From: Bradyrhizobium sp. CCBAU 051011
Lineage (GTDB): Bacteria; Pseudomonadota; Alphaproteobacteria; Rhizobiales; Xanthobacteraceae
NCBI RefSeq assembly: GCF_009930815.1
Contig: NZ_CP022222.1
Coordinates: 5,684,501 to 5,748,500 of the forward strand
Reading direction: 5' to 3'
Length of the DNA: 64,000 bases
Every line of letters begins with the position of its first letter. The stretch's first letter is position 1. Under the pieces are notes generated by a model, which worked only from the letters and a program-made list of their open reading frames with translations, was not told the DNA's origin and made no database searches. Shown here piece after piece: positions 1 through 64,000 of the stretch. Both the position numbers and the translations under genes were made by a program.

Positions 1-802
1 GATGGGTTGCGTGATCGCTCCTCACGGCCCCATTCATTGCCAGGCCAAACCCTGCCTGCCACATGCGCTGCGGTCGAGGCGCTGCGCCGACAGCGCCACA
101 CGGGCAAGCAGATCGCGGCCGAACTCGGCATCTCTCCGGCGACTGTCAGTCGTGTCCTGCGGCGACTGGGATTGAACCGGTTGCGCGACCTGGAACCGGC
201 CGAACCGGTGCGGCGCTACGAGCGTGAACATCCCGGCGAACTGATCCACATCGACATCAAAAAGCTCGGCAAGTTCAACCAGGTAGGCCATCGCATCACC
301 GGCGATCGAACCGGTCAGAGCAACCTGCGTGCCCGCGGCGAAGGGCCTGGCTGGGAATACGTCCACGTCTGTATCGACGATGCTTCCCGGATCGCCTTCA
401 GCAAGGTCATGAAGAGCGAACGGCAGGGTTGCGCCGTGGCCTTCCTCAAAGCTGCGATCGCTTACTACGCCAGCCTGGACGTCAGGGTCGAGCGGGTGAT
501 GACCGACAACGGTTCTTGCTATAAATCGCGCGCCTTCCGCAAAGCCTGCCAGCGCCTCGGCCTCAAGCACATTCGCACCAAGCCATACACGCCGAAGACC
601 AACGGTAAGGCCGAACGCTTCATTCAGACCAGCTTGCGCGAGTGGGCTTATGCCCGCGCCTACAACACCTCAGGAGAACGCGCCGCCGAACTGCCAAGAT
701 GGCTTCACCGCTACAATTGGCATCGCCCTCATGGCAGTATCGGCGCGATGCCACCCATCAGCAGACTCGCTCTAACCGGGAACAACCTGTTGAGGCTCCA
801 CA
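1..802 (+). mobile_element. IS481-family insertion sequence, copy A (5' part outside window)
   Basis: This is the 3' part of an IS481-family element. It is nearly identical to the complete inverted copy at 24261-25308. The right terminal repeat ends with ACA at 800-802 (TGTGGAGCC read inward on the minus strand). It is followed by CCTAGA at 803-808, an NCTAGN target as known for IS481. The left end lies before the window, so the second target duplication cannot be seen. Confidence 0.9.
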
Positions 803-807
803 CCTAG
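1..807 (+). CDS. IS481-family transposase (N-terminus outside window)
   Basis: DDE transposase lacking roughly the first 54 residues of the 322-aa copy at 24256-25224; codons GAT GGG at positions 1-6 continue that reading frame. A helix-turn-helix (GKQIAAELGIS..TVSRVLRRLG) is followed by an rve/DDE core with HIDIKKLGKF, VCIDDASR, VMTDNGSCYKS and the C-terminal KTNGKAERF block. The protein would cut and join IS ends. It differs from copy B at a few positions (a GAR/GTR difference and the last residue, T instead of I). The stop codon TAG at 805-807 lies in the target site flanking the IS, not in the element. Confidence 0.93.
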   Translation, partial: DGLRDRSSRPHSLPGQTLPATCAAVEALRRQRHTGKQIAAELGISPATVSRVLRRLGLNRLRDLEPAEPVRRYEREHPGELIHIDIKKLGKFNQVGHRITGDRTGQSNLRARGEGPGWEYVHVCIDDASRIAFSKVMKSERQGCAVAFLKAAIAYYASLDVRVERVMTDNGSCYKSRAFRKACQRLGLKHIRTKPYTPKTNGKAERFIQTSLREWAYARAYNTSGERAAELPRWLHRYNWHRPHGSIGAMPPISRLALTGNNLLRLHT

Positions 808-822
808 AGCGCCTGCAGCGGC

Positions 823-1191
823 CTATCTTCGAAGCGATCCGATATAGGCGGCGATATCGCCCGCTTCGTTTCGGCTCAGCGGAAAATTTGGCATCTTAGG
901 ATGTGGCTCCAGCAGAAAGAACGCCAGTTTCTCGGCGCTGAAATCCGATTTTTGCGCTATTGCCGAGAACGGAGGAACATCTGCACTGGCCTGCTTCTGC
1001 TCGCTGCCGACGACGTGACAGGAAGCGCACCAGCGATTTGCGAGTTCTGCACCATGATCCGCATCGGCCGCCATCGCCGTCGATAGGGTCAAACTGATCA
1101 TACCAGCGACAAGAAACAGACCCCAGTCCCGGTTCATCCGCGTAGGGCGTTGTATTGACCTCAGAATTGACTGGTATCGCAGTCCGCTCAT
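823..1191 (-). CDS. Small periplasmic c-type cytochrome
   Basis: Class I cytochrome c of about 104 residues from its internal Met, or 122 from the chosen start. An export signal (LFLVAGMISLTLSTAMAADA) precedes the haem-binding CASCH motif. A Met ligand is likely in the HPKMPNFPLSRNEAGDIAAYI tail, typical of small soluble electron carriers. ATG at 1191 is chosen because AGAGGGG lies about 7 nt upstream, and a FixK/FNR dyad at 1246-1259 would place a transcript start about 20 nt upstream. The inner ATG at 1137 gives a more ordinary signal peptide but has no Shine-Dalgarno. The protein would shuttle electrons under low oxygen. The partner oxidase or reductase is not in the window. A decayed second cytochrome c lies at 7632-7926. 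Confidence 0.85.
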   Translation of the reverse strand: MSGLRYQSILRSIQRPTRMNRDWGLFLVAGMISLTLSTAMAADADHGAELANRWCASCHVVGSEQKQASADVPPFSAIAQKSDFSAEKLAFFLLEPHPKMPNFPLSRNEAGDIAAYIGSLRR

Positions 1192-1245
1192 TCGATCACC
1201 CCTCTGGGCGCGCGGATTCGTTCGTGAGGTATCCTCGACGTGCCT

Positions 1246-1259
1246 TTGATATCGCTCAA
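1246..1259 (-). promoter_or_regulatory. FixK/FNR-type operator before the cytochrome c gene
   Basis: TTGATATCGCTCAA matches TTGA-N6-TCAA exactly. Its centre at 1252.5 predicts a class II transcript start near 1211, leaving a 20-nt leader to the ATG at 1191. It therefore supports that start over the open frame extending upstream to 1620. Confidence 0.7.
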
Positions 1260-1727
1260 TGCGACGTTTGGCGAGACTCATAAAGTCACTAAAGTCGCCA
1301 ACGAACCGCCTGAACGGGGTGCCGACCGCTCGACGCAGGCGGCTTAGGAGTTGGGGCAGGCCCCGGCGGTTTTCGTCGGGGCTCCAACTAAATCGGGCGC
1401 CGGCCATGACTGTCATTTCCGTGCCCTTTCGCGCCGTGCTCGTGATGCGATCAAGGTTCACCGAGAATGCCTCGGCATCGCGTGCATCGGTCGATCCAAG
1501 AGACTCAACGAGCAAGAGCAGGTGAAACGATCGCCGGGCCACGCTTGATAGGAACGTTTTGAATTTCTTTCGCAATCGGTCAGCGAGTTGCCCGCCGGTA
1601 GAGCCGGAGTTGATGCACAAGCTGGAAATGAGCCACCCACCTGATTCTTTCGACTGGACATCGCGCTATTGCGAGGGCTTTGCATAAGTTGGCGTCGGAT
1701 GATTCTTTAGCGAGAGATTCGCTCCCG
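1260..1727. other. No recognisable gene
   Basis: The minus strand is open here as an upstream extension of the cytochrome frame, but the product (Arg-rich, no known motif) lies behind the putative FixK promoter. I see no supported gene. Confidence 0.45.
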
Positions 1728-1874
1728 ATGGCGGAGCGGCAGATCGGTCAATTGAGCTTTAAGGACGAGCTGGTGAGTGATGGTGCTCGGGCCAACGCGC
1801 CGCCGGAGCGGGTGTCAGAGCTGCTGCTGTTACTGCAGCATTGGTATGGGCTCTCTGCGATGGATCTAGCTTAA
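1728..1874 (+). pseudogene. IS5-family transposase remnant
   Basis: A short frame with MAERQIGQLSF and FKDELVSDGAR, then PERVSELL joined directly to LLLLQHWYGLS. In intact IS5-group transposases these two blocks belong to the N-terminus but are separated by a few dozen residues. The fragment therefore has an internal deletion and loses everything after WYGLS, including the DDE core. It overlaps the end of the convergent DUF2269 gene by a few bases. No terminal repeats are visible. Confidence 0.65.
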
Positions 1875-2479
1875 TCTGTTTGGATTTCGGTGCGCGGTTG
1901 ATCCTCGCCGTTCCAGGGATATATGCGCGGGATTGCGTAATTCAGCCCCGAAGCGACCGCCACCGCAAGCGCGGTCGCCCAGACAAATTGCATCCAGTCG
2001 CTTGGTCGCAGCGCACCAAGCGAGACAATCACCAGAAGTATCGGAATGTCCAAGAAATGCGTGAACGACGCGAGCTGCTCGTTGCGCGCTCGCGCAAGCT
2101 CCGGGGTCACTCCTCGTGCGGCAATGGCTTGGCGCGTCAGACGCCGCAGCCGCATGAAGTACAGGCGCGTGATCGTGTTCCTCTCGATGAATTCGAAGGC
2201 GAAGAGAAGGACCATTCCGGCAAGCCACGGGACACTCAGAAAGTCCCACCCACCGTGGTAGGAGACGATCAACCACGTGCCGCTCGCGAGCAGAAGGAGC
2301 GCCCCCGGAACGACTAGCCCATCGTAGAACACGGCGATCAAGGTCACCGCCTGGGCGAAAAGCTTCAGGTCGCGCACTTGGCGCGAACGCATATCAGAGA
2401 CGAAGACGCCGACGAGGCCGGCCGACATAAGCATGAGGCCGAGCAGATGGGCAAAGCGCAGTAGCAGGTAGGCGTCCAT
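1871..2479 (-). CDS. DUF2269 family integral membrane protein
   Basis: A 202-residue hydrophobic protein with four or five predicted membrane spans: the N-terminal LLLRFAHLLGLMLM segment, a VTLIAVFYDGLVVPGALLLLASG segment, a LAGMVLLFAFEFIERNTI segment and a C-terminal hairpin. The conserved early His and the overall pattern fit DUF2269 (uncharacterised inner-membrane proteins). ATG 2479 is preferred to the upstream in-frame Met because the family begins with MDAYLLLRF-like sequence. It is divergent from the flavoprotein at 2610, with a symmetric FixK/FNR dyad between them. Role unknown; the context suggests a low-oxygen membrane function. Confidence 0.75.
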   Translation of the reverse strand: MDAYLLLRFAHLLGLMLMSAGLVGVFVSDMRSRQVRDLKLFAQAVTLIAVFYDGLVVPGALLLLASGTWLIVSYHGGWDFLSVPWLAGMVLLFAFEFIERNTITRLYFMRLRRLTRQAIAARGVTPELARARNEQLASFTHFLDIPILLVIVSLGALRPSDWMQFVWATALAVAVASGLNYAIPRIYPWNGEDQPRTEIQTD

Positions 2480-2542
2480 TGCACCATTCGTCCTCACGCC
2501 CCCGAGCGGCATACCAGAATGTCACATTGCCCCCGGGAAACG

Positions 2543-2556
2543 TTGAGATTCCTCAA
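2543..2556. promoter_or_regulatory. FixK/FNR-type operator in divergent intergenic region
   Basis: TTGAGATTCCTCAA is a full dyad (TTGAG-N4-CTCAA). A site centred at 2549.5 would give starts near 2591 on the plus strand (19 nt before the ATG at 2610) and near 2508 on the minus strand (29 nt before the ATG at 2479). One site may thus serve both genes. Confidence 0.7.
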
Positions 2557-2609
2557 AGGTGCCCATTCCACCGCTGCTAAAATAGCTGTTATTGATGTGG
2601 AGGCGATCG

Positions 2610-3062
2610 ATGGATGACTCATTCAGGCGGAAAATCCTTGCGCTCCTGGATCAACACCGCACCATGAGAATTGCGACGCTCCGGCCGGACGGATGGCCAC
2701 AGGTGACCACCGTGGGATATGCGAACGACGGCTTTGCGATCTACTTCCTGTGCGGCCCGGATAGCCAAAAAGCGTCGAACCTGGCGTGCGACGACCGCGT
2801 GTCACTGGCCATCGATGACGATCCCGCCCAGGTTATGGACATCACTGGGCTATCCATGGCGGCGCGGGCAAACGTCGTGGCCGACCCTGCCGAAGCCGAA
2901 AAGGCCATGGAGCTCCTGATGTCGCGGTACCCGGACCAGAAGGGGGTCGACCTACCGATACCGAAACCTTCCGAAGTCCGCATCTTCCGCCTGACACCGA
3001 CGGTCATCTCTGTGCTCGACTACTCCAAGGGCTTTGGGCACACCGATCTCGTCGCCTGCTGA
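2610..3062 (+). CDS. Pyridoxamine 5'-phosphate oxidase-like flavoprotein
   Basis: A 150-residue FMN-binding split-barrel protein. Visible blocks are MRIATLRPDGWPQVTTVGY near residues 18-36, the FLCGPDSQKASNLACDDRVSL strand pair, and a C-terminal VRIFRLTPTVISVLDYSKGFGHTD block. Members bind FMN, F420 or haem and reduce varied substrates; the substrate here is unknown. The start is ATG 2610, with GGAGG at 2599-2603 as ribosome site; the ATG at 2595 would overlap that site. The FixK-type box upstream fits the known occurrence of such proteins in micro-oxic regulons of rhizobia. Confidence 0.85.
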   Translation: MDDSFRRKILALLDQHRTMRIATLRPDGWPQVTTVGYANDGFAIYFLCGPDSQKASNLACDDRVSLAIDDDPAQVMDITGLSMAARANVVADPAEAEKAMELLMSRYPDQKGVDLPIPKPSEVRIFRLTPTVISVLDYSKGFGHTDLVAC

Positions 3063-3195
3063 AGACACACCCGGCTGATCGAGCCGAGCCTTGACTGCGG
3101 CTACCGCATGCGGCGGAACAGCGGCTCGGTTGGCAAAGCAGCCGCGGAACGTTTTCCTGCCCTGCGCTCGATCATGAGCTGCAAGGAGTCTGCCC

Positions 3196-4266
3196 ATGGA
3201 GGAGCCGCGCAACCGGGTTGTTCAAGTCAACCGCTTCGGCGGTCCTGACGGGCTGGAGGTCGTCGAAGCTCCGCTGCCGTCGGCCGGCCGGGGCGAGGTG
3301 CGGGTCCGCGTGCTCGCCTCGAGCGTGGTGTACACCGATGTCGTCATCCGGCGCCACCTCTACCCGCAAACGATGCACCTCCGGCCGCCGTTCGTGCTGG
3401 GCTACGACGTCGTCGGGGAAGTCGATCAGCTCGGCGAGGGCGTGAGCGGTTTTCAGCTTGGCGAGCGCGTGGCCGATATGACGGTCGTGGGGTCGAATGC
3501 CGCCTATCGCACGCTCCGGGCCGACGAAGTGACGCGCATGCCGGCGGGCGTCGACGCGGCGGAGGCGGCAACGCTGATCTTGAGTTGGACGACCGCATAC
3601 CAGCTCCTTCACCGGACGGCCCGGGTGCAACCGGTCCAGCGCGTGCTGGTGCATGGAGCCGCCGGCGCCGTCGGTCAGGCACTCCTCACGCTTGGCCGGA
3701 TGGCCGGACTTGAGCTGTGGGGCACCGCGCGCGGCGAGCACGCGGCGCTGGTTCGCGAGCTGGGCGGCACGCCGATCGACTACCAGCGCGAGGACTTCAC
3801 ACGCGTCCTGCCAGGCGGGTTCGACGTCATCTTCGACGGCATCGGTGAGGGCGGCGGCCGCCGCTCGTTGGCGGCGCTCAAGCCCGGCGGCCAACTCTGC
3901 GCCTATGGCTACACGGCGGGCGTGCAGGCACAGCGTCGGATGCTCGCCATTCTGGTGTCGATGGCGCGCCTGTATCTGTGGGGGTGGCTGCCAGGCGGCA
4001 AGCGTGTCCGCTTCTACTCGATCAATGCGATGCGGGCGCGCCATCCGGCCTGGTTCCGGGAGGACCTTGAGCGGCTCTTCGAGCTGTTGGCTAGTCGCGC
4101 GATCCAGCCGCGCGTCGCCGAGCGGATTTCTTTCGATGAGGTCGCCGAGGCGCACCGCCGGCTCGAAGCGGGCGGTCTCGAGGGTAAGCTCGTCCTCTGC
4201 CCGGACCTCCCGCCGCGGCGCGACCGGACGCCACCTCAGCGCGAGCCGGACTCCACTTCCCTCTAG
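3196..4266 (+). CDS. Zinc-independent medium-chain dehydrogenase/reductase (quinone oxidoreductase-like)
   Basis: A 356-residue MDR superfamily oxidoreductase. The N-terminal GroES-like domain has VVQVNRFGGPDGLEVVEAP, and FVLGYDVVGEVDQLGEGV is followed by a Rossmann fold with LVHGAAGAVGQALLTLG for NAD(P)H. The catalytic zinc cysteines of alcohol dehydrogenases are absent, as in quinone and enoyl reductases. The C-terminus closes with GKLVLCPDLPP plus a short Arg/Pro tail that is probably disordered. AAGGAG precedes ATG 3196 at good spacing. Likely NADPH-dependent reduction of an activated double bond or quinone; the substrate cannot be told. It stands 133 bp after the flavoprotein and may share its transcript. 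Confidence 0.88.
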   Translation: MEEPRNRVVQVNRFGGPDGLEVVEAPLPSAGRGEVRVRVLASSVVYTDVVIRRHLYPQTMHLRPPFVLGYDVVGEVDQLGEGVSGFQLGERVADMTVVGSNAAYRTLRADEVTRMPAGVDAAEAATLILSWTTAYQLLHRTARVQPVQRVLVHGAAGAVGQALLTLGRMAGLELWGTARGEHAALVRELGGTPIDYQREDFTRVLPGGFDVIFDGIGEGGGRRSLAALKPGGQLCAYGYTAGVQAQRRMLAILVSMARLYLWGWLPGGKRVRFYSINAMRARHPAWFREDLERLFELLASRAIQPRVAERISFDEVAEAHRRLEAGGLEGKLVLCPDLPPRRDRTPPQREPDSTSL

Positions 4267-4363
4267 GCCACGCTTGCGACCTTGCTCCGGGTGTCGGTTC
4301 GCAAATTTCGCGCGCAGTGATCGATGATGGTCCCGGCCGTGTTCCTGACCACGAGCGCTCGGA

Positions 4364-4815
4364 TCAAGGAAGTTTGACAGCCTCGAAATCGGCCTTGGGG
4401 CCAAATCCGAGTGTCTTGACGAGCGACACGTGGTGACCGCGCGTCGTGATGTTGTCGTCATGCACGGCGAAAGCCCACGTTGTAGACGCCACCCTCCCCA
4501 AGGGGTTTGTCGTCATCATTCGTCAGACCGAGCGGGCGGACCATCATGTTGGTCCACAAGCCGTCCTTCCAGCTGGCGATCGCGTTATTGTTGGCTGCTG
4601 ACCTCGCGGAATCCTCGCGGCTGATCGCGTAGTCGGAAATTAGATCGCCCGCTTTCCAACCTGCATTGGGGTCGAACGGCACCGCATTCTGCTCGCGGAT
4701 CAGGAAGTGGTCGCTCTTGCGCAGTTGGTCGGCAGATATCGATTTGTGAATGCGCTTGAAGTCGAGGCATGTGAATTCCTGCGGTGAACCTTCGTCGCTT
4801 CAAAAATAGCAAATC
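4364..4815 (-). pseudogene. Ethylbenzene dehydrogenase-related haem-binding domain, frameshifted remnant
   Basis: Reading the minus strand gives EFTCLDFKRIHKSISADQL, then FDPNAGWKAGDLISDYAI, WKDGLWTNMMVRPLGLTND and GGVYNVGF. After one extra C (near 4469) it continues AVHDDNITTRGHHVS and LVKTLGFGPKADFEAVKLP to a stop at 4364. This is the C-terminal part of an EB_dh-type haem b domain, found in periplasmic cytochromes related to the gamma subunit of DMSO-reductase-family enzymes. The frame is also broken by a stop upstream (near 4808), and no start or N-terminus survives. A FixK-type dyad at 4923-4936 lies upstream and may once have driven it. Confidence 0.7.
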
Positions 4816-4922
4816 TTCCAGTCTTTCCCCGGACATCGTTCTCCTATGTCAATTAAGGGGCAGGATCGCCATTTAGGTGGCAGGTTGAGCGATGATCTCG
4901 CAAAAGGGGAATTGTTTGCCGT

Positions 4923-4936
4923 TTGATCGAGATCAA
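4923..4936. promoter_or_regulatory. Consensus FixK/FNR operator
   Basis: TTGATCGAGATCAA is an exact TTGAT-N4-ATCAA FNR/FixK consensus. It lies 97 bp before the zinc-ribbon gene on the plus strand (leader of about 62 nt if class II) and upstream of the haem-domain remnant on the minus strand. Confidence 0.78.
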
Positions 4937-5032
4937 TGCGGATGACGACTAGGTAGCTTGATTCTATTCCAAATAAAAAAGACTCCTCGTTCTCGAGGCG
5001 GACGATAAGGGCAAACAAGGGAGGGCGTAATA

Positions 5033-5266
5033 ATGGAAACAGAATCCAATATTCGGCGCCAGTGGGGAAAGGTTTGTCCCGGATGCGGCGAGGAGGTGGT
5101 TGCTCCAGATCGGTCCGAATTTGTCAGCGAACGGCTTGTTCTCAATCTCTGGTCTTGCACGGAATGCGGTAATCGGTTCGAAACTGCGTGGACGCCCAAA
5201 GGGGTCGCACCAAAGCAAAGCGACATAGATTGGGAAGCGGTATTTCCGCCACTCTTGGTGGCTTAA
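5033..5266 (+). CDS. Small zinc-ribbon protein
   Basis: A 77-residue soluble protein with two CxxC knuckles, VCPGCGEE near residues 14-21 and WSCTECGNRFE near residues 40-50, a classical zinc ribbon. GGAGGG precedes ATG 5033. The rest is acidic and has no enzyme motif. It sits behind the best FixK/FNR dyad of the window and before a radical-SAM activase remnant, so a role in low-oxygen metabolism is inferred from context only. Confidence 0.72.
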   Translation: METESNIRRQWGKVCPGCGEEVVAPDRSEFVSERLVLNLWSCTECGNRFETAWTPKGVAPKQSDIDWEAVFPPLLVA

Positions 5267-5385
5267 AATTATCGCAGGCCAACAAAGATGGTTTTATGCC
5301 GTGAAGTTTCATCCGGCTGACACGCGAGCAGCAGCAGGATGTCATCAGCCGCACCTTCCACGACCCAGTCTGAGGGAGGGCTACC

Positions 5386-5956
5386 ATGTCACATCTCGGA
5401 ATCCTAGAGCCCGGTAACCGCCACGATCTACGCGTCGAATTTCCCCGAACGCGCCGGATAAAAGCCAGGCGCCGGAGGAGGCCGGCGGCGAATTCGGCTA
5501 CGCCCATTCCTACGAGACCTCATCACGCTACGACGGGCCCGGCGTCCGGGTCGTCCTCTTCGTCTCGGGCTGCCTGCTGCGCTGCTCGTATTGTCACAAC
5601 CCCGATACGTGGCATTTAAAAGATGGAACATACGTTCAGCGCAACAGATCATCGCTCGGTTCGGCGGCTTTGCGCCGGCACTACGCGCACTTGACGGCGG
5701 CCTGACTATTTCGGGCGGCGAGCCAATGGTGCGGCATGCCGGAACCGATACTTGCTGGCGCCAAGAAGATGGGTCTCCACACGGCAATCGAGACGTCTGG
5801 ATATCTCGGAGATAAAATCGACCACAAATATCTGTTGCGTTCAAATGGAAGGCAATGAAGCTCGACTATCAGCACACCGGAACGCCCACTCCGACGCCCG
5901 AGCTTGTCAGTCGCGTGATCGGACAATTCCGCAACGCGGGCTGCAATGTCCGCTAG
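5386..5956 (+). pseudogene. Pyruvate formate-lyase activating enzyme-like radical SAM protein, deleted remnant
   Basis: In shifting frames one reads FGYAHSYETSSRYDGPGVR, VVLFVSGCLLRCSYCHNPDT with the CxxxCxxC [4Fe-4S]/SAM motif, TWHLKDGTY, LDGGLTISGGEP, then GLHTAIETSGYLGD. This jumps directly to FKWKAMKLDYQHTGTPTPT and PELVSRVIGQFRNAGCNVR before a stop at 5954-5956. Intact PflA-type activases (about 250-290 aa) have roughly 100 residues between these last blocks. The gene therefore carries an internal deletion and several frameshifts. No glycyl-radical enzyme is present in the window. Confidence 0.82.
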
Positions 5957-6049
5957 TCGGCTCAATAGCGCGGGGCGAACGATCTCGGTAGTCAATCACG
6001 GCAGCGTGTGCGGAACTAATTGGGGGATGATTTTCTGAGGAGGTTCGAA

Positions 6050-6451
6050 ATGTACAGGCGCGTTTTAGGACTCACGATATCTGCTCTCATGCTGGCGTAT
6101 GGTGCTGTCGGTGCGATTGCTCAGGACCGAATGATGTCTCAGTCAGATCAGCAACAAGCACAATCCCATCCCGTGGGCCACGAAGGGGCCGGCACGACTG
6201 GGCAAGGAGGTATGATGGGAGGAGGCATGATGGGTCGCGGCATGATGGGCGGGGGCGGAATGGGGCCCCCCATCATGTTGCGTATGATGTTCGCTCTGAT
6301 GGACGGCGAGGGCGACGGGACCATCTCATTAACGGAGTTTCAGGTGCCTCACGAGCGAATTTTCAAGGCAATGGACAGCAACAAAGATGGACGGCTTACC
6401 CAGGAAGAGATGCAAGCGTTTATGCACGGGAAATCGGTTCGGCAGCAGTAG
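6050..6451 (+). CDS. Secreted EF-hand protein (Met/Gly-rich linker), paralog 1
   Basis: A 133-residue exported protein. A signal peptide (MYRRVLGLTISALMLAYGAVGAIAQ) is followed by a linker rich in Gln, Gly and Met with repeated GGMMG units. Two calcium-binding loops lie near the C-terminus, starting DGEGDGTISLTE and DSNKDGRLTQEE. AGGAGG stands 6-7 nt before ATG 6050. Its closest relative in the window is the gene at 31968-32381, which shares the same domain order. The Met-rich linker could bind Cu(I), but that is inference. Periplasmic calcium binding is the safe call. Confidence 0.85.
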   Translation: MYRRVLGLTISALMLAYGAVGAIAQDRMMSQSDQQQAQSHPVGHEGAGTTGQGGMMGGGMMGRGMMGGGGMGPPIMLRMMFALMDGEGDGTISLTEFQVPHERIFKAMDSNKDGRLTQEEMQAFMHGKSVRQQ

Positions 6452-6797
6452 GAAGTTCGATCGATCCCTTCCATGCCCGTTATCCTGAACGCTCTGAGAG
6501 CTCTGGGTGATTGGAAATTGTCTCAGTCGGCCGCGGCTGTGGAGCGTCGAGACCATGCGTGAACGAACGGCAGGTTTTGACGCAATGCGACGGTTCATTT
6601 TTTACGAGCAATAAAACGTCGCAAGAGCTTATCGATTCGCAATCAAAGCGGGCATCGGCTCGAAGCGGCGGACTGCCGGCGTTGTTAATCGGCCTCCCGT
6701 TCGGACCGCCTTCCTTATTTGGAAACGGCTGCCAACGTATTGAAATTGCTAGAGGGCGTTCTCGCGCCTTCATCCGAAGCGCAGGTGGAGCGTACCC
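6452..6797. other. No recognisable gene
   Basis: About 345 bp between the EF-hand and DUF6064 genes. I see no coding family, operator or clear hairpin; GGTGGAG near 6784 is the likely ribosome site for the next gene. Confidence 0.5.
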
Positions 6798-7457
6798 ATG
6801 TTGCCCTTTACGTCAGAGCAATTCCTTGGGGTGTTTGTGAATTACAACCAAGCCATTTGGCCTATCCAAATTGCAGCGTATGTGCTCGGCACCCTCTCAG
6901 TCGTATCACTCTTTCGGAAAACACGAGCCGCTGATCGCGTCATCACCGGGATTTTGGCCGCGATGTGGCTGTGGACCGGTGTTGCCTATCACGCACTTTC
7001 ATTCTCCGCGATCAATAACGCTGCCTACATTTTTGCTGCGCTGTTCATCGTCCAGGGCTGCTATCTTGTTTATGCAGGCGTGTATCGCGATCAAGTTCGT
7101 TTTGGCCTGCGACCCATCCTAACGACCGGAGTGGGAATTTCCTTAGTGGCCTATGCAGCGATCGCTTATCCATTGATTGGCTTAGCCACTGGGCATCGTT
7201 ATCCCGAGATGCCAATGTTCGGCGTCACGCCTTGCCCAATAACAATTTTCACGTTTGGAATGCTGCTGCTGACCTTGCGTCCTGTGCCGAGCTGGCTTTT
7301 TGTTGTTCCTTTCGTCTGGTCATTGATTGGTGGCAGCGCCGCCGCTCTCCTGAATGTGCCGCAAGACTGGCTTCTGCTCGTGAGCGGCTTCATCGCTTCG
7401 CTATCAATCTTTTTCCGAGATCGACATCGGACCCTACAGAGTACCCGGGCTGCGTAG
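6798..7457 (+). CDS. DUF6064 family membrane protein
   Basis: A 219-residue polytopic protein with about six membrane helices in regular alternation. It begins LPFTSEQFLGVFVNYNQAIWP, which with MWLWTGVAYHALSFSAINNAAY and the GVTPCPITIFTFGMLLL block matches DUF6064. The conserved TPCP within a helix could coordinate a metal or be structural. A ribosome site (GGTGGAG) lies about 8 nt before ATG 6798. Function unknown; homologs are scattered in proteobacterial stress islands. Confidence 0.8.
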   Translation: MLPFTSEQFLGVFVNYNQAIWPIQIAAYVLGTLSVVSLFRKTRAADRVITGILAAMWLWTGVAYHALSFSAINNAAYIFAALFIVQGCYLVYAGVYRDQVRFGLRPILTTGVGISLVAYAAIAYPLIGLATGHRYPEMPMFGVTPCPITIFTFGMLLLTLRPVPSWLFVVPFVWSLIGGSAAALLNVPQDWLLLVSGFIASLSIFFRDRHRTLQSTRAA

Positions 7458-7631
7458 GAGCAAGTTTGTGCACTTCTTCGACCGGGTCGAGCTATCAGCA
7501 AGTCGGGCCATATCCGCAATGCCGCGAAAACAGAAGCAAATTCCGAGCATTTGCTGCTCCACAATCGGCCACCGCGGCCCGCCGGCAGGAATGCGAAGAG
7601 AAAGCTCGACTGGAGCCGTGAACCGGTTCGC

Positions 7632-7926
7632 CTATTCGAGGGACAGATACGCCAGCAGGTTGCCAAGCTGGTCCGGCTCGAGCTGAAAGGCGGACATGGT
7701 GGGATGGCCGGTTGAGATGACTTGGCCAGTGCCTCTACAAGGGTCTCGATCGGGTAACGCTCATGCAGCGTCCGAAACGGCGGCGCAATCTTGAGCCGGC
7801 TCGGCGAGACCCTGTCGATTGAATGACACTTCGCGCAATTCTTCAGCGCAAAGGTTAGCCGGGCTACTCTTGAGGCGAAGCCGACTCTGCCGGCGTCAAG
7901 GTGGCGAGACTAAACGCCAGCATCAT
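7632..7926 (-). pseudogene. Decayed periplasmic cytochrome c
   Basis: The minus strand encodes a signal-peptide start (MMLAFSLATLTPAESASPQ from ATG 7926). After frame changes it continues FALKNCAKCHSIDR with the CxxCH haem motif and IAPPFRTLHERYPIETLVEAL. After another shift come GHPTMSAFQLEPDQLGNLL and AYLSLE before the stop at 7632-7634. All parts of a small class I cytochrome c are present, including a likely Met ligand, but no single frame holds them. A FixK-type dyad at 8062-8075 is upstream. Confidence 0.75.
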
Positions 7927-8061
7927 CAGAACTCGTTCCTTTGCAGCTCCGCCTCTGTGGAATGCGCCATTTACTCAGGACGTCGCAGGCAAAGATTAGG
8001 GACGATAGACCGGAGGTAGTCGTAATCCACCTCACCGATACAGGACCCCCCGGGCGGGGCC

Positions 8062-8075
8062 TTGATATACCTCAA
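8062..8075. promoter_or_regulatory. FixK/FNR-type operator before opgC-like gene
   Basis: TTGATATACCTCAA fits TTGA-N6-TCAA. It is 113 bp before the OpgC-like gene (predicted leader about 79 nt) and also upstream of the divergent decayed cytochrome c. Confidence 0.65.
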
Positions 8076-8188
8076 GCAAGGCTTGCTGCTTGCGCCTATG
8101 ATCGCCGAAGGGCTTCACAGGATAGATATTCCCGACTGCATCGATACTGCCGAAGTCTCGACGCCTGTCAAATGTGGGCTAGGAGTAA

Positions 8189-9400
8189 ATGAAGGTCGAG
8201 CTTGCACTGCCACCGTCGAAGCGGGATTTGCGGCTAGATCTGTTCCGCGGCCTCGCCAACTGGCTGATGTTCCTTGGCCACGTCTCCACCAGCGTGCTGG
8301 CCTGGTTTTCGTTCCGGAATTACGGCTTCAGCGACGGCGCCGACCTGTTCGTGTTCATCTCCGGCTACACCTCGGCGCTCGTCTTCGGCAGACGAATGCT
8401 CGAGGGCGGCTTCGTCTTCGGAACGACAAGGCTGCTGCGGCGCGTGTGGCAGATCTACGCCGCCCACATCCTGCTGTTCGTGTTCTATCTGGCTTCCGTC
8501 CATTTGCTCTCAAACAGCTTCAACGCGCCCGGTCTCATAGACCGGTTCAATGTCGTGCCGCTGCTGAACGCACCGGTCGAAACCATCACGCAAGGGCTGT
8601 TGCTCCGGTACAAGCCGCTGAACCTCGACGTGCTGCCGCTCTACGTCGTCCTGATGGGTGCCTTTCCGCCGGTGCTCTGGCTGATGCTCAGGCACCGCAA
8701 CTGGGTGATGCTGGGATCTGTATCGCTGTATTTCGCCGCCCGGCAATTAGGCTGGAATCTGCCCTCCTATCCATCGGGCGTTTGGTATTTCAACCCGTTC
8801 GCGTGGCAGCTTCTTTTCGTGCTTGGCGCATGGCTGGCGCTCGGTGGCGCCAATACGCTGCATTTCCTGGTGCGCTCCCGGGCCGTCCTCGTGGTCGGGC
8901 TGGCTTATTTGCTTTTTGCGGCCGTCATGACGCTATCCGGGCTGATACCGGAGCTTCAGACGTTGTTTCCGCGCGTTCTGTTCGACGCCTTCAACCCGAA
9001 CGACAAGACCAATCTGGCGCCCTATCGCTTCCTGCATCTCGCCATCGTGATCATTCTGGGTGCGCGGTTCATACCGATCGATGCGGCAGGGCTGCAGGCT
9101 GCGATCTGGAAACCGCTGATCAAATGCGGCCAGCAATCCCTCGAAGTGTTTGCCGTCGGCATCTACCTTTCATTCATCGGGTATTTTATCCTGACGATGA
9201 CTTCCGACGGGATTATCGCTCAATTGCTGGTTGGAACCGCCGGCATCGTAATCATGACGGCCGTCGCCTACTACCGGTCCTGGTCGAAGCGCGTTGAAAA
9301 ATCTGCTCACGGCTATGCTAATCAGCCTGCTAACCAAAATCGTCACGCGCCGGCTGCCGAACTGGTCCAGCCAGATATTAAGTTAGTCGGCTCCGCCTGA
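8189..9400 (+). CDS. OpgC-family membrane acyl/succinyl transferase
   Basis: A 403-residue multispanning protein with ten or so hydrophobic segments. The opening RDLRLDLFRGLANWLMFLGH and the block YGFSDGADLFVFISGYTSAL are diagnostic of OpgC, which decorates periplasmic glucans with succinyl groups. The C-terminal 40 residues are polar and cytoplasmic. TAGGAG lies before ATG 8189. Glucan synthesis genes (opgG/opgH, ndvB) are absent here, so the acceptor is not defined by context. The upstream FixK-type site suggests low-oxygen induction. Confidence 0.88.
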   Translation: MKVELALPPSKRDLRLDLFRGLANWLMFLGHVSTSVLAWFSFRNYGFSDGADLFVFISGYTSALVFGRRMLEGGFVFGTTRLLRRVWQIYAAHILLFVFYLASVHLLSNSFNAPGLIDRFNVVPLLNAPVETITQGLLLRYKPLNLDVLPLYVVLMGAFPPVLWLMLRHRNWVMLGSVSLYFAARQLGWNLPSYPSGVWYFNPFAWQLLFVLGAWLALGGANTLHFLVRSRAVLVVGLAYLLFAAVMTLSGLIPELQTLFPRVLFDAFNPNDKTNLAPYRFLHLAIVIILGARFIPIDAAGLQAAIWKPLIKCGQQSLEVFAVGIYLSFIGYFILTMTSDGIIAQLLVGTAGIVIMTAVAYYRSWSKRVEKSAHGYANQPANQNRHAPAAELVQPDIKLVGSA

Positions 9401-9495
9401 AACCAGAGGACGATTACCGGCAACGAGCGGAGAATCGAACGGCGCCCAAACTGCCGGCGTGGATCTCCGGGATTCGATCCATCGCGATCAGATAA

Positions 9496-9756
9496 TCACG
9501 CGACGCGATTCCATGTGCGCTTGCAGGGCGCGGGCGAATGATTCGAGGGATGCTCGAATTCATGATGGCCGCCCGTCCGGTGCATTACCTCTATGCAGTC
9601 GGCATTCAGGCGCTCGTTGTCGACCAGACGTTCCGCAAGCACAAGCGCTTCAGACGGACCCTCCGACCGGACATCGACCTGACGCTGGAGACACTTGGAA
9701 CTATGGCCATCGGAATTCAACAGATCCTTGTAGAAGGAAACGCGATAATCGTTCAT
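9496..9756 (-). CDS. Small conserved protein of unknown function
   Basis: An 86-residue polar protein starting MNDYRVSFYKDLLNSDGHSS, with VDVRSEGPSEALVLAERLV after it. Short rhizobial proteins with this start (a stress-island type 60-90 residues long) are familiar to me, but no named domain can be given. GGAG stands six bases before ATG 9756. There is no signal peptide or membrane segment. The C-terminal His-rich third may be altered by a frameshift relative to relatives. Confidence 0.55.
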   Translation of the reverse strand: MNDYRVSFYKDLLNSDGHSSKCLQRQVDVRSEGPSEALVLAERLVDNERLNADCIEVMHRTGGHHEFEHPSNHSPAPCKRTWNRVA

Positions 9757-9865
9757 CTCGCACTCCGATCCTTCCGTCACGCTCGGGCGGCGTAGCCTCA
9801 GGCTTCCAAATCTGCCAGCCGCTGGCGAACGCGGAGCGCGGGTGTTCTTAATGCCGTGGCCGACG

Positions 9866-10114
9866 TTACTTTGGCCCAATGTGATGGGGGTCGCTCCTCG
9901 GGCCGCCGCTGTAGTGATGGCTGCCGCGGGGGCCAGCCTTACCGGTGGTTACGCCGGTATGCTTCTTCTTGCCCATGTGATGAGGGTCGCTCCTCGGGCC
10001 GCCACTGTAGTGGTGGCCCGTTGTTTCGGTATCGGTCTTCTCGGTCTGGGCCATCGCCGGCAAGGCGACGAGCGAAAGCGCAGTAGCGGCGACTAGGAGG
10101 TTGCGGGTGATCAT
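9866..10114 (-). CDS. Secreted His/Gly-rich peptide with tandem HHYSGGPRSDPHH motif
   Basis: An 82-residue protein with a clear signal peptide (MITRNLLVAATALSLVALPAMAQ). The mature part is about 60 residues and carries the motif HHYSGGPRSDPHHMG near residues 34-48 and again (ending HHIG) at the C-terminus, separated by a basic KKKHTGVTTGKAGPRG spacer. Such closely spaced His pairs suggest periplasmic metal binding. It is divergent from copA across a 143-bp region with a FixK2-like dyad. GGAGAAAC precedes ATG 10114. Copper buffering is an inference; the family is unnamed to me. Confidence 0.72.
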   Translation of the reverse strand: MITRNLLVAATALSLVALPAMAQTEKTDTETTGHHYSGGPRSDPHHMGKKKHTGVTTGKAGPRGSHHYSGGPRSDPHHIGPK

Positions 10115-10172
10115 GTCTGTTTCTCCGAGCTAGAGGACAGACTGAATTAGATCAGGGTGGCGGTTTCGCACT

Positions 10173-10186
10173 TTGCGGTAGATCAA
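10173..10186. promoter_or_regulatory. FixK2-type operator between His-rich peptide gene and copA
   Basis: TTGCGGTAGATCAA matches the rhizobial FixK2 form TTG(A/C)-N6-TCAA. Centred at 10179.5, it would start transcripts near 10221 (37 nt before copA) and near 10138 (24 nt before the His-rich peptide gene). Confidence 0.6.
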
Positions 10187-10243
10187 TTTTGCACGACTTT
10201 GAAAGACTGAAACTTCCAGCCCGTTAGGGAGCGGAGTTGCTAC

Positions 10244-10276
10244 GACAGGAGATCGTCATGAGCGGGGACGCGCCAG
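10244..10276 (+). repeat. 33-bp direct repeat, copy 1 (copA start region)
   Basis: The ribosome site, ATG and first six codons (MSGDAP) of copA recur with two mismatches at 13660-13692, in the same position relative to the methyltransferase gene there. Confidence 0.85.
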
Positions 10277-12771
10277 TGTCAGTGTTGCGGTGCCGGGCGC
10301 GGCATAGAATCGAGCTTCGCATCGGTGGAATGACCTGCGCCCATTGCCCGCCGGCCATCGAGAAGGCTGTCGCGGCGGTGCCGGGGGTAAAGTCGGCAAG
10401 CGTCAACTCAAGCACCAGAATTGCGAGGATTGATTACGATCCTGCACGAACGAAGGTCTCGGACATACTTCATGCCATCCGTACCGTTAGATATACGGCA
10501 GGGACCGCCACGATGCGCGTTCCAATCCAGAACATGCATTGCAGCTCTTGCCTCGTTCGTGTCGAGCTTGCGCTGCAGATGACGCCTGGGGTTGTTGCGG
10601 CTCGTGCGAGCCTCGGAACCAATGCCGCGGATATCGAGTATCAACCGGAGAAAGCAGACTTTGCGACCATCCGAGAAACGATCGAGTCGGCCGGTTACCG
10701 GGTTGCCGAACCAAAAATCGACGCGAAAGCCGAGTTGCTCGATCCCGCCGAAGCAGCCAACGAGCAAGAATACCGCACATTGATGCGAAAGTTCTGGTTT
10801 GCAGCCGTGATTTCGGTTCCAGTCATGGCGCTAAGCTATCCCGATCTGGTTCCGGGTTTGCGGGATTGGATGCCGATGGGCAGCGAAACCCGCCGGATCG
10901 TTTGGGCGCTTCTCGGCGTGCTGAGTTTTCCCGTGCTAGTCTGGGCCGGTTCGCAATTCTTCGTCGGCATGTGGGACGCGCTGAAACATCGTGCCGCCAA
11001 CATGCATACCCTGATCGCAGTCGGCATCAGCGCGGCCTTTGCCTATTCGGTCGTTACCGTTGCGTGGCCGCAAATCTTTCCGAGTATGGCACTTGCCGAG
11101 GTTTTCTGGGACGTCACCGATGTTGTCATTGCACTGGTCGTCCTCGGGCTTGCGCTTGAAATCAAGGCCAAGGGCCGAACCTCGCAGGCGATCAAGAAGC
11201 TGATTGGATTGCAGGCGAAGACTGCGCGCGTAATCCGCGAAAACAAAGAGATCGATATCGCCGTTGAAGAGGTGGTTGTCGATGACACGGTAGTCGTGAG
11301 GCCGGGCGACAAGATTCCCGTCGATGGTCGTGTGAACTCTGGCTCGAGCGCCGTGGATGAATCGATGATCACTGGGGAATCCATGCCTGTCGAGAAGCAG
11401 GTGGGCGACGAGGTGATCGGTGGTACGCTCAACAAGACGGGCAGCTTCCGCTTTACTGCAACCAAGGTCGGCAAGGACACCGCACTTGCAACGATCATCA
11501 ACATGGTCAAGGACGCGCAGAGCTCGAAGGCCCCGATCCAGCGCGTTGTAGATACGGTGTCCGGCTATTTCGTGCCATCGGTGATGATCCTGGCGGTTCT
11601 GGCCGCGATCGTCTGGTACGATTTTGGACCGGAACCGCGACTTGTATTTGCAATCGTGGTTTTCGTGACGACCCTGATCATTGCCTGCCCGTGCGCGCTC
11701 GGTCTCGCCACGCCAACTTCTCTAACGGTTGGAATCGGCAAAGGAGCTGAGAATGGGATTCTGATCCGGTCGGGTGACGCACTTCAGGCCGCCGAAAGGC
11801 TCGATGCCGTCATTCTCGACAAGACCGGAACCATCACCAAGGGCGAGCCGGCGCTTACGGATGTGGTCGTTACCAAAGGTTACGACGAAGCAGAAGTGCT
11901 CCGCCTGACGGCGTCACTGGAGCGCGGGTCCGAGCATCCCCTCGGCGAGGCAATCGTAAGGGGAGCTAGGGCCCGTGACCTGAAGCTTTCTGATGCGACT
12001 GAATTTTCCGCTATTCCCGGACACGGCGTCGGCGGCAAGATCGATGGCCGTGGAGTCTTATTTGGCAACGCCAAGCTGATGCGCGATCGCGGAATCGCAA
12101 TCGATATGCTGGAAGGGGATTGGGGCCGTCTGGCCAATGAAGGCAAGACGCCAATGTATGTCAGCGTTGACGGCAAGTCCGCCGGACTGGTGGCGGTCGC
12201 CGATACGGTGAAGCCGGATTCGAAGGCCGCGATCGACACCTTGAAGGCGCTCGGTATCGAAGTCGTGATGCTCACCGGCGACAATGAACGGACCGGACGC
12301 GCTATTGCGAGGCAGGTTGGCATCGAGCGGGTGCTGGCTGAGGTCTTGCCCGATGACAAAGCTCACGAGGTGCAGAAGTTGCAGCTCGAAGGAAAGTCGG
12401 TCGGGATGGTCGGCGACGGCGTCAACGATGCTCCGGCGCTGGCTCAGGCTGATGTGGGCTTTGCGATAGGGACGGGCACCGACGTCGCCATCGAAGCCAG
12501 CGATGTCACCCTGATCAGAGGGAGCCTGATAGGCGTTGTGACCGCAATCGAGATCAGCCGCGCAACCATGAGGAATGTGCGCCAGAACCTGGTTGGCGCA
12601 TTCGGCTACAATGCCCTCGGCATTCCCGTAGCAATGGGCGTGCTTTATCCCTTCATGGGACTTCTGCTCTCGCCCCTGATTGCCGCGGTCGCCATGGCAT
12701 TCAGCTCGGTTACCGTTGTAACCAATGCCAACCGGCTTCGACTGTTTAATCCCCGGAGGACCGCATCATGA
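10258..12771 (+). CDS. copA: Cu(+)-exporting P1B-1 ATPase (CopA-type)
   Basis: An 837-residue inner-membrane copper pump that expels Cu(I) to the periplasm using ATP. Two N-terminal HMA metal-binding domains carry GGMTCAHC (Cys 27/30) and NMHCSSC (Cys 94/97). Eight membrane segments follow, with TGES in the actuator, the CPC metal site in [13 protein letters not shown] (about residue 477), the phosphorylated DKTGT at Asp 521, [15 protein letters not shown] and [20 protein letters not shown] and [12 protein letters not shown] supply the P1B-1 TM7/TM8 ligands. AGGAG precedes ATG 10258. The first codons and ribosome site are duplicated from, or shared with, the gene at 13674. The cupredoxin gene overlaps its stop by 4 bp. 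Confidence 0.95.
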
Positions 12772-13145
12772 GCCCCGATCGTTGGATCGCTACCGCGGCC
12801 GGCTTGGCGCTGATCGCATTTATCGTCTGGTTTTTCTGGCTTAAACGCTCGACGGGGTTTCGCGCCAGCGAAACCACGGGCGGCTACCAGGAAGCAATGA
12901 TTTTGGTAAAGGGGGGCTATACGCCCGACACCATCATTGTTCGAAGCGGGCGGCCTGTCCGGCTGAACTTCCGGCGGGAAGAGACGGCGTCCTGTTCGGA
13001 CAAGGTGATCTTCGCCGACTTCCAGAAGAGTGCCGACCTCCCCACAGGGCAGACTGTCGCCGTGGAGTTACTGCCGAAGTCGCCCGGCGAGTTTGGCTTT
13101 GGCTGCCCGATGGGGATGTTCCGGGGGAAGCTGGTCGTTGAGTAG
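12768..13145 (+). CDS. Membrane-anchored cupredoxin-domain protein
   Basis: A 125-residue protein with one N-terminal membrane helix ([20 protein letters not shown]) and a periplasmic cupredoxin-like fold. Likely copper ligands are the Cys in ETASCSDKV and the C-terminal [13 protein letters not shown], with the Cys/Met spacing of EfeO/cupredoxin_1-type domains. No conserved His ligand is visible where plastocyanins have one. It overlaps copA by ATGA and is surely co-translated, so it probably accepts or delivers periplasmic copper beside the pump. Confidence 0.85.
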
Positions 13146-13357
13146 CTTTGCGCACTGATGATCCTGTTCTTGGACGCAGGGTCGTCGGCGAGAGTGGCTC
13201 GGCTTTAAGTCCGGCTTCGAGTTTCTTCAGGTGCCGATATTGCAGGCTTGGGACCGATGATGCCGTCGGCAAGCTTGCAAACGCGGGCAAGCAGAATGCC
13301 GAAGCATCGTATTCACCCCCGTTCGTAGTCCGAGCCTCGATTGCGGACTAATGCCTC

Positions 13358-13371
13358 TTGATCTGAGTCAA
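13358..13371 (+). promoter_or_regulatory. FixK/FNR-type operator before DUF2933-methyltransferase operon
   Basis: TTGATCTGAGTCAA fits TTGA-N6-TCAA. A class II start near 13406 would leave a 17-nt leader containing AGGAGG before ATG 13423, an ideal arrangement. Confidence 0.75.
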
Positions 13372-13422
13372 AACGGCATCTTCGAATCAACCTAGATTGC
13401 CATCGGTTAGGAGGAATTGCCG

Positions 13423-13677
13423 ATGTCAGTGCAAGATCATTCCAGCCATCAAGAGCCCACCCGCGCGGGAATGTCCACGAAATCGCGCGTGGGGCTGGTC
13501 CTGGTCGGGTTCCTGATCATCGCCGGCGCGCTCCTGTTCACCGAACATCAGGCCCATGTTTTGGGATTGCTGATCTGGTTGCCGCTGCTCGCCTGTCCAT
13601 TGATGCACCTGTTTATGCACGGCGGACACGGTCGTCACGGAGGTCGTCAACACGATAGCGACGGGAGATTGTCATGA
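13423..13677 (+). CDS. DUF2933 family small membrane protein
   Basis: An 84-residue protein with a polar N-terminus (SVQDHSSHQEP), two membrane helices (VGLVLVGFLIIAGALLF and LGLLIWLPLLACPLMHLFM) and a His/Gly-rich tail (MHGGHGRHGGRQH). The PLLACPLMHLFMHGGHG block is the DUF2933 signature and has Cys, Met and His suited to soft-metal binding. AGGAGG lies 8 nt before ATG 13423. It overlaps the next gene by ATGA. The family is frequent in copper-resistance islands, but its role is unproven. Confidence 0.85.
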   Translation: MSVQDHSSHQEPTRAGMSTKSRVGLVLVGFLIIAGALLFTEHQAHVLGLLIWLPLLACPLMHLFMHGGHGRHGGRQHDSDGRLS

Positions 13678-13692
13678 GCGGGGACGCGCCAG
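13660..13692 (+). repeat. 33-bp direct repeat, copy 2 (methyltransferase start region)
   Basis: The same ribosome site and MSGDAP coding start as at 10244-10276, two mismatches in 33 bp. Here the segment overlaps the end of the DUF2933 gene, so it is probably the ancestral location. Confidence 0.85.
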
Positions 13693-14348
13693 CCTATGGC
13701 TTATGGGGTCTTGTCATTATCAATTCAGCGGTCTTTATCCTGTTTGCCTATAGCTTCTTCAAGCCTCAGACGCCGCGGGATTGGCGTTCGTTCAGCGCCT
13801 TCAGTGGCTTTCTGGTGGCATTGTTCGCGGAGATGTACGGCTTCCCACTGACGATCTATTTTCTGTCTGGTTGGCTGCAGTCGCGCTTTCCGAGCATCGA
13901 TTGGTTCTCGCATGACGCGGGTCATTTGCTGGAAATGATGTTCGGCTGGAAGACCAATCCGCACGCAGGTCCATTCCACATCCTGAGCTTCGTGTTCATC
14001 GGCGGAGGGTTCATCCTGATCTCCACCGCCTGGAAAGTTCTCTATGACGCGCAGCAGACGCGTTCGCTCGCCACCACCGGTCCTTACAGCTACGTGCGTC
14101 ATCCGCAGTATGTCGGATTCATCCTGGTGATGTTCGGCTTCCTGCTGCAATGGCCGACCATCCTGACGCTCGCGATGTTTCCCGTGCTGACGGTGATGTA
14201 TGTCAAGCTGGCGCGAAGCGAGGAGCACGACGCCAGGTCCGAGTTCGGCGAAGCGTACGCCAAATATGCCGCCGAGGTGCCCGGATTTATTCCGAAGCTT
14301 GGACGGCTCCTGGGCCAGCCTCCCACAGACGAGTATCGGCATGGTTAG
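13674..14348 (+). CDS. Isoprenylcysteine carboxyl methyltransferase (ICMT)-like membrane methyltransferase
   Basis: A 224-residue inner-membrane protein with five or six helices and the ICMT/PEMT C-terminal SAM-binding block: GPYSYVRHPQYVGFIL (RHPxYxG), the conserved acidic pair in KLARSEEHDARSEFG, and YAKYAAEVPGFIP. It would transfer a methyl group from SAM to a membrane-embedded acceptor. Bacteria lack prenylated CaaX proteins, so the acceptor is unknown. It is translationally coupled to the DUF2933 gene by a 4-bp overlap, and an archaeal-type SAM synthase lies 2 kb downstream in the same direction. Confidence 0.87.
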   Translation: MSGDAPAYGLWGLVIINSAVFILFAYSFFKPQTPRDWRSFSAFSGFLVALFAEMYGFPLTIYFLSGWLQSRFPSIDWFSHDAGHLLEMMFGWKTNPHAGPFHILSFVFIGGGFILISTAWKVLYDAQQTRSLATTGPYSYVRHPQYVGFILVMFGFLLQWPTILTLAMFPVLTVMYVKLARSEEHDARSEFGEAYAKYAAEVPGFIPKLGRLLGQPPTDEYRHG

Positions 14349-14833
14349 CTGTTCGCGACGGCAAGCTATTGCGGCGGCTCTTCGCGCTCTCTGTGTTGGC
14401 GCGCTGCCGCTCGTTGGAGCGATGTCGCTGCAGCGCAGGACACGCGGCAATCCAAAACGGCCGGCGGGATGACGGTCTATCTCGGTGTCGTGCCGGCGGA
14501 GATTGTGAAAGGGTTGGGAGCAGCCGGCCACGAGTAAGAGCCGATGCACGGCCGCGTCCCAAAAGGCTCGCATGCGTATCACGTTGTCGCTGCCGTGTTC
14601 GATTCCGCGAGCGGTGCCAGGGTGGCGGATGCGGCAGTCAAGGCTCAGGTTTCCGGGATCGGTCTCTCTGGCATCAAGAAGTATCTCGATCGGATGGAAA
14701 TCGCGAACACCACCAGCTATGGCGGGTTTTTCGATTTGCCCGGGCGCGACCTCTATACGATCAGGTTGACAATCGAGCGCCCGGTCAGCCGAAACCGGTT
14801 GATCTGGAATTCAAGTACGACCATAGGCGCTAG
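14341..14833 (+). pseudogene. Periplasmic protein of the copper-methyltransferase cluster, disrupted
   Basis: Starts at ATG 14341, overlapping the methyltransferase stop, with a signal-like MVSCSRRQAIAAALRALCV segment. After a frame change it reads GGMTVYLGVVPAEIVKGLGA, an in-frame TAA after GHE, then PMHGRVPKGSHAYHVVAAVF, VSGIGLSGIKKYLDRMEIAN and GGFFDLPGRDLYTIRLTIERP. A final shift gives KPVDLEFKYDHRR and a stop at 14831-14833. The intact ancestor is a periplasmic protein of about 160 residues with a beta-rich fold. Three independent lesions are visible. Function unknown. Confidence 0.75.
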
Positions 14834-14930
14834 TCACGGGAGCTTGGCATGCGACCTTCTTCGACCGGTTGCTTCAAAGATTTTCGCTGCGCGCGTGAGC
14901 GGAGCTACCGCTGCTTCTATCGGGACTGCC

Positions 14931-15431
14931 ATGGAACCTGATCACAGGTCTTGGGCGCCCTCATCGATCGTCCTGGCGACGGCAGGCGTAACTCTGATTG
15001 GCACCGGGTTTTATTTCCTTCTCCTGCGCCCGCCGCTGTTGCCCGAAGACATCCGTTACATGGCATTGCCGCCGGCGCAGTTCGATCCCCGGCTGGAACT
15101 GTGGCTCACCCATGTCTTCCGGGTCATGGGGGACTACGTCCTGGCGACCGGCGTATTGATTGTTACATTGGCCGTGACGTCATTTCGCCAGCATTCGACG
15201 CCCGCAGCCATCGGCGCGCTGATCGGAGGCGCTGCCTCGATCGGCTGGATGGCCGTAGTCAACTTCCTGATCGATTCGGACTTCAAATGGGTTCTGCTGG
15301 CAATGGCATTGCTATGGGCCGCCAGCCTTGTGCTGTTCTGGGTGGAGAAGCCCAACGCGCGTGCGTTCCTGATTATTGCAACGGATCGCCACAACTGCCG
15401 AGGCGCTGATGCTGGACGCGGGAAATCATAA
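14931..15431 (+). CDS. Small integral membrane protein of unknown function
   Basis: A 166-residue protein with four predicted membrane helices (SIVLATAGVTLIGTGFYFLLL, VMGDYVLATGVLIVTLAVTSF, AAIGALIGGAASIGWMAVVNF, WVLLAMALLWAASLVLFWV). The stretch YMALPPAQFDPRLELWLTHV between helices one and two is periplasmic or cytoplasmic and has no known motif. The end overlaps the start of the FNT gene by 23 bp, so the last residues may have drifted. The frame is open upstream to 14544, but that part belongs to the decayed gene. ATG 14931 is the first Met of the plausible protein. Unrecognised. Confidence 0.6.
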   Translation: MEPDHRSWAPSSIVLATAGVTLIGTGFYFLLLRPPLLPEDIRYMALPPAQFDPRLELWLTHVFRVMGDYVLATGVLIVTLAVTSFRQHSTPAAIGALIGGAASIGWMAVVNFLIDSDFKWVLLAMALLWAASLVLFWVEKPNARAFLIIATDRHNCRGADAGRGKS

Positions 15432-16283
15432 TTCGATCGATGCGCTGTTGCCGTCGGAAATGGCGGAGCGGGCGGAGCAGATCGGCGTGCAGAAGACCCG
15501 CCTCGATACACTGAGCTTGATTGCGCTCGCCGTGCTCGCCGGCGCTTTCGTCGCTTTCGGCTCAATGTTTTCGGTTGTCGTTATGGCGGGCGCTGAGAGC
15601 AACCTGCCTTACGGTTTCACACGCCTTTTAGGCGGCACGGTCTTTTCGCTTGGCCTCATCCTCGTCATCGTCGGAGGCGCGGAGCTATTTACCGGCAACA
15701 ATCTCATGGTGATGGCGTGCGCAAGCGGCCGCATTCGGGCGAGCGAGCTGCTGCGGGCATGGGCATTTGTGTACGTTGGCAACTTTGTCGGCGCCATTGC
15801 AATTGGTTTTCTCGTGTTCCTGTCCGCGGGATATGACCATGGGAACGGCGCAGTCGGTCTTACGGCGCTGGCGAGTGCCAACGGCAAGGCGTCCCTGTCG
15901 GGCCCGCAGGCCCTCATTCACGGAATCCTCGCGAATATCCTCGTTTGTCTGGCGACCTGGCTCTGCTACAGCGCGCGCACAACGACGGACAAGATCCTGG
16001 CGATCATCTTCCCGATCGCGGCATTCTCGGCAGCTGGATTTGAGCATTCGATTGCCAATATGTACTTACTCACGTTCGCGCTGCTGACCAAGCTCTGGGC
16101 GGCAACTACGTTCTGGGGCGCGATTGGGAAAACCCGTCCGCGTTCCCGCACCTGACCGTGTTCGGTGCACTCATGAATCTGCTGTGGGTGACGATCGGCA
16201 ACATGATCGGGGGTGTGGTGGTCGGTATCACCTACTGGTTCATCTATCTGCGAAAGCCCGAAAGCGGGAGTTCACGCGGCTGA
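15409..16283 (+). pseudogene. Formate/nitrite transporter (FNT) family channel with a single-base frameshift
   Basis: A 249-residue frame shows FNT hallmarks: VLAGAFVAFGSMFSVVVM, LGLILVIVGGAELFTGNNL (GxELFTGN), GILANILVCLATWLC, and AGFEHSIANMYLL (the FEHxxANM filter motif). After FWGAIGK the frame runs to a stop at 16155. Deleting one base's worth of shift restores ENPSAFPHLTVFGALMNLLW and a last helix ending at 16283, for a normal total of about 290 residues. One G appears missing from the GGG-AAAA run near 16128. FNT channels move formate, nitrite or hydrosulfide. Either a recent mutation or a sequence error. Confidence 0.82.
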
Positions 16284-16295
16284 GAGGTCACCGCC

Positions 16296-17489
16296 ATGCT
16301 TCCCATCATGATTTCGCCGCTGCGGACGATCGATGATGTCGAAATCGTCGAACGCAAGGGGTTTGGTCATCCGGACACGATCTGCGACGCCTTGGCGGAA
16401 ATGCTCTCCCGCAATCTTTGTCGCGAGTATGAGCACAGATTTGGTCGCGTGCTCCACCATAACGTCGACAAGGCGCTGTTGAGCGGAGGCCAGGCTGCGC
16501 CGGCGTTTGGGGGCGGGAGCCTCATTGCTCCGATCAGGATATTCCTGGCCGGCCGCGCCATCACCACCGCGGGCAACGAGGCCATTCCGGTCGATGAAAT
16601 CGCGATCGAAGGCTCGCGTGCATGGCTGACGGAAAATCTCCACGCGCTCGATGTGGAACGCCACGTCCGCATCGAAACTCTGGTTCACCAGGGATCGCAG
16701 GATTTGCAGGGGCTGTTTTCCAGGAAAGGCAGGCAAGGCGTTCCGCTCGCCAATGACACCTCGTTCGGGGTCGGCCACGCGCCGTCGAGTGCGCTGGAGC
16801 GCTTGGTGCGCGCCATCGAACGAGGGCTGCATGGCCGGGACCGCGGGCGTGATCATCCGGCATGGGGCGAAGACGTCAAGGTGATGGCCGTTCGCAACGG
16901 CAGCCGCCTTGATCTGACCGTCGCCTGCGCGATGATCGGAGGGTTTCTTGCCGGGATCGGGGACTATCTGGAACAAAAGGCCCAACTCGCTGCCTGGGTC
17001 CGCGAAATCGCCGGCAGACACGGATTTCCGGATTGCGATGTCACCGTCAATGCCGCGGACGATGCATCGTCGGGGAGCGTCTATCTGACGGTCACCGGCA
17101 CCTCGGCCGAGTCAGGGGATGACGGACAGGTAGGCCGGGGCAATCGCGTCAACGGTTTGATCACGCCGTGCCGACCGATGAGCCTTGAGGCGGCGGCCGG
17201 TAAGAACCCAGTCAGCCACGTCGGGAAGATCTACAACGTTCTCGCCGCGCAGCTGGCGGAGGCTATGGTGGCGAGCTTTCGGCACATCGTCGAAGCACGG
17301 TGCCTGATCGTCAGCAAAATTGGCGCACCTGTGTCGGAGCCTGCTCTGATCAGCGTTCAACTTGCCACACCGGAGCAGTTGCCGCTCGACCAGTTGAGAG
17401 GCCCTGTGAAGGACCTCGTCGCAGACCATCTGAACCGAATTTCGGAACTGATCAGGCAAATGGTGGCCGGGAACGTGGATGTATTCTGA
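16296..17489 (+). CDS. Archaeal-type methionine adenosyltransferase
   Basis: A 397-residue enzyme making S-adenosylmethionine from methionine and ATP. It belongs to the archaeal AdoMet synthetase class (PF01941-like), not the usual bacterial MetK. Visible are [13 protein letters not shown] (residues 19-31), [40 protein letters not shown], the [20 protein letters not shown] block and [16 protein letters not shown] near the end, all class-specific. Length is typical (about 400). ATG 16296 follows GAGAGG. It starts 12 bp after the FNT gene and faces downstream ABC exporter genes. A dedicated SAM supply for the upstream ICMT-like enzyme is my inference; the housekeeping metK would be elsewhere. 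Confidence 0.93.
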
Positions 17490-17586
17490 CCGTTCGCATC
17501 CAGCATTCTTAAGGATTGTGCCTGCTATCAGAAATCTTGCTGATTTAGGTCAAGTTCCTCGGATGAAGCTGGTTCAAGTTAGCGCC

Positions 17587-18294
<708 letters not shown>

Positions 18295-18298
18295 CATC

Positions 18299-20662
18299 AT
18301 GTCGGCGCTCGACATCAAGCTCTTTCGCGATGCGAGGCGCTTGTGGGCGCAGGTGCTGGCGATTGCGCTGGTGATCGGCGGCGGGGTGGCGACGCTGATC
18401 CTCGCGGTCGGCTCACACCGCTCGCTCGATGAAACCCGGATTGCCTATTACGAGCGATACGCATTCGCCGATGTTTTTGCGCTGGCCAAGCGTGCGCCCA
18501 AGGCGCTGGTGGACCAGATCGCGCAAATTCCGGGCGTGACCGCAGTCGATGCGCGCATTGCAAGGCTCGCATTGGTCGACGTGCCCGGATTTTCCGAACC
18601 TGCCAGCGCGCAATTCGTCTCGCTGCCGGATAGCGGCGAGCTCACGCTCAATCGGCTCTATCTGCGCGCCGGGCGTTTCCCTGAACCCGGACGGGCGGAA
18701 GAGGTGGTAGTCAACGAGAGTTTCGCCCAGGCGCATGGCTTTACACTTGGCGCCGGCTTTTCCGCCATCTTGAATGGCAGGAAGCGCCAGCTCGTCATCG
18801 TTGGTACGGCGCTGTCTCCCGAGTTCATTTACACGGTGGGACCTGGAGACCTCATGCCGGACGACCGCCGCTATGGCATCGTATGGATGTCGGAAAAAGC
18901 ACTTGCGAGCGTCTACGATCTCGACGGTGCATTCTCTTCAGTCTCCGTCAAGCTGCAACGCGGCGCGTCGGAGTCAGAGGTTATCGCCCGGCTTGATTCC
19001 CTGCTGGACGCCTACGGCGGGCAAGCGGCCCACGGCCGCAAGGATCAGACCTCGCATGCCTGGCTCGACCATGAGCTTGATATGCTCAACAACATGAGCC
19101 GGACGCTGCCCCCGATTTTCCTTTTGGTGTCGGCGTTTCTCGTTAACCTCACGCTCAGCCGGCTGGTGGCGCTGGAGCGCGAGCAGATTGGGCTGCTGAA
19201 AGCCTTGGGTTATCGCGACAGCAGCATTGCATTGCACTATCTGAAGTTTGTGGCGCTCATCGTTCTGATCGGAATTGTGATCGGCAGCGTGGTCGGGACG
19301 CTGTTGGGATTGCGCGTCACCGCGCTATTCGGCGATTTTTTTCATTTTCCGTTCCTTCTGTTCGCTCGATCACCGGATCTTTATGCGATCGCGGGCGCGT
19401 TAAGCGCCGCCGCAGCCATCGTTGGTGCAATCCGCGCACTAAGGGAGGTTGTGAAGCTGCCGCCGGCAATCGCGATGCAGCCGCCCGCGCCACCGAGTTT
19501 TCACCGCCTGGTGCCCGTAACATTTTCGCTGGACCGAATCGTTTCGCAGCCGACGCTGATGATGCTCCGCAACATCTCGCGCCATCCGGTCAGAGCCGCG
19601 TTCACGACCCTCGGAATGGCGCTTGCGACCGCAATACTCGTGGTATCGCTGTTTACCCGCGACACCATGGAGCAGCTGATCGACGTTACCTACTTTCTGG
19701 CTGATCGGCAGGATGCGACGATCGGCTTTGTCGAGAAGCGGACCGAGAATGTTGTCCTGCAGGTGGCGCGACTCCCTGGCGTGCTTGCAGCCGAACCGTT
19801 TCGAGAAGTTCCGGTGCGGATCCGGCACGGCAATGTAGAGCGTCGCGTCACGATCAGCGGCCGCCGTCCAGAGTCCGATCTCAGGCGCATCATCGATGTC
19901 GATCTGCGGCCGGTGGTGCTTCCCGCAACAGGTCTAGCGATCTCCAGCATGCTCGGGGATATCCTGGGCGTCGGGGTCGGAGATTCGGTGGAGGTCGATC
20001 TGCTGGAAGGGGCGCGGCGAACGACATCCCTGCAGGTCGTGGCGCTGGTAGAGGACTACTTTGGTATCCGGGGCATGATGGACATGCAGGCTCTGGCGCG
20101 CCTGATACGCGAAGGGCCTGTCGTGAACAGTGTCAACCTCAGCTTGGACGATAATCGCAGAGACGAATTCTACGCCGCCATCAAGGCGATGCCGGCGGTA
20201 AGCGGAGTGGCGCTGCAGAGGGTTTCGCTGGCAAATTTTCGCAAGACGGTCGCACTCCTCATCACCACCATGGCCAGCATTTACACGGGACTCGCGGCGG
20301 TCATCGCGTTCGGGGTTGTCTATAACAACGCGAGAATCTCGCTCTCGGAACGGGCGCGGGAACTGGCGAGCTTGCGGGTGCTCGGCTTCAGGCGCGGTGA
20401 AGTCCTGCGCATCCTGCTGCTCGAACTGGCGATCCTGACCCTGATCGCCCAGCCGCCGGGATGGGCCGTGGGTTACGGCCTGGCGTGGATCATGAAAACC
20501 AATCTGGCCGGCGAGCTGATGCGTGTGCGTCTGGTCGTCGAGCATTCGACCTATGTAAGCGCAAGCGCGGTCGTCCTTCTGGCGGCTATTGCATCGGCCT
20601 TCATCATCCGAGAGCGCATCAACCGACTGGACCTCGTGGCCGTCCTCAAAACGCGGGATTGA
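18299..20662 (+). CDS. FtsX-like ABC transporter permease (two-FtsX-domain type)
   Basis: A 787-residue inner-membrane protein. An N-terminal helix (LWAQVLAIALVIGGGVATLIL), a large periplasmic MacB-like core, three helices with LVNLTLSRLVALEREQIGLLKALGY (an FtsX domain), a second helix-plus-core unit starting LRNISRHPVRAAFTTLGMAL, and a last FtsX domain with ISLSERARELASLRVLGFRRGEV. This tandem layout is that of large macrolide/lipoprotein-type permeases. With the ATPase and HlyD protein it would form a tripartite pump that works from the periplasm or membrane rather than importing. Substrate unknown. Confidence 0.92.
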   Translation: MSALDIKLFRDARRLWAQVLAIALVIGGGVATLILAVGSHRSLDETRIAYYERYAFADVFALAKRAPKALVDQIAQIPGVTAVDARIARLALVDVPGFSEPASAQFVSLPDSGELTLNRLYLRAGRFPEPGRAEEVVVNESFAQAHGFTLGAGFSAILNGRKRQLVIVGTALSPEFIYTVGPGDLMPDDRRYGIVWMSEKALASVYDLDGAFSSVSVKLQRGASESEVIARLDSLLDAYGGQAAHGRKDQTSHAWLDHELDMLNNMSRTLPPIFLLVSAFLVNLTLSRLVALEREQIGLLKALGYRDSSIALHYLKFVALIVLIGIVIGSVVGTLLGLRVTALFGDFFHFPFLLFARSPDLYAIAGALSAAAAIVGAIRALREVVKLPPAIAMQPPAPPSFHRLVPVTFSLDRIVSQPTLMMLRNISRHPVRAAFTTLGMALATAILVVSLFTRDTMEQLIDVTYFLADRQDATIGFVEKRTENVVLQVARLPGVLAAEPFREVPVRIRHGNVERRVTISGRRPESDLRRIIDVDLRPVVLPATGLAISSMLGDILGVGVGDSVEVDLLEGARRTTSLQVVALVEDYFGIRGMMDMQALARLIREGPVVNSVNLSLDDNRRDEFYAAIKAMPAVSGVALQRVSLANFRKTVALLITTMASIYTGLAAVIAFGVVYNNARISLSERARELASLRVLGFRRGEVLRILLLELAILTLIAQPPGWAVGYGLAWIMKTNLAGELMRVRLVVEHSTYVSASAVVLLAAIASAFIIRERINRLDLVAVLKTRD

Positions 20663-20665
20663 CCG

Positions 20666-21895
20666 ATGCCGGCAAACTGGACGAAGCGGATCATAGGCAT
20701 TGTTATCGTCAGCGCGATCGCCGCGCTGTTGGCGTGGTTTGCCTGGCCGCGGCCGCTCGCTGTCGATCTTGCAACCGTCGCAAGAGGGCCGCTCGAAGTA
20801 ACCGCCGACGACGACGGCAGGACCAATGTGCGGCACATCTACACGGTATCAGCGCCTGTTGGCGGCAAGGTTCTAAGAATTTCCCACCCTATGGGTATGA
20901 AGGGTTCCTCGCTCCATGTCGGAGACCAGGTGACCGCCAACGAGACCGTCGTCGCGCTCATGCAGCCGACGCCGCCGAGCTTTATCGACGTGCGCTCTCG
21001 CGATCAGCTTGAAGCGGAGGTGATCGCGGCGGACGCTTCAATCCAGCAGCAAGCTGCCGAAATCCGTCGGCTCGAAGCTGCGCTCGATTTTGCCCGTACG
21101 GAATTCCAGCGAGCGCAGGCACTGGCGCGGACGCAAACGATCTCCACTCAGGCCTTTGACAAAGCTAGATTTGAAGTCGCCAGCAACGAAGCCGCGCTGG
21201 CGAGCGCGAAGGCCCAACTGGACTTCCGCCGCAACATGCGGACAAGCCTCGCCGCACGATTGATCGACCCATCCAACGTGGCTGCGCCGACAGATCCGGC
21301 GTGCTGCGTGCGGGTGCTTGCTCCGGCCAGCGGGCGGATCCTGAAGATCGTACAGGATAATGAAACGGTGGTTCCGCCTGGTGCGCCGTTGGTCGACATC
21401 GGTGATCCGAACGACCTTGAGATCGTATGCGATCTGCTGTCCACCGACGCGGTGCAGATCAAGGTCGGTGCGCCGGTCCGGATCGACGGGTGGGGCGGCC
21501 CGGCGGTTCGGGGCAAGGTGGTCCGTGTCGATCCGGCCGGTTTCCTCAAGGTGTCGGCCCTCGGCATCGAGGAGCAGCGGGTTCGCGTTACCATCGACTT
21601 CGTCGACCCGCCGGAGCTTTGGTCCCGGCTGGGGCACGATTACCGGGTCATCGTACGTGTAACCATCTGGAGCGCGGATGACGTTCTGACGGTGCCCGTG
21701 AGTGCGTTGTTTCGAAAGGGAGAAGACTGGGCGTTGTTCGCTGTCGAGGACGGCCGCGTGCGTCTAACGTCGGTCAAGATAGGCCATCGCAACAACCGCA
21801 TGGCGGAAGTGCTGGAGGGCTTGGCCGCGGGACGACAGGTGGTTCTCCATCCCAGCGATAAAATCTCTGATGGGGTCCGCGTTGCCCAAAGGTAG
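20666..21895 (+). CDS. HlyD-family periplasmic adaptor subunit
   Basis: A 409-residue membrane-fusion protein. It has an N-terminal anchor helix (IIGIVIVSAIAALLAWFAW), the first lipoyl half (YTVSAPVGGKVLRISHPMGM), a coiled-coil hairpin (about residues 110-195, rich in Ala, Gln and Glu), the second lipoyl half (VRVLAPASGRILKIVQDNE), then beta-barrel and membrane-proximal domains ending in VLEGLAAGRQVVLHPSDKI. It starts 3 bp after the permease stop and completes the exporter on the inner-membrane side. No outer-membrane TolC is encoded in the window. Confidence 0.92.
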   Translation: MPANWTKRIIGIVIVSAIAALLAWFAWPRPLAVDLATVARGPLEVTADDDGRTNVRHIYTVSAPVGGKVLRISHPMGMKGSSLHVGDQVTANETVVALMQPTPPSFIDVRSRDQLEAEVIAADASIQQQAAEIRRLEAALDFARTEFQRAQALARTQTISTQAFDKARFEVASNEAALASAKAQLDFRRNMRTSLAARLIDPSNVAAPTDPACCVRVLAPASGRILKIVQDNETVVPPGAPLVDIGDPNDLEIVCDLLSTDAVQIKVGAPVRIDGWGGPAVRGKVVRVDPAGFLKVSALGIEEQRVRVTIDFVDPPELWSRLGHDYRVIVRVTIWSADDVLTVPVSALFRKGEDWALFAVEDGRVRLTSVKIGHRNNRMAEVLEGLAAGRQVVLHPSDKISDGVRVAQR

Positions 21896-21942
21896 GCTTG
21901 GCAATTAACCTCTTTGTTCGCTCTCACATGGTTTGACGATCG

Positions 21943-22304
21943 ATGAAGACCCTAACCCCGAAATTGGTGAAGTGGGCAGTGCTTCTATACGCAAAAAAAG
22001 ATGGCAAGACCGTGTACCGCCTGGCGCTCCAAGACGTGCCGGTCGACGGATTCTGGTCGATCAGCGTGTACAACCGAAAGGGCTTTTCGAGAAGAACGCG
22101 CTCGGCGCCTATTCACTCAACGACCTGACGGCCAAGCCGGCCGCGAGCGGTGTCCACACGATCTAGTTCGGCGATTGCCGCATGGATACGCCGAACTGCC
22201 TGCCCATCGTGAAGGGATAGAACTTCACCATGCGCCTCTACCGACTGCGCAAGGAAGTTCTCGACGGAAGCTGGAAGGCGCCGGAAGCGCAGCCCGTATT
22301 CTGA
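21943..22304 (+). pseudogene. DUF1214 domain fragment
   Basis: Broken frames read MKTLTPKLVKWAVLLYAKKD, VYRLALQDVPVDGFWSISVY, then GLFEKNALGAYSLNDLTAKP, then TPNCLPIVKG (stop) NFTMRLYRLRKEVLDGSWKA and a stop at 22302-22304. This is the C-terminal DUF1214 domain of DUF1254/DUF1214 periplasmic proteins, without the N-terminal half. At least two shifts and a stop interrupt it. A full-length relative is encoded at 42431-43858. It meets the esterase gene end to end. Confidence 0.7.
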
Positions 22305-23795
22305 TTACCGCACGCCCTTCCACAGAGCGAGGTTCGCGGCGAGAGGATCGTCAACGATCTCTGACTTCGTATCGAAGTGCATTGTCGGTCTGCGGGCGAC
22401 ATTGTACTTCGGCCAACCACAATCGCCGTTGGAGGCGAATGCCACCCAGGCGCGGTGCATCACGTCCGCAATGGATTGTGGCGGGTCTCGACCGAGAAGC
22501 GGCTCCGTTCCGAGGCCGAGCGTGTCGAAAACGAATGGGATCTCTACTGAATGCGCCGCGCCGAGACGTCCTCCGCACTGCGGCGAGCGCCAGGCAAATT
22601 CGTACATATAGGTGGAGGCTCGGGCGGCTGATGCATGGGCATCCGCTAGTCGCACAGCGGGGATGCGCCAGTACCAGTCGGTCTGGATGGCTGAGAGAAG
22701 TTCGCCGGCACTCGCGCCCGGATGTGCCGCGCGGTAGCCGCTTAAGCCCTCCGTCGGCAAACCATAGGCAACCACCATAGCTAGCAGGGCTTCGTCGGTG
22801 ATGCGGTCGATGGAGCCATCGATCACGAAGAACAGCCGTGTCTCCTCTGTATTCGATCCCACCAGCAGGTCGATGTCGGCAGCCGTGCCCGCAAAAATGC
22901 GTTGGATCGGATGATCCGGGATCGTTTGCCCATCTACCGTTGGCGCCCAAGGTAGGTAGTTGAGCGCCACTTCGCCCCAAAACGCCGGGTCAGGACGATT
23001 CAGAAGGTCGTCCCGCATCTTCGCCTGCGCCTGAAGGACACGCTCGGGCGGCGTCGTGGCGATCGCTTCCCTCGTCGCCTCAACCCCCAGAAGCTCTGCC
23101 AGCCGCCGACCAATCCGCTCTGCCGTAGCGGCCGAATTGACGTGGGGCGCGTTACCGCTCTGCACGATGGCGCGTCGGAACAGCCGCTTGGCGAGGGGCA
23201 TCGTGAGGAGCGTAGCGACGCTCATAGCGCCGGCCGACTCGCCGAAGATGGTGACCTTAGCCGGATCGCCGCCGAAGGCTGCGATGTTCTCCTGCACCCA
23301 TTCGAGTGCAGCGATCTGGTCGAGAAGGCCGAGATTAGCAACTCCATCGCCCAGGTAGAGAAAGCCTTCGGCGCCCACCCGGTAACCGATCGTCACGCAC
23401 ACCACGCCATCACGGGCGAATCGCCCGCCGTCGTAAAAGGGCGTCGCTCCGGTGGCATGGAACTCGAACATACCACCGGGAATCCACAACATCACTGGCA
23501 GCCCCGTAGCTCCCACGTCGGGTGTCCAGATGTTGAGCGACAAGCAGTCCTCGCCCGAGCCGACCAACTCGGGAATAGCCTCGGCAATGCCCGGCGGATA
23601 AGCCACCTGAGGTGACTTCGGGCCGAACGCCCGCGCATCGCGCACTCCGTCCCAAGGTTTCGCCGGGTGCGGGGGTCGTAGTCGGTTCGCGCCGAACGGC
23701 GGCGCGGCGTAGGGCACTCCTTTGAAGGTGGCCACACCATCGCTGACGCAGCCTCGTATTTTACCACGTCTGGTTTCAATGACTGAGTGCATGAC
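22305..23795 (-). CDS. Type B carboxylesterase / para-nitrobenzyl esterase family
   Basis: A 496-residue alpha/beta hydrolase. The family opening IRGCVSDGVATFKGVPYAAPP is followed by EDCLSLNIWTP, the oxyanion hole in IPGGMFEF, the nucleophile in FGESAGAMS (Ser 186), an acidic residue in VGSNTEETR and the catalytic His in GAAHSVEIPFVF. It would hydrolyse carboxylic esters of unknown nature. No signal peptide is evident, so a cytoplasmic enzyme. ATG 23795 (MHSVIETRRG) gives the typical N-terminus. A FixK2-like dyad sits 54 bp upstream. Confidence 0.92.
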   Translation of the reverse strand, partial: VMHSVIETRRGKIRGCVSDGVATFKGVPYAAPPFGANRLRPPHPAKPWDGVRDARAFGPKSPQVAYPPGIAEAIPELVGSGEDCLSLNIWTPDVGATGLPVMLWIPGGMFEFHATGATPFYDGGRFARDGVVCVTIGYRVGAEGFLYLGDGVANLGLLDQIAALEWVQENIAAFGGDPAKVTIFGESAGAMSVATLLTMPLAKRLFRRAIVQSGNAPHVNSAATAERIGRRLAELLGVEATREAIATTPPERVLQAQAKMRDDLLNRPDPAFWGEVALNYLPWAPTVDGQTIPDHPIQRIFAGTAADIDLLVGSNTEETRLFFVIDGSIDRITDEALLAMVVAYGLPTEGLSGYRAAHPGASAGELLSAIQTDWYWRIPAVRLADAHASAARASTYMYEFAWRSPQCGGRLGAAHSVEIPFVFDTLGLGTEPLLGRDPPQSIADVMHRAWVAFASNGDCGWPKYNVARRPTMHFDTKSEIVDDPLAANLALWKGVR

Positions 23796-23848
23796 CGCGT
23801 CTCTCAAAGCACCACACAGTATGCTTGCATGTGCGCGCACTTGGGCGC

Positions 23849-23862
23849 TTGCGCTAGGTCAA
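23849..23862 (-). promoter_or_regulatory. FixK2-type operator before the carboxylesterase gene
   Basis: TTGCGCTAGGTCAA fits TTG(A/C)-N6-TCAA. Centred at 23855.5, it would place a minus-strand start near 23814, 19 nt before the ATG. Weaker than the TTGA sites. Confidence 0.5.
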
Positions 23863-24254
23863 TCGCACGGCTGATGCGGAACGTGCGGCGACTTCTGGAA
23901 CTCTTGAGCCATGCCCACCAAATCGACAATGATCGCTTTTGGGCGCCAAGCAGATGCGGAGCCTTCCAACAGATGCCTGGTTTTGATGAATAACTAGGTC
24001 GAGACGGGTCCGACGATATTCGATCCTATTCCCTGCTGCCTCCGCAAAATTCGCTGTGTTCCTAATTGTTTTCCCTAACTCGAGTAGGGAAATGCTAGAA
24101 AAGCGGCTACGCGAAGGCCAGTTGCGGCTCCGCAATCGTCTCTGTAAGCCAAAGCTTGCAATTCTCCCTGCAAGATTCCCGTTTGTAGGGAGTCTGGCCC
24201 GGAGACCGGTGCGGTCGGCACTGCGTCGCCAGGACCGCTTCACCGCGCTTACGC
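23863..24254. other. No recognisable gene
   Basis: The space between the esterase promoter and the IS481 copy holds only short frames without known motifs. Confidence 0.5.
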
Positions 24255-24260
24255 TCTAGA
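24255..24260. repeat. 6-bp target duplication of IS481 copy B, left
   Basis: TCTAGA flanks the element here and again at 25309-25314, agreeing with the NCTAGN target and 6-bp duplication known for IS481. The TAG on the minus strand ends the transposase frame. Confidence 0.85.
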
Positions 24261-25224
24261 TGTGGAGCCTCAACAGGTTGTTCCCGGTTAGAGCGAGTCT
24301 GCTGATGGGTGGCATCGCGCCGATACTGCCATGAGGGCGATGCCAATTGTAGCGGTGAAGCCATCTTGGCAGTTCGGCGGCGCGTTCTCCTGAGGTGTTG
24401 TAGGCGCGGGCATAAGCCCACTCGCGCAAGCTGGTCTGAATGAAGCGTTCGGCCTTACCGTTGGTCTTCGGCGTGTATGGCTTGGTGCGAATGTGCTTGA
24501 GGCCGAGGCGCTGGCAGGCTTTGCGGAAGGCGCGCGATTTATAGCAAGAACCGTTGTCGGTCATCACCCGCTCGACCCTGACGTCCAGGCTGGCGTAGTA
24601 AGCGATCGCAGCTTTGAGGAAGGCCACGGCGCAACCCTGCCGTTCGCTCTTCATGACCTTGCTGAAGGCGATCCGGGAAGCATCGTCGATACAGACGTGG
24701 ACGTATTCCCAGCCAGGCCCTTCGCCGCGGGTACGCAGGTTGCTCTGACCGGTTCGATCGCCGGTGATGCGATGGCCTACCTGGTTGAACTTGCCGAGCT
24801 TTTTGATGTCGATGTGGATCAGTTCGCCGGGATGTTCACGCTCGTAGCGCCGCACCGGTTCGGCCGGTTCCAGGTCGCGCAACCGGTTCAATCCCAGTCG
24901 CCGCAGGACACGACTGACAGTCGCCGGAGAGATGCCGAGTTCGGCCGCGATCTGCTTGCCCGTGTGGCGCTGTCGGCGCAGCGCCTCGACCGCAGCGCAT
25001 GTGGCAGGCAGGGTTTGGCCTGGCAATGAATGGGGCCGTGAGGAGCGATCACGCAACCCATCAACACCTTCCTCCCGGGAGCGCTTGACCCATTTGGCGA
25101 CCGTCTTCGCTGTGACGTTGAACCGGAGCGCGGCTGCGGCCTTCGTCAGGCCGCCCTCGATCACGCTCCGCACCATGGCCTCTCGACCTTTCGGCGTCAG
25201 AGGCGCATTCTTATGGGTGTCCAT
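24256..25224 (-). CDS. IS481-family transposase (complete)
   Basis: A 322-residue DDE transposase. The N-terminal HTH (LTKAAAALRFNVTAKTVAKWV) and second HTH (KQIAAELGISPATVSRVL) precede the catalytic core with HIDIKKLGKF, VCIDDASRIAFSKVM and VMTDNGSCY, and the Glu in KTNGKAERF. It catalyses transposition of this element. The last coding base pair and the TAG stop come from the TCTAGA target duplication. GGAGG lies about 7 nt before the ATG at 25224. Confidence 0.95.
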   Translation of the reverse strand: MDTHKNAPLTPKGREAMVRSVIEGGLTKAAAALRFNVTAKTVAKWVKRSREEGVDGLRDRSSRPHSLPGQTLPATCAAVEALRRQRHTGKQIAAELGISPATVSRVLRRLGLNRLRDLEPAEPVRRYEREHPGELIHIDIKKLGKFNQVGHRITGDRTGQSNLRTRGEGPGWEYVHVCIDDASRIAFSKVMKSERQGCAVAFLKAAIAYYASLDVRVERVMTDNGSCYKSRAFRKACQRLGLKHIRTKPYTPKTNGKAERFIQTSLREWAYARAYNTSGERAAELPRWLHRYNWHRPHGSIGAMPPISRLALTGNNLLRLHI

Positions 25225-25308
25225 TCGGTCCTCCGGGGATTGGCTAAAGCTTCGACAACTTCAGCTTCCTCGTTCAGGACTGGATGGACAACCTCCTGAA
25301 AGCTCACA
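24261..25308 (-). mobile_element. Complete IS481-family insertion sequence, copy B
   Basis: A 1048-bp element. Its ends form imperfect inverted repeats, TGTGGAGCCTCAACAGGTTG inward from 24261 and TGTGAGCTTTCAGGAGGTTG inward from 25308. It is flanked by TCTAGA duplications. Length matches IS481 elements (about 1.05 kb). It is inverted relative to copy A at the window start; because both target duplications match, it arrived by a simple insertion. Confidence 0.93.
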
Positions 25309-25314
25309 TCTAGA
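25309..25314. repeat. 6-bp target duplication of IS481 copy B, right
   Basis: TCTAGA, identical to 24255-24260. Confidence 0.85.
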
Positions 25315-25491
25315 TCACGATCTTTTTGGTGGCGGGGATTCGTTCGCGTGACGCTCATGACTGGCTTCGTGAAATCGTCTCGAATATTGCGCCAGCACAA
25401 TCTCCGGCGCTTGGACGGTCGCTATTTTTGCTCAGGCTAACCGTTAACGGCAAAAACGCCACGGCCCACATTGGTCCAGGAGGAAAGCGAC

Positions 25492-25959
25492 ATGCTCACT
25501 ACCAACTTGTTTATGTCGGGATTGATTGCGTTCGGCTTGGCGTTGGCCCCGACCGGCGTTGTTGCGGCCGAACCCCACGCCCACGCAGCCACCGTCAAAA
25601 TCAAGCTCGACAACGGCAAGAAGTGGCCGACCGACGAGGCGTTGCGGCGGGGGATGGGTGAGATCCGCACGGTAATGTCGGAGGCGCTCGCCCCGATCCA
25701 CGCTAACAAATTCTCTCGTGAAGCCTTCGACAAACTGGCTGGACGCGTGCAAGAGCAGATCGATCATGTCACTGTGAATTGTAAGTTGCCCGAGGAGGCC
25801 GACCACCAGCTTCACGTCGTCCTGGAGCAGATCCTCGACGGCATTGCTGTCATGAAGGCGGGCAAAGGGCGCGCCGACGGCGCCGTCAAGATTGTGCAAG
25901 CGCTGGAACTTTATGGCTCACACTTCAACCACGTCGGCTGGAAGCCGTTGAAGCACTAG
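25492..25959 (+). CDS. Secreted helical protein of unknown function
   Basis: A 155-residue exported protein. A signal peptide (LFMSGLIAFGLALAPTGVVAAE) is followed by a His-containing PHAHAA start and a mostly helical domain with EALRRGMGEIRTVMSEALAP, HVTVNCKLPEEADHQLHVVL and ELYGSHFNHVGWKPL. Conserved His residues near the helix ends suggest metal or haem binding, and the pattern resembles four-helix periplasmic proteins found near copper genes (DnrO-like C-terminal region), but I cannot name the family with certainty. AGGAGG precedes ATG 25492. Confidence 0.75.
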   Translation: MLTTNLFMSGLIAFGLALAPTGVVAAEPHAHAATVKIKLDNGKKWPTDEALRRGMGEIRTVMSEALAPIHANKFSREAFDKLAGRVQEQIDHVTVNCKLPEEADHQLHVVLEQILDGIAVMKAGKGRADGAVKIVQALELYGSHFNHVGWKPLKH

Positions 25960-26101
25960 GCCGCAACGCGCGCATTATGCCGCCGGTACCGATGGCCCCG
26001 CGAGCTGCGGCTTCGTGCCCGCTTGTGTCACAAGCTGACGAAACCCGTCGCCGTAGTGAATGTGCGCCCTCTCAGTTGCAATCCGGACTTGGAACACTTG
26101 C

Positions 26102-26602
26102 TTAGACCGGATCAGACCAAGAATTTAGCAGATGATAAACAAGACTCATCGTCACACTGTACGCGAGCAACATTACAAGCAAGAGAATTGCTGGGGCCAT
26201 TCCTAACCCAAGCTTGACAGCGAAAATACCCCGATCAACGAGCGGGAAGAATACAAGCCCCATCGCAATCCAGGCGCAGACGCCAAAGAAGACCCCCTTC
26301 CGCCAAGGCTTTTTGCCGGGAAGAAAGCGGTATGCTTGACCAAACACGAACCCCCAGATCATGGCTCCATTCACGAACACTAGCAGCCACGCGACGCCTG
26401 GGTGCATTTCGGTACCTGTCAGCCACGACAGGCCCCTCTGAATGTCATCATTGGGGTTGAACTCCGGCAACGGTCCGCTCTTGCCATGGACCAATACAAG
26501 GAGCGAGTGCACACTTGCCCCACAAAGCCCAGCAATCAGTGAGTTCCGGATTCTTGTCAGGGATATCCGCGCTCCAGCGCCCGTGACTGCTACCGCCCTC
26601 AT
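26102..26602 (-). CDS. Four-helix integral membrane protein
   Basis: A 166-residue protein with four membrane segments (SLIAGLCGASVHSLLVLV, GVAWLLVFVNGAMIWGFVFG, GVFFGVCAWIAMGLVFFPLV and APAILLLVMLLAYSVTMSLV). The N-terminal signal-like Arg-rich part and GTEMHPGVAW are similar to DUF6789/DUF2938-type proteins; the exact family is uncertain. AAGGGG stands six bases before ATG 26602. It converges on the secreted protein gene at 25492. Confidence 0.68.
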   Translation of the reverse strand: MRAVAVTGAGARISLTRIRNSLIAGLCGASVHSLLVLVHGKSGPLPEFNPNDDIQRGLSWLTGTEMHPGVAWLLVFVNGAMIWGFVFGQAYRFLPGKKPWRKGVFFGVCAWIAMGLVFFPLVDRGIFAVKLGLGMAPAILLLVMLLAYSVTMSLVYHLLNSWSDPV

Positions 26603-26689
26603 ACACTACCCCTTGATGTTTTCACGGATAACGAAATCCTCCGCTCCCTTCACGCTCCAACGATCAGAGCGGTGATCATCAGGAGCGCT

Positions 26690-27425
26690 TAGCATACTTC
26701 TGGAAGCGGCAGACCATCCGGAGTTCTGTTGTGCTCGGCTAGCGTCCGGAAGTAGGGCGAGCAGCATTTCATATCGACGGTAGGTCGCTCTCGGCTATGA
26801 GTTTTCGGTAAAATGCCTGTGTTCCAATGGGCGAAGCGCCGTATTGCGACCACCAAACTGTGATCAGCGAAGGGTGGCACAGGCACCGGACATGTGTGTC
26901 TGGTTCCCCGAAAGACGCGAGGGCAATCTGGGTCAGCCCTACCGCCTCATCGAGCCGCGGCACAAACGGCCCGCCTTGGGTTAGGGGGCTGTGGGGCCGC
27001 TGGACTAGGGCGCCTTCCTCTTGCGCAGATCATCGCATCGCAGTCCCGATTCGGAGGCGAGATGGCGGAGCCCCGCCAGTCGCATGATAGATTGCGCCGC
27101 AAGTCTCTGCGCCAATTCCATGCTGCTTTGGTCGGCTGCTCGATCGGCGTCATCGAGGTAGATGTTGGACAACTGCTCTGCACGGCGCAGCGCACGGCGT
27201 TTGATTCCTTCGATCTCAACATTCCCAGACCCCCGTGAGGCCATTGCCCGGCGTTCGGAGCGGGAAGGATATTGAACCCGGATCGAGGATCAAAAGCCGT
27301 TCACGCTGAAGCGGGGTAAGGTGCTGCGACCAGGCAATCAAGTTCTTGAGAAGAAGACTCTCCAACATCGCTGCTGAGCAAAGTAACTGCAGTCTTGTCG
27401 CCTCTTTGGTAGCAAACGCCATTTT
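26690..27425 (-). other. Coding-like remnants without a continuous gene
   Basis: The minus strand holds pieces of ordinary protein composition in different frames: AFATKEATRLQLLCSAAMLE near 27422-27216, RRALRRAEQLSNIYLDDADR near 27240-27005, and ITVWWSQYGASPIGTQAFYR near 26880-26770. None matches a family I know and no frame joins them. They may be decayed genes. No start or ribosome site is convincing. Confidence 0.3.
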
Positions 27426-27472
27426 GTGAGGACGTCGCAGCGCCGCGGGCCCTCCCGGCGGAGTCTGCGCGG

Positions 27473-27486
27473 TTGATTTTGCTCAA
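27473..27486 (+). promoter_or_regulatory. FixK/FNR-type operator before the P1B-5 ATPase gene
   Basis: TTGATTTTGCTCAA fits TTGA-N6-TCAA. A class II start near 27521 gives a 22-nt leader to ATG 27543. Confidence 0.72.
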
Positions 27487-27542
27487 GCAGCGAAGTTGCG
27501 TTTCGGGAGAGGATCATGAACGTTTAGCCACGGAACCGATCG

Positions 27543-29840
27543 ATGCCGTTTGAGCGCGTCCTGCGGTGGACACTAGTTACGATAGCGGTCGCCGGGCTTA
27601 CCGCGGGGCTTGCCGCGCATGCCGTTGGCCGACCGGGTTTGGCTGATCTTGCGTGGACGCTCGGCACGGCGCCTGTGATCATCGGACTTGCGATCTCGAT
27701 CGTCAGGGATTTCCTGGCTGGCCGACTGGGCGTCGACGCGATCGCGTTGTTGTCGATGAGTGCGGCGCTTGTGCTCGGGCAGCCCCTGGCCGCCGCGGTG
27801 GTCGCCCTGATGTATTCCGGCGGCAATGTGCTCGAGGAGATTGCGATCGCCCGTGCTGAGCATGATCTGCGCTCACTGGTGGATCGTGCCCCACGCCAGG
27901 CACACCGACGAATCGGTGAAGAAATCGAGCAGGTGCCGATCGAAGCGGTCTCCGTTGGCGATCACCTCCTGGTGCGTGCTGGCGAGATCGTGCCGGTGGA
28001 CGGCGTCGTCTCTTCGATTGCGGCGACCATCGACGAGTCGGCGATCACGGGCGAGCCGATCCCGCTCGCCAAGGTCCGCGGCGCCGCGGTCCTTTCCGGC
28101 TCCCTTAATGCAGGCGAAACCTTCGAGTTGACAGCCACTTCGCTCGCCGGCGAAAGCACCTATGCTGGCATCGTACGGATGGTGACGGCGGCGCAGACCG
28201 CAAAAGCGCCTTTCGTGCGGCTCGCCGACCGCTATGCCCTGATTTTGCTGCCCGTGACGCTCGTGGTTGCGCTCGTCGCGTGGCTGATCTCTGGCGATCT
28301 CACCCGCAGCCTGGCCGTGCTGGTGGCGGCGACGCCCTGTCCGCTAATCCTGGCAGCACCGGTTGCTTTCATCGCCGGCGTAGCGCAGGCAGCCCGGCGC
28401 GGCGTCTTGGTGAAAGGCGGCGGTGCGCTGGAGGCACTGGCGCGTGCGCGTACTGTGCTGTTCGATAAGACCGGCACGCTGACGGTGGGTGGCGCGCGGC
28501 TGCTCTCCGTCGAGGCTGCGCCGGGTCAGAGCGCGGAGGAGGTGCTAACGTTGGGAGCCTCGCTCGAGCAGGCTTCGCACCATGTGCTCGCCAAGGCGGT
28601 CGTCGCCGCGGCCGTCGAGCGCGGCCTGAAGCTGAAAGTCCCCGAACAAGTCAGAGAGAGCATGGGTGCCGGCTTACACGGTGTCATCGAGGGCCGACAG
28701 GTGAGTGCGGGCTCGCGCGAAATGATTCTCTCAAGTGAACGACCGTCGCCATGGGAGCTGCGCGCGATCCGACGCGCCTCGTGGCGATCGGCGCTGATCG
28801 TCTTTGTGTCCGTGGACGGGCGCCGGATCGGAGCGCTGCTGTTAGCCGACGAGCTTCGATCTGACACACCGCGAGCGATCCGACTGCTACGAGAAGCAGG
28901 CATCGCGCGAATGGTCATGGTCACCGGGGACCGGGCGGCTGCCGCGCAGGCAATCGGGGCAGCGCTTGATCTCGATGCCGTGCTCGCCGACCGCGTACCT
29001 TCCGACAAAGTCGAAGCGGTACGCACCGAACAGCGGCTCAATCCGACCATTATGGTCGGCGACGGCATTAACGACGCGCCTGCGCTGGCTGCGGCGGATA
29101 TAGGGGTCGCACTTGGCGCGCGGGGCGCCAGTGCCTCGTCGGAAGCGGCCGATGTGGTGATCCTCACCGATCGTCTCGATCGCGTCGGCGAAGCGATCAC
29201 CATCGCGCAGCGGGCGCGGCGCATAGCGGTCGAGAGCATTATCGTGGGCATGAGTTTGTCCCTGCTGGCGATGGGGGCCGCAGCCATCGGCTGGCTCGAT
29301 CCCGTGCCGGCGGCAATCGTCCAGGAGGTGATCGATGTCGCCGTGATCCTGAATGCGTTGCGCGCCCTGACCCCGGCCCATGGCAGGAGCGGCGGTCGCA
29401 TTACCTTGGAACAAGGACAGGAGCTGCAGCATGACCATCAAGCCCTGCTCAAGGATCTTGATCGATTGCGCAATATCGTCGACGCGCTCGACGATGCGGC
29501 GGCCGAGAAAGGAGCGGCGCTGATCGCGGAAGCCAATGGGCTGGTCCAGAATAGGGTCGTGGCGCATGAGCGCGATGACGAGGGCAGTGTCTATCCGCAG
29601 CTCGCTCGGGTGTTGCGCGACCGTCACGGCCTCTCCGCGATGAGCCGGGCGCACCGTGAGATCCTGCACCTCGCACGGCTTTTAGCCCGCGTGGCGGAAG
29701 ACCTGCCGACCGAGAAGGTCGACCGCTACCTTCTCCGCGACGCACAGCGGGTGATCGAGGCGATCGAGACCCTGGTGCGTATGCATACCGCCCAAGAAGA
29801 GGACATCTACGAAGCCGTAGCGTCGCAGGGCGCAGTTTAA
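27543..29840 (+). CDS. P1B-5-type metal ATPase with C-terminal hemerythrin-like domain (Nia-like)
   Basis: A 765-residue inner-membrane metal pump. There is no N-terminal HMA domain. The actuator has ITGEPIP, the transmembrane metal motif is TPCPLILA (about residues 264-271) instead of CPC, phosphorylation is at FDKTGTLT (Asp 308), and VTGDRAAA plus VGDGINDAPALAAADIG complete the nucleotide domain. Residues about 621-760 form a hemerythrin-like bundle with HDH, HERDDE, AHREI and HTAQEEDIYE supplying di-iron ligands. TPCP plus hemerythrin defines P1B-5; the Sinorhizobium Nia protein of this class exports Ni and Fe. Di-iron sensing of O2 or redox state is plausible. The FixK-type box upstream agrees with low-oxygen use. 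Confidence 0.92.
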   Translation: MPFERVLRWTLVTIAVAGLTAGLAAHAVGRPGLADLAWTLGTAPVIIGLAISIVRDFLAGRLGVDAIALLSMSAALVLGQPLAAAVVALMYSGGNVLEEIAIARAEHDLRSLVDRAPRQAHRRIGEEIEQVPIEAVSVGDHLLVRAGEIVPVDGVVSSIAATIDESAITGEPIPLAKVRGAAVLSGSLNAGETFELTATSLAGESTYAGIVRMVTAAQTAKAPFVRLADRYALILLPVTLVVALVAWLISGDLTRSLAVLVAATPCPLILAAPVAFIAGVAQAARRGVLVKGGGALEALARARTVLFDKTGTLTVGGARLLSVEAAPGQSAEEVLTLGASLEQASHHVLAKAVVAAAVERGLKLKVPEQVRESMGAGLHGVIEGRQVSAGSREMILSSERPSPWELRAIRRASWRSALIVFVSVDGRRIGALLLADELRSDTPRAIRLLREAGIARMVMVTGDRAAAAQAIGAALDLDAVLADRVPSDKVEAVRTEQRLNPTIMVGDGINDAPALAAADIGVALGARGASASSEAADVVILTDRLDRVGEAITIAQRARRIAVESIIVGMSLSLLAMGAAAIGWLDPVPAAIVQEVIDVAVILNALRALTPAHGRSGGRITLEQGQELQHDHQALLKDLDRLRNIVDALDDAAAEKGAALIAEANGLVQNRVVAHERDDEGSVYPQLARVLRDRHGLSAMSRAHREILHLARLLARVAEDLPTEKVDRYLLRDAQRVIEAIETLVRMHTAQEEDIYEAVASQGAV

Positions 29841-30089
29841 ACGAACTTCTCAGGCAGGTTGGAAACCCCTTCGCCGAAAAACACGTCTCAGATTTCATAT
29901 CCTGCAACCGCGACGATGTGGGTTCATCTGTGTCAACCGGTCCTGCGATGCAGGTGGGAAATTACGTCGCCGAGATAATGACTAGAGGCACGCGCAAGAG
30001 CCGAGCTGAAGCTTCGGTCGATTCCCTCGATCCATCCTCGGCAATGGAGACTAAACTGCTTTTTCCTACGAGATTTGAGGAGAAGGGCC

Positions 30090-30564
30090 GTGAATCCAAT
30101 CAAAATCGCTTCGATACATACGAGCGGTCTTCTTGCGGCCTTTGGGTTTCTCCAGCCAGCGCTCTCTCATAGCGGGACGGCCCAAGACCCCTGGAATCCT
30201 GCGCACCTTGAGAGGCTGCCCTTCTGAAATACGGGCGGAAGTGAAAAAATGGGACGTGCTGTGCGGTGGCTCAGTAGCCGCGGCACAACGTTTTGCTCTT
30301 TATCTGACCGTTCCGAGCGCCCGGTTCCCAGCTCTCCATTTCGAATGATTTCCGTTGCCGCAATAAGACGGTTCATTGCAGCAGCGCGGGATGCTTGCAC
30401 GAAGTGTACGTCTCGACTACTGCCGGTATCGTCGTGTGCTTGCCGTACATGCTCATGACGTTCGGTTGTCTTCTTCCAACAATCAAGTTTTCCTTCAACC
30501 CCTGGACTTGAATGGTAACAGCCGCGCGCTGCGGTGGAACGGGAGCCGATTTGTCAAACAGTGA
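30090..30564 (+). pseudogene. Secreted protein, frameshifted at several points
   Basis: GTG 30090 with a GAGGAG ribosome site opens NPIKIASIHTSGLLAAFGFL, QPALSHSGTAQDPWNPAHLE and RLP. Next frames give SEIRAEVKKWDVLCGGSVAA, AQRFALYLTVPSARFPALHF, then DFRCRNKTVHCSSAGCLHEV and YVST, then VLAVHAHDVRLSSSNNQVFL and LRWNGSRFVKQ with a stop at 30562-30564. In order they make one exported protein of about 150 residues with several cysteines, resembling short secreted rhizobial proteins that begin DPWNPxHL. At least three shifts prevent translation. Function unknown. Confidence 0.65.
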
Positions 30565-30840
30565 GAGTAGTCTTCTTGCTCCGACGCTAGTTGGAAGATT
30601 TTCGCCAATCAAATTGCAAGTTCTCGCACTTTACTTTCGATCAACAACAATCGGTTGACAAAGAGCAGTCGCACGGGATGGCGACGAGCCGCGGGGGACC
30701 ATCCGCAACGCTCAGCATTGGAAAATCCTAACCGAGCGGTTTGCCGGAGGAGGGATTGACGGGAATGAAATAAAAAGAGCGACGACGACGCATTATCGCT
30801 GGCCATGACCATAGGACTGGCTCTGAGCAGACGCGCCGGG

Positions 30841-31596
30841 CTAGAGCGCCCATCCGAACACGCGTTGCAAAGTCGCCCTGGCGTTTGAATCGAACCAGCG
30901 CCCGTGGCTGAGAATAATGCGTTCTGGCTGCCATGACAGCATTCTTTGGGCCGCCGCTCGCGTCTTTCGTTTCTGCAAAAGGAGCGGCAACCGCATGCCG
31001 AAAAATATTTGGCCGCGCGGATAGTACATTCCGGTCAGCTTGGCGGCGAACCGCCAGGGCTGCCTGATCTTGTCAAGTTCAAGGTTTATGATGGTGTCAG
31101 CCAGTATGAGGGTTTTCGACTCCTTGTGGAAGAAAACCATCTCCCCGAAAATTCCTCCGGGAACGGCGGTCTGATCAATTTCGGCGCGCCATTCCTCCGG
31201 CGGTTCGATGCCGATGTCTCTATCGAAATGCACATCGATGCCCCGCGAGCGGGCACGCTTGCGTGCGCGCGGAGAGGCCCAGGCAACCGCATCCGGAAAC
31301 GCACGCGACCACTCGCCAATGTGCGCGTAATGGAACTGGTTCGGCGATACAAGGTGACGGACTGTGCCCATCGCCTGCAGGCGGTCAGCGAGCGCAGGCT
31401 CGAATGCGATGGGGGAGTGGATGAACAGGTCGCCGTTGCCGAGCCGCACCACGGTCATCCGAGTAGTAAACGGCAATGGAAGCCTTACTCCGGCCGTCGT
31501 CAAATACTCGAAAGGACCGTCCACGATACCGATATTCCGGGCGACCGGCTTATATTGATTTACAGGTTCGTAGAGCTCTGAGGGGGCATCGGCCAT
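30841..31596 (-). CDS. DUF4336 domain protein (metallo-beta-lactamase-like)
   Basis: A 251-residue soluble protein starting MADAPSELYEPVNQYKPVA. The core VDGPFEYLTTAGVRLPLPFT, MTVVRLGNGDLFIHSPIAF, HLVSPNQFHYAHIGEWSRAF, GEMVFFHKESKTLILADTII and ERIILSHGRWF follows DUF4336, a branch of the metallo-beta-lactamase fold that has lost the HxHxDH motif but keeps isolated His and Asp ligands. The reaction is unknown. Met 31596 fits the family start; upstream in-frame ATGs at 31617 and 31671 are possible. No strong ribosome site. Confidence 0.82.
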   Translation of the reverse strand: MADAPSELYEPVNQYKPVARNIGIVDGPFEYLTTAGVRLPLPFTTRMTVVRLGNGDLFIHSPIAFEPALADRLQAMGTVRHLVSPNQFHYAHIGEWSRAFPDAVAWASPRARKRARSRGIDVHFDRDIGIEPPEEWRAEIDQTAVPGGIFGEMVFFHKESKTLILADTIINLELDKIRQPWRFAAKLTGMYYPRGQIFFGMRLPLLLQKRKTRAAAQRMLSWQPERIILSHGRWFDSNARATLQRVFGWAL

Positions 31597-31967
31597 TGTC
31601 GTATCGCCAATCAACATGGCTTCGAACTCGATCACGCCGATGATAGCACGTCTAATCCCAATCCCATGCAAGCTTCATTTCGGTGAACCCAAGCCCCCGC
31701 ATCGCGCGACAGGGTCGATTCTGCTCGGAGCCCGAACGAGACATTTCGGCGACTTCCGCTTTGGCTGATGAACCAGCGTAGGAAACTGTCTCCGAATTGT
31801 AGGGCCGCGGGTTATTAGGTCGTGTACTCGGATTAGCCGCGTTCGACGTCCGCTTGTCCCAAAAATCATCCGTTCGGAACGATTTTTGGTTTTAGCATCG
31901 GCGCGGGACCACCTCCGGGGGGCGCCCGCCTCGTTCTCCGCTGAAAGCGCGGTGGCGGCGGCGGGAC
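31597..31967. other. No recognisable gene
   Basis: Spacer between two minus-strand genes. A hairpin-like pair of complementary AAAATCRTTC/GAACGATTTT tracts near 31861-31893 (ACGATTTTTGG) could end transcription of the EF-hand gene, but its stem is imperfect. Confidence 0.35.
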
Positions 31968-32381
31968 CTACTTCCTGGTCCCGTGCATAAAGGCTTGCAT
32001 CTCTTCCAGGACGAGCTTGCTATCCTTGTTGCTGTCCATTGCCTTGAAGACTCGTTCGTGGGCCGCCTGAAACTCTGCCAACGAGATGGCTCCGTCGCCA
32101 TCGGCGTCCATAAGCGCAAACATCATGCGGAACATCATCGGAGGCCCCATCGCGTCCCCGCCCATCCCGCTGCGACCCTTCATACCGCGACCCATCATAT
32201 CTCCACCGCCCATCATGCCTTGTCGCTCTCCAGACTGGCCTGAAGGAGGTGTCGTTTGCGCTGGCGCCGGTACTTGGTCCGATCCCGGATGATGGGCCCC
32301 GTGATCGGATGGTGATTGAGCGAACGCGGAATAGCTCAGGGTAGTAAATAGCAGCGCTGCTGCAATGATTGGACCTCGCAT
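31968..32381 (-). CDS. Secreted EF-hand protein, paralog 2
   Basis: A 137-residue exported protein: signal peptide MRGPIIAAALLFTTLSYSAFAQ, a linker rich in His, Pro, Gln, Met and Gly (including HGAHHPGSD and repeated MMGRG-type units), then two EF-hand loops starting DADGDGAISLAE and DSNKDSKLVLEE. The second loop has Ser where paralog 1 has Gly. GGAGGG precedes ATG 32381, and a FixK/FNR-type dyad is 60 bp upstream. It probably binds calcium in the periplasm; metal binding by the linker is possible. Confidence 0.85.
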   Translation of the reverse strand: MRGPIIAAALLFTTLSYSAFAQSPSDHGAHHPGSDQVPAPAQTTPPSGQSGERQGMMGGGDMMGRGMKGRSGMGGDAMGPPMMFRMMFALMDADGDGAISLAEFQAAHERVFKAMDSNKDSKLVLEEMQAFMHGTRK

Positions 32382-32440
32382 GGCTGTCCCTCCGGCGTTA
32401 ACCTGAAGTAACAATGATGCCGATCTGGACCGAGTTCGGC

Positions 32441-32454
32441 TTGAGGCAGATCAA
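32441..32454 (-). promoter_or_regulatory. FixK/FNR-type operator before EF-hand gene 2
   Basis: TTGAGGCAGATCAA fits TTGA-N6-TCAA. A class II start near 32406 leaves 25 nt to ATG 32381. Confidence 0.68.
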
Positions 32455-32588
32455 TATGCGTGCGCAAGAAACGCCACACGATTGAACATAGCTGGCCGCC
32501 GACGAGGGCCAGCTTGCGCCATCGATCGAGACGGAGCGCTTGAGATGGCGTCCATCATGACTGAATCCCTGATCAGGAATCGGCTTGC

Positions 32589-33476
32589 TTAGAGGTAGGC
32601 CTCGGCATCACCTTTCAGTTTCACAGGGATCAGGAGATAGCGCACCCCGTTGGTTTCCTTCGGCGGGAACTTTCCTGCGCGAATGTTGACCTGAATGGAA
32701 GGGAGCAAGAGCCGCGGCGCGGACAGCGTCGCATCGCGCTTTGACCGCATGGCGACGAATTCGTCCTCCGTCACACCTTCCTTCACGTGAACGTTCTTTT
32801 CGCACTGCTCCTTGACGGTCGTCTCCCATGCAAATTGATCGCGCCCAGGTGCCTTGTAGTCGTGGCACATGAAAAGGCGAGTCTCGGGTGGTAACGCCTG
32901 CAGCCGCTTGATAGACCGGTAAAGTTGGTGCGCGTCGCCGCCGGGAAAATCTGCACGTGCCGTCCCGTAATCCGGCATGAACAGTGTGTCGCCGACAAAC
33001 ACCGCATCCTCAACCCTGTAGGAAACGTCCGCCGGCGTGTGGCCGGGCGTGTACAGGACTTCGGCGGTCAGCGTGCCGATCATGAAGTGTTCGCCATCCC
33101 TGAACAGATGATCGAAGTCGCTTCCGTCGGTCGTCAGATCGGTCGCATTGAAGACCGGTCGGAAAATCCGCTGAACGTCCTTGATGTGTTCGCCGATGCC
33201 GATCTTGGCGCCAGTTTTTGCCTTGATGTAGGGCGCGCCCGACAGATGGTCGGCGTGGGCATGCGTTTCCAGCACCCACTCAATCACATATTCGGCCTCA
33301 TCGGCCGCTTTCAGCATCGCGCCAACGGAGCGCGTGTCGACAGTTCCATCGTTCTGATCGTAGTCGAGCACGGGGTCGATGATGGCGGCCTTCTTCGTCG
33401 TCGAGTCCGCCACCAGGTAACTCACCGTGTTGGTGGGCTCATCGAAGAAGGCCCGGATGATGGGCTGTCTAGTCAT
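32589..33476 (-). CDS. blh: Persulfide dioxygenase-like MBL-fold hydrolase (Blh/ETHE1 type)
   Basis: A 295-residue metallo-beta-lactamase-fold protein. THAHADH (residues 71-77) and the Asp/His ligands in YTPGHTPADV and FVGDTLFMPDYGTARADFPGG make a mononuclear iron site as in ETHE1 persulfide dioxygenases, which oxidise glutathione persulfide to sulfite. The RADFPGG block and length match the BigR-linked hydrolase Blh. GAGGAG precedes the ATG at 33476. It is divergent from the BigR-like repressor, with a shared operator. Confidence 0.9.
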   Translation of the reverse strand: MTRQPIIRAFFDEPTNTVSYLVADSTTKKAAIIDPVLDYDQNDGTVDTRSVGAMLKAADEAEYVIEWVLETHAHADHLSGAPYIKAKTGAKIGIGEHIKDVQRIFRPVFNATDLTTDGSDFDHLFRDGEHFMIGTLTAEVLYTPGHTPADVSYRVEDAVFVGDTLFMPDYGTARADFPGGDAHQLYRSIKRLQALPPETRLFMCHDYKAPGRDQFAWETTVKEQCEKNVHVKEGVTEDEFVAMRSKRDATLSAPRLLLPSIQVNIRAGKFPPKETNGVRYLLIPVKLKGDAEAYL

Positions 33477-33523
33477 GGCTTAATCTCCTCGCAGGACTGA
33501 ACGCTTCGTGTCTTGACATATAT

Positions 33524-33539
33524 ATTAGAAGAAGCTAAT
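33524..33539. promoter_or_regulatory. BigR-type operator in divergent intergenic region
   Basis: The dyad ATTAG-AAGAAG-CTAAT lies in an AT-rich patch between the persulfide dioxygenase and the ArsR regulator. BigR and its relatives bind AT-rich dyads of this form over their divergent promoters. TTGACA at 33513-33518 and TATATT 4 bp later do not make a standard promoter spacing, so the promoter elements stay unassigned. Confidence 0.7.
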
Positions 33540-33571
33540 TAAGCAACACCGAAAGTAAGAGAGGCTGGGAC

Positions 33572-33898
33572 GTGCCGTCTAAGACCTTCAGTCCACGGGG
33601 GATCGAAAAAGCCGCGGCGGATGTTGCGGGCCTGCTGCGCGCCCTCGCCAACGAGCGGCGCCTGATGATTCTCTGCAAGCTTGTCGAATGGGGCGAAGCC
33701 AACGTGAACTCGCTTGCGGAGACCGTCGGGCTTTCGCAGTCCGCTCTTTCTCAGCATCTTGCGAAAATGCGCGAGGAGGGACTGGTGACCTACCGCCGCG
33801 AGAGCCAGACGCTCTGGTATCGCATCGCGGATCCCCGGATTGAAGAACTCTTAGCCACTCTGCACAAGCTCTACTGCAAGCAACTCAATCGACGCTAA
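33572..33898 (+). CDS. bigR: BigR/SqrR-like ArsR-family persulfide-sensing repressor
   Basis: A 108-residue winged-helix repressor. ALANERRLMILCKLVEWGEA and LAETVGLSQSALSQHLAKMR (recognition helix) match ArsR proteins. Two cysteines, Cys 35 in MILCKL and Cys 102 in KLYCKQ, occupy the positions of the redox pair in BigR/SqrR/YgaV, which forms a di- or tetrasulfide link with persulfides and releases DNA. No metal-site CxC motif of true ArsR is present. It should repress itself, the rhodanese and exporter downstream, and the divergent dioxygenase. Confidence 0.9.
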   Translation: MPSKTFSPRGIEKAAADVAGLLRALANERRLMILCKLVEWGEANVNSLAETVGLSQSALSQHLAKMREEGLVTYRRESQTLWYRIADPRIEELLATLHKLYCKQLNRR

Positions 33899-33913
33899 AA
33901 CACGGAGTTAGTC

Positions 33914-34468
33914 ATGTCGCTTCCAAGAATTAGACCTGCCGAAGCCCTGCGGCTGCTACAGCAGGGCGCAACTCTGGTCGACATCCGAGAGGCAGATGAG
34001 CATGCCCGGGAGAAGATCACTGGGGTGCACCATCTGCCGCTATCCAAATTAGACGAGGCTAACCTCGCGCTGCACGAAGGCAAGCCTGTCATCTTTCATT
34101 GCAAGAGCGGTGCGCGAACGGTGAGCAATTCGTCCCGGCTCGCACAGAAGGTAGGTGGCTTTTGCGAAGCCTTCATTATCGAAGGCGGTCTCGACGCCTG
34201 GAAGAAGGCAGGGCTGCCCGTTGCAGTCGACCGTCGTCATCCGATTGAGCTGCAGCGCCAAGTTCAGATTGTCGCCGGCGGCCTGGCATTTTTCGGAACG
34301 ATGTTGGGTCTGTTTGTTTCGCCTTGGTTTTTCGCGGTAACTGCGTTCGTCGGCGCGGGATTGATGGTAGCTGGCGCGACTGGATTTTGCGGGATGGCTC
34401 GGATCCTCATGCGGGCGCCTTGGAATAGGACGACCTACGACACCCCGGCGCAAGGCAAGACCGTCTAA
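33914..34468 (+). CDS. Rhodanese-domain protein with C-terminal membrane hairpin
   Basis: A 184-residue sulfurtransferase. Residues 1-110 are a rhodanese domain with the active-site loop HCKSGART (Cys 63), which carries persulfide sulfur. Residues 115-170 form two membrane helices (VAGGLAFFGTMLGLFVSPWFF and AFVGAGLMVAGATGFCGMARI) of the DUF2892 type, anchoring it to the inner membrane. It starts 16 bp after bigR and precedes the TauE/SafE exporter, so it likely passes sulfane sulfur between the dioxygenase and thiosulfate formation. Confidence 0.9.
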   Translation: MSLPRIRPAEALRLLQQGATLVDIREADEHAREKITGVHHLPLSKLDEANLALHEGKPVIFHCKSGARTVSNSSRLAQKVGGFCEAFIIEGGLDAWKKAGLPVAVDRRHPIELQRQVQIVAGGLAFFGTMLGLFVSPWFFAVTAFVGAGLMVAGATGFCGMARILMRAPWNRTTYDTPAQGKTV

Positions 34469-34502
34469 TATTCACGTCCGCGGCCGTCTTGGAGCAATTG
34501 GG

Positions 34503-35285
34503 ATGAATTTGAGTTTGATGCAGGCCGCACTTGCGATCGCCTCCGGCTCCGTGGTCGGCTTCTCGCTCGGGCTCGTCGGTGGCGGTGGCTCGATTCTGGC
34601 GGTCCCGCTGTTGGTCTATGTGGTCGGGCTGGATGATCCGCATGTCGCGATCGGCACCAGTGCGATGGCGGTTGCGCTGAACGCCGGGGCCAATCTCGCG
34701 ATGCACGCCCGGTCTGGAAACGTGAAGTGGCGTTGCGCGACCGCCTTCGCGGTGGCCGGTGTCGCCGGTGCATTCCTCGGCTCGACCCTCGGCAAGATGA
34801 TGGACGGGCAACGGTTACTTGCGCTGTTCGCGGTCCTGATGATGGTGGTAGGTACGTTGATGTTGTGGGATCGCGCACGCATAGGCGATCCGACCGTCAA
34901 GTTGTCGCGGGAGAATCTGCCGAAGCTGCTGGGACTTGGTCTGTTGGTCGGATCGCTATCAGGCTTCTTCGGGATCGGAGGCGGTTTCCTCATCGTCCCT
35001 GCACTGATGCTGGCAGCCGGGATGCCGATGCTCGATGCAATCGGTTCGTCGCTCCTGTCCGTCACCGCATTCGGTTTAACCACGGCTGGAAACTATGCCT
35101 GGTCCGGCCTGATTGACTGGCCGTTGGGCGCGCTCTTTGTGACAGGAGGCGTGCTCGGTGGATTGCTCGGTGCGAATTCGGCAAAATTGCTTGCCAAACG
35201 CCGGGGTGTGCTGACGAAGGTGTTCGCATTGCTGATCTTTACTGTGGCGATCTACATGCTGGTCCGCAGCCTCAATCTGATCTGA
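34503..35285 (+). CDS. TauE/SafE-family sulfite/sulfur-anion exporter
   Basis: A 260-residue membrane protein with about eight helices. The duplicated TauE signature is visible as GFSLGLVGGGGSILAVPLLV near the N-terminus and GSLSGFFGIGGGFLIVPALM near the middle. In BigR operons this family removes sulfite made by the persulfide dioxygenase. It follows the rhodanese by 34 bp in the same operon. Confidence 0.9.
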   Translation: MNLSLMQAALAIASGSVVGFSLGLVGGGGSILAVPLLVYVVGLDDPHVAIGTSAMAVALNAGANLAMHARSGNVKWRCATAFAVAGVAGAFLGSTLGKMMDGQRLLALFAVLMMVVGTLMLWDRARIGDPTVKLSRENLPKLLGLGLLVGSLSGFFGIGGGFLIVPALMLAAGMPMLDAIGSSLLSVTAFGLTTAGNYAWSGLIDWPLGALFVTGGVLGGLLGANSAKLLAKRRGVLTKVFALLIFTVAIYMLVRSLNLI

Positions 35286-35460
35286 AGGAAGTTTTTCGAG
35301 ATACGAGGTCCTTTGTGAGCCGCTGAGCTGGCGAAGGTGACCCGATGAAGTAACCGCCGGAGCAGATCGCGCCGCCCCGGAGCAAAGGGGCGTATCGTTC
35401 CTACCTTGAAGGGCCGATACGAGTGGGCGGCGGCAGCGGCGCACTAGTTCCCTGGTCTGC

Positions 35461-35735
35461 TCAATTTCTCGTGCCTTCACTCTCCTTCACCACCACGATA
35501 GACGCAGGCGCAAGCTCGATTAGGCGCAACGCCAGATCCGAGCTAGCCCAAACGCGCATCGTATTGGGCATCCAGCGCTCGATACCTTCGGAGGGCGCGC
35601 CAACCAAGGTCACATTGCAAGCATTCTCAGCCGCACAGCGCAGTATCGTCGCCACCGGATCGCCTATTTCAGCCTTCGACAAGCAAAGAATGCCAGCTTT
35701 CTCAAGTCGACTGCTGATACTGTTCAAGATCGGAA
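35461..35735 (-). pseudogene. Universal stress protein, C-terminal remnant
   Basis: A frame of about 90 residues with ISSRLEKAGILCLSKAEIGD, ILRCAAENACNVTLVGAPSE, GIERWMPNTMRVWASSDLAL and RLIELAPASIVVVK, the second half of a UspA domain. A stop (TAA) lies just upstream, and no ATG begins the domain; the nucleotide-binding N-terminus is lost. The usual GxxGS loop is changed to GAPSEG. Likely a truncated leftover. Confidence 0.7.
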
Positions 35736-35796
35736 GGACATTCGTTGATTAGCCGACCATCGATCTCATCCCTCTTGAAGTTCTGGTAGCGGTTCA

Positions 35797-37038
35797 TCAT
35801 ACGATAAGGTCGACTAGGAGAAGCAGGACACTGGAAACAAGGCCCGCAAACGGTACCCATCGCGGACAAATAAACGTTCCCAATGGCGGGGCTTCATTGC
35901 CGCTTTTAATTCGGATCAGCGCGAGGTTCACGACCGTGAAAATCACGAGCGTGAAGCCGGCCGTCAGATCGGCAAGGCCCGCGAGCGGAATAGTCAGCGC
36001 AAGCACGAGAATCGCGCCGACGCCGATCGCGGTCGCCAAGAGAGGCGTGTGTGTCACCGGGTTCAGGCGCGTAAGGGCCTTCGGCAGATTGCCTTGATCG
36101 GCTAGGCCATAGATCACCCGGGCAATCATAATCATGTGCACGATGATACCGTTAAGCGTCGCTACAATGGCAATGGCGCTCATGGTAACGAGCGGCAAGC
36201 CCGTGAGCCGTTCGAAGACAAGGGCCAGGGGCGCCGAAGAGCGGGCGAGCTCCTGCGGAGGCACCGCTGTCACCGCGATCCACACAACCAATGCGTAGAT
36301 CAGCGCCGTCAAGCCCAGCGTCAGGAACAACGCGCGCGGCAAGGTACGACTCGGTTCCTTCATCTCTTCCGCAACATTCACGAGATGCTCGAAGCCGATG
36401 AAGGCAAAGACGGCTGTGAGCGCCGTTCCGGCTATTCCGATCCAGGCCCTCGTATCGCCAGTAGCAGGCCAAATCTCAGGAAGACGGGTGACAACGTCGG
36501 TTCCGTGACCGAGGCCGGCAACGATGATCAGCATGAGGCCGCCAACCTCGATGAGCGTCATGACCCCCGCGAAAGTGACAGACTGAACTGTGGCGAGACA
36601 TGCCACGACTCCCATCGCAAGCACTACCCCGGAAATTATCCACGACGCGGGGAGGGGTAGAAACACCGCAACATAGCCTGCGCTACCGACGCTGATAGCC
36701 GCGGCCGAGACGATTGCCGTCGTGACCACGAGAAGCCCGACACCGAGACTAAGCCAATCAAGCCTGAACGCGGCTTGGATGTAGGCCGCTTCGCTGGCGC
36801 TTACCGGCATGCGCGTTCCCAATTCAGCAAACGATGCCGCACTGAAAACCATGACGAATGCAGCACCCACGAAGGCAAGCGGCGCATGCATTCCGCTGCT
36901 CCCTGCCGCGAGACCGACAAGAACGTAGATGCCGGCTCCAATGGTTACGCCAAGTCCATAGAGCACCGCGTGTGTCAGCGTGAGTGAGCGAATAAGGCGC
37001 GGCGAAGCGTTCAGCGTTGCTAAAGACCCGACAGACAT
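35797..37038 (-). CDS. APC-superfamily amino acid permease
   Basis: A 413-residue transporter with eleven to twelve helices. The N-terminus SLTLTHAVLYGLGVTIGAGIY holds the APC GxxIGxGI substrate loop, and FIGFEHLVNVAEEMKEPSRT in the middle is the conserved glutamate-containing segment of helix 6-7. This type imports amino acids or amines by cation symport; the substrate is unknown. The C-terminus is short (ends LLLLVDLIV), lacking the last two helices of some relatives. ATG 37038 is divergent from the BT1/MFS gene. The Usp remnant lies downstream. Confidence 0.9.
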   Translation of the reverse strand: MSVGSLATLNASPRLIRSLTLTHAVLYGLGVTIGAGIYVLVGLAAGSSGMHAPLAFVGAAFVMVFSAASFAELGTRMPVSASEAAYIQAAFRLDWLSLGVGLLVVTTAIVSAAAISVGSAGYVAVFLPLPASWIISGVVLAMGVVACLATVQSVTFAGVMTLIEVGGLMLIIVAGLGHGTDVVTRLPEIWPATGDTRAWIGIAGTALTAVFAFIGFEHLVNVAEEMKEPSRTLPRALFLTLGLTALIYALVVWIAVTAVPPQELARSSAPLALVFERLTGLPLVTMSAIAIVATLNGIIVHMIMIARVIYGLADQGNLPKALTRLNPVTHTPLLATAIGVGAILVLALTIPLAGLADLTAGFTLVIFTVVNLALIRIKSGNEAPPLGTFICPRWVPFAGLVSSVLLLLVDLIV

Positions 37039-37241
37039 TCAGCGTTCTCCTCGTTCGGTCCAGCCGGTATGCCTCACGGAAGACAGCCGCCAAGTATGCC
37101 ATAATTCGGGAGCAAGACATCGAATATTGGCGCAAACTGCGTCCGCTCGTGTCGCGGGCGCGCGTGGCGCCGGCAGCCAAGCGGCACCGACCGGCAGGTA
37201 GCAACGCGCGTCTTCCATTACATTCTTATGCGCGAGCGTAT

Positions 37242-37255
37242 TTGATTCGCGTCAA
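37242..37255. promoter_or_regulatory. FixK/FNR-like dyad close to the BT1/MFS start
   Basis: TTGATTCGCGTCAA fits TTGA-N6-TCAA but ends only 13 bp before ATG 37269. Class II activation would start a transcript near 37290, inside the gene. It may instead act on the divergent permease, repress, or be chance. Confidence 0.4.
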
Positions 37256-37268
37256 GGAACTCATCATT

Positions 37269-38783
37269 ATGAGCCAACTCTCGGACGGGCCGCAAGCGCG
37301 AAGGTCACTGCGTGAAACGATCGTCGAGGCTGCTACGACACGGTTGCCCAGCCTCATGCGACCTATCCTCGGCTTGCGCCGAACCTACCTGCCGCTGCTG
37401 ATGGTCTATTTTGCGTATGGCGCCCTCGGCATCATCGATGTGAGCCGCGACATGTGGATCAAGGAGCATCTGACTCTCGCTCCGGCGGAGCTCGCCGCAA
37501 TAGGTGTCTGGCTCAGCTTGCCGTGGACGGTGAAAATGGTGTTCGGCCAGCTCGTCGACAGCGTTCCGATCTTCGGCTCGCAGCGGCGGTCCTACATCTT
37601 GATTGGGGCCGCTTTTACGGCCTGCGGGTTGTTTACGCTGGCCGGCACCGCCGGCGGATGGATCGCGTTCGCCCGGGCCGACCGCCTTTACATCCTCGGT
37701 ACGATGCTGATCGTGGTCGGTACCGTGATCCAGGACGTCGTTGCGGACGCGATGTCAACCGAGGTCGTCTCTCGCGTGGACATGGCTGGGAATGCCCGCG
37801 GGGAGGATGAGATCCGCACCGAGCTGGGCATGGTACAGGTCCTCGGCCGCCTTGCCCTCGGCATCGGAATTCTTGCGGTGGCCGGACTATCCGGATGGCT
37901 CGCTCAGTTCTTCGCCCGTGAAACCGTATTTCTTCTTGGCCTCGTCATTCCCGCCATCTCGGCTTTAGGCGTCCTGCTGATCCGATCGGAATCGACTGAG
38001 CGACGGCCGCTAGACTGGCGTATCCTCGGCGGCGGCATCGGCTTTGGACTTATCGTCCTTGCCGTCGCCCTCGGCGGTCTGCCGTTTGGGCAGGAGCTGG
38101 TCTTCGTCCTGTCGATGCTGGTAATTTGCACGATGTTGTTCTTCGTGACCCGCGAACTCGACGCCAAGACCAGGCGCGCCATTCTGTTCACGAGCATCAT
38201 AATCTTCGCCTTCCGTGCCACGCCATCGGTTGGAGACGGCTATTTCTGGTGGACGCTCGACGTGCTCAAGTTCGACGAGGCCTTCTACGGCAGCCTTCGT
38301 CAGACCTCGGCCATCATCGCCATTGTTGCGATGTGGACATTCAGCAAGCAACTTACGGAATATTCCGTAACCAAGGTGTTGTTCTGGATTGCCGTCGCTG
38401 GAGCGATCTTGTCGCTGCCCAACATCGGTTTGTTCTTTGGCCTCCACCATTGGACCGAGCAGACATTCGGATTCGGCGCGCGCGCTATCGCTGTCATTGA
38501 CGCCGCTGCTGCCTCGCCGTTCGCGCAGCTCAGCATGATCCCACTGCTCACGCTGATTGCGTTCTACGCGCCGGCCGGCCATCGTGCGACCTGGTTCGCC
38601 CTCATGGCCTCGCTGATGAATATGGCGCTTGTCGCAGGCCAGCTGCAGACCAAGTATCTCAATGAAGTTTTCGTCGTCCAGCGGGGCGAGTACTCGGAGC
38701 TAGGTCCGCTGTTGGTTATTGCGGCCTTGCTTGGTTTCATCCTCCCAATTGGCGCGATCCTCTTGTTCGGCCGGCGCGCGTGA
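37269..38783 (+). CDS. MFS transporter, BT1/folate-biopterin-like
   Basis: A 504-residue membrane protein with twelve helices. YLPLLMVYFAYGALGIIDVS, KEHLTLAPAELAAIGVWLSL and PWTVKMVFGQLVDSVPIFG with GSQRRSYILIGA form the BT1-type signature (a conserved PWxxKxxxGxxxD loop). DVVADAMSTEVV also fits this family, whose characterised members carry folates or biopterin; the bacterial substrate is unknown. AAGGA precedes ATG 37269 at slightly long spacing. A later Met at 37357 would skip the polar N-terminus. Confidence 0.85.
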   Translation: MSQLSDGPQARRSLRETIVEAATTRLPSLMRPILGLRRTYLPLLMVYFAYGALGIIDVSRDMWIKEHLTLAPAELAAIGVWLSLPWTVKMVFGQLVDSVPIFGSQRRSYILIGAAFTACGLFTLAGTAGGWIAFARADRLYILGTMLIVVGTVIQDVVADAMSTEVVSRVDMAGNARGEDEIRTELGMVQVLGRLALGIGILAVAGLSGWLAQFFARETVFLLGLVIPAISALGVLLIRSESTERRPLDWRILGGGIGFGLIVLAVALGGLPFGQELVFVLSMLVICTMLFFVTRELDAKTRRAILFTSIIIFAFRATPSVGDGYFWWTLDVLKFDEAFYGSLRQTSAIIAIVAMWTFSKQLTEYSVTKVLFWIAVAGAILSLPNIGLFFGLHHWTEQTFGFGARAIAVIDAAAASPFAQLSMIPLLTLIAFYAPAGHRATWFALMASLMNMALVAGQLQTKYLNEVFVVQRGEYSELGPLLVIAALLGFILPIGAILLFGRRA

Positions 38784-39402
38784 TCAACAATTGGAAGATA
38801 TTCACTGCGTTCGGGACGCAATGGAGTTGAAAGCAAGCAAGGAACTCTGTCACTTTGCGCAACACCGCCGGACGCACACAGTCAGCCTTGGGCCTCAATC
38901 TGCGGGCGGTGATGTCGGCCATGGTTTGCTCATGACAAAGCCCCATGTGACGTTCCGGCCTGATGCCATTTCGGTCAGGCGGTTGCACGTCCGGGATTTG
39001 AACCTATCGGCAACGCCGCGACGCGTTACGCCGCGACCGACGCATACACGTCAGCCACAAGGGCCTCTGAAGTGAGCGCTCTAGACACGCCCGCCCGATA
39101 TTGTAGCAAAACGCCAGTTTTCGGCCGTAGCTCAAATGGTGAGGAGTGCCTAAGCGCACGGTGAACGATCCTTCAAACAAGGTGTTCCACGGCCTGGGTC
39201 GCTATCTAATCCCCGCTTCCAAGTCCACCGACGTTTTCTAGGCCAACGCAAAAGATTGAATATCCGAATGCGTAAAAGCCCTTCAATGTCACTAGTTGGA
39301 ACATGAAGTCGAAAAAGTCCGCGACGGCATGTCGCCAAGCCCAGAACGAGGGCGTAAAGGACAAGTTGCTCGAGAACGCAGAGCATCGAGGGAGAAGTGG
39401 GT
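38784..39402. other. No recognisable gene
   Basis: About 620 bp between two convergent genes. The segment near 38981-39010 (GGGATTTGAACC) recalls a tRNA T-arm, but its stem does not pair. I see nothing else. Confidence 0.5.
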
Positions 39403-40404
39403 TTATCGAGATCTCCATTGCTCGCGAAATTGCCGTGGCGTAACACCGGCAATCCGGCGGAAGGCGCGGGTAAAGTGCGCAGGATCCGCGTAGCCCGAAG
39501 AGAACGCGACCTCGATAACCTTGAAATCTGTGTCTCGTAACAGCTTGCTGGCGTTCTCAAACCGGACGGTATCGAGCAGGTCTGAATATGTAAGGCCGGC
39601 GTGAGCGAGTTTGCGTTGAAAGCTTCGCGTACTGACGCCGGCCATTTCCGCGATTTCAGCGAGAACTGGGGGTCCTTCGTCCAGGTAGGATGGCAGCATC
39701 AACTTGAGTGTTTCGATGATTTCATAGCCGGAATGGTCGACCTCATCGCTCTGCAGACGCGGAAGACTTTCGTTTGCGCGGTTGGGGAGGGCCAGCAACG
39801 AGATTGGCACATCGATCCATGATGCCTCTTGGCCCGATAGGAATCGTGAGTTTGGCCAGAACGACTGACACGCAGGACTCGGCGTGTAGCGAGCTTCAAA
39901 GGCGATAGTTGCCGGAGCCCAGTCGGGGCCGGCGAATTGTCGGACGATGTGTATCGGAAAAATGTTCTGGAGCCACTGTGAATGCTCGAGATGCTGAAGC
40001 CCTTTGGTTCCGGCGAGCCTGCTGCAAATCCTCACGTGATCGTCGTGGCGCTCAAGCCAGTTACTCAAGTTTGAGTCCTCGAGCGACGCCCATTTGCAGG
40101 CGTGCTGCAGCGCGACAAGCAGCGTCGGGGAATGGCCAATTAGATTCCGGGTTTTTTCGCTCAGGTGCCAAAAATGTATCTGCTGAGACGCGTGGAATCC
40201 GAAATCCACAATGCCTTGCGATCTTTGGGCGAATTCCGCGAAGTCGATTGCAGGCAATATTGGGACGTAATGATTGGCCTTTTCTTCCAACGACGTCGGT
40301 AGGCGAAACTTTCCCAGGAGCGAAGCCGTTGGTGCTCCAAGACCATTTAGAATGTCCACGAAAGGACTAAGGTGTTGGCAACGCGTTAAATGAATCTTGG
40401 CCAT
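39403..40404 (-). CDS. AraC-family transcriptional regulator
   Basis: A 333-residue regulator. The N-terminal 180 residues match the arabinose-binding-like domain of OruR/ArgR-type AraC proteins (ILPAIDFAEFAQRSQGIVDF, FGFHASQQIHFWHL). The C-terminal double HTH has IAEMAGVSTRSFQRKLAHAG and VIEVAFSSGYADPAHFTRAF with RIAGVTPRQFREQ. Effector and targets are unknown. ATG 40404 (MAKIHLTR) is taken; the Met 12 bp upstream is equally possible, as neither has a ribosome site. A second AraC-type HTH gene is divergent at 40635. Confidence 0.88.
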   Translation of the reverse strand: MAKIHLTRCQHLSPFVDILNGLGAPTASLLGKFRLPTSLEEKANHYVPILPAIDFAEFAQRSQGIVDFGFHASQQIHFWHLSEKTRNLIGHSPTLLVALQHACKWASLEDSNLSNWLERHDDHVRICSRLAGTKGLQHLEHSQWLQNIFPIHIVRQFAGPDWAPATIAFEARYTPSPACQSFWPNSRFLSGQEASWIDVPISLLALPNRANESLPRLQSDEVDHSGYEIIETLKLMLPSYLDEGPPVLAEIAEMAGVSTRSFQRKLAHAGLTYSDLLDTVRFENASKLLRDTDFKVIEVAFSSGYADPAHFTRAFRRIAGVTPRQFREQWRSR

Positions 40405-40634
40405 TGGTACGCACATCGACGACGAACTTGAGAAGCTTACATAAAAGATCAATCGAAAGGCAATTTAGCCTAACCGGCTGACCGGGATCGCTGCTGAATG
40501 CTCGCAGAGGTTGGCCTAGCTAGGGCTTGCTTGTCTAGTCGTGGATTCAAGCCGGCCGCTATCAGTGGAAGGTAGTGATCCACCTTTACGGACGGCGCCC
40601 GCTCGCTTCCATTTGACGAAAATTTTGGCGGCTG

Positions 40635-41108
40635 ATGGCCAGATTGGCCTCCGAAATGCCTGTAGCCTCGAAGATCGATTTTCTATCGAGGGAGGATGGG
40701 CTTCACGCCTCACATCAACCGATGAGAGCTGTCCGGTTGCCTTCAGCCCAAGCTGCCCGCGCCGCGATGGTCGCCTCGCTGCGACACGGTGACGCAACTC
40801 TCGATGGTACCGCTCGCGCCCTCCAGGTCAGCGCGCGCACCTTGCAGCGGCATCTCGGTCGCATGGGCACAAGCCACAGCGAATTGCTTGCAGAGGTTCG
40901 CCTGGACATCGCGTGCCGCCTGTTGGCGGATTCAGGCAAGCGCCTGTCGGATATCGCCAAAATCCTCGGCTATGCCAACGCAAGCAGCTTTAGCCGCTCT
41001 TTCGCGCGTTTGATGAAAATTCAACCCATTTTTTACCGGCGGCTGCAACTTGCCCGTAAGCAGGAGATAACGCGCCCTCGCGGTCGGCCTCACGCGATCG
41101 TCCGCTGA
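40635..41108 (+). CDS. AraC-type HTH protein, N-terminally short
   Basis: A 157-residue protein consisting of a short unrecognised N-terminal part and a complete AraC double HTH (LDGTARALQVSARTLQRHLG, LSDIAKILGYANASSFSRSF, ARLMKIQPIFYRR). The usual sensor domain is missing and ribosome-site evidence for ATG 40635 is weak, so this may be the remainder of a larger regulator. The last HTH residues diverge (IQPIFYRR for the family GxTPxxYR). Two 14-bp direct repeats lie just downstream. Confidence 0.62.
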   Translation: MARLASEMPVASKIDFLSREDGLHASHQPMRAVRLPSAQAARAAMVASLRHGDATLDGTARALQVSARTLQRHLGRMGTSHSELLAEVRLDIACRLLADSGKRLSDIAKILGYANASSFSRSFARLMKIQPIFYRRLQLARKQEITRPRGRPHAIVR

Positions 41109-41121
41109 GCTATTCACGACG

Positions 41122-41167
41122 ATTGGCGCGAAATGGCAAGACGCGCGATCTGAATTGGCGCGAAATG
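41122..41167 (+). repeat. Pair of 14-bp direct repeats, possible regulator binding site
   Basis: ATTGGCGCGAAATG occurs at 41122-41135 and 41154-41167, 32 bp apart from start to start (three helical turns). They lie between the AraC-type HTH gene and the secreted-protein gene at 41309. AraC proteins often bind such in-phase direct repeats. Confidence 0.6.
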
Positions 41168-41308
41168 CTTAGCGAAGGTGTTTGCCAGGATTGCCGGGGT
41201 TCTGAAGGAGCCATCTGTTTGTTGACGGCGGGGGCGATGCGCTGGGCGCTTCTAAAAGCCACGCGAGCCGGCCGAAGAGAAACAACGCATTTCAGGGAGA
41301 GAAAAACC

Positions 41309-41977
41309 ATGATACTTCGCGCTGCTCTGATCGCATTTTGCGCCTGCGGATTGATGGCCTACCCGCAGGACCTTTCTGCTCAATCGGCATCCGAACAAAG
41401 GCCGCACGTGCCGCTTGAGAAGTCTATCGGGCAGGCAAAACCGGAAGTCGTACCGTCTCTCTTCGTCCTCAACTCGCGCGGTGCGAGCTTGAAGGACGGC
41501 AAACTTGTGCTCACCGGAATTTCGCCGAATGCGATCGTGTTTGCCGATCGGCCCGTCCGTGCCGCCGGCCATGATCTCACGACGCGAATTGTCGAGGATT
41601 GGGGCAACGGCAGCGACAATTTCGCGAAAGACCCTCCAAACGCCACGGTTTCCGGATTCAAGAAAGACGGATCATCGGTGCTCGACGCGGTTGTCGTGCT
41701 GAAGTCGCCCAAGCTTGAAGGCGACAAGCTGACTTTCGATGTCGACATACTCGAAGGCGATCTTGCGGGAGCCGATGGACCGGCTTCGGTCTTTATCGAC
41801 ATCATTGGCCGCCCGTTCACACCGCTGTCCTTTGCCGGCGTCGCCCGCCGGACAGCGTGGCGCGGTGCTTTCTACCGAGGCGCTGCCTTTGCGGGAGCGG
41901 CCGCCGTGGCCGGAGCCGCAGCCTATCCGTACTACGCTCCCCGGTGCGGATACTACCCCTATCCGCCTTGCTACTGA
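41309..41977 (+). CDS. Secreted protein of unknown function
   Basis: A 222-residue exported protein. A signal peptide (ILRAALIAFCACGLMAYPQDLSA) precedes a beta-rich domain with PSLFVLNSRGASLKDGKLVL, LTGISPNAIVFADRPVRAAG and VLKSPKLEGDKLTFDVDILE, followed by an Ala/Tyr/Pro-rich tail (AAYPYYAPRCGYYPYPPCY) with two Cys. Similar proteins are common in Bradyrhizobium, but no role is known to me. GGGAGA precedes ATG 41309; the frame is open upstream but lacks signal features there. Confidence 0.75.
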   Translation: MILRAALIAFCACGLMAYPQDLSAQSASEQRPHVPLEKSIGQAKPEVVPSLFVLNSRGASLKDGKLVLTGISPNAIVFADRPVRAAGHDLTTRIVEDWGNGSDNFAKDPPNATVSGFKKDGSSVLDAVVVLKSPKLEGDKLTFDVDILEGDLAGADGPASVFIDIIGRPFTPLSFAGVARRTAWRGAFYRGAAFAGAAAVAGAAAYPYYAPRCGYYPYPPCY

Positions 41978-42088
41978 GTACGAGACCAGCCGCACTACAG
42001 CCGCTTCGTAAGCAGACTTTGCTGAACGTGAGAGGTCGCGCAAGACAGGCGCGGCCTGAGCTAAACACATAAGTTGGTAGGAGGGAGC

Positions 42089-42397
42089 ATGCGACGAACA
42101 GCCGTCATTGCAGCGTCACTAAGCCTCGCGATTATTCAATCGGCGCATGCACAGACTGATCTGAGCGCTTATGCCGACGCTGACGGCTATCTCGATGTTC
42201 AGAAACTGACATGTGCACAGTTGGCCGGGACGTGGCAGGGAGACGCCGATCTTCTCACTGCCTGGTACAGCGGCTGGTATAACGGCCTCGCACGCAAGCA
42301 CTACCTTGACATTAAGAAGTCACGGCAAGCCGAGCACGAAGTGATTCAACATTGCAAGGCCCATCCTGACCAGCCACTTTCCCGACGATCGTTTTGA
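42089..42397 (+). CDS. HdeA/HdeB-family periplasmic acid-stress chaperone
   Basis: A 102-residue exported protein: signal peptide MRRTAVIAASLSLAIIQSAHA, then a short helical domain with LTCAQLAGTWQGDADLLTAW (Cys 42) and EHEVIQHCKAHPD (Cys 89), the disulfide pair of HdeA/HdeB. These proteins unfold at low pH and bind aggregating periplasmic clients. AGGAGGG lies before ATG 42089. It stands in a plus-strand series of envelope genes. Confidence 0.85.
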   Translation: MRRTAVIAASLSLAIIQSAHAQTDLSAYADADGYLDVQKLTCAQLAGTWQGDADLLTAWYSGWYNGLARKHYLDIKKSRQAEHEVIQHCKAHPDQPLSRRSF

Positions 42398-42430
42398 AGG
42401 CGTTTCAATAAGCGCACCATGGAGATAACA

Positions 42431-43858
42431 ATGAAGATTACCCGTCGATCCCTTGCATTTGGTGGAATGGGGCTGCTGGCAGGCGCGGCCGCAACACGAT
42501 CAGCTCTAGCCCAGGATTCCTTTTTTGGAGTGGGGGAAGGCCTGGAGGACTTCTGGATTGCAAGCGATGCCTACATCTTCGGCTACCCGTTAGTTACGAT
42601 GGAGATGACCCGCCGGATCATTACTAACGTCGCCGAACCCGTGGGCACGCGAGGGCCGATGGGCCAGATCATCAAGCTGCGCCAATATCCGGACGCATCT
42701 TTCCGGGATGTCACGGCGCCGAACGCGGACACTCTCTACACGACTTCCTTCTTCGACGTGGGGAAAGAACCATGGGTTCTCAGCATCCCTGACATGAAGG
42801 GTCGCTATTTCTTGATGCCAATGCTGGACGGCTGGACGACGGTGTTCCAGGTTCCGGGAAAGCGCACCACCGGCACCGGTGCGCAGACCTATGCCATCAC
42901 TGGACCCGGGTGGAAGGGCACGCTGCCGGCTGGCGTAAAGGAGTACAAGTCGCCTACCAACATCGTCTGGCTGCTCGGGCGCATCTATTGCACCGGCACC
43001 CCGGAGGACTATGCCGCCGTTCACAAGCTGCAGGACGAGTGCAAGCTTGTTCCGCTCAGTGCTTATGGCAAGGCGTACACGCCGCCGCCAGGAAAGGTCG
43101 ATTCTTCGATCGACATGAAGACGGCGGTCCGCGAACAGGTCAATCGCATGGACGCAGTGTCGTATTTCAAGCTGCTGTGCGAGCTCATGAAGGCCAATCC
43201 GCCTTACGCGGCGGACGCGCCCCAGTTGGCCAAGTTTGCCCGCATCGGCATCGTCCCCGGGCAGGATTTCGATGAGAGCAAGCTGAAGGCGGACTTCCTG
43301 AAGCGTTTGCCGGAACTCTCCGTCGACAGGATCATGCTCCAGTTCAGGATCAACAAGGCCATCAAGGACGAGAACGGCTTTGCCTTCACGACGAAAGGCG
43401 GAATCTACGGCACGGACTATCTGATGCGGGCGCTCATCACCGCGATCGGACTCGGCTGCAACCGTCCGCAGGACGCGGTCTACCCGACCTCGGAAAAGGA
43501 TGCGGAGGGCCACAAGTACAATGGCGCAAACAAGTACGTCATGCGGTTTCCCAAAGGCCACCTGCCGCCCGCGGAGGGATTTTGGTCGCTCACGATGTAC
43601 GACAGTGGCTACTTCTTCGTGAGCAATCCGCTCAACCGCTACTCGATCAGCGCGCGGCAAGAACTGAAGGAAAATCCGGACGGCTCGACCGATCTCTACA
43701 TTCAGAAGGACTCCCCCGGCAAAGACAAGGAGTCGAACTGGCTTCCGGCGCCTGCGGGAGATTTTGTACTCATGCTGCGCATGTATTGGCCGCAGGAGAC
43801 GGACCCGTCGATCATCAACGGCACATGGACGGTACCCGGCGCCAGGAAGGTAGTTTGA
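42431..43858 (+). CDS. DUF1254/DUF1214 periplasmic protein with Tat-like signal
   Basis: A 475-residue protein. MKITRRSLAFGGMGLLAGAA is a twin-arginine-type signal. The N-terminal DUF1254 domain has DAYIFGYPLVTMEMTRRI and APNADTLYTTSFFDV (conserved PNxDTLY), and the C-terminal DUF1214 domain has PPAEGFWSLTMYDSGYFFVS, SISARQELKENPDGSTDLYI and LRMYWPQE. The function of this common periplasmic family is unsettled. GGAGA precedes ATG 42431. A fragment of a relative lies at 21943-22304. A strong hairpin follows the stop. Confidence 0.92.
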   Translation: MKITRRSLAFGGMGLLAGAAATRSALAQDSFFGVGEGLEDFWIASDAYIFGYPLVTMEMTRRIITNVAEPVGTRGPMGQIIKLRQYPDASFRDVTAPNADTLYTTSFFDVGKEPWVLSIPDMKGRYFLMPMLDGWTTVFQVPGKRTTGTGAQTYAITGPGWKGTLPAGVKEYKSPTNIVWLLGRIYCTGTPEDYAAVHKLQDECKLVPLSAYGKAYTPPPGKVDSSIDMKTAVREQVNRMDAVSYFKLLCELMKANPPYAADAPQLAKFARIGIVPGQDFDESKLKADFLKRLPELSVDRIMLQFRINKAIKDENGFAFTTKGGIYGTDYLMRALITAIGLGCNRPQDAVYPTSEKDAEGHKYNGANKYVMRFPKGHLPPAEGFWSLTMYDSGYFFVSNPLNRYSISARQELKENPDGSTDLYIQKDSPGKDKESNWLPAPAGDFVLMLRMYWPQETDPSIINGTWTVPGARKVV

Positions 43859-43870
43859 GAGCTTGAGCTT

Positions 43871-43899
43871 CATGCCGGCCCCGGGCAAGGGCCGGCATG
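43871..43899 (+). terminator. Strong hairpin after the DUF1254 gene
   Basis: CATGCCGGCCC and GGGCCGGCATG form a perfect 11-bp stem around a 7-base loop, 12 bp after the stop. There is no T-run, so it may act with Rho or as an RNA stabiliser. Confidence 0.6.
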
Positions 43900-43981
43900 A
43901 GCCAGAGGGTTATTCGTTTCGTCACCGCCGCGAAGTTGGGTGAACTGTCATGCGGCGGCGGTTGCGCGATAGGCTCAAAAC

Positions 43982-45082
43982 ATGGGGAAGAGTGTGGTGC
44001 ACCTTGTTGATTACCAGACCGAGGCAAGGACCAATTGTGGATTAAGTGGCGCACTCCTACTCACGATTTCGGTCGCCGTGGCGATGGCCTTGTCGACCCT
44101 CCCATCTGTAACTGTCTATGCCGACGAAGGTGGTGTTTCATATTGGCTCCCGGGACGCTTCGGCAGCCTCGCAGCGACCCCTCAGGTACCAGGCTGGTCG
44201 ATGGCCGAGGTTTACTATCACACTAGTGTAGGCGCCTTTGGCGCTACAGCGGCCGCCAGGGAAATCCACGTTGGCAGAATCCCTGCCACAATAAATGTCG
44301 ATCTGAACCTGCGACTCAATGCGCAAGCGGACCTTGTCCTTCTCAATCCCACCTATACGTTCGCAACGCCGGTGTTGGGCGGACAGCTTGCCATCGGCGT
44401 GACTGGTCTATTCGGGCGGTCGAGCGCAAATCTGGATGGAACGCTGACGGCGGCCGTCGGACCGCTGGCGGTGACGCGCACGGGCAGTTTCGGTGATTCG
44501 ATCACATCGGTCGGCGACCTCTACCCGCAGGCGACGCTCAAGTGGAACGCCGGTGTGCACAATTTCATGACCTACGTGACGGGAGACATTCCTGTTGGGG
44601 CGTACAGTCCGAACCGCCTTGCCAATCTCGGTATCGGTCACGCGGCGCTCGATGCAGGCGGCGGCTACACCTACTTCAATCCGCAAGCAGGGCATGAGTT
44701 TTCTGCGGTCGCAGGGTTTACCTACAACTTCAAGAATCAAGATACGCAGTATCAGAACGGCATCGACTTCCATGTTGATTGGGGCGCTTCCCAATTTTTG
44801 TCCAAGCAGATTTTCGTTGGCCTTGTCGGTTATGCCTATCAACAGGTCACCGATGACTATGGCCAGCACCCGGCTCTCGGCGGCTTTCGCTCTCGGGTGC
44901 TAGGTGTCGGCCCTCAGATCGGCTTCCTATTCCCCGTGGGCGACATGCAGGGTTACCTGAACCTCAAAGGATATGGTGAATTTGCTGCAGAAAATCGTCC
45001 CGCCGGTTGGAATACGTGGCTGACCTTTTCGGTTTCTCCGATGGCGCCCACCACCGTGGCGTCAACTCGGCGATTAAAATAG
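43982..45082 (+). CDS. SphA/MetA-type outer-membrane transporter
   Basis: A 366-residue beta-barrel-like protein of the phenol MetA/SphA family. After a long polar start, the signal helix is LSGALLLTISVAVAMALSTL, cleaved near VYADEGG. The mature part has ADEGGVSYWLPGRFGSLAAT and many amphipathic strands, with FSAVAGFTYNFKNQDTQYQN and GVGPQIGFLFPVGDMQGYLN late. Members are linked with uptake of aromatic compounds. No aromatic pathway genes are adjacent. Confidence 0.85.
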   Translation: MGKSVVHLVDYQTEARTNCGLSGALLLTISVAVAMALSTLPSVTVYADEGGVSYWLPGRFGSLAATPQVPGWSMAEVYYHTSVGAFGATAAAREIHVGRIPATINVDLNLRLNAQADLVLLNPTYTFATPVLGGQLAIGVTGLFGRSSANLDGTLTAAVGPLAVTRTGSFGDSITSVGDLYPQATLKWNAGVHNFMTYVTGDIPVGAYSPNRLANLGIGHAALDAGGGYTYFNPQAGHEFSAVAGFTYNFKNQDTQYQNGIDFHVDWGASQFLSKQIFVGLVGYAYQQVTDDYGQHPALGGFRSRVLGVGPQIGFLFPVGDMQGYLNLKGYGEFAAENRPAGWNTWLTFSVSPMAPTTVASTRRLK

Positions 45083-45108
45083 TCACGCGGCCAGGGCGCA
45101 CGTAGCCA

Positions 45109-45543
45109 ATGTTGCCAGACACGCCATCGGTCAGCCAGCTATCTCACGTTATTTCCCAAGCGGCCGCCCCGGCATTTCTTCTCGGCGCATTGGCGGCCTT
45201 CATTGCGGTGCTGATATCTCGCCTGAACAGGATCATCGACAGATCGATCTATCTGAATCAAATTCCCGATGACGATCAGATTAAATGCCGCCTCAAGGCG
45301 GACTCGCCGCGCCTTATTCGACGCGCTGCCATGATCAATCGCGCGATCTTCTGGTCCATCATGGGAAGTATCTCGATAAGCGTTGTAATAGTCGTCGGCT
45401 TCGTAAGTGCGTTTCTCCAGATCCAACATGAGCGAGGCGTTGCTATCCTCTTCATTATCGCCGTAGTAGCTTTCATCGTATCGCTAGTTGATTTTGCGCG
45501 GGAGGTCCGAATCGCCCTAAGCGAATTTGATCATTACGGCTAA
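45109..45543 (+). CDS. DUF2721 family membrane protein
   Basis: A 144-residue protein with three helices: a first helix in SQAAAPAFLLGALAAFIAVL, the charged connector RLNRIIDRSIYL, and two late helices (WSIMGSISISVVIVVGFVSA, ILFIIAVVAFIVSLVDFARE). Order and residues such as SRLNRIIDR match DUF2721, of unknown function. It follows the SphA-like gene by 26 bp and may share its transcript. Confidence 0.82.
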   Translation: MLPDTPSVSQLSHVISQAAAPAFLLGALAAFIAVLISRLNRIIDRSIYLNQIPDDDQIKCRLKADSPRLIRRAAMINRAIFWSIMGSISISVVIVVGFVSAFLQIQHERGVAILFIIAVVAFIVSLVDFAREVRIALSEFDHYG

Positions 45544-45559
45544 CTTCGTTTGGCTCGAG

Positions 45560-46010
45560 TGATTCTGTATATTTGCGGGGTTACTGTTTGTTTCGCGCGA
45601 TGAGGCGGCCGCCGCCGTGCCGCCAACCGGGCTGAATGGTTTGACCTTGCCGGATCGAGATCCCAGCGCCAGTCCTGACCAGCGATCGAGCGCTGCTTAT
45701 TGGCATCGGCCGCAATAGACTCGCATCGACTGCAAATCCTTCGCCGCCAACCAAGTCGGCGGCAATGCATCTCTCGACGACCCGTTCGAACACACGACGG
45801 AAAACATCTCCATCGCGGAAGCGCTCGTTGCGGGCGCGCAAATCTGGATGATCCGGGATAGCGTCCTCGATACCGAGCTTGCAGAACCAGCGATAGGCCG
45901 ACCGGCGGAAGAAGCCGCCGGCCAGGGGCGAATGACCTCACGCCAACCTGAGCGCGCCAGGGAGGATAATCCCTTGGTGATGTCCGTTTCATGTTCCCGC
46001 TTGATATCAT
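45560..46010 (-). pseudogene. IS1182-like transposase remnant
   Basis: The minus strand reads (with shifts) SAYRWFCKLGIEDAIPDHPD, LRARNERFRDGDVFRRVFER, VVERCIAADLVGGEGFAVDA, SLI, then ADANKQRSIAGQDWRWDLDP. This is the middle of an IS1182/IS5-like DDE transposase around the first catalytic Asp (FAVDAS). Both ends are lost and at least two frameshifts occur. No terminal repeats identified. Confidence 0.75.
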
Positions 46011-46107
46011 TACTCTAATATCATGTTTTAGATATTCATATTGATGGTTGACATATCAATTGAAGCTATCGCACATAAGGGCAAATATCTCACGCAGAGC
46101 ATACACC

Positions 46108-46368
46108 ATGATCACTGCTGCCCAACTGCGGGCTGCGCGCGCGCTTCTTTGCATCGATCAGAAGACCCTGGCCGAACTATCCGGCCTGTCCGTGCCGACG
46201 ATCCAGCGAATGGAAGCCAGCTCCGGCAACGTTCGCGGGGTCGTGGATAGCCTGACAAAGGTGGTGGAGGCGCTCGATCTGGCAGGGATCGAACTCATTG
46301 GCGATGGTGCCCCCAGTCCCCCAGGTGGGCGTGGCGTGCGGCTGAAAACTTCTTCCCCGAAACCCTGA
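46108..46368 (+). CDS. Small XRE-family HTH regulator
   Basis: An 86-residue protein. MITAAQLRAARALLCIDQKT, LAELSGLSVPTIQRMEASSG is a single XRE helix-turn-helix, followed by a dimerisation-like helix (VVDSLTKVVEALDLAGIELI). It precedes the SulP transporter gene by 77 bp and probably controls it. ATG 46108 is the only start giving an ordinary HTH. Confidence 0.82.
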   Translation: MITAAQLRAARALLCIDQKTLAELSGLSVPTIQRMEASSGNVRGVVDSLTKVVEALDLAGIELIGDGAPSPPGGRGVRLKTSSPKP

Positions 46369-46445
46369 ACCGAAAAGCAACCCGCGACGGCGACCGCCGA
46401 CGGAAAGCCGACGATCCCGCCGCTCCCACAAAGGCGCGGCCAGAC

Positions 46446-48167
46446 ATGAAAGCGACGAAACTACAACAGAGCGACGCGCCTAGTTTCGCGGAGCTCTATA
46501 CGCCGAAACTGCTGACGGTCTTGCGCGAAGGATACGGTCTGCCCCAGCTTCGGGGAGATGCCATTGCTGGGCTGACTGTCGCCATAGTGGCGCTACCCCT
46601 CTCCATGGCCATCGCCATCGCCTCCGGCGCGACTCCGGCGCAAGGACTCTACACCGCCATCGTCGGTGGCTTTCTTGTCTCCGCCCTTGGCGGGTCGCGC
46701 CTCCAGGTCGGCGGTCCTGCCGGCGCATTCATCGTGCTCGTGTCCGCGACCGTGGCGCAGCACGGCATGGACGGACTGGTCCTCGCCACCTTCCTCTCGG
46801 GGCTGATGCTCACTGCCGTAGGCTTCTTCCGCCTGGGGACTTTCATCAAGTTCATTCCCTTTCCCGTGACCGTCGGCTTCACCGCTGGCATCGCGGTCAT
46901 CATCTTCGCCAGCCAGATCAAGGAATTGCTCGGACTGTCGCTTGCTCACGAACCGGGCGAATTGCTGAAGAAGCTGCCCGCCCTTTGGGATGCGCGCGGC
47001 AGTCTCACACCGACCGCAGTCGGGCTGTCGGTCGCCACCGTCGCGATCGTCCTGGGGCTGCGCAAGCTGCGGCCGCACTGGCCGGGAATGCTCATTGCGG
47101 TCGGCATGACCGCCGGCGCGACGGGACTATTGGGGCTGCCCGTCGCGACGATCGGCACGCAATTCGGCGGCATCCCCTCGACGCTGCCGTTCCCCAGCCT
47201 GCCGAACCTATCCGTCGAAAAGATATTGGCAGTCTTGCCGGCTGCGGTCTCTTTCTCGCTGCTCGGCGCGATCGAGTCGCTGCTTTCGGCCGTGGTCGCG
47301 GACGGCATGAGTGGGCGACGGCATCGCGCGAACTGCGAGCTCGTCGCGCAGGGGGCGGCCAACATCGGCGCGTCGCTTTTTGGCGGTTTTTGTGTCACGG
47401 GGACCATCGCCCGGACCGCCACCAACGTGCGGGCCGGGGCGCACGGGCCGATCGCGGGGATGCTCCACGCCGTTTTCCTGTTGCTCTTCATGCTGATCGC
47501 CGCACCCTTGGCCGCCTACATTCCGCTGGCGGCCCTTGCAGGCGTGCTGGCGGTGGTGGCCTGGAATATGATCGAGATGCCAGCGGTCGCCATTCTGCTG
47601 CGTTCTGGCTGGGGCGAAGCCACCGTGCTGGCCTCGACTTTCCTACTTACGATCTTCCGCGATCTCACCGAGGCGATCCTTGTCGGCTTCGCGATCGGTT
47701 CCGTGCTCTTCATCCAGCGCATGAGCCGCACGACGGCAGTTGCCTTGGACAAGCCCTTCGTGGCGCGCGACGAGGCCGACTCTACTAGGCCGCGTGGAGC
47801 TTACAACGAGGATATTGCGGCGAACCCTGACGTGGCCGTCTACCGCATCACCGGGGTTCTGTTCTTTGGCGCAACAGCATCCATCGGTTCGATTCTCGAC
47901 CGCATCCAGGACGACTACAAGGCATTGATCGTGGATTTCTCCGCCGTTCCATTTCTCGATTCTACCGGCGCAAACATGATCGAAGGGCTTGCCCACAAGG
48001 CACACAAACGCGGCGTTGCGCTGTGGCTGACGGGGGCCAATCGGGACATCCGCCGCTTGTTTCTGGCCCATGGGCTGAGGAGACCTCTCGTCAAATATGC
48101 TTCGACCGTCGAAAGCGCGATCTCCTCGCTCCGGACGGGCGATAGGGCAGAACATGAGGCCGCGTGA
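46446..48167 (+). CDS. SulP-family anion transporter with STAS domain
   Basis: A 573-residue transporter. About twelve helices carry the SulP signatures LRGDAIAGLTVAIVALPLSM and ASGATPAQGLYTAIVGGFLV. A cytoplasmic STAS domain (about 450-560) contains VYRITGVLFFGATASIGSIL and VDFSAVPFLDSTGANMIEGL. Family members import sulfate or bicarbonate; here the long Gly/Ala-rich core does not settle which. Cotranscription with the XRE regulator is likely. Confidence 0.93.
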   Translation: MKATKLQQSDAPSFAELYTPKLLTVLREGYGLPQLRGDAIAGLTVAIVALPLSMAIAIASGATPAQGLYTAIVGGFLVSALGGSRLQVGGPAGAFIVLVSATVAQHGMDGLVLATFLSGLMLTAVGFFRLGTFIKFIPFPVTVGFTAGIAVIIFASQIKELLGLSLAHEPGELLKKLPALWDARGSLTPTAVGLSVATVAIVLGLRKLRPHWPGMLIAVGMTAGATGLLGLPVATIGTQFGGIPSTLPFPSLPNLSVEKILAVLPAAVSFSLLGAIESLLSAVVADGMSGRRHRANCELVAQGAANIGASLFGGFCVTGTIARTATNVRAGAHGPIAGMLHAVFLLLFMLIAAPLAAYIPLAALAGVLAVVAWNMIEMPAVAILLRSGWGEATVLASTFLLTIFRDLTEAILVGFAIGSVLFIQRMSRTTAVALDKPFVARDEADSTRPRGAYNEDIAANPDVAVYRITGVLFFGATASIGSILDRIQDDYKALIVDFSAVPFLDSTGANMIEGLAHKAHKRGVALWLTGANRDIRRLFLAHGLRRPLVKYASTVESAISSLRTGDRAEHEAA

Positions 48168-48635
48168 GCGCCCCGTCAGCCCCTCTGAAAAAGCAATTTG
48201 AGATGGTTGCAGGTCTCCGCAACCGAAAATCTCTTGTCGAAAAGCTATTCTACATGGAGCGCCAACCCCGGGATAACCCCGGCTACGTCAGCAACGAACG
48301 CAAATAACCAATATCGTATGAGGCCAAAACTCTCGACTTTTCAGCGCTATGCGGCCCGATAACTGGGTTCGGGACGCAGGGGACCGTCCGCCTCAGACGG
48401 CCACGATCAGCGAATGTCGCTATCGGTGATTGCGAGTCCCGGCGAAAAAGCTGAGACGCCAAACATGGGTTTGAGCCACGACTTCCGTCGCGGTCCAAAT
48501 GGACTCCAACACCAATCGGGCAGGGCTCCCGAGTCGGTGAATCATGAGTTAATTTTCCGGCAAATTTCGCCGCTCGGCGCCCCCGCGACTCAGTCTATGA
48601 CGTCTTCGTCGCACGAAAAATGCGGGTGCACACAG

Positions 48636-48779
48636 ATGCCAAATTCGAATGATGTCGCCAGCAGCGAGACGCTTTGGGAGCGGGTCCTGTCCCTGCTCGT
48701 CGTGGGTGCCAGCGTTTTGGGTGGAAGCACCGTGTTGCTGATACAGGCGCTACCACCATTACTTCACGGATTTCCATAG
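48636..48779 (+). CDS. Possible 47-residue single-span membrane peptide
   Basis: MPNSNDVASSETLWERVLSL then LVVGASVLGGSTVLLIQALP forms a polar head and one helix. The ribosome site is weak and no relative is known to me. It is the only protein-like frame in the 48168-48957 gap. Confidence 0.35.
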   Translation: MPNSNDVASSETLWERVLSLLVVGASVLGGSTVLLIQALPPLLHGFP

Positions 48780-48957
48780 AGGGCGCAAAACGGGTTTTGA
48801 CTGCGACCATGGGGTTTGCAGCTGCCATTCTGACAACGAGAAATTCTGTAATGATCTCAATGGGCCAAAAACACCGAAAATGTCAGAACGGCCTTTGAAA
48901 ACACTACTCCAGATCTTCGCCTCGGCCGAAGCTCACTGTTAGCTCCGCAATCCCGCG

Positions 48958-50097
48958 TCATGCAGGCGTAGGATCTAGCCGCGCGGTTGTGAAGTTCTTC
49001 GGTGAGGTGCCGATTGAACTGGTTGAGCTTGTCAACACTGATAACCACTTCCATCCCGCATATTTATCGCCGGTTTGGCGCAGATGTGTGTAGCGCTTGA
49101 GACTCGACCAAGAACGATGACCTGAGACGGCGGCAACTTGTGGGATATTCCGACCGAGTTCGAATAGGCGTGAAACACCATCGTGACGAAGGTCGTGCAG
49201 GTGCAAGTCAACGATCTCGAGGAATTGACATGCACGCGTGAAATTCGTTCCGATAGTGTCGCCACTATATGGAAAGATCTCTTCAGAGCGCTTAGGCATT
49301 GAGAGGACTATCTGGAGCGCTTCCGGAGGAAGATCGCACCATACGTCATTGCCGATCTTCTCTCCAGGGTTCTTCATATCCCGAACCAAAACACGACTTC
49401 CGCCCAGGTCGAGGTCCTCCCATAGGATCCGCGTAATCTCCTCGAGACGACGTGTCGAGAATATCGCGAAGCCGATGACTTTCTGCATCGGAATAGACGA
49501 TGGTCGGCGCTTCAGCCGTTGGCCAAAATGCTCCAAAATCTTGTCGAGCTCATCGAGAGCGGGCCGCCGATCGCGTTCACGGCTCTTGCTCGCGATGCCA
49601 AGACGCTTGGCAACTACAAACGCGTCCTTCATAGCAGTCTGATCTAGAGGGTACGCCCATGCCGGCTTGGCAACAGCAAACACGGCCGCCAAATGGGAGA
49701 GATAGTTGGCGACTGTTTGCGGCGTAACATTAATGACGAGCTGATTGGCAAAGGAGATCACGTCAGCGCTCGTGATTTCGGAGCATGCTTTGCTGGCTAT
49801 GTCGTAGCCCTTGATCGCGCGCAGAACCTGCGCCTTTGTGCGACCGATCTTTTTGATAGATTCATCCGTATAACGGTCGATAACAGCGGATAGGGTAGGG
49901 TCAGGTGCTGCAAGACGCTCGAGCGCGCCGGGCTTGGCAAGCTCCTTCTCCCGCTTTTCGAGCCAAGCAGAGGCTGCCTGTTTCCGATCGAACGTGCGGC
50001 CTTCTCGATGAACGATCTTGCCAGCGCGCTTGATAAGGAGTTGTGCCTGGTATCCTGTTGAGCCGTCGCTTCGCTTGCGTGGTATGACCGTTCCCAC
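48958..50097 (-). CDS. Tyrosine-type site-specific integrase
   Basis: A 379-residue phage-type integrase from GTG 50097 (GGAG eight bases upstream); an ATG at 50211 would add an unlikely hydrophobic leader. An N-terminal SAM-like core-binding domain (LSAVIDRYTDESIKKIGRTK) precedes the catalytic domain with Arg in FSTRRLEEI, HDLRHDG (HxxR), SGHRS and the nucleophile in LKRYTHL. It integrates or excises an island at an att site. No tRNA or attachment repeat was recognised beside it. Confidence 0.9.
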   Translation of the reverse strand: MGTVIPRKRSDGSTGYQAQLLIKRAGKIVHREGRTFDRKQAASAWLEKREKELAKPGALERLAAPDPTLSAVIDRYTDESIKKIGRTKAQVLRAIKGYDIASKACSEITSADVISFANQLVINVTPQTVANYLSHLAAVFAVAKPAWAYPLDQTAMKDAFVVAKRLGIASKSRERDRRPALDELDKILEHFGQRLKRRPSSIPMQKVIGFAIFSTRRLEEITRILWEDLDLGGSRVLVRDMKNPGEKIGNDVWCDLPPEALQIVLSMPKRSEEIFPYSGDTIGTNFTRACQFLEIVDLHLHDLRHDGVSRLFELGRNIPQVAAVSGHRSWSSLKRYTHLRQTGDKYAGWKWLSVLTSSTSSIGTSPKNFTTARLDPTPA

Positions 50098-50465
50098 TGT
50101 AAGAGCTCCATTGGCGGTACTGCATGAGCGGCTTTGGTACTGCGCCGCAGTACCGTACGCCACAAAATGGGGGAAAATGGGCGAAAACGGGCTAAAACAA
50201 AGAATCTGCAAATGACCGTAAGTGGTTGAAATGAGCGAAAAAAGTACGAAATCATACGATTTTCTTTTCTCCGTCGCGCCGATGATGGATTGGACCGAGA
50301 GTTCAGGTCTTTCAATCGGTTAGAGGGCGGCATGTGCACGACGTGTGCACCGAGAGATCAAGAAAGATCCAGCGACAGCCAAAGTACCCGGCTCTCAGAA
50401 GCGGGGCGTAGTATGTGGGATCGGGTTAGTCGGACATTCTGTTCGGCGCATCGATTGATGCTGCA

Positions 50466-50889
50466 GTGCTGCGGATTGGAATCGTCTCGGATACCCACGG
50501 GCTCCTGCGGCTCGAGGCTGAGCACGGCTTGGCGGGGTGGCGCATATCATCCACGCTGGCGATATGGTCGTGCGGAAATTCTTGTCAGACTCCGTCGGAT
50601 TTGCGCCTCACAGCGATTAGAGGGAACACCGATACCGCCGAGTGGGCGAAACATTATCCTGACACTCAGGCGGTACAGCTCGGAGAGCGATCGTTCTATG
50701 TCTTGCACCCTCAGGAATTGCAGATTGATCCAGCAGTTTGCGGATTGATGCGCATCGACCGCGGATCCAACGATTGATGATGTGCTGTATCTGAATCCTG
50801 GAAGTGCAGGGCCACGTCGTTTCAAGCTGCCCGTCACACTTGCTACTTTGGAGATAACCTTCAAGCGGCCTTCGACCGGTCATACATGA
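50466..50889 (+). pseudogene. Calcineurin-like (YfcE-type) metallophosphoesterase, decayed
   Basis: GTG 50466 opens LRIGIVSDTHGLLRLEAEHG (metal-binding DTH). Shifted frames continue HIIHAGDIG-like sequence, LTAIRGNTDTAEWAKHYPDT (GNxD), VQLGERSFYVLH, then VLYLNPGSAGPRRFKLPVTL and LATLEITFK with a stop at 50889. The second half of the metal site (the GHTH segment) is missing by a deletion. Several frameshifts. Confidence 0.72.
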
Positions 50890-51099
50890 CCTCAGTCGCA
50901 CCGAGTGAAGTGTCCGATGAAATGCGCGCTCGACCGCTGCATCAGGTAGCCGAACTGCTGCAGTCTTGCACCACCGGCAGTTCCTCGGCATTGGAGTCGC
51001 CCGGCGCAGTCGCCCAGGCCAGTTCGACTAGCATCACGATCCGCCGACCGGCACTGTCAAGCGGGCAAACGATGAAGCCCTGCTCCTCGATGTAGATCA

Positions 51100-51560
51100 A
51101 AAGACGCCGTGCACGTCGCAGCGAATGAGAGCCATAGGCGCGCGCAATCGCTACCTTTATCGCACCTGCCCAACGGCAACGCCGCGCTGTCCGCTGACAT
51201 GGCAGCGCGGCTGGAGAAAGCATTCAAGAAATTCACCCGCAAAGAGCTTCTCGACATGCAGGCGGAATACGATGCCGCGCAGGCAAGCAAAAGGATGCGC
51301 CGGCCAATGCCACGGCTTATGTGCCCCGTTTCTGACGATCAAAGCCAACAACATTGAAGGATGGGTCCCACAATATCCTCGTACGCAGCCGCCTTGCGGT
51401 TTTCTTGCGTACGCTGGTCCATTCCAGGTGCCGTGCGGGTACCGCGGGACAGGAGCAAGTGCGAACGGGTGCTGGGATTGGGCGTCGCATGCGCCAATGA
51501 CTTAGAGGGTTCCGTGGATCGATGCAGGTGGAAAAATGAGCTAGGCGCCGATCCCAACTG
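51100..51560 (+). pseudogene. HigA-type antitoxin-like XRE protein, decayed
   Basis: Frames read LSHLPNGNAALSADMAARLE, KAFKKFTRKELLDMQAEYDA and AQASKR, then (shifted) AYVPRFLTIKANNIEGWV, then HNILVRSRLAVFLRTLVHS. The first block is the HTH end of HigA-like antidotes. The PFLTIKANNIEGWV extension belongs to a larger protein class in which the HTH precedes a C-terminal domain. The N-terminus and last part (near GADPNWRATLHG) are lost or shifted. No HigB toxin is seen. Confidence 0.55.
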
Positions 51561-51814
51561 GCGTGCTACTTTGCATGGGGTTGTTCCCGATATTTTGGTT
51601 GGATCAGACGAGCAACATCATATTGCATTGAACCGATATGCGCGTGCTTGATGCTGATCAACGAGACGCCGACTGGCGCGATCTCTCTCGCATCGTGCTG
51701 CGCATCGACCAGACATTTAGACCAACCGCGCGCGGCTCGCATACGAAAGCTGCCTCTCGCGTGCCAGATAGCTGACCGAGTAAGGTTATCGGCATCTGTT
51801 GCAACGACGCCTAA

Positions 51815-52322
51815 TCATCGCGACGCCTGCCTTCTACAACCCTCGATCATCGCAGGCGTCACGTCGGTAGGATAGTAAAGCGGCGAGGCACCGGCTGGTC
51901 GAGAATATGCGCTGCGAGGGCACGCCCTGCCGTTGAGCATGGTGTCATCCGGGCAGGCGCACGGTCCGCCGGTTGCGTGATATTGGTCCCGACTTGCTTT
52001 GATAGGATCGCAGCAATAGCCGTGGCCGTCAGTGCGACCTCAGCCTTGCGCTTGATCTCAGGCGGTGCAGGTTTCTCTGGGGCATGGGTGGTCGCGGACT
52101 TCTCGGAGTGGCTTTTGATGGCGGGTGCCGAATTGTTAGAGGTTGCTGCCGCTACAATAGGAGGTGATACAGGGTACGTGAGGCAACGGGGTTGGCCACG
52201 GAAGCCTGCGACTGCGCGACCGCCGCGACTGGCGCGTTGTTCACCGGACTGCTGTGGCGGCTTATAGTGTAAGCCCCTAACGCCGTGACGCTCAGCATAA
52301 AGAGTAGCGTTCTTGCCCGCAT
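51815..52322 (-). pseudogene. Secreted protein with C-terminal CACPDD-type motif, frameshifted
   Basis: The minus strand begins MRARTLLFMLSVTALGAYTI (signal), VAQSQASVANPVASRTLYHL, then shifts to KPAPPEIKRKAEVALTATAI, and again to GPCACPDDTMLNGRACPRSA and YSRPAGASPLYYPTDVTPAM with a stop at 51815. This Cys-rich tail recurs in short rhizobial secreted proteins. Two shifts break it. Function unknown. Confidence 0.6.
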
Positions 52323-52900
52323 ACTCGCGCCGCCACCATTAGCCGGTCTTTCGAGCATTCATGGCCCGCTCGACCTCATGGCTAGTTCATCCAGATGTTG
52401 CGCAAAACGATCGAGCATTTCGCGCTTCGCTTAGTCAGTAGCTAAGTCTCGGACGAGCGCACATTCGGCCGCGTCTTTGTGCAGCTTCTCCAAATGGGCT
52501 TGAATCCTTCATCATCCCCCCGCGTGCCTCCATTTTCCAACGAAGGAAGTGACACGGCTCGACATCAAATTGAACTAACAAATCTTAGGTCGGGACTGGA
52601 CTGCTGCTTATTACCCTTGGCTTTTATTGAACGTCTCAAGCATTCCTTCGGCAGCGTCTGCGTGCTGAGCACGGCCCGCCCGGGGCTTGGGGGCATCGTG
52701 AGGCGGGCGCAGTGCCGAGCCAACCGATACGCTCAGTGAGAAGCCCTCGCGGATGATAGTATAGGGGAACGAGCGTATTGTCCGTAACGACTTAGCGATC
52801 ATTCTTGTTTCAACCTGAGCGCGCTGGTTTCCAAGCCGTACTTGCAAAATGAAAATGCCATTGTTGCCGCTGTTGCCATAGCGGTCTCGGCGGCCGGCCT
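52323..52900. other. No recognisable gene
   Basis: Only short frames without family motifs between two decayed genes. Confidence 0.45.
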
Positions 52901-52914
52901 CACACGCTGAAGCC

Positions 52915-53240
52915 GTGTATCGGAGTGAGCAGTGGGCGACATTCCAGACTGACGGCTGCCGCCGCGATGCCGACGGCTATTACTGATCACCGGCCGTGTT
53001 GACGACGTGAATCAACGTCTCGGGTCACCACAAGGGCACTGCCGAGCTCGAAACTCGCTAGTCACGCATGCCGAGGTGTCCGAGGTCGCTGTCGTTGGCT
53101 ATCCCCACGATATCAAGGGCCAGGGCATTTACCCCTACGTCACGCTAATGGCGGCACCGAGCCGACCGAGGAGTTGCGGAGTCATTGGAAATGAGCGATC
53201 GATGTCTTCATTATCGGCCCCCTTCGTCTCTAGCAGTCGT
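52915..53240 (+). pseudogene. Acetyl-CoA synthetase, C-terminal fragment
   Basis: After [12 protein letters not shown], shifted frames read ITGRVDDVN, then [20 protein letters not shown] and IYPYVTLMA. This is the hinge and the start of the C-terminal domain of an AMP-forming acetyl-CoA synthetase (Acs). The adenylate-forming core and the catalytic Lys are lost. Confidence 0.75.
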
Positions 53241-53395
53241 TTGCCTTTAATCAAAAGACCCGCTAGGGCCGGTCATCCAAATTGCTATGCTTCAGCACAT
53301 GCTACCACGCAGTCAATCATTAGCAAACGCAAGAAGGCGGATCTCGCTGGCAAAAAGATGATCTCGCCGGAAGGGCTCGGGCTGCGTGTGGTCCA

Positions 53396-54289
53396 CTACA
53401 GCCGCGTGGTAGTCCGATCAAGCTCTGACATGATCCAATCGGCGAATGCCCGCACTGCGCGGCGCTGCCGGTTGGCGCGAGGGAAGACGAGATGGTGGCC
53501 GACATAGCGGATATCGACGGACCGGCCGGCGAGCGGGGCGACCAATCTGCCCGTCTCGATCTCGCGCTCGGCAAGTCGCGTGGATTCCAGGGTGACGCCG
53601 AGACCGCTTGAAGCCATAGCAATCGCCAGGAAGCTGCGGTCGAAACGCATCCCATGAATGGCGGGCGCCTCAAGCCCATTCGCGGCAAACCATTGGTGCC
53701 ATTGAACCTTCTTGACCTCTGAACGAATAAGCACCTGGCCGAACAAATCCTTCGGTTTGCGGATCTTCTTTGCAAGCGCCGGCGTACACAGGGGCGCAAC
53801 GGTCTCCTCGCCGAGCGGAATGATTTCCAGAGACTCGCTCCTCGGCTGCCCATAGACGATATCGAGATCGAAATCGTCATTGCCAAAGCGGGCATACTCG
53901 GTGCTGGCGGCGAGCCGCACTTCCAGCTTGGGTTCGGCGGCAATGAACTGGTCGAGACGCGGCGCCAGCCACTGCGCTGCGAAGCTCGGCGCGCAATGCA
54001 CCCGAAGCAGTTGCGGCCCGCGGCCGGCCACTTCCTCGATTCCGTGCCGCAGATTGTCGAATGCGGAGCCGACGTGACGCATCAGGTTTTGTCCGGCCGG
54101 TGTCAATCGGGTCGATCGGGCGCTGCGCTCGAACAGCGTGGTGCTCATCGTGCTTTCCAGTTTGCGGATCGCGTGACTGACGGCGCTCGGCGTCAAATGA
54201 AGTTCGCTTGCAGCGTCGCGAAAGGAGCCGGTGCGCGCGGCTGCCTCGAAGGCGCGGATTGCGGAAATCGGGATGCTGGACAGCAACAT
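53396..54289 (-). CDS. LysR-family regulator (GcvA-like)
   Basis: A 297-residue activator. The N-terminal winged HTH reads [40 protein letters not shown] and [13 protein letters not shown]. The ligand-binding domain includes [20 protein letters not shown] and [20 protein letters not shown], typical of the GcvA subgroup. It is divergent (132 bp) from the SDR-transketolase operon and should control it; the inducer is unknown. Confidence 0.92.
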
Positions 54290-54421
54290 CCCATAAGTGA
54301 ACCAGATTCATCTATGGGCGACAACTGTGCGTTTGTCGCCGTTGCGGCCCCGGAATAGTAGGTACGGTCAAAGAAACAGGCGCGGGTCGACGGCGTCTCG
54401 GATCAATGCCAGGGAGGAGAC

Positions 54422-55183
54422 ATGCTGCTACGCGGGAAGACGGCGGTTATCTCGGGCGCGGCCTCGCCGCGCGGCATAGGCTTGGCGACCGCCCGGCGGT
54501 TCGCGGCAGAAGGTGCCCGGGTCGCGATCCTCGACATCGATGGCGCCGCGGCCGAAGCCGCCGCGAAGAGCCTGGACGTCGTTTCGGGCGGATCCCACCT
54601 CGGCCTCGGCTGCGACGTCGCCGACCAGAAATCCTGTATGAATGCGATCGACGCTGTGATCGGCGCTTTCGGCCAGATCGATATCCTGATCAATAACGCC
54701 GGCATTACGCAGCCGGCGAAGCTGCTCGAAATCACGCCCGCGGACTGGGCGCGCATCCAGGATGTCAATCTCAAGGGCGTGCTCTTTCTGTCCCAGGCGG
54801 TGATCCCGCACATGCGCCGGCGCAGGTCCGGCTCGATTGCCTGCATGTCGTCGGTCTCGGCGCAGCGCGGCGGCGGCATTTTCGGCGGGCCGCATTATTC
54901 CGCGGCCAAGGCTGGCGTGCTCGGCCTCGCCAAGGCGATGGCGCGCGAGTTCGGACTCGACGGCATTCGCGTCAACTGCGTCACGCCCGGCCTGATCGGA
55001 ACCGACATCACGGCTGGCAAGCTCACCGACGAGATGAAGGCGAAGATACTCGAGGGCATTCCGCTCGGCCGCCTCGGCCAAGCAAAGGACGTTGCGGGAA
55101 TCTACACGTTCCTTGCTTCCGACCTCTCCGCCTACGTCACGGGGGCGGTGATCGACGTCAACGGCGGCATGCTCATCCACTGA
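54422..55183 (+). CDS. Short-chain dehydrogenase/reductase (SDR)
   Basis: A 253-residue NAD(P)-dependent enzyme. The nucleotide motif SGAASPRGIG (residues 11-20) has Asp in AILDIDG, suggesting NAD. NNAGITQP, the catalytic Ser in CMSSVSAQ and YSAAKAG (Tyr 159, Lys 163) are in place, and VNCVTPGLIGTDI follows. It likely oxidises a sugar or polyol hydroxyl before the transketolase step. GGAGG precedes ATG 54422. It is the first gene of a three-gene operon. Confidence 0.93.
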   Translation: MLLRGKTAVISGAASPRGIGLATARRFAAEGARVAILDIDGAAAEAAAKSLDVVSGGSHLGLGCDVADQKSCMNAIDAVIGAFGQIDILINNAGITQPAKLLEITPADWARIQDVNLKGVLFLSQAVIPHMRRRRSGSIACMSSVSAQRGGGIFGGPHYSAAKAGVLGLAKAMAREFGLDGIRVNCVTPGLIGTDITAGKLTDEMKAKILEGIPLGRLGQAKDVAGIYTFLASDLSAYVTGAVIDVNGGMLIH

Positions 55184-55204
55184 GCACGATAGGAGGAGAT
55201 CGCC

Positions 55205-56053
55205 ATGGAAACGGCTCCGGCGATTGCAAACGCGCCGACGCTGGCGAAGCGTGCCCACAACATCCGCCGCAACGCGCTGAGGATGGGCGAAATCCAGGGC
55301 CAAGGTTATATAGCGCAGGCGCTTGACATCGCCGACGTGCTTGCCGTCGCTTACTTCCACGCCATGCATTACCGGCCGGAGGAGCCGTCCTGGGAGGGAC
55401 GGGATCGCTTCCTGCTCTCGAACGGTCACTATGCCATCGCGCTCTATGCAGCCTTGATCGAGGCCGGCGTCATCCCGGAAGCAGAGCTCGATACCTATGG
55501 CAGCGACGAAAGCCGTCTGCCGATGTCCGGCATGGCCTCCTACACGCCCGGCATGGAGATGTCGGGCGGATCGCTCGGGCTGGGTATAAGCATCGCCGTC
55601 GGCATGGCACTCGGGCTGAAGCGCAAGAGCTCCAGCGCGCGGGTCTACACGGTGTTCTCCGACGGCGAGCTCGACGAAGGCTCCGTCTGGGAAGGGATCA
55701 TGTCCGCAGCTCACCACAAGCTTGACAACCTGATCGCCATCGTCGACGTCAACAACCAGCAGGCCGACGGTCCTTCGACGGAAATGATGGCGTTCGAGCC
55801 GCTGGTGGACAAGCTCAACGCATTCGGTTGGTTCGTGCAGCGCGTGGATGGTAACGACCTCGATGCAGTGGTGGCGGCATTCGATGCCGCCAAGTCCCAC
55901 GCCGAGGCGAGGCCCCGTATCCTCGTTGCCGACACGCTGATGGGCAAAGGCGTTCCGTTCCTGGAGCAGCGGGAGAAGAACCACTTCATTCGTGTCGAGC
56001 TGCACGAATGGCAACTCGCGCTTGGCGCGCTTGAAGCGGGGACGCAGTCATGA
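55205..56053 (+). CDS. Transketolase-like protein, N-terminal (ThDP-binding) subunit
   Basis: A 282-residue subunit. LSNGHYAIALYAALIEAG, PGMEMSGGSLGLGISIAVGM and VFSDGELDEGSVWEGIMSAA (GDGE-like ThDP/Mg site) mark transketolase domain 1. Together with the next protein it makes an alpha2beta2 two-carbon transfer enzyme with thiamine diphosphate. The ATG at 55205 follows GGAGG. It overlaps the partner gene by ATGA, ensuring equal supply. Confidence 0.93.
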   Translation: METAPAIANAPTLAKRAHNIRRNALRMGEIQGQGYIAQALDIADVLAVAYFHAMHYRPEEPSWEGRDRFLLSNGHYAIALYAALIEAGVIPEAELDTYGSDESRLPMSGMASYTPGMEMSGGSLGLGISIAVGMALGLKRKSSSARVYTVFSDGELDEGSVWEGIMSAAHHKLDNLIAIVDVNNQQADGPSTEMMAFEPLVDKLNAFGWFVQRVDGNDLDAVVAAFDAAKSHAEARPRILVADTLMGKGVPFLEQREKNHFIRVELHEWQLALGALEAGTQS

Positions 56054-57066
56054 ATACCACTGTATCAGCAACGCCGCCCGGCAAGCCGCGCCTGACCACC
56101 TCGGCCATGATCGCCTCGATCGCGGCCGAAGGACAAAGGACGAAGTCTGCGCCCTTCGGGCACGCGCTCGTCGAACTCGCGCGAAACCGCACCGACGTGA
56201 TTGGCATGACCGCCGATCTCGGCAAGTACACTGACCTGCACATCTTCGCCAAGGCATTCCCGGATCGGTACTACCAGATGGGCATGGCCGAGCAGCTGCT
56301 GTTCGGGGTCGCCTCGGGGCTGGCTGCCGAAGGCTTTACCCCCTTCGCCACGACATATGCGGTGTTTGCCTCTCGTCGCGCCTACGATTTCATCCACCAG
56401 ACGATTGCGGAGGAGGACCGCAACGTGAAGATCGTCTGCGCGCTGCCCGGTCTGACCTCCGGTTATGGCCCGAGCCACCAGGCGGCCGAGGATCTCGCGC
56501 TATTCCGCGCGATGCCGAACATGACCGTGATCGATCCCTGCGACGCGCATGAGATCGAGCAACTGGTGCCTGCTATCGCCTCCCATCAAGGCCCGGCCTA
56601 TGTGCGGCTGCTGCGCGGCCAGGTGCCGGTGGTGCTTGACGAGTACGGCTACAAGTTCGAGCTTGGCAAGGCGGCCCTGATCCGGGAGGGCGGGGATGTC
56701 CTGATCATCTCGACCGGCATCATGACGATGCGCGCGCTCGAGGCCGCGAAGGAGTTGGCTGGTGACCGCGTGGATGCAGCGGTGCTGCACGTTCCCACCA
56801 TCAAGCCGCTCGATGCCGAGACGATTCTGCGCGAAGCCCGCAAACCCGGGCGACTGGTCGTGGTTGCTGAGAACCATACCGTGATCGGGGGCCTCGGAGA
56901 AGCCGTTGCCGGCTTATTGATGCGTTCCGGTGTTCATCCGGTGTTCCGTCAGATTGCATTGCCGGACGAATTTCTCGCCGCCGGTGCATTGCCGACCCTT
57001 CATGACAGATACGGAATTTCGACCCCGGAAGTGTCAAGGCAGATAAAGCATTGGCTAGGGCGTTGA
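56050..57066 (+). CDS. Transketolase-like protein, C-terminal (pyrimidine-binding) subunit
   Basis: A 338-residue partner: YYQMGMAEQLLFGVASGLAA holds the Glu that activates ThDP, GYGPSHQAAEDLALFRAMPN is the Pyr-domain block, and VVAENHTVIGGLGEAVAGLL belongs to the C-terminal domain. Split transketolases of this type occur with SDR enzymes in sugar or plant-derived polyol catabolism; the exact substrate is not given by the sequence. No kinase, isomerase or ABC importer accompanies them. Confidence 0.93.
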   Translation: MNTTVSATPPGKPRLTTSAMIASIAAEGQRTKSAPFGHALVELARNRTDVIGMTADLGKYTDLHIFAKAFPDRYYQMGMAEQLLFGVASGLAAEGFTPFATTYAVFASRRAYDFIHQTIAEEDRNVKIVCALPGLTSGYGPSHQAAEDLALFRAMPNMTVIDPCDAHEIEQLVPAIASHQGPAYVRLLRGQVPVVLDEYGYKFELGKAALIREGGDVLIISTGIMTMRALEAAKELAGDRVDAAVLHVPTIKPLDAETILREARKPGRLVVVAENHTVIGGLGEAVAGLLMRSGVHPVFRQIALPDEFLAAGALPTLHDRYGISTPEVSRQIKHWLGR

Positions 57067-57668
57067 GGTTCGAGGCGCCGCTTCACAGCAGGCTTCGGCA
57101 ACATAGTCGCTTCGCAGCTCCGCTGCGAGGATGACGGCTACCGCCTATGGCCGGCCTTCGAGTTCCGGTAAAGAAGAGATCAACGGACGGACCAGCTCCA
57201 CACCGCGGATCGCAGCTTCACTCCTGCCTCAAGGTCCGCCGCATTGGCTGCACCCATCGCCATCTCCCCAAAAAAGACCTTCCAATTGCATCAACCATTC
57301 CGCTGCGCTTTCCGTCCAAAACTGAGCACCTTAGACTTGGCATCGATTGGGGCCGCGAAAGAGGGTGCCGCTTGGAAATCGGAGATCTCCAGTCGCTTCG
57401 TACTTGGGTGTACTCGCGAATCTGTGGACGTTTGACTGACAATTGGCACTAACTATTGTTCCTCTCAGTTTTGGCAGGTCGACTTAAATTCCCCGGCGTT
57501 CTACATTACAGATTGATCACGGCAGACAGAGTTTGAAATGGCAGTAAAAGCGACCCAATCGCGCTCTTTGCGTCAACGCGCCATCAGGAGTTGCGATGTT
57601 CATAGTTTCTGTGAAGTGCAACGCACCTACGCGCTGCGCTCGCGCAGATCTTTCTCCGGCTTTCCCCG
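57067..57668. other. No recognisable gene
   Basis: A 600-bp spacer after the transketolase operon. A hairpin TCGCAGC-TCC-GCTGCGA lies at 57112-57128 (possible weak terminator). Nothing else is supported. Confidence 0.45.
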
Positions 57669-58808
57669 ATGATGTCGGTGGATCGCCCGGCCGCCCGGCT
57701 CGCGACGCGCCTTGCATTTTTCGTCGCCGGCTTTGGCATCGCGGGCTGGGCGCCCCTGGTGCCGTTCGCGAAAGACCGGATGGCGGTCGATGAGGGAGTC
57801 CTCGGCTTTTTGCTGCTCTGCCTCGGAGTCGGCTCCGTCGTCGCGATGATCGTGACCGGTGTGTTGAGCGCGCGCTACGGCAGTAGGCCGATCATCCTGA
57901 TTGGCGGGTTCGGCCTTGCCCTCATCCTGCCGTGGCTCGCGCTTGCTGGTACACCTCTGGCGCTTGGGGCTGCGTTGTTTGCCTTCGGCGCCTTGCTTGG
58001 CTCTTTCGATCTGGCCGTGAATATCCATGCGGTCGAAGTGGAACGTGCAGCGAAGCGGCCGCTGATGTCCGGCTTTCATGCACAATTCAGCATTGGCGGC
58101 GTTGCCGGTTCTGGGGGGATGACCGCTTTGCTCTCGCTCGGCGCTGGCGCCTTCGCATCAACTTTGATCTGCTCGGCCCTTATGGCGATAGCTATGCTGC
58201 TGGCCTGCCCGCGATTGCTCCGAACCGCGCAGGCCCAGCAGGTGCCCTTGTTGGTCATGCCACACAACACGGTGCTGCTGCTCGCAATGCTTGCGGCAAT
58301 CACTTTTCTCGTGGAAGGCGCGATGCTCGATTGGAGTGCTTTGCTGCTCGTGGGCAGAGGTCTCGTCCCGGAGGCGCAGGGTGGTCTCGGCTACATGTTG
58401 TTCTCTATTGCCATGACGGTCGGTCGTCTCCGTGGCGATGCCATCGTGGCGCGCGTCGGCGACCGCGCCACGCTGGTGTTTGGCAGTCTACTGGCGGTAG
58501 CGGGCTTCGCGGTCCTGCTGACCGCCGTGGGCGCAGCCTTCGCCATGGCGGGCTTGCTGCTCATCGGCCTCGGGGCGTCGAACCTGGTGCCAGTCCTGTT
58601 CCGCCGGGCTGGCACGCAGAAAGCGATGCCCGCCAGCCTTGCGATCGGTGCGATCAACACGGCTGGCTATGCTGGCGTCCTCCTCGGACCTGCTGGCATT
58701 GGCTTCCTCGCCAAGTTCGCTGGATTGCCGAGCGCATTTGCGATATTGGCGGCACTCATGTGTCTAGTCACGCTGTCGGCGCACAGCGTGACGCTGGAAA
58801 TACCGTGA
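57669..58808 (+). CDS. MFS transporter (YbjJ-like)
   Basis: A 379-residue twelve-helix transporter. FFVAGFGIAGWAPLVPFAKD, GVLGFLLLCLGVGSVVAMIV and RYGSRPIILIGGFGLA (MFS loop 2-3) are at the N-terminus. FDLAVNIHAVEVERAAKRPL and SGFHAQFSIGGVAG fit YbjJ-type sugar/drug transporters, and DWSALLLVGRGL opens the second half. It lies 600 bp after the transketolase operon and may carry its substrate. Start at ATG 57669 or the next ATG. Confidence 0.88.
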   Translation: MMSVDRPAARLATRLAFFVAGFGIAGWAPLVPFAKDRMAVDEGVLGFLLLCLGVGSVVAMIVTGVLSARYGSRPIILIGGFGLALILPWLALAGTPLALGAALFAFGALLGSFDLAVNIHAVEVERAAKRPLMSGFHAQFSIGGVAGSGGMTALLSLGAGAFASTLICSALMAIAMLLACPRLLRTAQAQQVPLLVMPHNTVLLLAMLAAITFLVEGAMLDWSALLLVGRGLVPEAQGGLGYMLFSIAMTVGRLRGDAIVARVGDRATLVFGSLLAVAGFAVLLTAVGAAFAMAGLLLIGLGASNLVPVLFRRAGTQKAMPASLAIGAINTAGYAGVLLGPAGIGFLAKFAGLPSAFAILAALMCLVTLSAHSVTLEIP

Positions 58809-59210
58809 AGAGGAGGCGATGGTTCCACACGAGCAACTCGGCAAGATGGTGCGAGTGGGCTCGTGCGCCTCTCAGCGCCTGTGATTCGCGGCCCTTCTAC
58901 ATGCATCAATCTGTCTTCAGGCAATTCTCCAGATGAGAGAGCCCACGCAAGTGAGCTGATGAGGGTCCGCGCGCGCAACACGGCACGCCGCTTAACGGCG
59001 CATGGCGCAAGTTACTGTCGACAAAACCAGGCGAGACCCCGTCCCTCGTATGCGAGAAAGGATCTGCGACAGTAGATCGATTAGCCTCCACGGCTCCTTA
59101 CTTCGAACGCGATTTCTTGAAAAGAGCCAGTCTCGAGAATCTGAACGAGGCGATAGCTGGAGTTTCTTCCTGACAGCGGGCAGGGTGTGCGTCATGAAAC
59201 AGGAGAGAGA
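58809..59210. other. No recognisable gene
   Basis: About 400 bp before the first IS3 remnant; I see nothing in it. Confidence 0.45.
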
Positions 59211-59640
59211 ATGAGCAGGCGAGCTCGTTGGAACCACTCAGCGGCCTTCAAAGGTCAAGGTTGCATTTGCCGCCACCATTGGCGATCGGACGTTAGCTCA
59301 ACTGCCGGAGCATTTGAGCGTCCACCCCAATCAGATCACGTCGTGGAAAGCTCGAAGGTGGCGGCGCCGATTGTTCGGCCCTCGTTGAGGCCATGGGGCA
59401 GGGCCACGCGTCGTTGAAGTGAAGTCGCTGCATGCCAGATCGGCGGGCTGATACTGGAGAACGATTTCTTAGAAGGAAGGCTCAGCAAAGCGGGCCTGCT
59501 GAGCGCAGAACGATGATCGACCGTGCACACGAGCTGCCGATCAGCCGGCAGCGGAAGCTCTGAACATCAGCCGGGCTAGCGCCTACTACCTGCCGGTAGC
59601 CGATCTAGGTCACCGCTGCGGCCGGTTCAGATTTGAACCT
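59211..59640 (+). pseudogene. IS3-family transposase OrfA plus start of OrfB, decayed
   Basis: ATG 59211 after AGGAGAGAGA begins MSRRARWNHSAAFKG, then in other frames TLAQLPEHLSVHPNQITSWK, GADCSALVEAMGQGHASLK, LILENDFLEGRLSKAGLLSA, followed by MIDRAHELPISRQRKL, the first residues of OrfB. These are the HTH and leucine-zipper parts of a small IS3-type OrfA. At least three shifts or stops break it, and the DDE core is absent. Confidence 0.72.
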
Positions 59641-59779
59641 CCCCGGCAACAGGCGTCAAATTTCAGGCATTTCAGATCGGACAAGAGCTGCGCGTGATTG
59701 CCCGCGTAAGGGTGTTGGCTCAGGACGTTGTGTGGGATGAATGAAAATCAGATCTCATGCGTAATCCATGCGTTCATTT

Positions 59780-60500
59780 AGACGTGATTTATCCGCGCCG
59801 CATCCAACACCCGATCAATTGGCAGTTGGCACTTGCACTGCCCAACCGTCGATCTTTCGGCTGAAGAGGTCCATGATGCCTGCCAGATACAGAGCCTTCC
59901 GTCGTCGGGATGTACGTGATATTGGCAAGCCAGACCCGGTTCGAGTCTGCAGTGGTGAAGTCAAGCGCGATCACGTTTGCGATCGGCAGATCGTGGCAAT
60001 TGTCCGTGGTGCGGACCCGACGTGGCGGCGCCATGATCGAGCGAGTGCCATTCCTTCGTATCAGCCGTTCGACCCCGCCATGGCTGGCGCCGCGTCCCCG
60101 CGCCCGTAGGACAGGATGGACCCGAGGACAGCCATACGGCTGTCAACTCTCGCGATGACCTGCCGGATCTCGGCCAGCAGCACGGCATTGGAAGTTGCTC
60201 GAGGCTCGCGCCAGGCGTAATAACTGGCTGTCGAATCCTCGAGTACGGCACACATCAGCCGTACCGGATAGCTGTCGCGGTGGTCCTCAATGAAGCGGGT
60301 TTCCGGCAAAGATCGCGATCGACTTTTCAAAATGTCGCGCTCCATGCGCAGCCGCTCGTTCTCCTGGCGCAGCTTAGCGATCTCTGAAGGCTGGTCCGCC
60401 GACATCGGCGCCGCGCCGCCGATGCCTGCTCCTGCCGGACATCCACCCAGTGTCGCAGCACCGAATCGCGCAGCCCGAACCCCTTGGCCGACCCAATCGA
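59780..60500 (-). pseudogene. IS3-family transposase (second element), decayed
   Basis: The minus strand reads PSEIAKLRQENERLRMERDI (OrfA zipper), then RFIEDHRDSYPVRLMCAVLE and YYAWREPRATSNAVLLAEIR (OrfB start). After shifts and a deletion come ALDFTTADSNRVWLANITYI and P with the first catalytic Asp region (D-x-TY). It is a different IS3 member from the one at 59211 and lies in opposite orientation. Ends are not recognisable. Confidence 0.75.
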
Positions 60501-60509
60501 TCAACTAGT

Positions 60510-61243
60510 CGATATCGCCAGTTTACAGCCTGGCGCTTGAGTCCTCCGTGAACGATCGACGTGGATGTTCTGACTTTCAACACGTCCGGGCTCTCTGAGC
60601 CTACTACAGGTGTCCACTCATTCGGAGGAGGTTCACTGGGGCTTGAGTCGGTTTGCGCAGAGATGGACGCGCTGGAGCAGACTTCCCGGTTACCATACAT
60701 GGAGAAACTCAGGCACAGGATGGGCATCTATTCCGTCCCGTCCCGCAGCGGCTCATTCAGCGCATTGCGGACGCTTTCCACGCCGCGCGTCTCGCTTAGG
60801 GAATCGACTGGGCAACAGTAGTAACGGTAAAATTCGCGCGCGACCTGAAGCGGAAGACTCGGGCGTTAGCATCGCGATTTGCTCGACGGAGCACAGCGAA
60901 CCAGCCTAGTAGGTGCCTTGCGGGTCTTCACGGCAGTATAACTTGGCGGTTGCGGACAACTCCGATGCGCGCTCGCGCTGCTTCCAGTGGCCGAGGTACG
61001 ATGAGCACGGTGGGTGCGCGCCTTTGGCGTTCAACCAATTTAGGTAGCTGTCCTGACGGGGTTTTCGAGGATAGCATGCGGTGCACCTTGGCTGCCACGG
61101 AAGGAGGGGCGCTTCATGAATGGAAGTTGGCGGCGCGTGATACCGAAAGCAAGGAGAGGGCTTAATTTTCTGCAGCGTTCCCCGCTCTCCAAAACAAGCC
61201 GAGCCAAGGGCGAGCAGCTGGTGCAAAGCAGGGAGGATATCAA
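60510..61243. other. No recognisable gene
   Basis: One plus-strand frame from 60561 to 60821 is open (MDVLTFNTSGLSEPTTGVHS) but has no known motif or ribosome site. Nothing else is supported. Confidence 0.4.
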
Positions 61244-61480
61244 ATGTCTAGTGCTGATCCCGTCATCATCAGAACTGCACAGGCGCACCGTTGCACCGCT
61301 GACGGCAGCGCTTGTTATGTGTCGTCAGGCACGCCCTGGTCGCCGCTGGAAGTGCTCGATGTCTATGAGGATTTTCACCACTTGCTCTATCCCAACACGG
61401 GAAGCGGAGCGTGTCAGGCGAAGAGGGTCACCTCCGATGAACGCCTGAAAAAGATCTACGGCGTGAGCAGAGACGCATGA
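61244..61480 (+). CDS. Small protein of unknown function (first of a coupled pair)
   Basis: A 78-residue polar protein. ATG 61244 follows GGAGGA at good spacing. It contains PLEVLDVYEDFHHLLYPNTG and ends SDERLKKIYGVSRDA. No signal, membrane helix or known domain is seen. The stop overlaps the next start as ATGA, which argues that both are real, translated genes. Confidence 0.55.
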   Translation: MSSADPVIIRTAQAHRCTADGSACYVSSGTPWSPLEVLDVYEDFHHLLYPNTGSGACQAKRVTSDERLKKIYGVSRDA

Positions 61481-61695
61481 AGTGGAGGTATGAGGCGCCC
61501 GCCGGAACGGCTGAGATTATTCTCCTCCCGGATGGATGCGCCCTCGTGTTTGACGGTCAGGTTTTAGGGAAATACGCTACCGCTGCGAAGGCCGCAGAAG
61601 AACTATCGAACGGCACATGCCACTGGCCCTCCGCTGGAGACCCAACGGAGATGAACATCCCCAAAGAGCTGGCCCAATGGCAACGAGTTCTGTAG
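61477..61695 (+). CDS. Small protein of unknown function (second of a coupled pair)
   Basis: A 72-residue protein: MKWRYEAPAGTAEIILLPDG, ALVFDGQVLGKYATAAKAAE and ELSNGTCHWPSAGDP look like a small beta-sheet fold followed by a helix. It overlaps the preceding gene by four bases. No family known to me. A CT microsatellite begins 21 bp after the stop. Confidence 0.55.
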   Translation: MKWRYEAPAGTAEIILLPDGCALVFDGQVLGKYATAAKAAEELSNGTCHWPSAGDPTEMNIPKELAQWQRVL

Positions 61696-61714
61696 TGCGG
61701 CGCCGGGGCTCGAT

Positions 61715-61756
<42 letters not shown>

Positions 61757-62036
61757 ATAGTGCGTGTCGCCCAGGAAAGGCATTGAGAACAAAAGTGGCG
61801 AGTAAATAAGAGGACAAGTCCTGCAGTTCCCATCCGTTATGGTGGTGACGCTGGGGAGCCTCCGATGGCCGATTCGATTTTCGAGAACAGCAGCGAGCTC
61901 ACAGCGTGCTCGACCCGTGTGTGTCAGGACCAAACCGGGATCTCCGGTTTGTGACGGCCTCCTCTCAGATGGGGTAGTTGATCAGCGCATCAACTTGCAT
62001 TCGAATTGGTTCGTCTTTCTACGTCGGGCGCAGACC

Positions 62037-62306
62037 ATGATTGAAATTTTCCGTCGAGATGCATTTGCGACACTTAAGCCGGGCATGAGTGTCATCGCCG
62101 AAGGGCGTCGCTGGGTCTGGCTAGACATGCGGGCTGGTGACCGTGTGCAGCTGCGCTGCGAACTCACAGGTGAGCGCGCTTGGCTTGCTACAAGCGCTGT
62201 CGAGATCGCTACGGCGCACTGGGATCTGAACCATCCTGTGGTCAAAGAAGCGGGGCGTTCTCGTGCGGACGTCCGGCATCACTTTGCGAAAAAATCGAAA
62301 CGATAA
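62037..62306 (+). CDS. Small basic protein of unknown function
   Basis: An 89-residue protein starting MIEIFRRDAFATLKPGMSVI. The first 60 residues form alternating strands (RRWVWLDMRAGDRVQLRCEL), and the tail is helical and basic (HHFAKKSKR). No ribosome site is strong and no named family is apparent, but composition is protein-like. Confidence 0.45.
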   Translation: MIEIFRRDAFATLKPGMSVIAEGRRWVWLDMRAGDRVQLRCELTGERAWLATSAVEIATAHWDLNHPVVKEAGRSRADVRHHFAKKSKR

Positions 62307-62702
62307 ACGTCGCTCCATTCGCAGTCGAGGCACGCGCGGTCCGACGCAAGGTGGATCACGTGCTGCAGAGTTGTGGGCGCGTTGGCTGTTGCGCTTTAGG
62401 AGGTAGCTGCCGAGATGAGACGAGAAAGGGTGAGTCATTCATCCGAGGTCGATTGATGAAACCAGAAGCGCGAACCAGCGGGAGGTTTGTTGTACTGCAT
62501 GCGCGGCCGAACCGTTGGTGCGATGTTAAAGCGTGCCCAGGGCAGGATCGGGCGCGCAAATGGTCAGGACGCTATGCTAGCTTCAAATGGAATGGCTACA
62601 TCAGGTGGTCGCAGGCCCGCACCATTTGGCGGCCGGGCAACATCGACGCTTGTCGAGAAACGCGCCAAGCAGCCATATGACTTTTAAGCAAAAGGAGGAG
62701 TT

Positions 62703-62762
62703 ATGCTGCATATTCACCGATTCAATGAATTCTGCATTGAGTGGCGTCACCTTTCCTTTTGA
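62703..62762 (+). CDS. Very short reading frame behind a perfect ribosome site
   Basis: AAAGGAGGAG lies directly before ATG 62703, which encodes 19 residues (MLHIHRFNEFCIEWRHLSF). Either a leader-type peptide or the truncated start of a lost gene. Confidence 0.25.
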   Translation: MLHIHRFNEFCIEWRHLSF

Positions 62763-64000
62763 GATGTGCTTGGAAGCTGCCTATGCGCTTTTACTATAGT
62801 CGTCGGTTTGGCTATTAGCCGGGGATTGTAACTTATGGTCGGCGAGCACTTCCCTGGAACATCGGCGGATGCGACGGTCATGCTATCATCATTCGCGTTC
62901 CGATCGAGATAGAATAGCCCTTGCCTCAAGAGTATCGGCGCGCGTGTTAACTTGTCGAACTTATCGCTGAGATCAAAGACGAGCGATTCGACACTCGCCT
63001 GCTTGAGCTCAAGCGCGATCGCTAAAGTCAGCAGATCGAGCTCAATCGCATTTGCTGGCCAGCGGGGGCTTGTCGGCGTCGGAGGGTTCGCTTCGGCGCG
63101 CAATCAATTAATTTTTAGCGTGGAAGAATTGTGCAGATCGAGGAGCGAGCGGATTGCCGAAACGAAGGCGACTCAAGACACTGCGACCGCGCGCTTGCGG
63201 CAGGCGGACGCAGAATTCAGCGCGCAAACAGAGTAAGTACGCGCTGTGTGCTTAGGCCGTAACCTGGATCGAGCTCGTGCCCCATACGACGTGGCCCAGC
63301 ACGAACTGGAGAGTACGCAGCAGCGAGTCAATTATGTAGCGACGGAGCTGGCGCCGGCCCGCGCGCCGACGTATCTGTTGGCGAGTCTTACAATTGAGGC
63401 GCGCTTCTCAAGCCAACGTATTGGTGAGCTCGATCAACGTTTGGCCGAACGTAATGTTGACAAGGAGTAAGTGAAGATACGCATCATCCAGCTCGATTGG
63501 CAAATCGACGCGGAGCGTCTTCGTGTGAGTCGCTTAACCTCCGCCAACGCTCAATGCCGGCATTTCTGGCTTTGTCTGGGACATCCTGGTGGACGATGGC
63601 CATTACGCGCGACGCGGCGCCTCGTCTTAATCGACGACTACGAAACTGAGACGCAGCGGGGCTTCCGAGTCGCTCTACGATGGTATTTTTCGGCGCGCCG
63701 GCGCAATTCCGGCTGTTCGGCGTCGAGTGAGGACCGGGTCCTCCAAGCCGAATTGTGGTTTCATCAAACCGGATTCGCAAGCCTTGCGGTGGGTCCCACT
63801 CTGCAGCATCTGCAGCGCTTTGATGTCACGAGAACTTACTCGATCAGGCACAACAGCCCGATCTCGGCTGCGCCACACTGGCAGGGCCATTGTCGGTTTT
63901 GAGACAAGTATCGACCTGTTGATCGTCTCGCACATACTACAACGCACCTGCAACCTGAATTCTTGATGCGGCACGCCGCTTGCTTTGTTCGCGGCATCAT
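62763..64000. other. No intact gene; coiled-coil-like remnants
   Basis: The plus strand near 63110-63240 (CRSRSERIAETKATQDTATA) and 63246-63470 (YDVAQHELESTQQRVNYVAT) codes for short helical, coiled-coil-like stretches separated by stops. They may come from one decayed structural or exporter protein. I cannot assign a family. Confidence 0.35.

What the first reader, a model, noticed from the sequence alone, without database searches (positions are those of the whole stretch)
1246..32454. A dispersed FixK/FNR-type regulon across unrelated genes of the first half of the window
Seven exact TTGA-N6-TCAA dyads (1246, 2543, 4923, 8062, 13358, 27473, 32441) and two TTGC-N6-TCAA variants (10173, 23849) all lie between genes. 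By simple counting an eight-base pattern is expected about once in 64 kb at even base composition. Most sit where class II activation would leave a 17-40 nt leader to the chosen ATG, and several serve divergent pairs. They precede a cytochrome c, a flavoprotein, DUF2269, a zinc ribbon, OpgC, CopA, a DUF2933-methyltransferase operon, a P1B-5 ATPase and an EF-hand protein. This suggests that unnamed families here (DUF2269, DUF2933, zinc ribbon, EF-hand) belong to the micro-oxic response.
Basis: partly seen in the sequence, partly recalled or inferred. Interest (0 to 1): 0.75.

Follow-up and report, generated by a model that had tools for sequence, protein, structure and literature searches.

The report
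Low-oxygen switch sites across gene cluster
These repeated DNA sites look like genuine switch points of the known low-oxygen (FixK2-type) control system of Bradyrhizobium, and they form one end of a much larger 300-kilobase block that is packed with such switches and carries extra copies of the oxygen-sensing control genes.

Summary
The dyads are real and far above chance: 9 exact TTGA-N6-TCAA in the window against 0.66 expected; 20 other spacings give 0-3 each. In B. diazoefficiens a DUF2933 operon of matching gene order and a PNPOx-cytochrome c pair fall 5- to 83-fold in a fixK2 deletion (PMC9104804). So the FixK2 reading is largely right and, for its best example, already known. DUF2269 is not supported. 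Two relatives have an accessory FixL-FixK pair in or beside a dyad cluster. Binding and oxygen response in this strain are untested.

The parts
1246..1259 (.). Exact dyad before a cytochrome c gene on the - strand (ATG 1191, motif CASCH; gap 54 nt)
   Evidence: the same dyad stands before a paralogous cytochrome gene at 5,665,919. Not tested in other genomes
823..1191 (-). Cytochrome c-like protein
   Evidence: CxxCH; weak NCBIfam match to cytochrome c6, below cut-off
1871..2512 (-). DUF2269 membrane protein, divergent from PNPOx; control by site 2543 not supported
   Evidence: Pfam; found in 3 of 60 genomes, no dyad in the 2 relatives
2543..2556 (.). Exact dyad, most likely for PNPOx (gap 53 nt)
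   Evidence: dyads 48-49 nt before PNPOx in G029 and G055
2610..3062 (+). Pyridoxamine 5'-phosphate oxidase-type flavoprotein
   Evidence: Pfam; same family as the published FixK2-dependent blr4240
4923..4936 (.). Exact dyad between a zinc-ribbon ORF (+) and an 83-aa ORF (-)
   Evidence: conservation not tested
5033..5266 (+). 77-aa ORF with CPGC and CTEC motifs (zinc-ribbon-like); gap 96 nt
   Evidence: no NCBIfam match
8062..8075 (.). Exact dyad before OpgC (gap 113 nt) with a TATGAT-like sequence about 20 nt after it
   Evidence: dyad in 5 of 6 relatives at 74% identity or more, 4 of 12 more distant ones
8189..9400 (+). OpgC
   Evidence: Pfam 3.9e-130
10173..10186 (.). TTGC-N6-TCAA variant between HYS (-) and CopA (+)
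   Evidence: identical letters 56 nt before HYS in G046, against 58 here; absent upstream of CopA in the 4 other close relatives
9866..10114 (-). HYS: small protein with a signal-like start and repeats of HHYSGGPRSDPHH
   Evidence: no family match
10258..12771 (+). CopA-type copper P1B ATPase with CPC motif
12768..13145 (+). Cupredoxin-like protein
   Evidence: Pfam
13358..13371 (.). Exact dyad before the DUF2933 operon (gap 51 nt to ATG 13423), -10-like TAGATT 21 nt after it
   Evidence: exact dyad at -51 to -63 in 16 of 18 relatives; published operon of the same order has a box at -59
13423..21895 (+). Operon-like run: DUF2933, isoprenylcysteine-type methyltransferase, hypothetical, formate/nitrite transporter, AdoMet synthetase, ABC ATPase, FtsX/MacB permease, HlyD adaptor
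   Evidence: Pfam; same order apart from the transporter as bsl7992-bll7986 of B. diazoefficiens
23849..23862 (.). TTGC-N6-TCAA variant before a carboxylesterase gene (-, ATG 23792, gap 56 nt)
   Evidence: same letters as the published box of groEL5; conservation not tested
27473..27486 (.). Exact dyad before the P1B ATPase with hemerythrin domain (gap 56 nt)
   Evidence: 11 of 19 relatives at -64 to -73; 31 of 53 in a second, overlapping sample
27543..29840 (+). P1B-type metal ATPase with TPCP motif and C-terminal hemerythrin domain (P1B-5 by recalled definition)
32441..32454 (.). Exact dyad before the EF-hand gene (-, gap 59 nt)
   Evidence: in 13 relatives an EF-hand gene before the ATPase has an exact dyad
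31968..32381 (-). EF-hand protein
   Evidence: Pfam
37242..37255 (.). Exact dyad only 13 nt before an MFS-type gene (37269); does not fit class II activation of that start
51648..51661 (.). Exact dyad without a convincing target; possibly chance

Best explanation
The sites are binding boxes of FixK2-type CRP/FNR activators. When oxygen falls, the haem sensor FixL phosphorylates FixJ, FixJ raises FixK, and a FixK dimer binds the 14-bp box centred about 41 bp before the transcript start and recruits RNA polymerase (class II). In this genome the cascade is multiplied: besides a standard fixL-fixK2 locus at 6.97 Mb, whose fixL reads in two frames, two intact FixL with FixJ and two FixK2-like proteins lie inside the dyad-rich 300 kb of which this window is the right end. 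The window's targets (metal-transporting ATPases, cytochrome c, flavoprotein, OpgC, the DUF2933-methyltransferase-ABC operon, EF-hand protein) are one arm of a low-oxygen survival programme. Shown here: boxes, positions, recurrence in relatives, regulator sequences. Shown elsewhere (B. diazoefficiens): FixK2 dependence of a same-order operon and of same-family genes. Inferred: binding and oxygen response in this strain, and which regulator paralog acts.
For: Nine exact dyads against 0.66 expected and a sharp preference for spacing six. In the 300-kb region 71 of 74 dyads are intergenic and 45 of 74 within 130 nt of a called start; for 94 dyads of other spacings 52 and 21; for sampled positions 35% and 7%. 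Position-conserved boxes: DUF2933 16 of 18 relatives, P1B ATPase 11 of 19 and 28 of 53, EF-hand 13 of 13 that precede the ATPase gene, OpgC 5 of 6 close relatives, PNPOx 2 of 2. FixK2-like regulators with the E..SR helix and the C183-equivalent cysteine; FixL and FixJ. Published fixK2-deletion effects on the corresponding operon and families.
Against: No binding, transcript-start or expression data for this strain. The box is shared by FixK, FNR and related proteins (PMC2908626, passages), and eight regulators here have the E..SR motif. 7 of 19 and 22 of 53 ATPase relatives lack the box in the expected place; 8 of the 21 of these examined are not explained by an EF-hand gene upstream, and 4 of those have no dyad within 3 kb. 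CopA itself has no box in 4 of 5 close relatives. DUF2269 has none in 2 relatives. Sites 1246, 4923 and 23849 were not tested in other genomes.
Confidence: 0.85

Rival explanations
1. The boxes are read mainly by another member of the family, such as the FNR-type protein at 6.955 Mb (direct oxygen sensing by an iron-sulphur cluster) or another E..SR regulator (for example one responding to nitric oxide), rather than by FixK2-type proteins.
For: Eight E..SR regulators are encoded; L028 has cysteines at 15, 18, 26 and 114 as expected of an FNR type. FNR, FixK and DNR motifs are virtually identical (PMC2908626, passage).
Against: In B. diazoefficiens the corresponding operon and families fall in a fixK2 deletion. 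The two CRP/FNR proteins over the family cut-off inside the region are FixK2-like.
Confidence: 0.12
2. The dyads are chance, produced by the lower GC of the region, or are carried by a repeated element.
For: GC is 0.57-0.61 in the region, and 0.62-0.65 in 16 of 24 flanking 20-kb stretches. The TTGC class is only weakly enriched. Some dyads lie in duplicated segments. Sites 37242 and 51648 may be chance.
Against: 0 of 100 shuffles reach nine. Other spacings and permuted half-sites, subject to the same composition, stay low. Low-GC stretches just left of the region (5.32-5.42 Mb) have no dyads. Position-conserved boxes stand before different genes.
Confidence: 0.01
3. Some boxes repress rather than activate: bound FixK blocks the start.
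For: The dyad at 37242 ends 13 nt before an MFS-type start, and 2543 is only 30 nt from the upper DUF2269 start.
Confidence: 0.02

Closest known systems
FixLJ-FixK2 regulon of Bradyrhizobium diazoefficiens (USDA 110 / 110spc4)
   Same: Box TTGA/C-N6-T/GCAA; box 40-90 nt before many starts; DUF2933-methyltransferase-hypothetical-mat-ABC-permease-HlyD gene order; PNPOx and cytochrome c; stress, chaperone, CBS, phosphoketolase and PEP synthase genes
   Different: Here 31% of the genome's exact dyads lie in one 300-kb region that has two further FixL-FixJ and two further FixK2-like genes. I did not have the USDA 110 genome to compare clustering or sequences, and the main regulon paper (Mesa 2008) is not held
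Accessory FixL-FixK pairs beside dyad clusters in G029 and G046 (same genus, unnamed)
   Same: FixL and FixK neighbours in or beside clusters of 32 dyads (160 kb examined) and 14 dyads (80 kb examined), with many of the window's target genes
   Different: One accessory pair each instead of two
FNR regulon
   Same: Nearly identical box and class II geometry (recalled; box similarity)
   Different: The two region regulators have Cys only at 30 and 183 and at 179, not an FNR-type cysteine set

Membership tests
FixK2 regulon | 14-bp box TTGA/C-N6-T/GCAA before the genes | tested here: met
   Seven exact and two variant boxes before genes; consensus from PMC9104804
FixK2 regulon | Box placed for class II activation | tested here: met
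   Leader 17-37 nt for 9 of 12 pairs; 3 longer. Transcript starts are not known
FixK2 regulon | Box recurs before orthologous genes | tested here: met
   Met for 6 of 9 sites (10173 in one relative only); DUF2269 not met; 1246, 4923, 23849 not tested in other genomes
FixK2 regulon | A FixK2-type regulator and FixLJ in the genome | tested here: met
   Three FixK2-like proteins, two intact FixL with FixJ
FixK2 regulon | Low-oxygen induction dependent on FixK in this strain | not testable with these tools
   Known only for matching genes of B. diazoefficiens
FNR-controlled regulon | Regulator with iron-sulphur cysteines encoded with the targets | tested here: not met
   The two regulators in the region lack them; one FNR-type protein exists at 6.955 Mb
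Integrative genomic island | Defined ends with integrase and att repeats, often at a tRNA | tested here: inconclusive
   Low GC and duplications; a tRNA-Arg at 5.356 Mb with a 22-nt repeat at 5.581 Mb, but in its 5' part; integrases at the ends were not sought by family search

The most novel reading that the evidence does not exclude
The region is a self-contained low-oxygen survival island that carries its own duplicated FixL-FixJ-FixK2 cascades beside many targets, and that grew by duplicating genes together with their FixK boxes. In this strain, where the standard fixL reads in two frames, the island copies would have taken over oxygen sensing for the whole cell. Two relatives (G029, G046) carry an accessory FixL-FixK pair in or beside a dyad-rich cluster with many of the same targets, which suggests that regulator and regulon travel together.
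Probability: 0.35. Interest if true: 0.65.

Novelty: new member of a known kind. Interest (0 to 1): 0.42.

Why it matters
It supports FixK-type control for several poorly described families (DUF2933, the EF-hand protein, the P1B ATPase with hemerythrin domain, OpgC) across Bradyrhizobium through recurring sites. It also points to a genome in which about a third of the exact FixK-type boxes and two extra oxygen-sensing cascades sit in one region, a natural case for asking how duplicated global regulators divide or share the same box.

Tried and rejected
Considered and rejected: chance; DUF2269 as a conserved target; dyads 37242 and 51648 as ordinary promoters; an integrative element ending at the tRNA-Arg at 5.356 Mb (no clear att pair). 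The first gene caller was too strict and was replaced; the second still misses genes such as DUF2933, so intergenic counts are relative. Searches read minus-strand loci in the wrong orientation; redid the regulators and the two region FixL. Paper searches for a region of this kind (listings only) showed none by title; OpgC with FixK and Bradyrhizobium gave 0 papers, tRNA array with Bradyrhizobium 0. These cover only the held open library.

Rows dropped before counts: 2 of 21 DUF2933 hits gave no local alignment. Of 76 named-genome loci of the ATPase, 53 passed the filter of 60% identity and an alignment starting within 20 residues; 21 of the 22 without a dyad were examined further, the 64%-identical one not. 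3 of 9 CopA loci were dropped because the alignment began late. For OpgC the first 19 of 30 loci were examined. The ATPase samples overlap in species. In one of the two DUF2269 relatives the gene is in two frames, so its start is approximate. The family census used 163 genes of 70 aa or more that do not cross stretch ends and pass a score filter, and the tool shows only the first 25 families of each list.
Full report
Observation. The window has nine exact TTGA-N6-TCAA dyads, two more than listed (37242, 51648), against 0.66 in dinucleotide shuffles. Spacing is the sharpest control: in the 400 kb around the window a spacing of six gives 74 dyads and the 20 other spacings 1-12 each; in the window nine against 0-3. 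Within the region 71 of 74 dyads lie between called genes and 45 of 74 within 130 nt of a called start; of 94 dyads with other spacings 52 and 21 do, and of sampled positions 35% and 7%.

Setting. The genome is 9.10 Mb in one contig with 237 dyads; the reversed pattern has 30. The close named relatives of the P1B ATPase are Bradyrhizobium, apart from one Bradyrhizobiaceae bin at 83% identity, so the genus is inferred. Of the 237 dyads, 74 lie between 5,436,404 and 5,736,148, 3.3% of the genome. GC there is 0.57-0.61 per 20 kb; 16 of 24 flanking stretches have 0.62-0.65, but low GC also extends to the left (5.32-5.42 Mb) without dyads. The window (5,684,501-5,748,500) is the right shoulder. A census of 163 genes left of the window finds CBS domains (9 and 3 genes), BON domains (9 in the first half), universal stress proteins (2 and 3), small heat-shock proteins (2 and 2), two GroEL, Lon- and FtsH-type proteases, phosphoketolase, PEP synthase, trehalose-phosphate synthases, PHB synthases and cation P-type ATPases (lists capped at 25 families). 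Many segments are duplicated inside the region, some with a dyad in both copies. Dyads are also frequent around the standard fixL-fixK locus (8 in 40 kb).

Regulators. Of 30 CRP/FNR proteins over the family cut-off, eight have the E..SR recognition motif. Three are FixK2-like: one beside the standard fixL at 6.97 Mb and two inside the region, at 5.499 and 5.567 Mb. The two region copies align end to end with FixK2 of PDB 4i2o and keep its recognition helix; where that chain has Ser (the C183S change) they have Cys. Two FixL over the family cut-off lie in the region, each beside a 205-aa ORF of FixJ length; two region proteins match the FixJ model. The standard fixL reads in two overlapping frames, 6,968,285-6,968,827 and 6,968,805-6,969,731: a frameshift or a sequencing error. 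Among 60 genomes of the genus, 48 have a FixL over the cut-off and 3 have two: this one, G029 and G046. In G046 the second FixL and a FixK lie between OpgC and the HYS-CopA-cupredoxin-DUF2933 block (14 dyads in the 80 kb examined). In G029 they lie 72 kb from the ATPase, near one end of a run of 32 dyads.

Recurrence of the window's sites in relatives. DUF2933 (13358): exact dyad at -51 to -63 in 16 of 18, one at -189, one without; a -10-like TAGATT 21 nt after the box in the window. P1B ATPase (27473): 11 of 19 at -64 to -73, one at -115, seven without; in a second, overlapping sample 31 of 53 within 150 nt, 28 of them at -64 to -75. Of 21 of the 22 without, 13 have an EF-hand gene within 340 nt upstream, and all 13 have an exact dyad before it, 11 of 13 at 71-74 nt. 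The other 8 are unexplained, 4 of them without a dyad within 3 kb; six other spacings gave no dyad in any of the 21. In the window the EF-hand and ATPase genes are apart and each has its own dyad (32441, 27473). OpgC (8062): 5 of 6 at 74% identity or more, 4 of 12 more distant ones. PNPOx (2543): 48-49 nt in both relatives seen. HYS/CopA (10173): the same letters at 56 nt from HYS in G046 only; CopA lacks a box in the other 4 close relatives. Cytochrome c (1246): the same dyad before a paralogous cytochrome gene in the region. DUF2269: none in 2. Zinc ribbon (4923) and carboxylesterase (23849): not tested.

What is already published. PMC9104804 (passages, and part 1 of the figures-and-tables section) gives the FixK2 box as TTGA/C-N6-T/GCAA and lists, as lower in the fixK2 deletion at 0.5% oxygen: bsl7992 DUF2933 (-23.0, box at -59), bll7991 methyltransferase (-22.8), bll7990 (-19.7), bll7989 mat (-5.3), bll7988, bll7987 and bll7986 ABC, permease and HlyD (-33.1, -17.4, -5.6); blr4240 PNPOx (-25.1, box at -69) and blr4241 cytochrome c (-83.3). 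The window has the DUF2933 genes in the same order with one extra transporter gene. I compared order and family names, not sequences. PMC6515984 (sections 16 and 18 read, other passages) lists several of the region's families as induced at low oxygen. PMC10454721, PMC2908626, PMC4999443 and PMC4842269 were seen as passages only. Mesa et al. 2008, the main FixK2 regulon paper, is not held, so more of these targets may already be listed there.

Mechanism. FixL senses oxygen, FixJ activates fixK, FixK binds the box as a dimer and recruits RNA polymerase (known system; PMC10454721 and PMC9104804 passages). Here the sequence features are shown; binding, the acting paralog and the oxygen response are inferred. 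An FNR-type reader cannot be excluded from the box alone.

Verdict. DUF2269 should be dropped. The new part is the 300-kb concentration with its own duplicated regulators.

Noticed in passing
G000:C1:6968285-6969731 (L053, L054): The standard fixL reads in two overlapping frames, so the only intact FixL copies found lie in the dyad-rich region; could be a sequencing error.
   Followed up: partly
G000:C1:5329991-5335256 (L264): An array of 25 tRNA genes with many specificities left of the region.
   Followed up: no
G000:C1:5356330-5356406 and 5580586: A lone tRNA-Arg(CCG) whose 5' part has a 22-nt direct repeat inside the region; no clear att pair.
   Followed up: partly
window 1-811 and 24253-25313: Two nearly identical inverted copies (99.8% over 1062 bp) of an IS481-type transposase segment; the first begins just before the window.
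   Followed up: no
G000:C1:5559603-5562637 and 5671683-5674694: A 3-kb segment duplicated at 93% identity with an exact dyad in both copies.
   Followed up: no
window 15376-16155: A formate/nitrite transporter gene sits inside the DUF2933 run here; it is not listed in the published operon.
   Followed up: no
window 37242-37255: An exact dyad 13 nt before an MFS-type gene, where bound FixK would block rather than activate if that start is right.
   Followed up: no
window 9866-10114: A small protein with two HHYSGGPRSDPHH-type repeats and no family match stands divergent to CopA and recurs in G046.
   Followed up: partly
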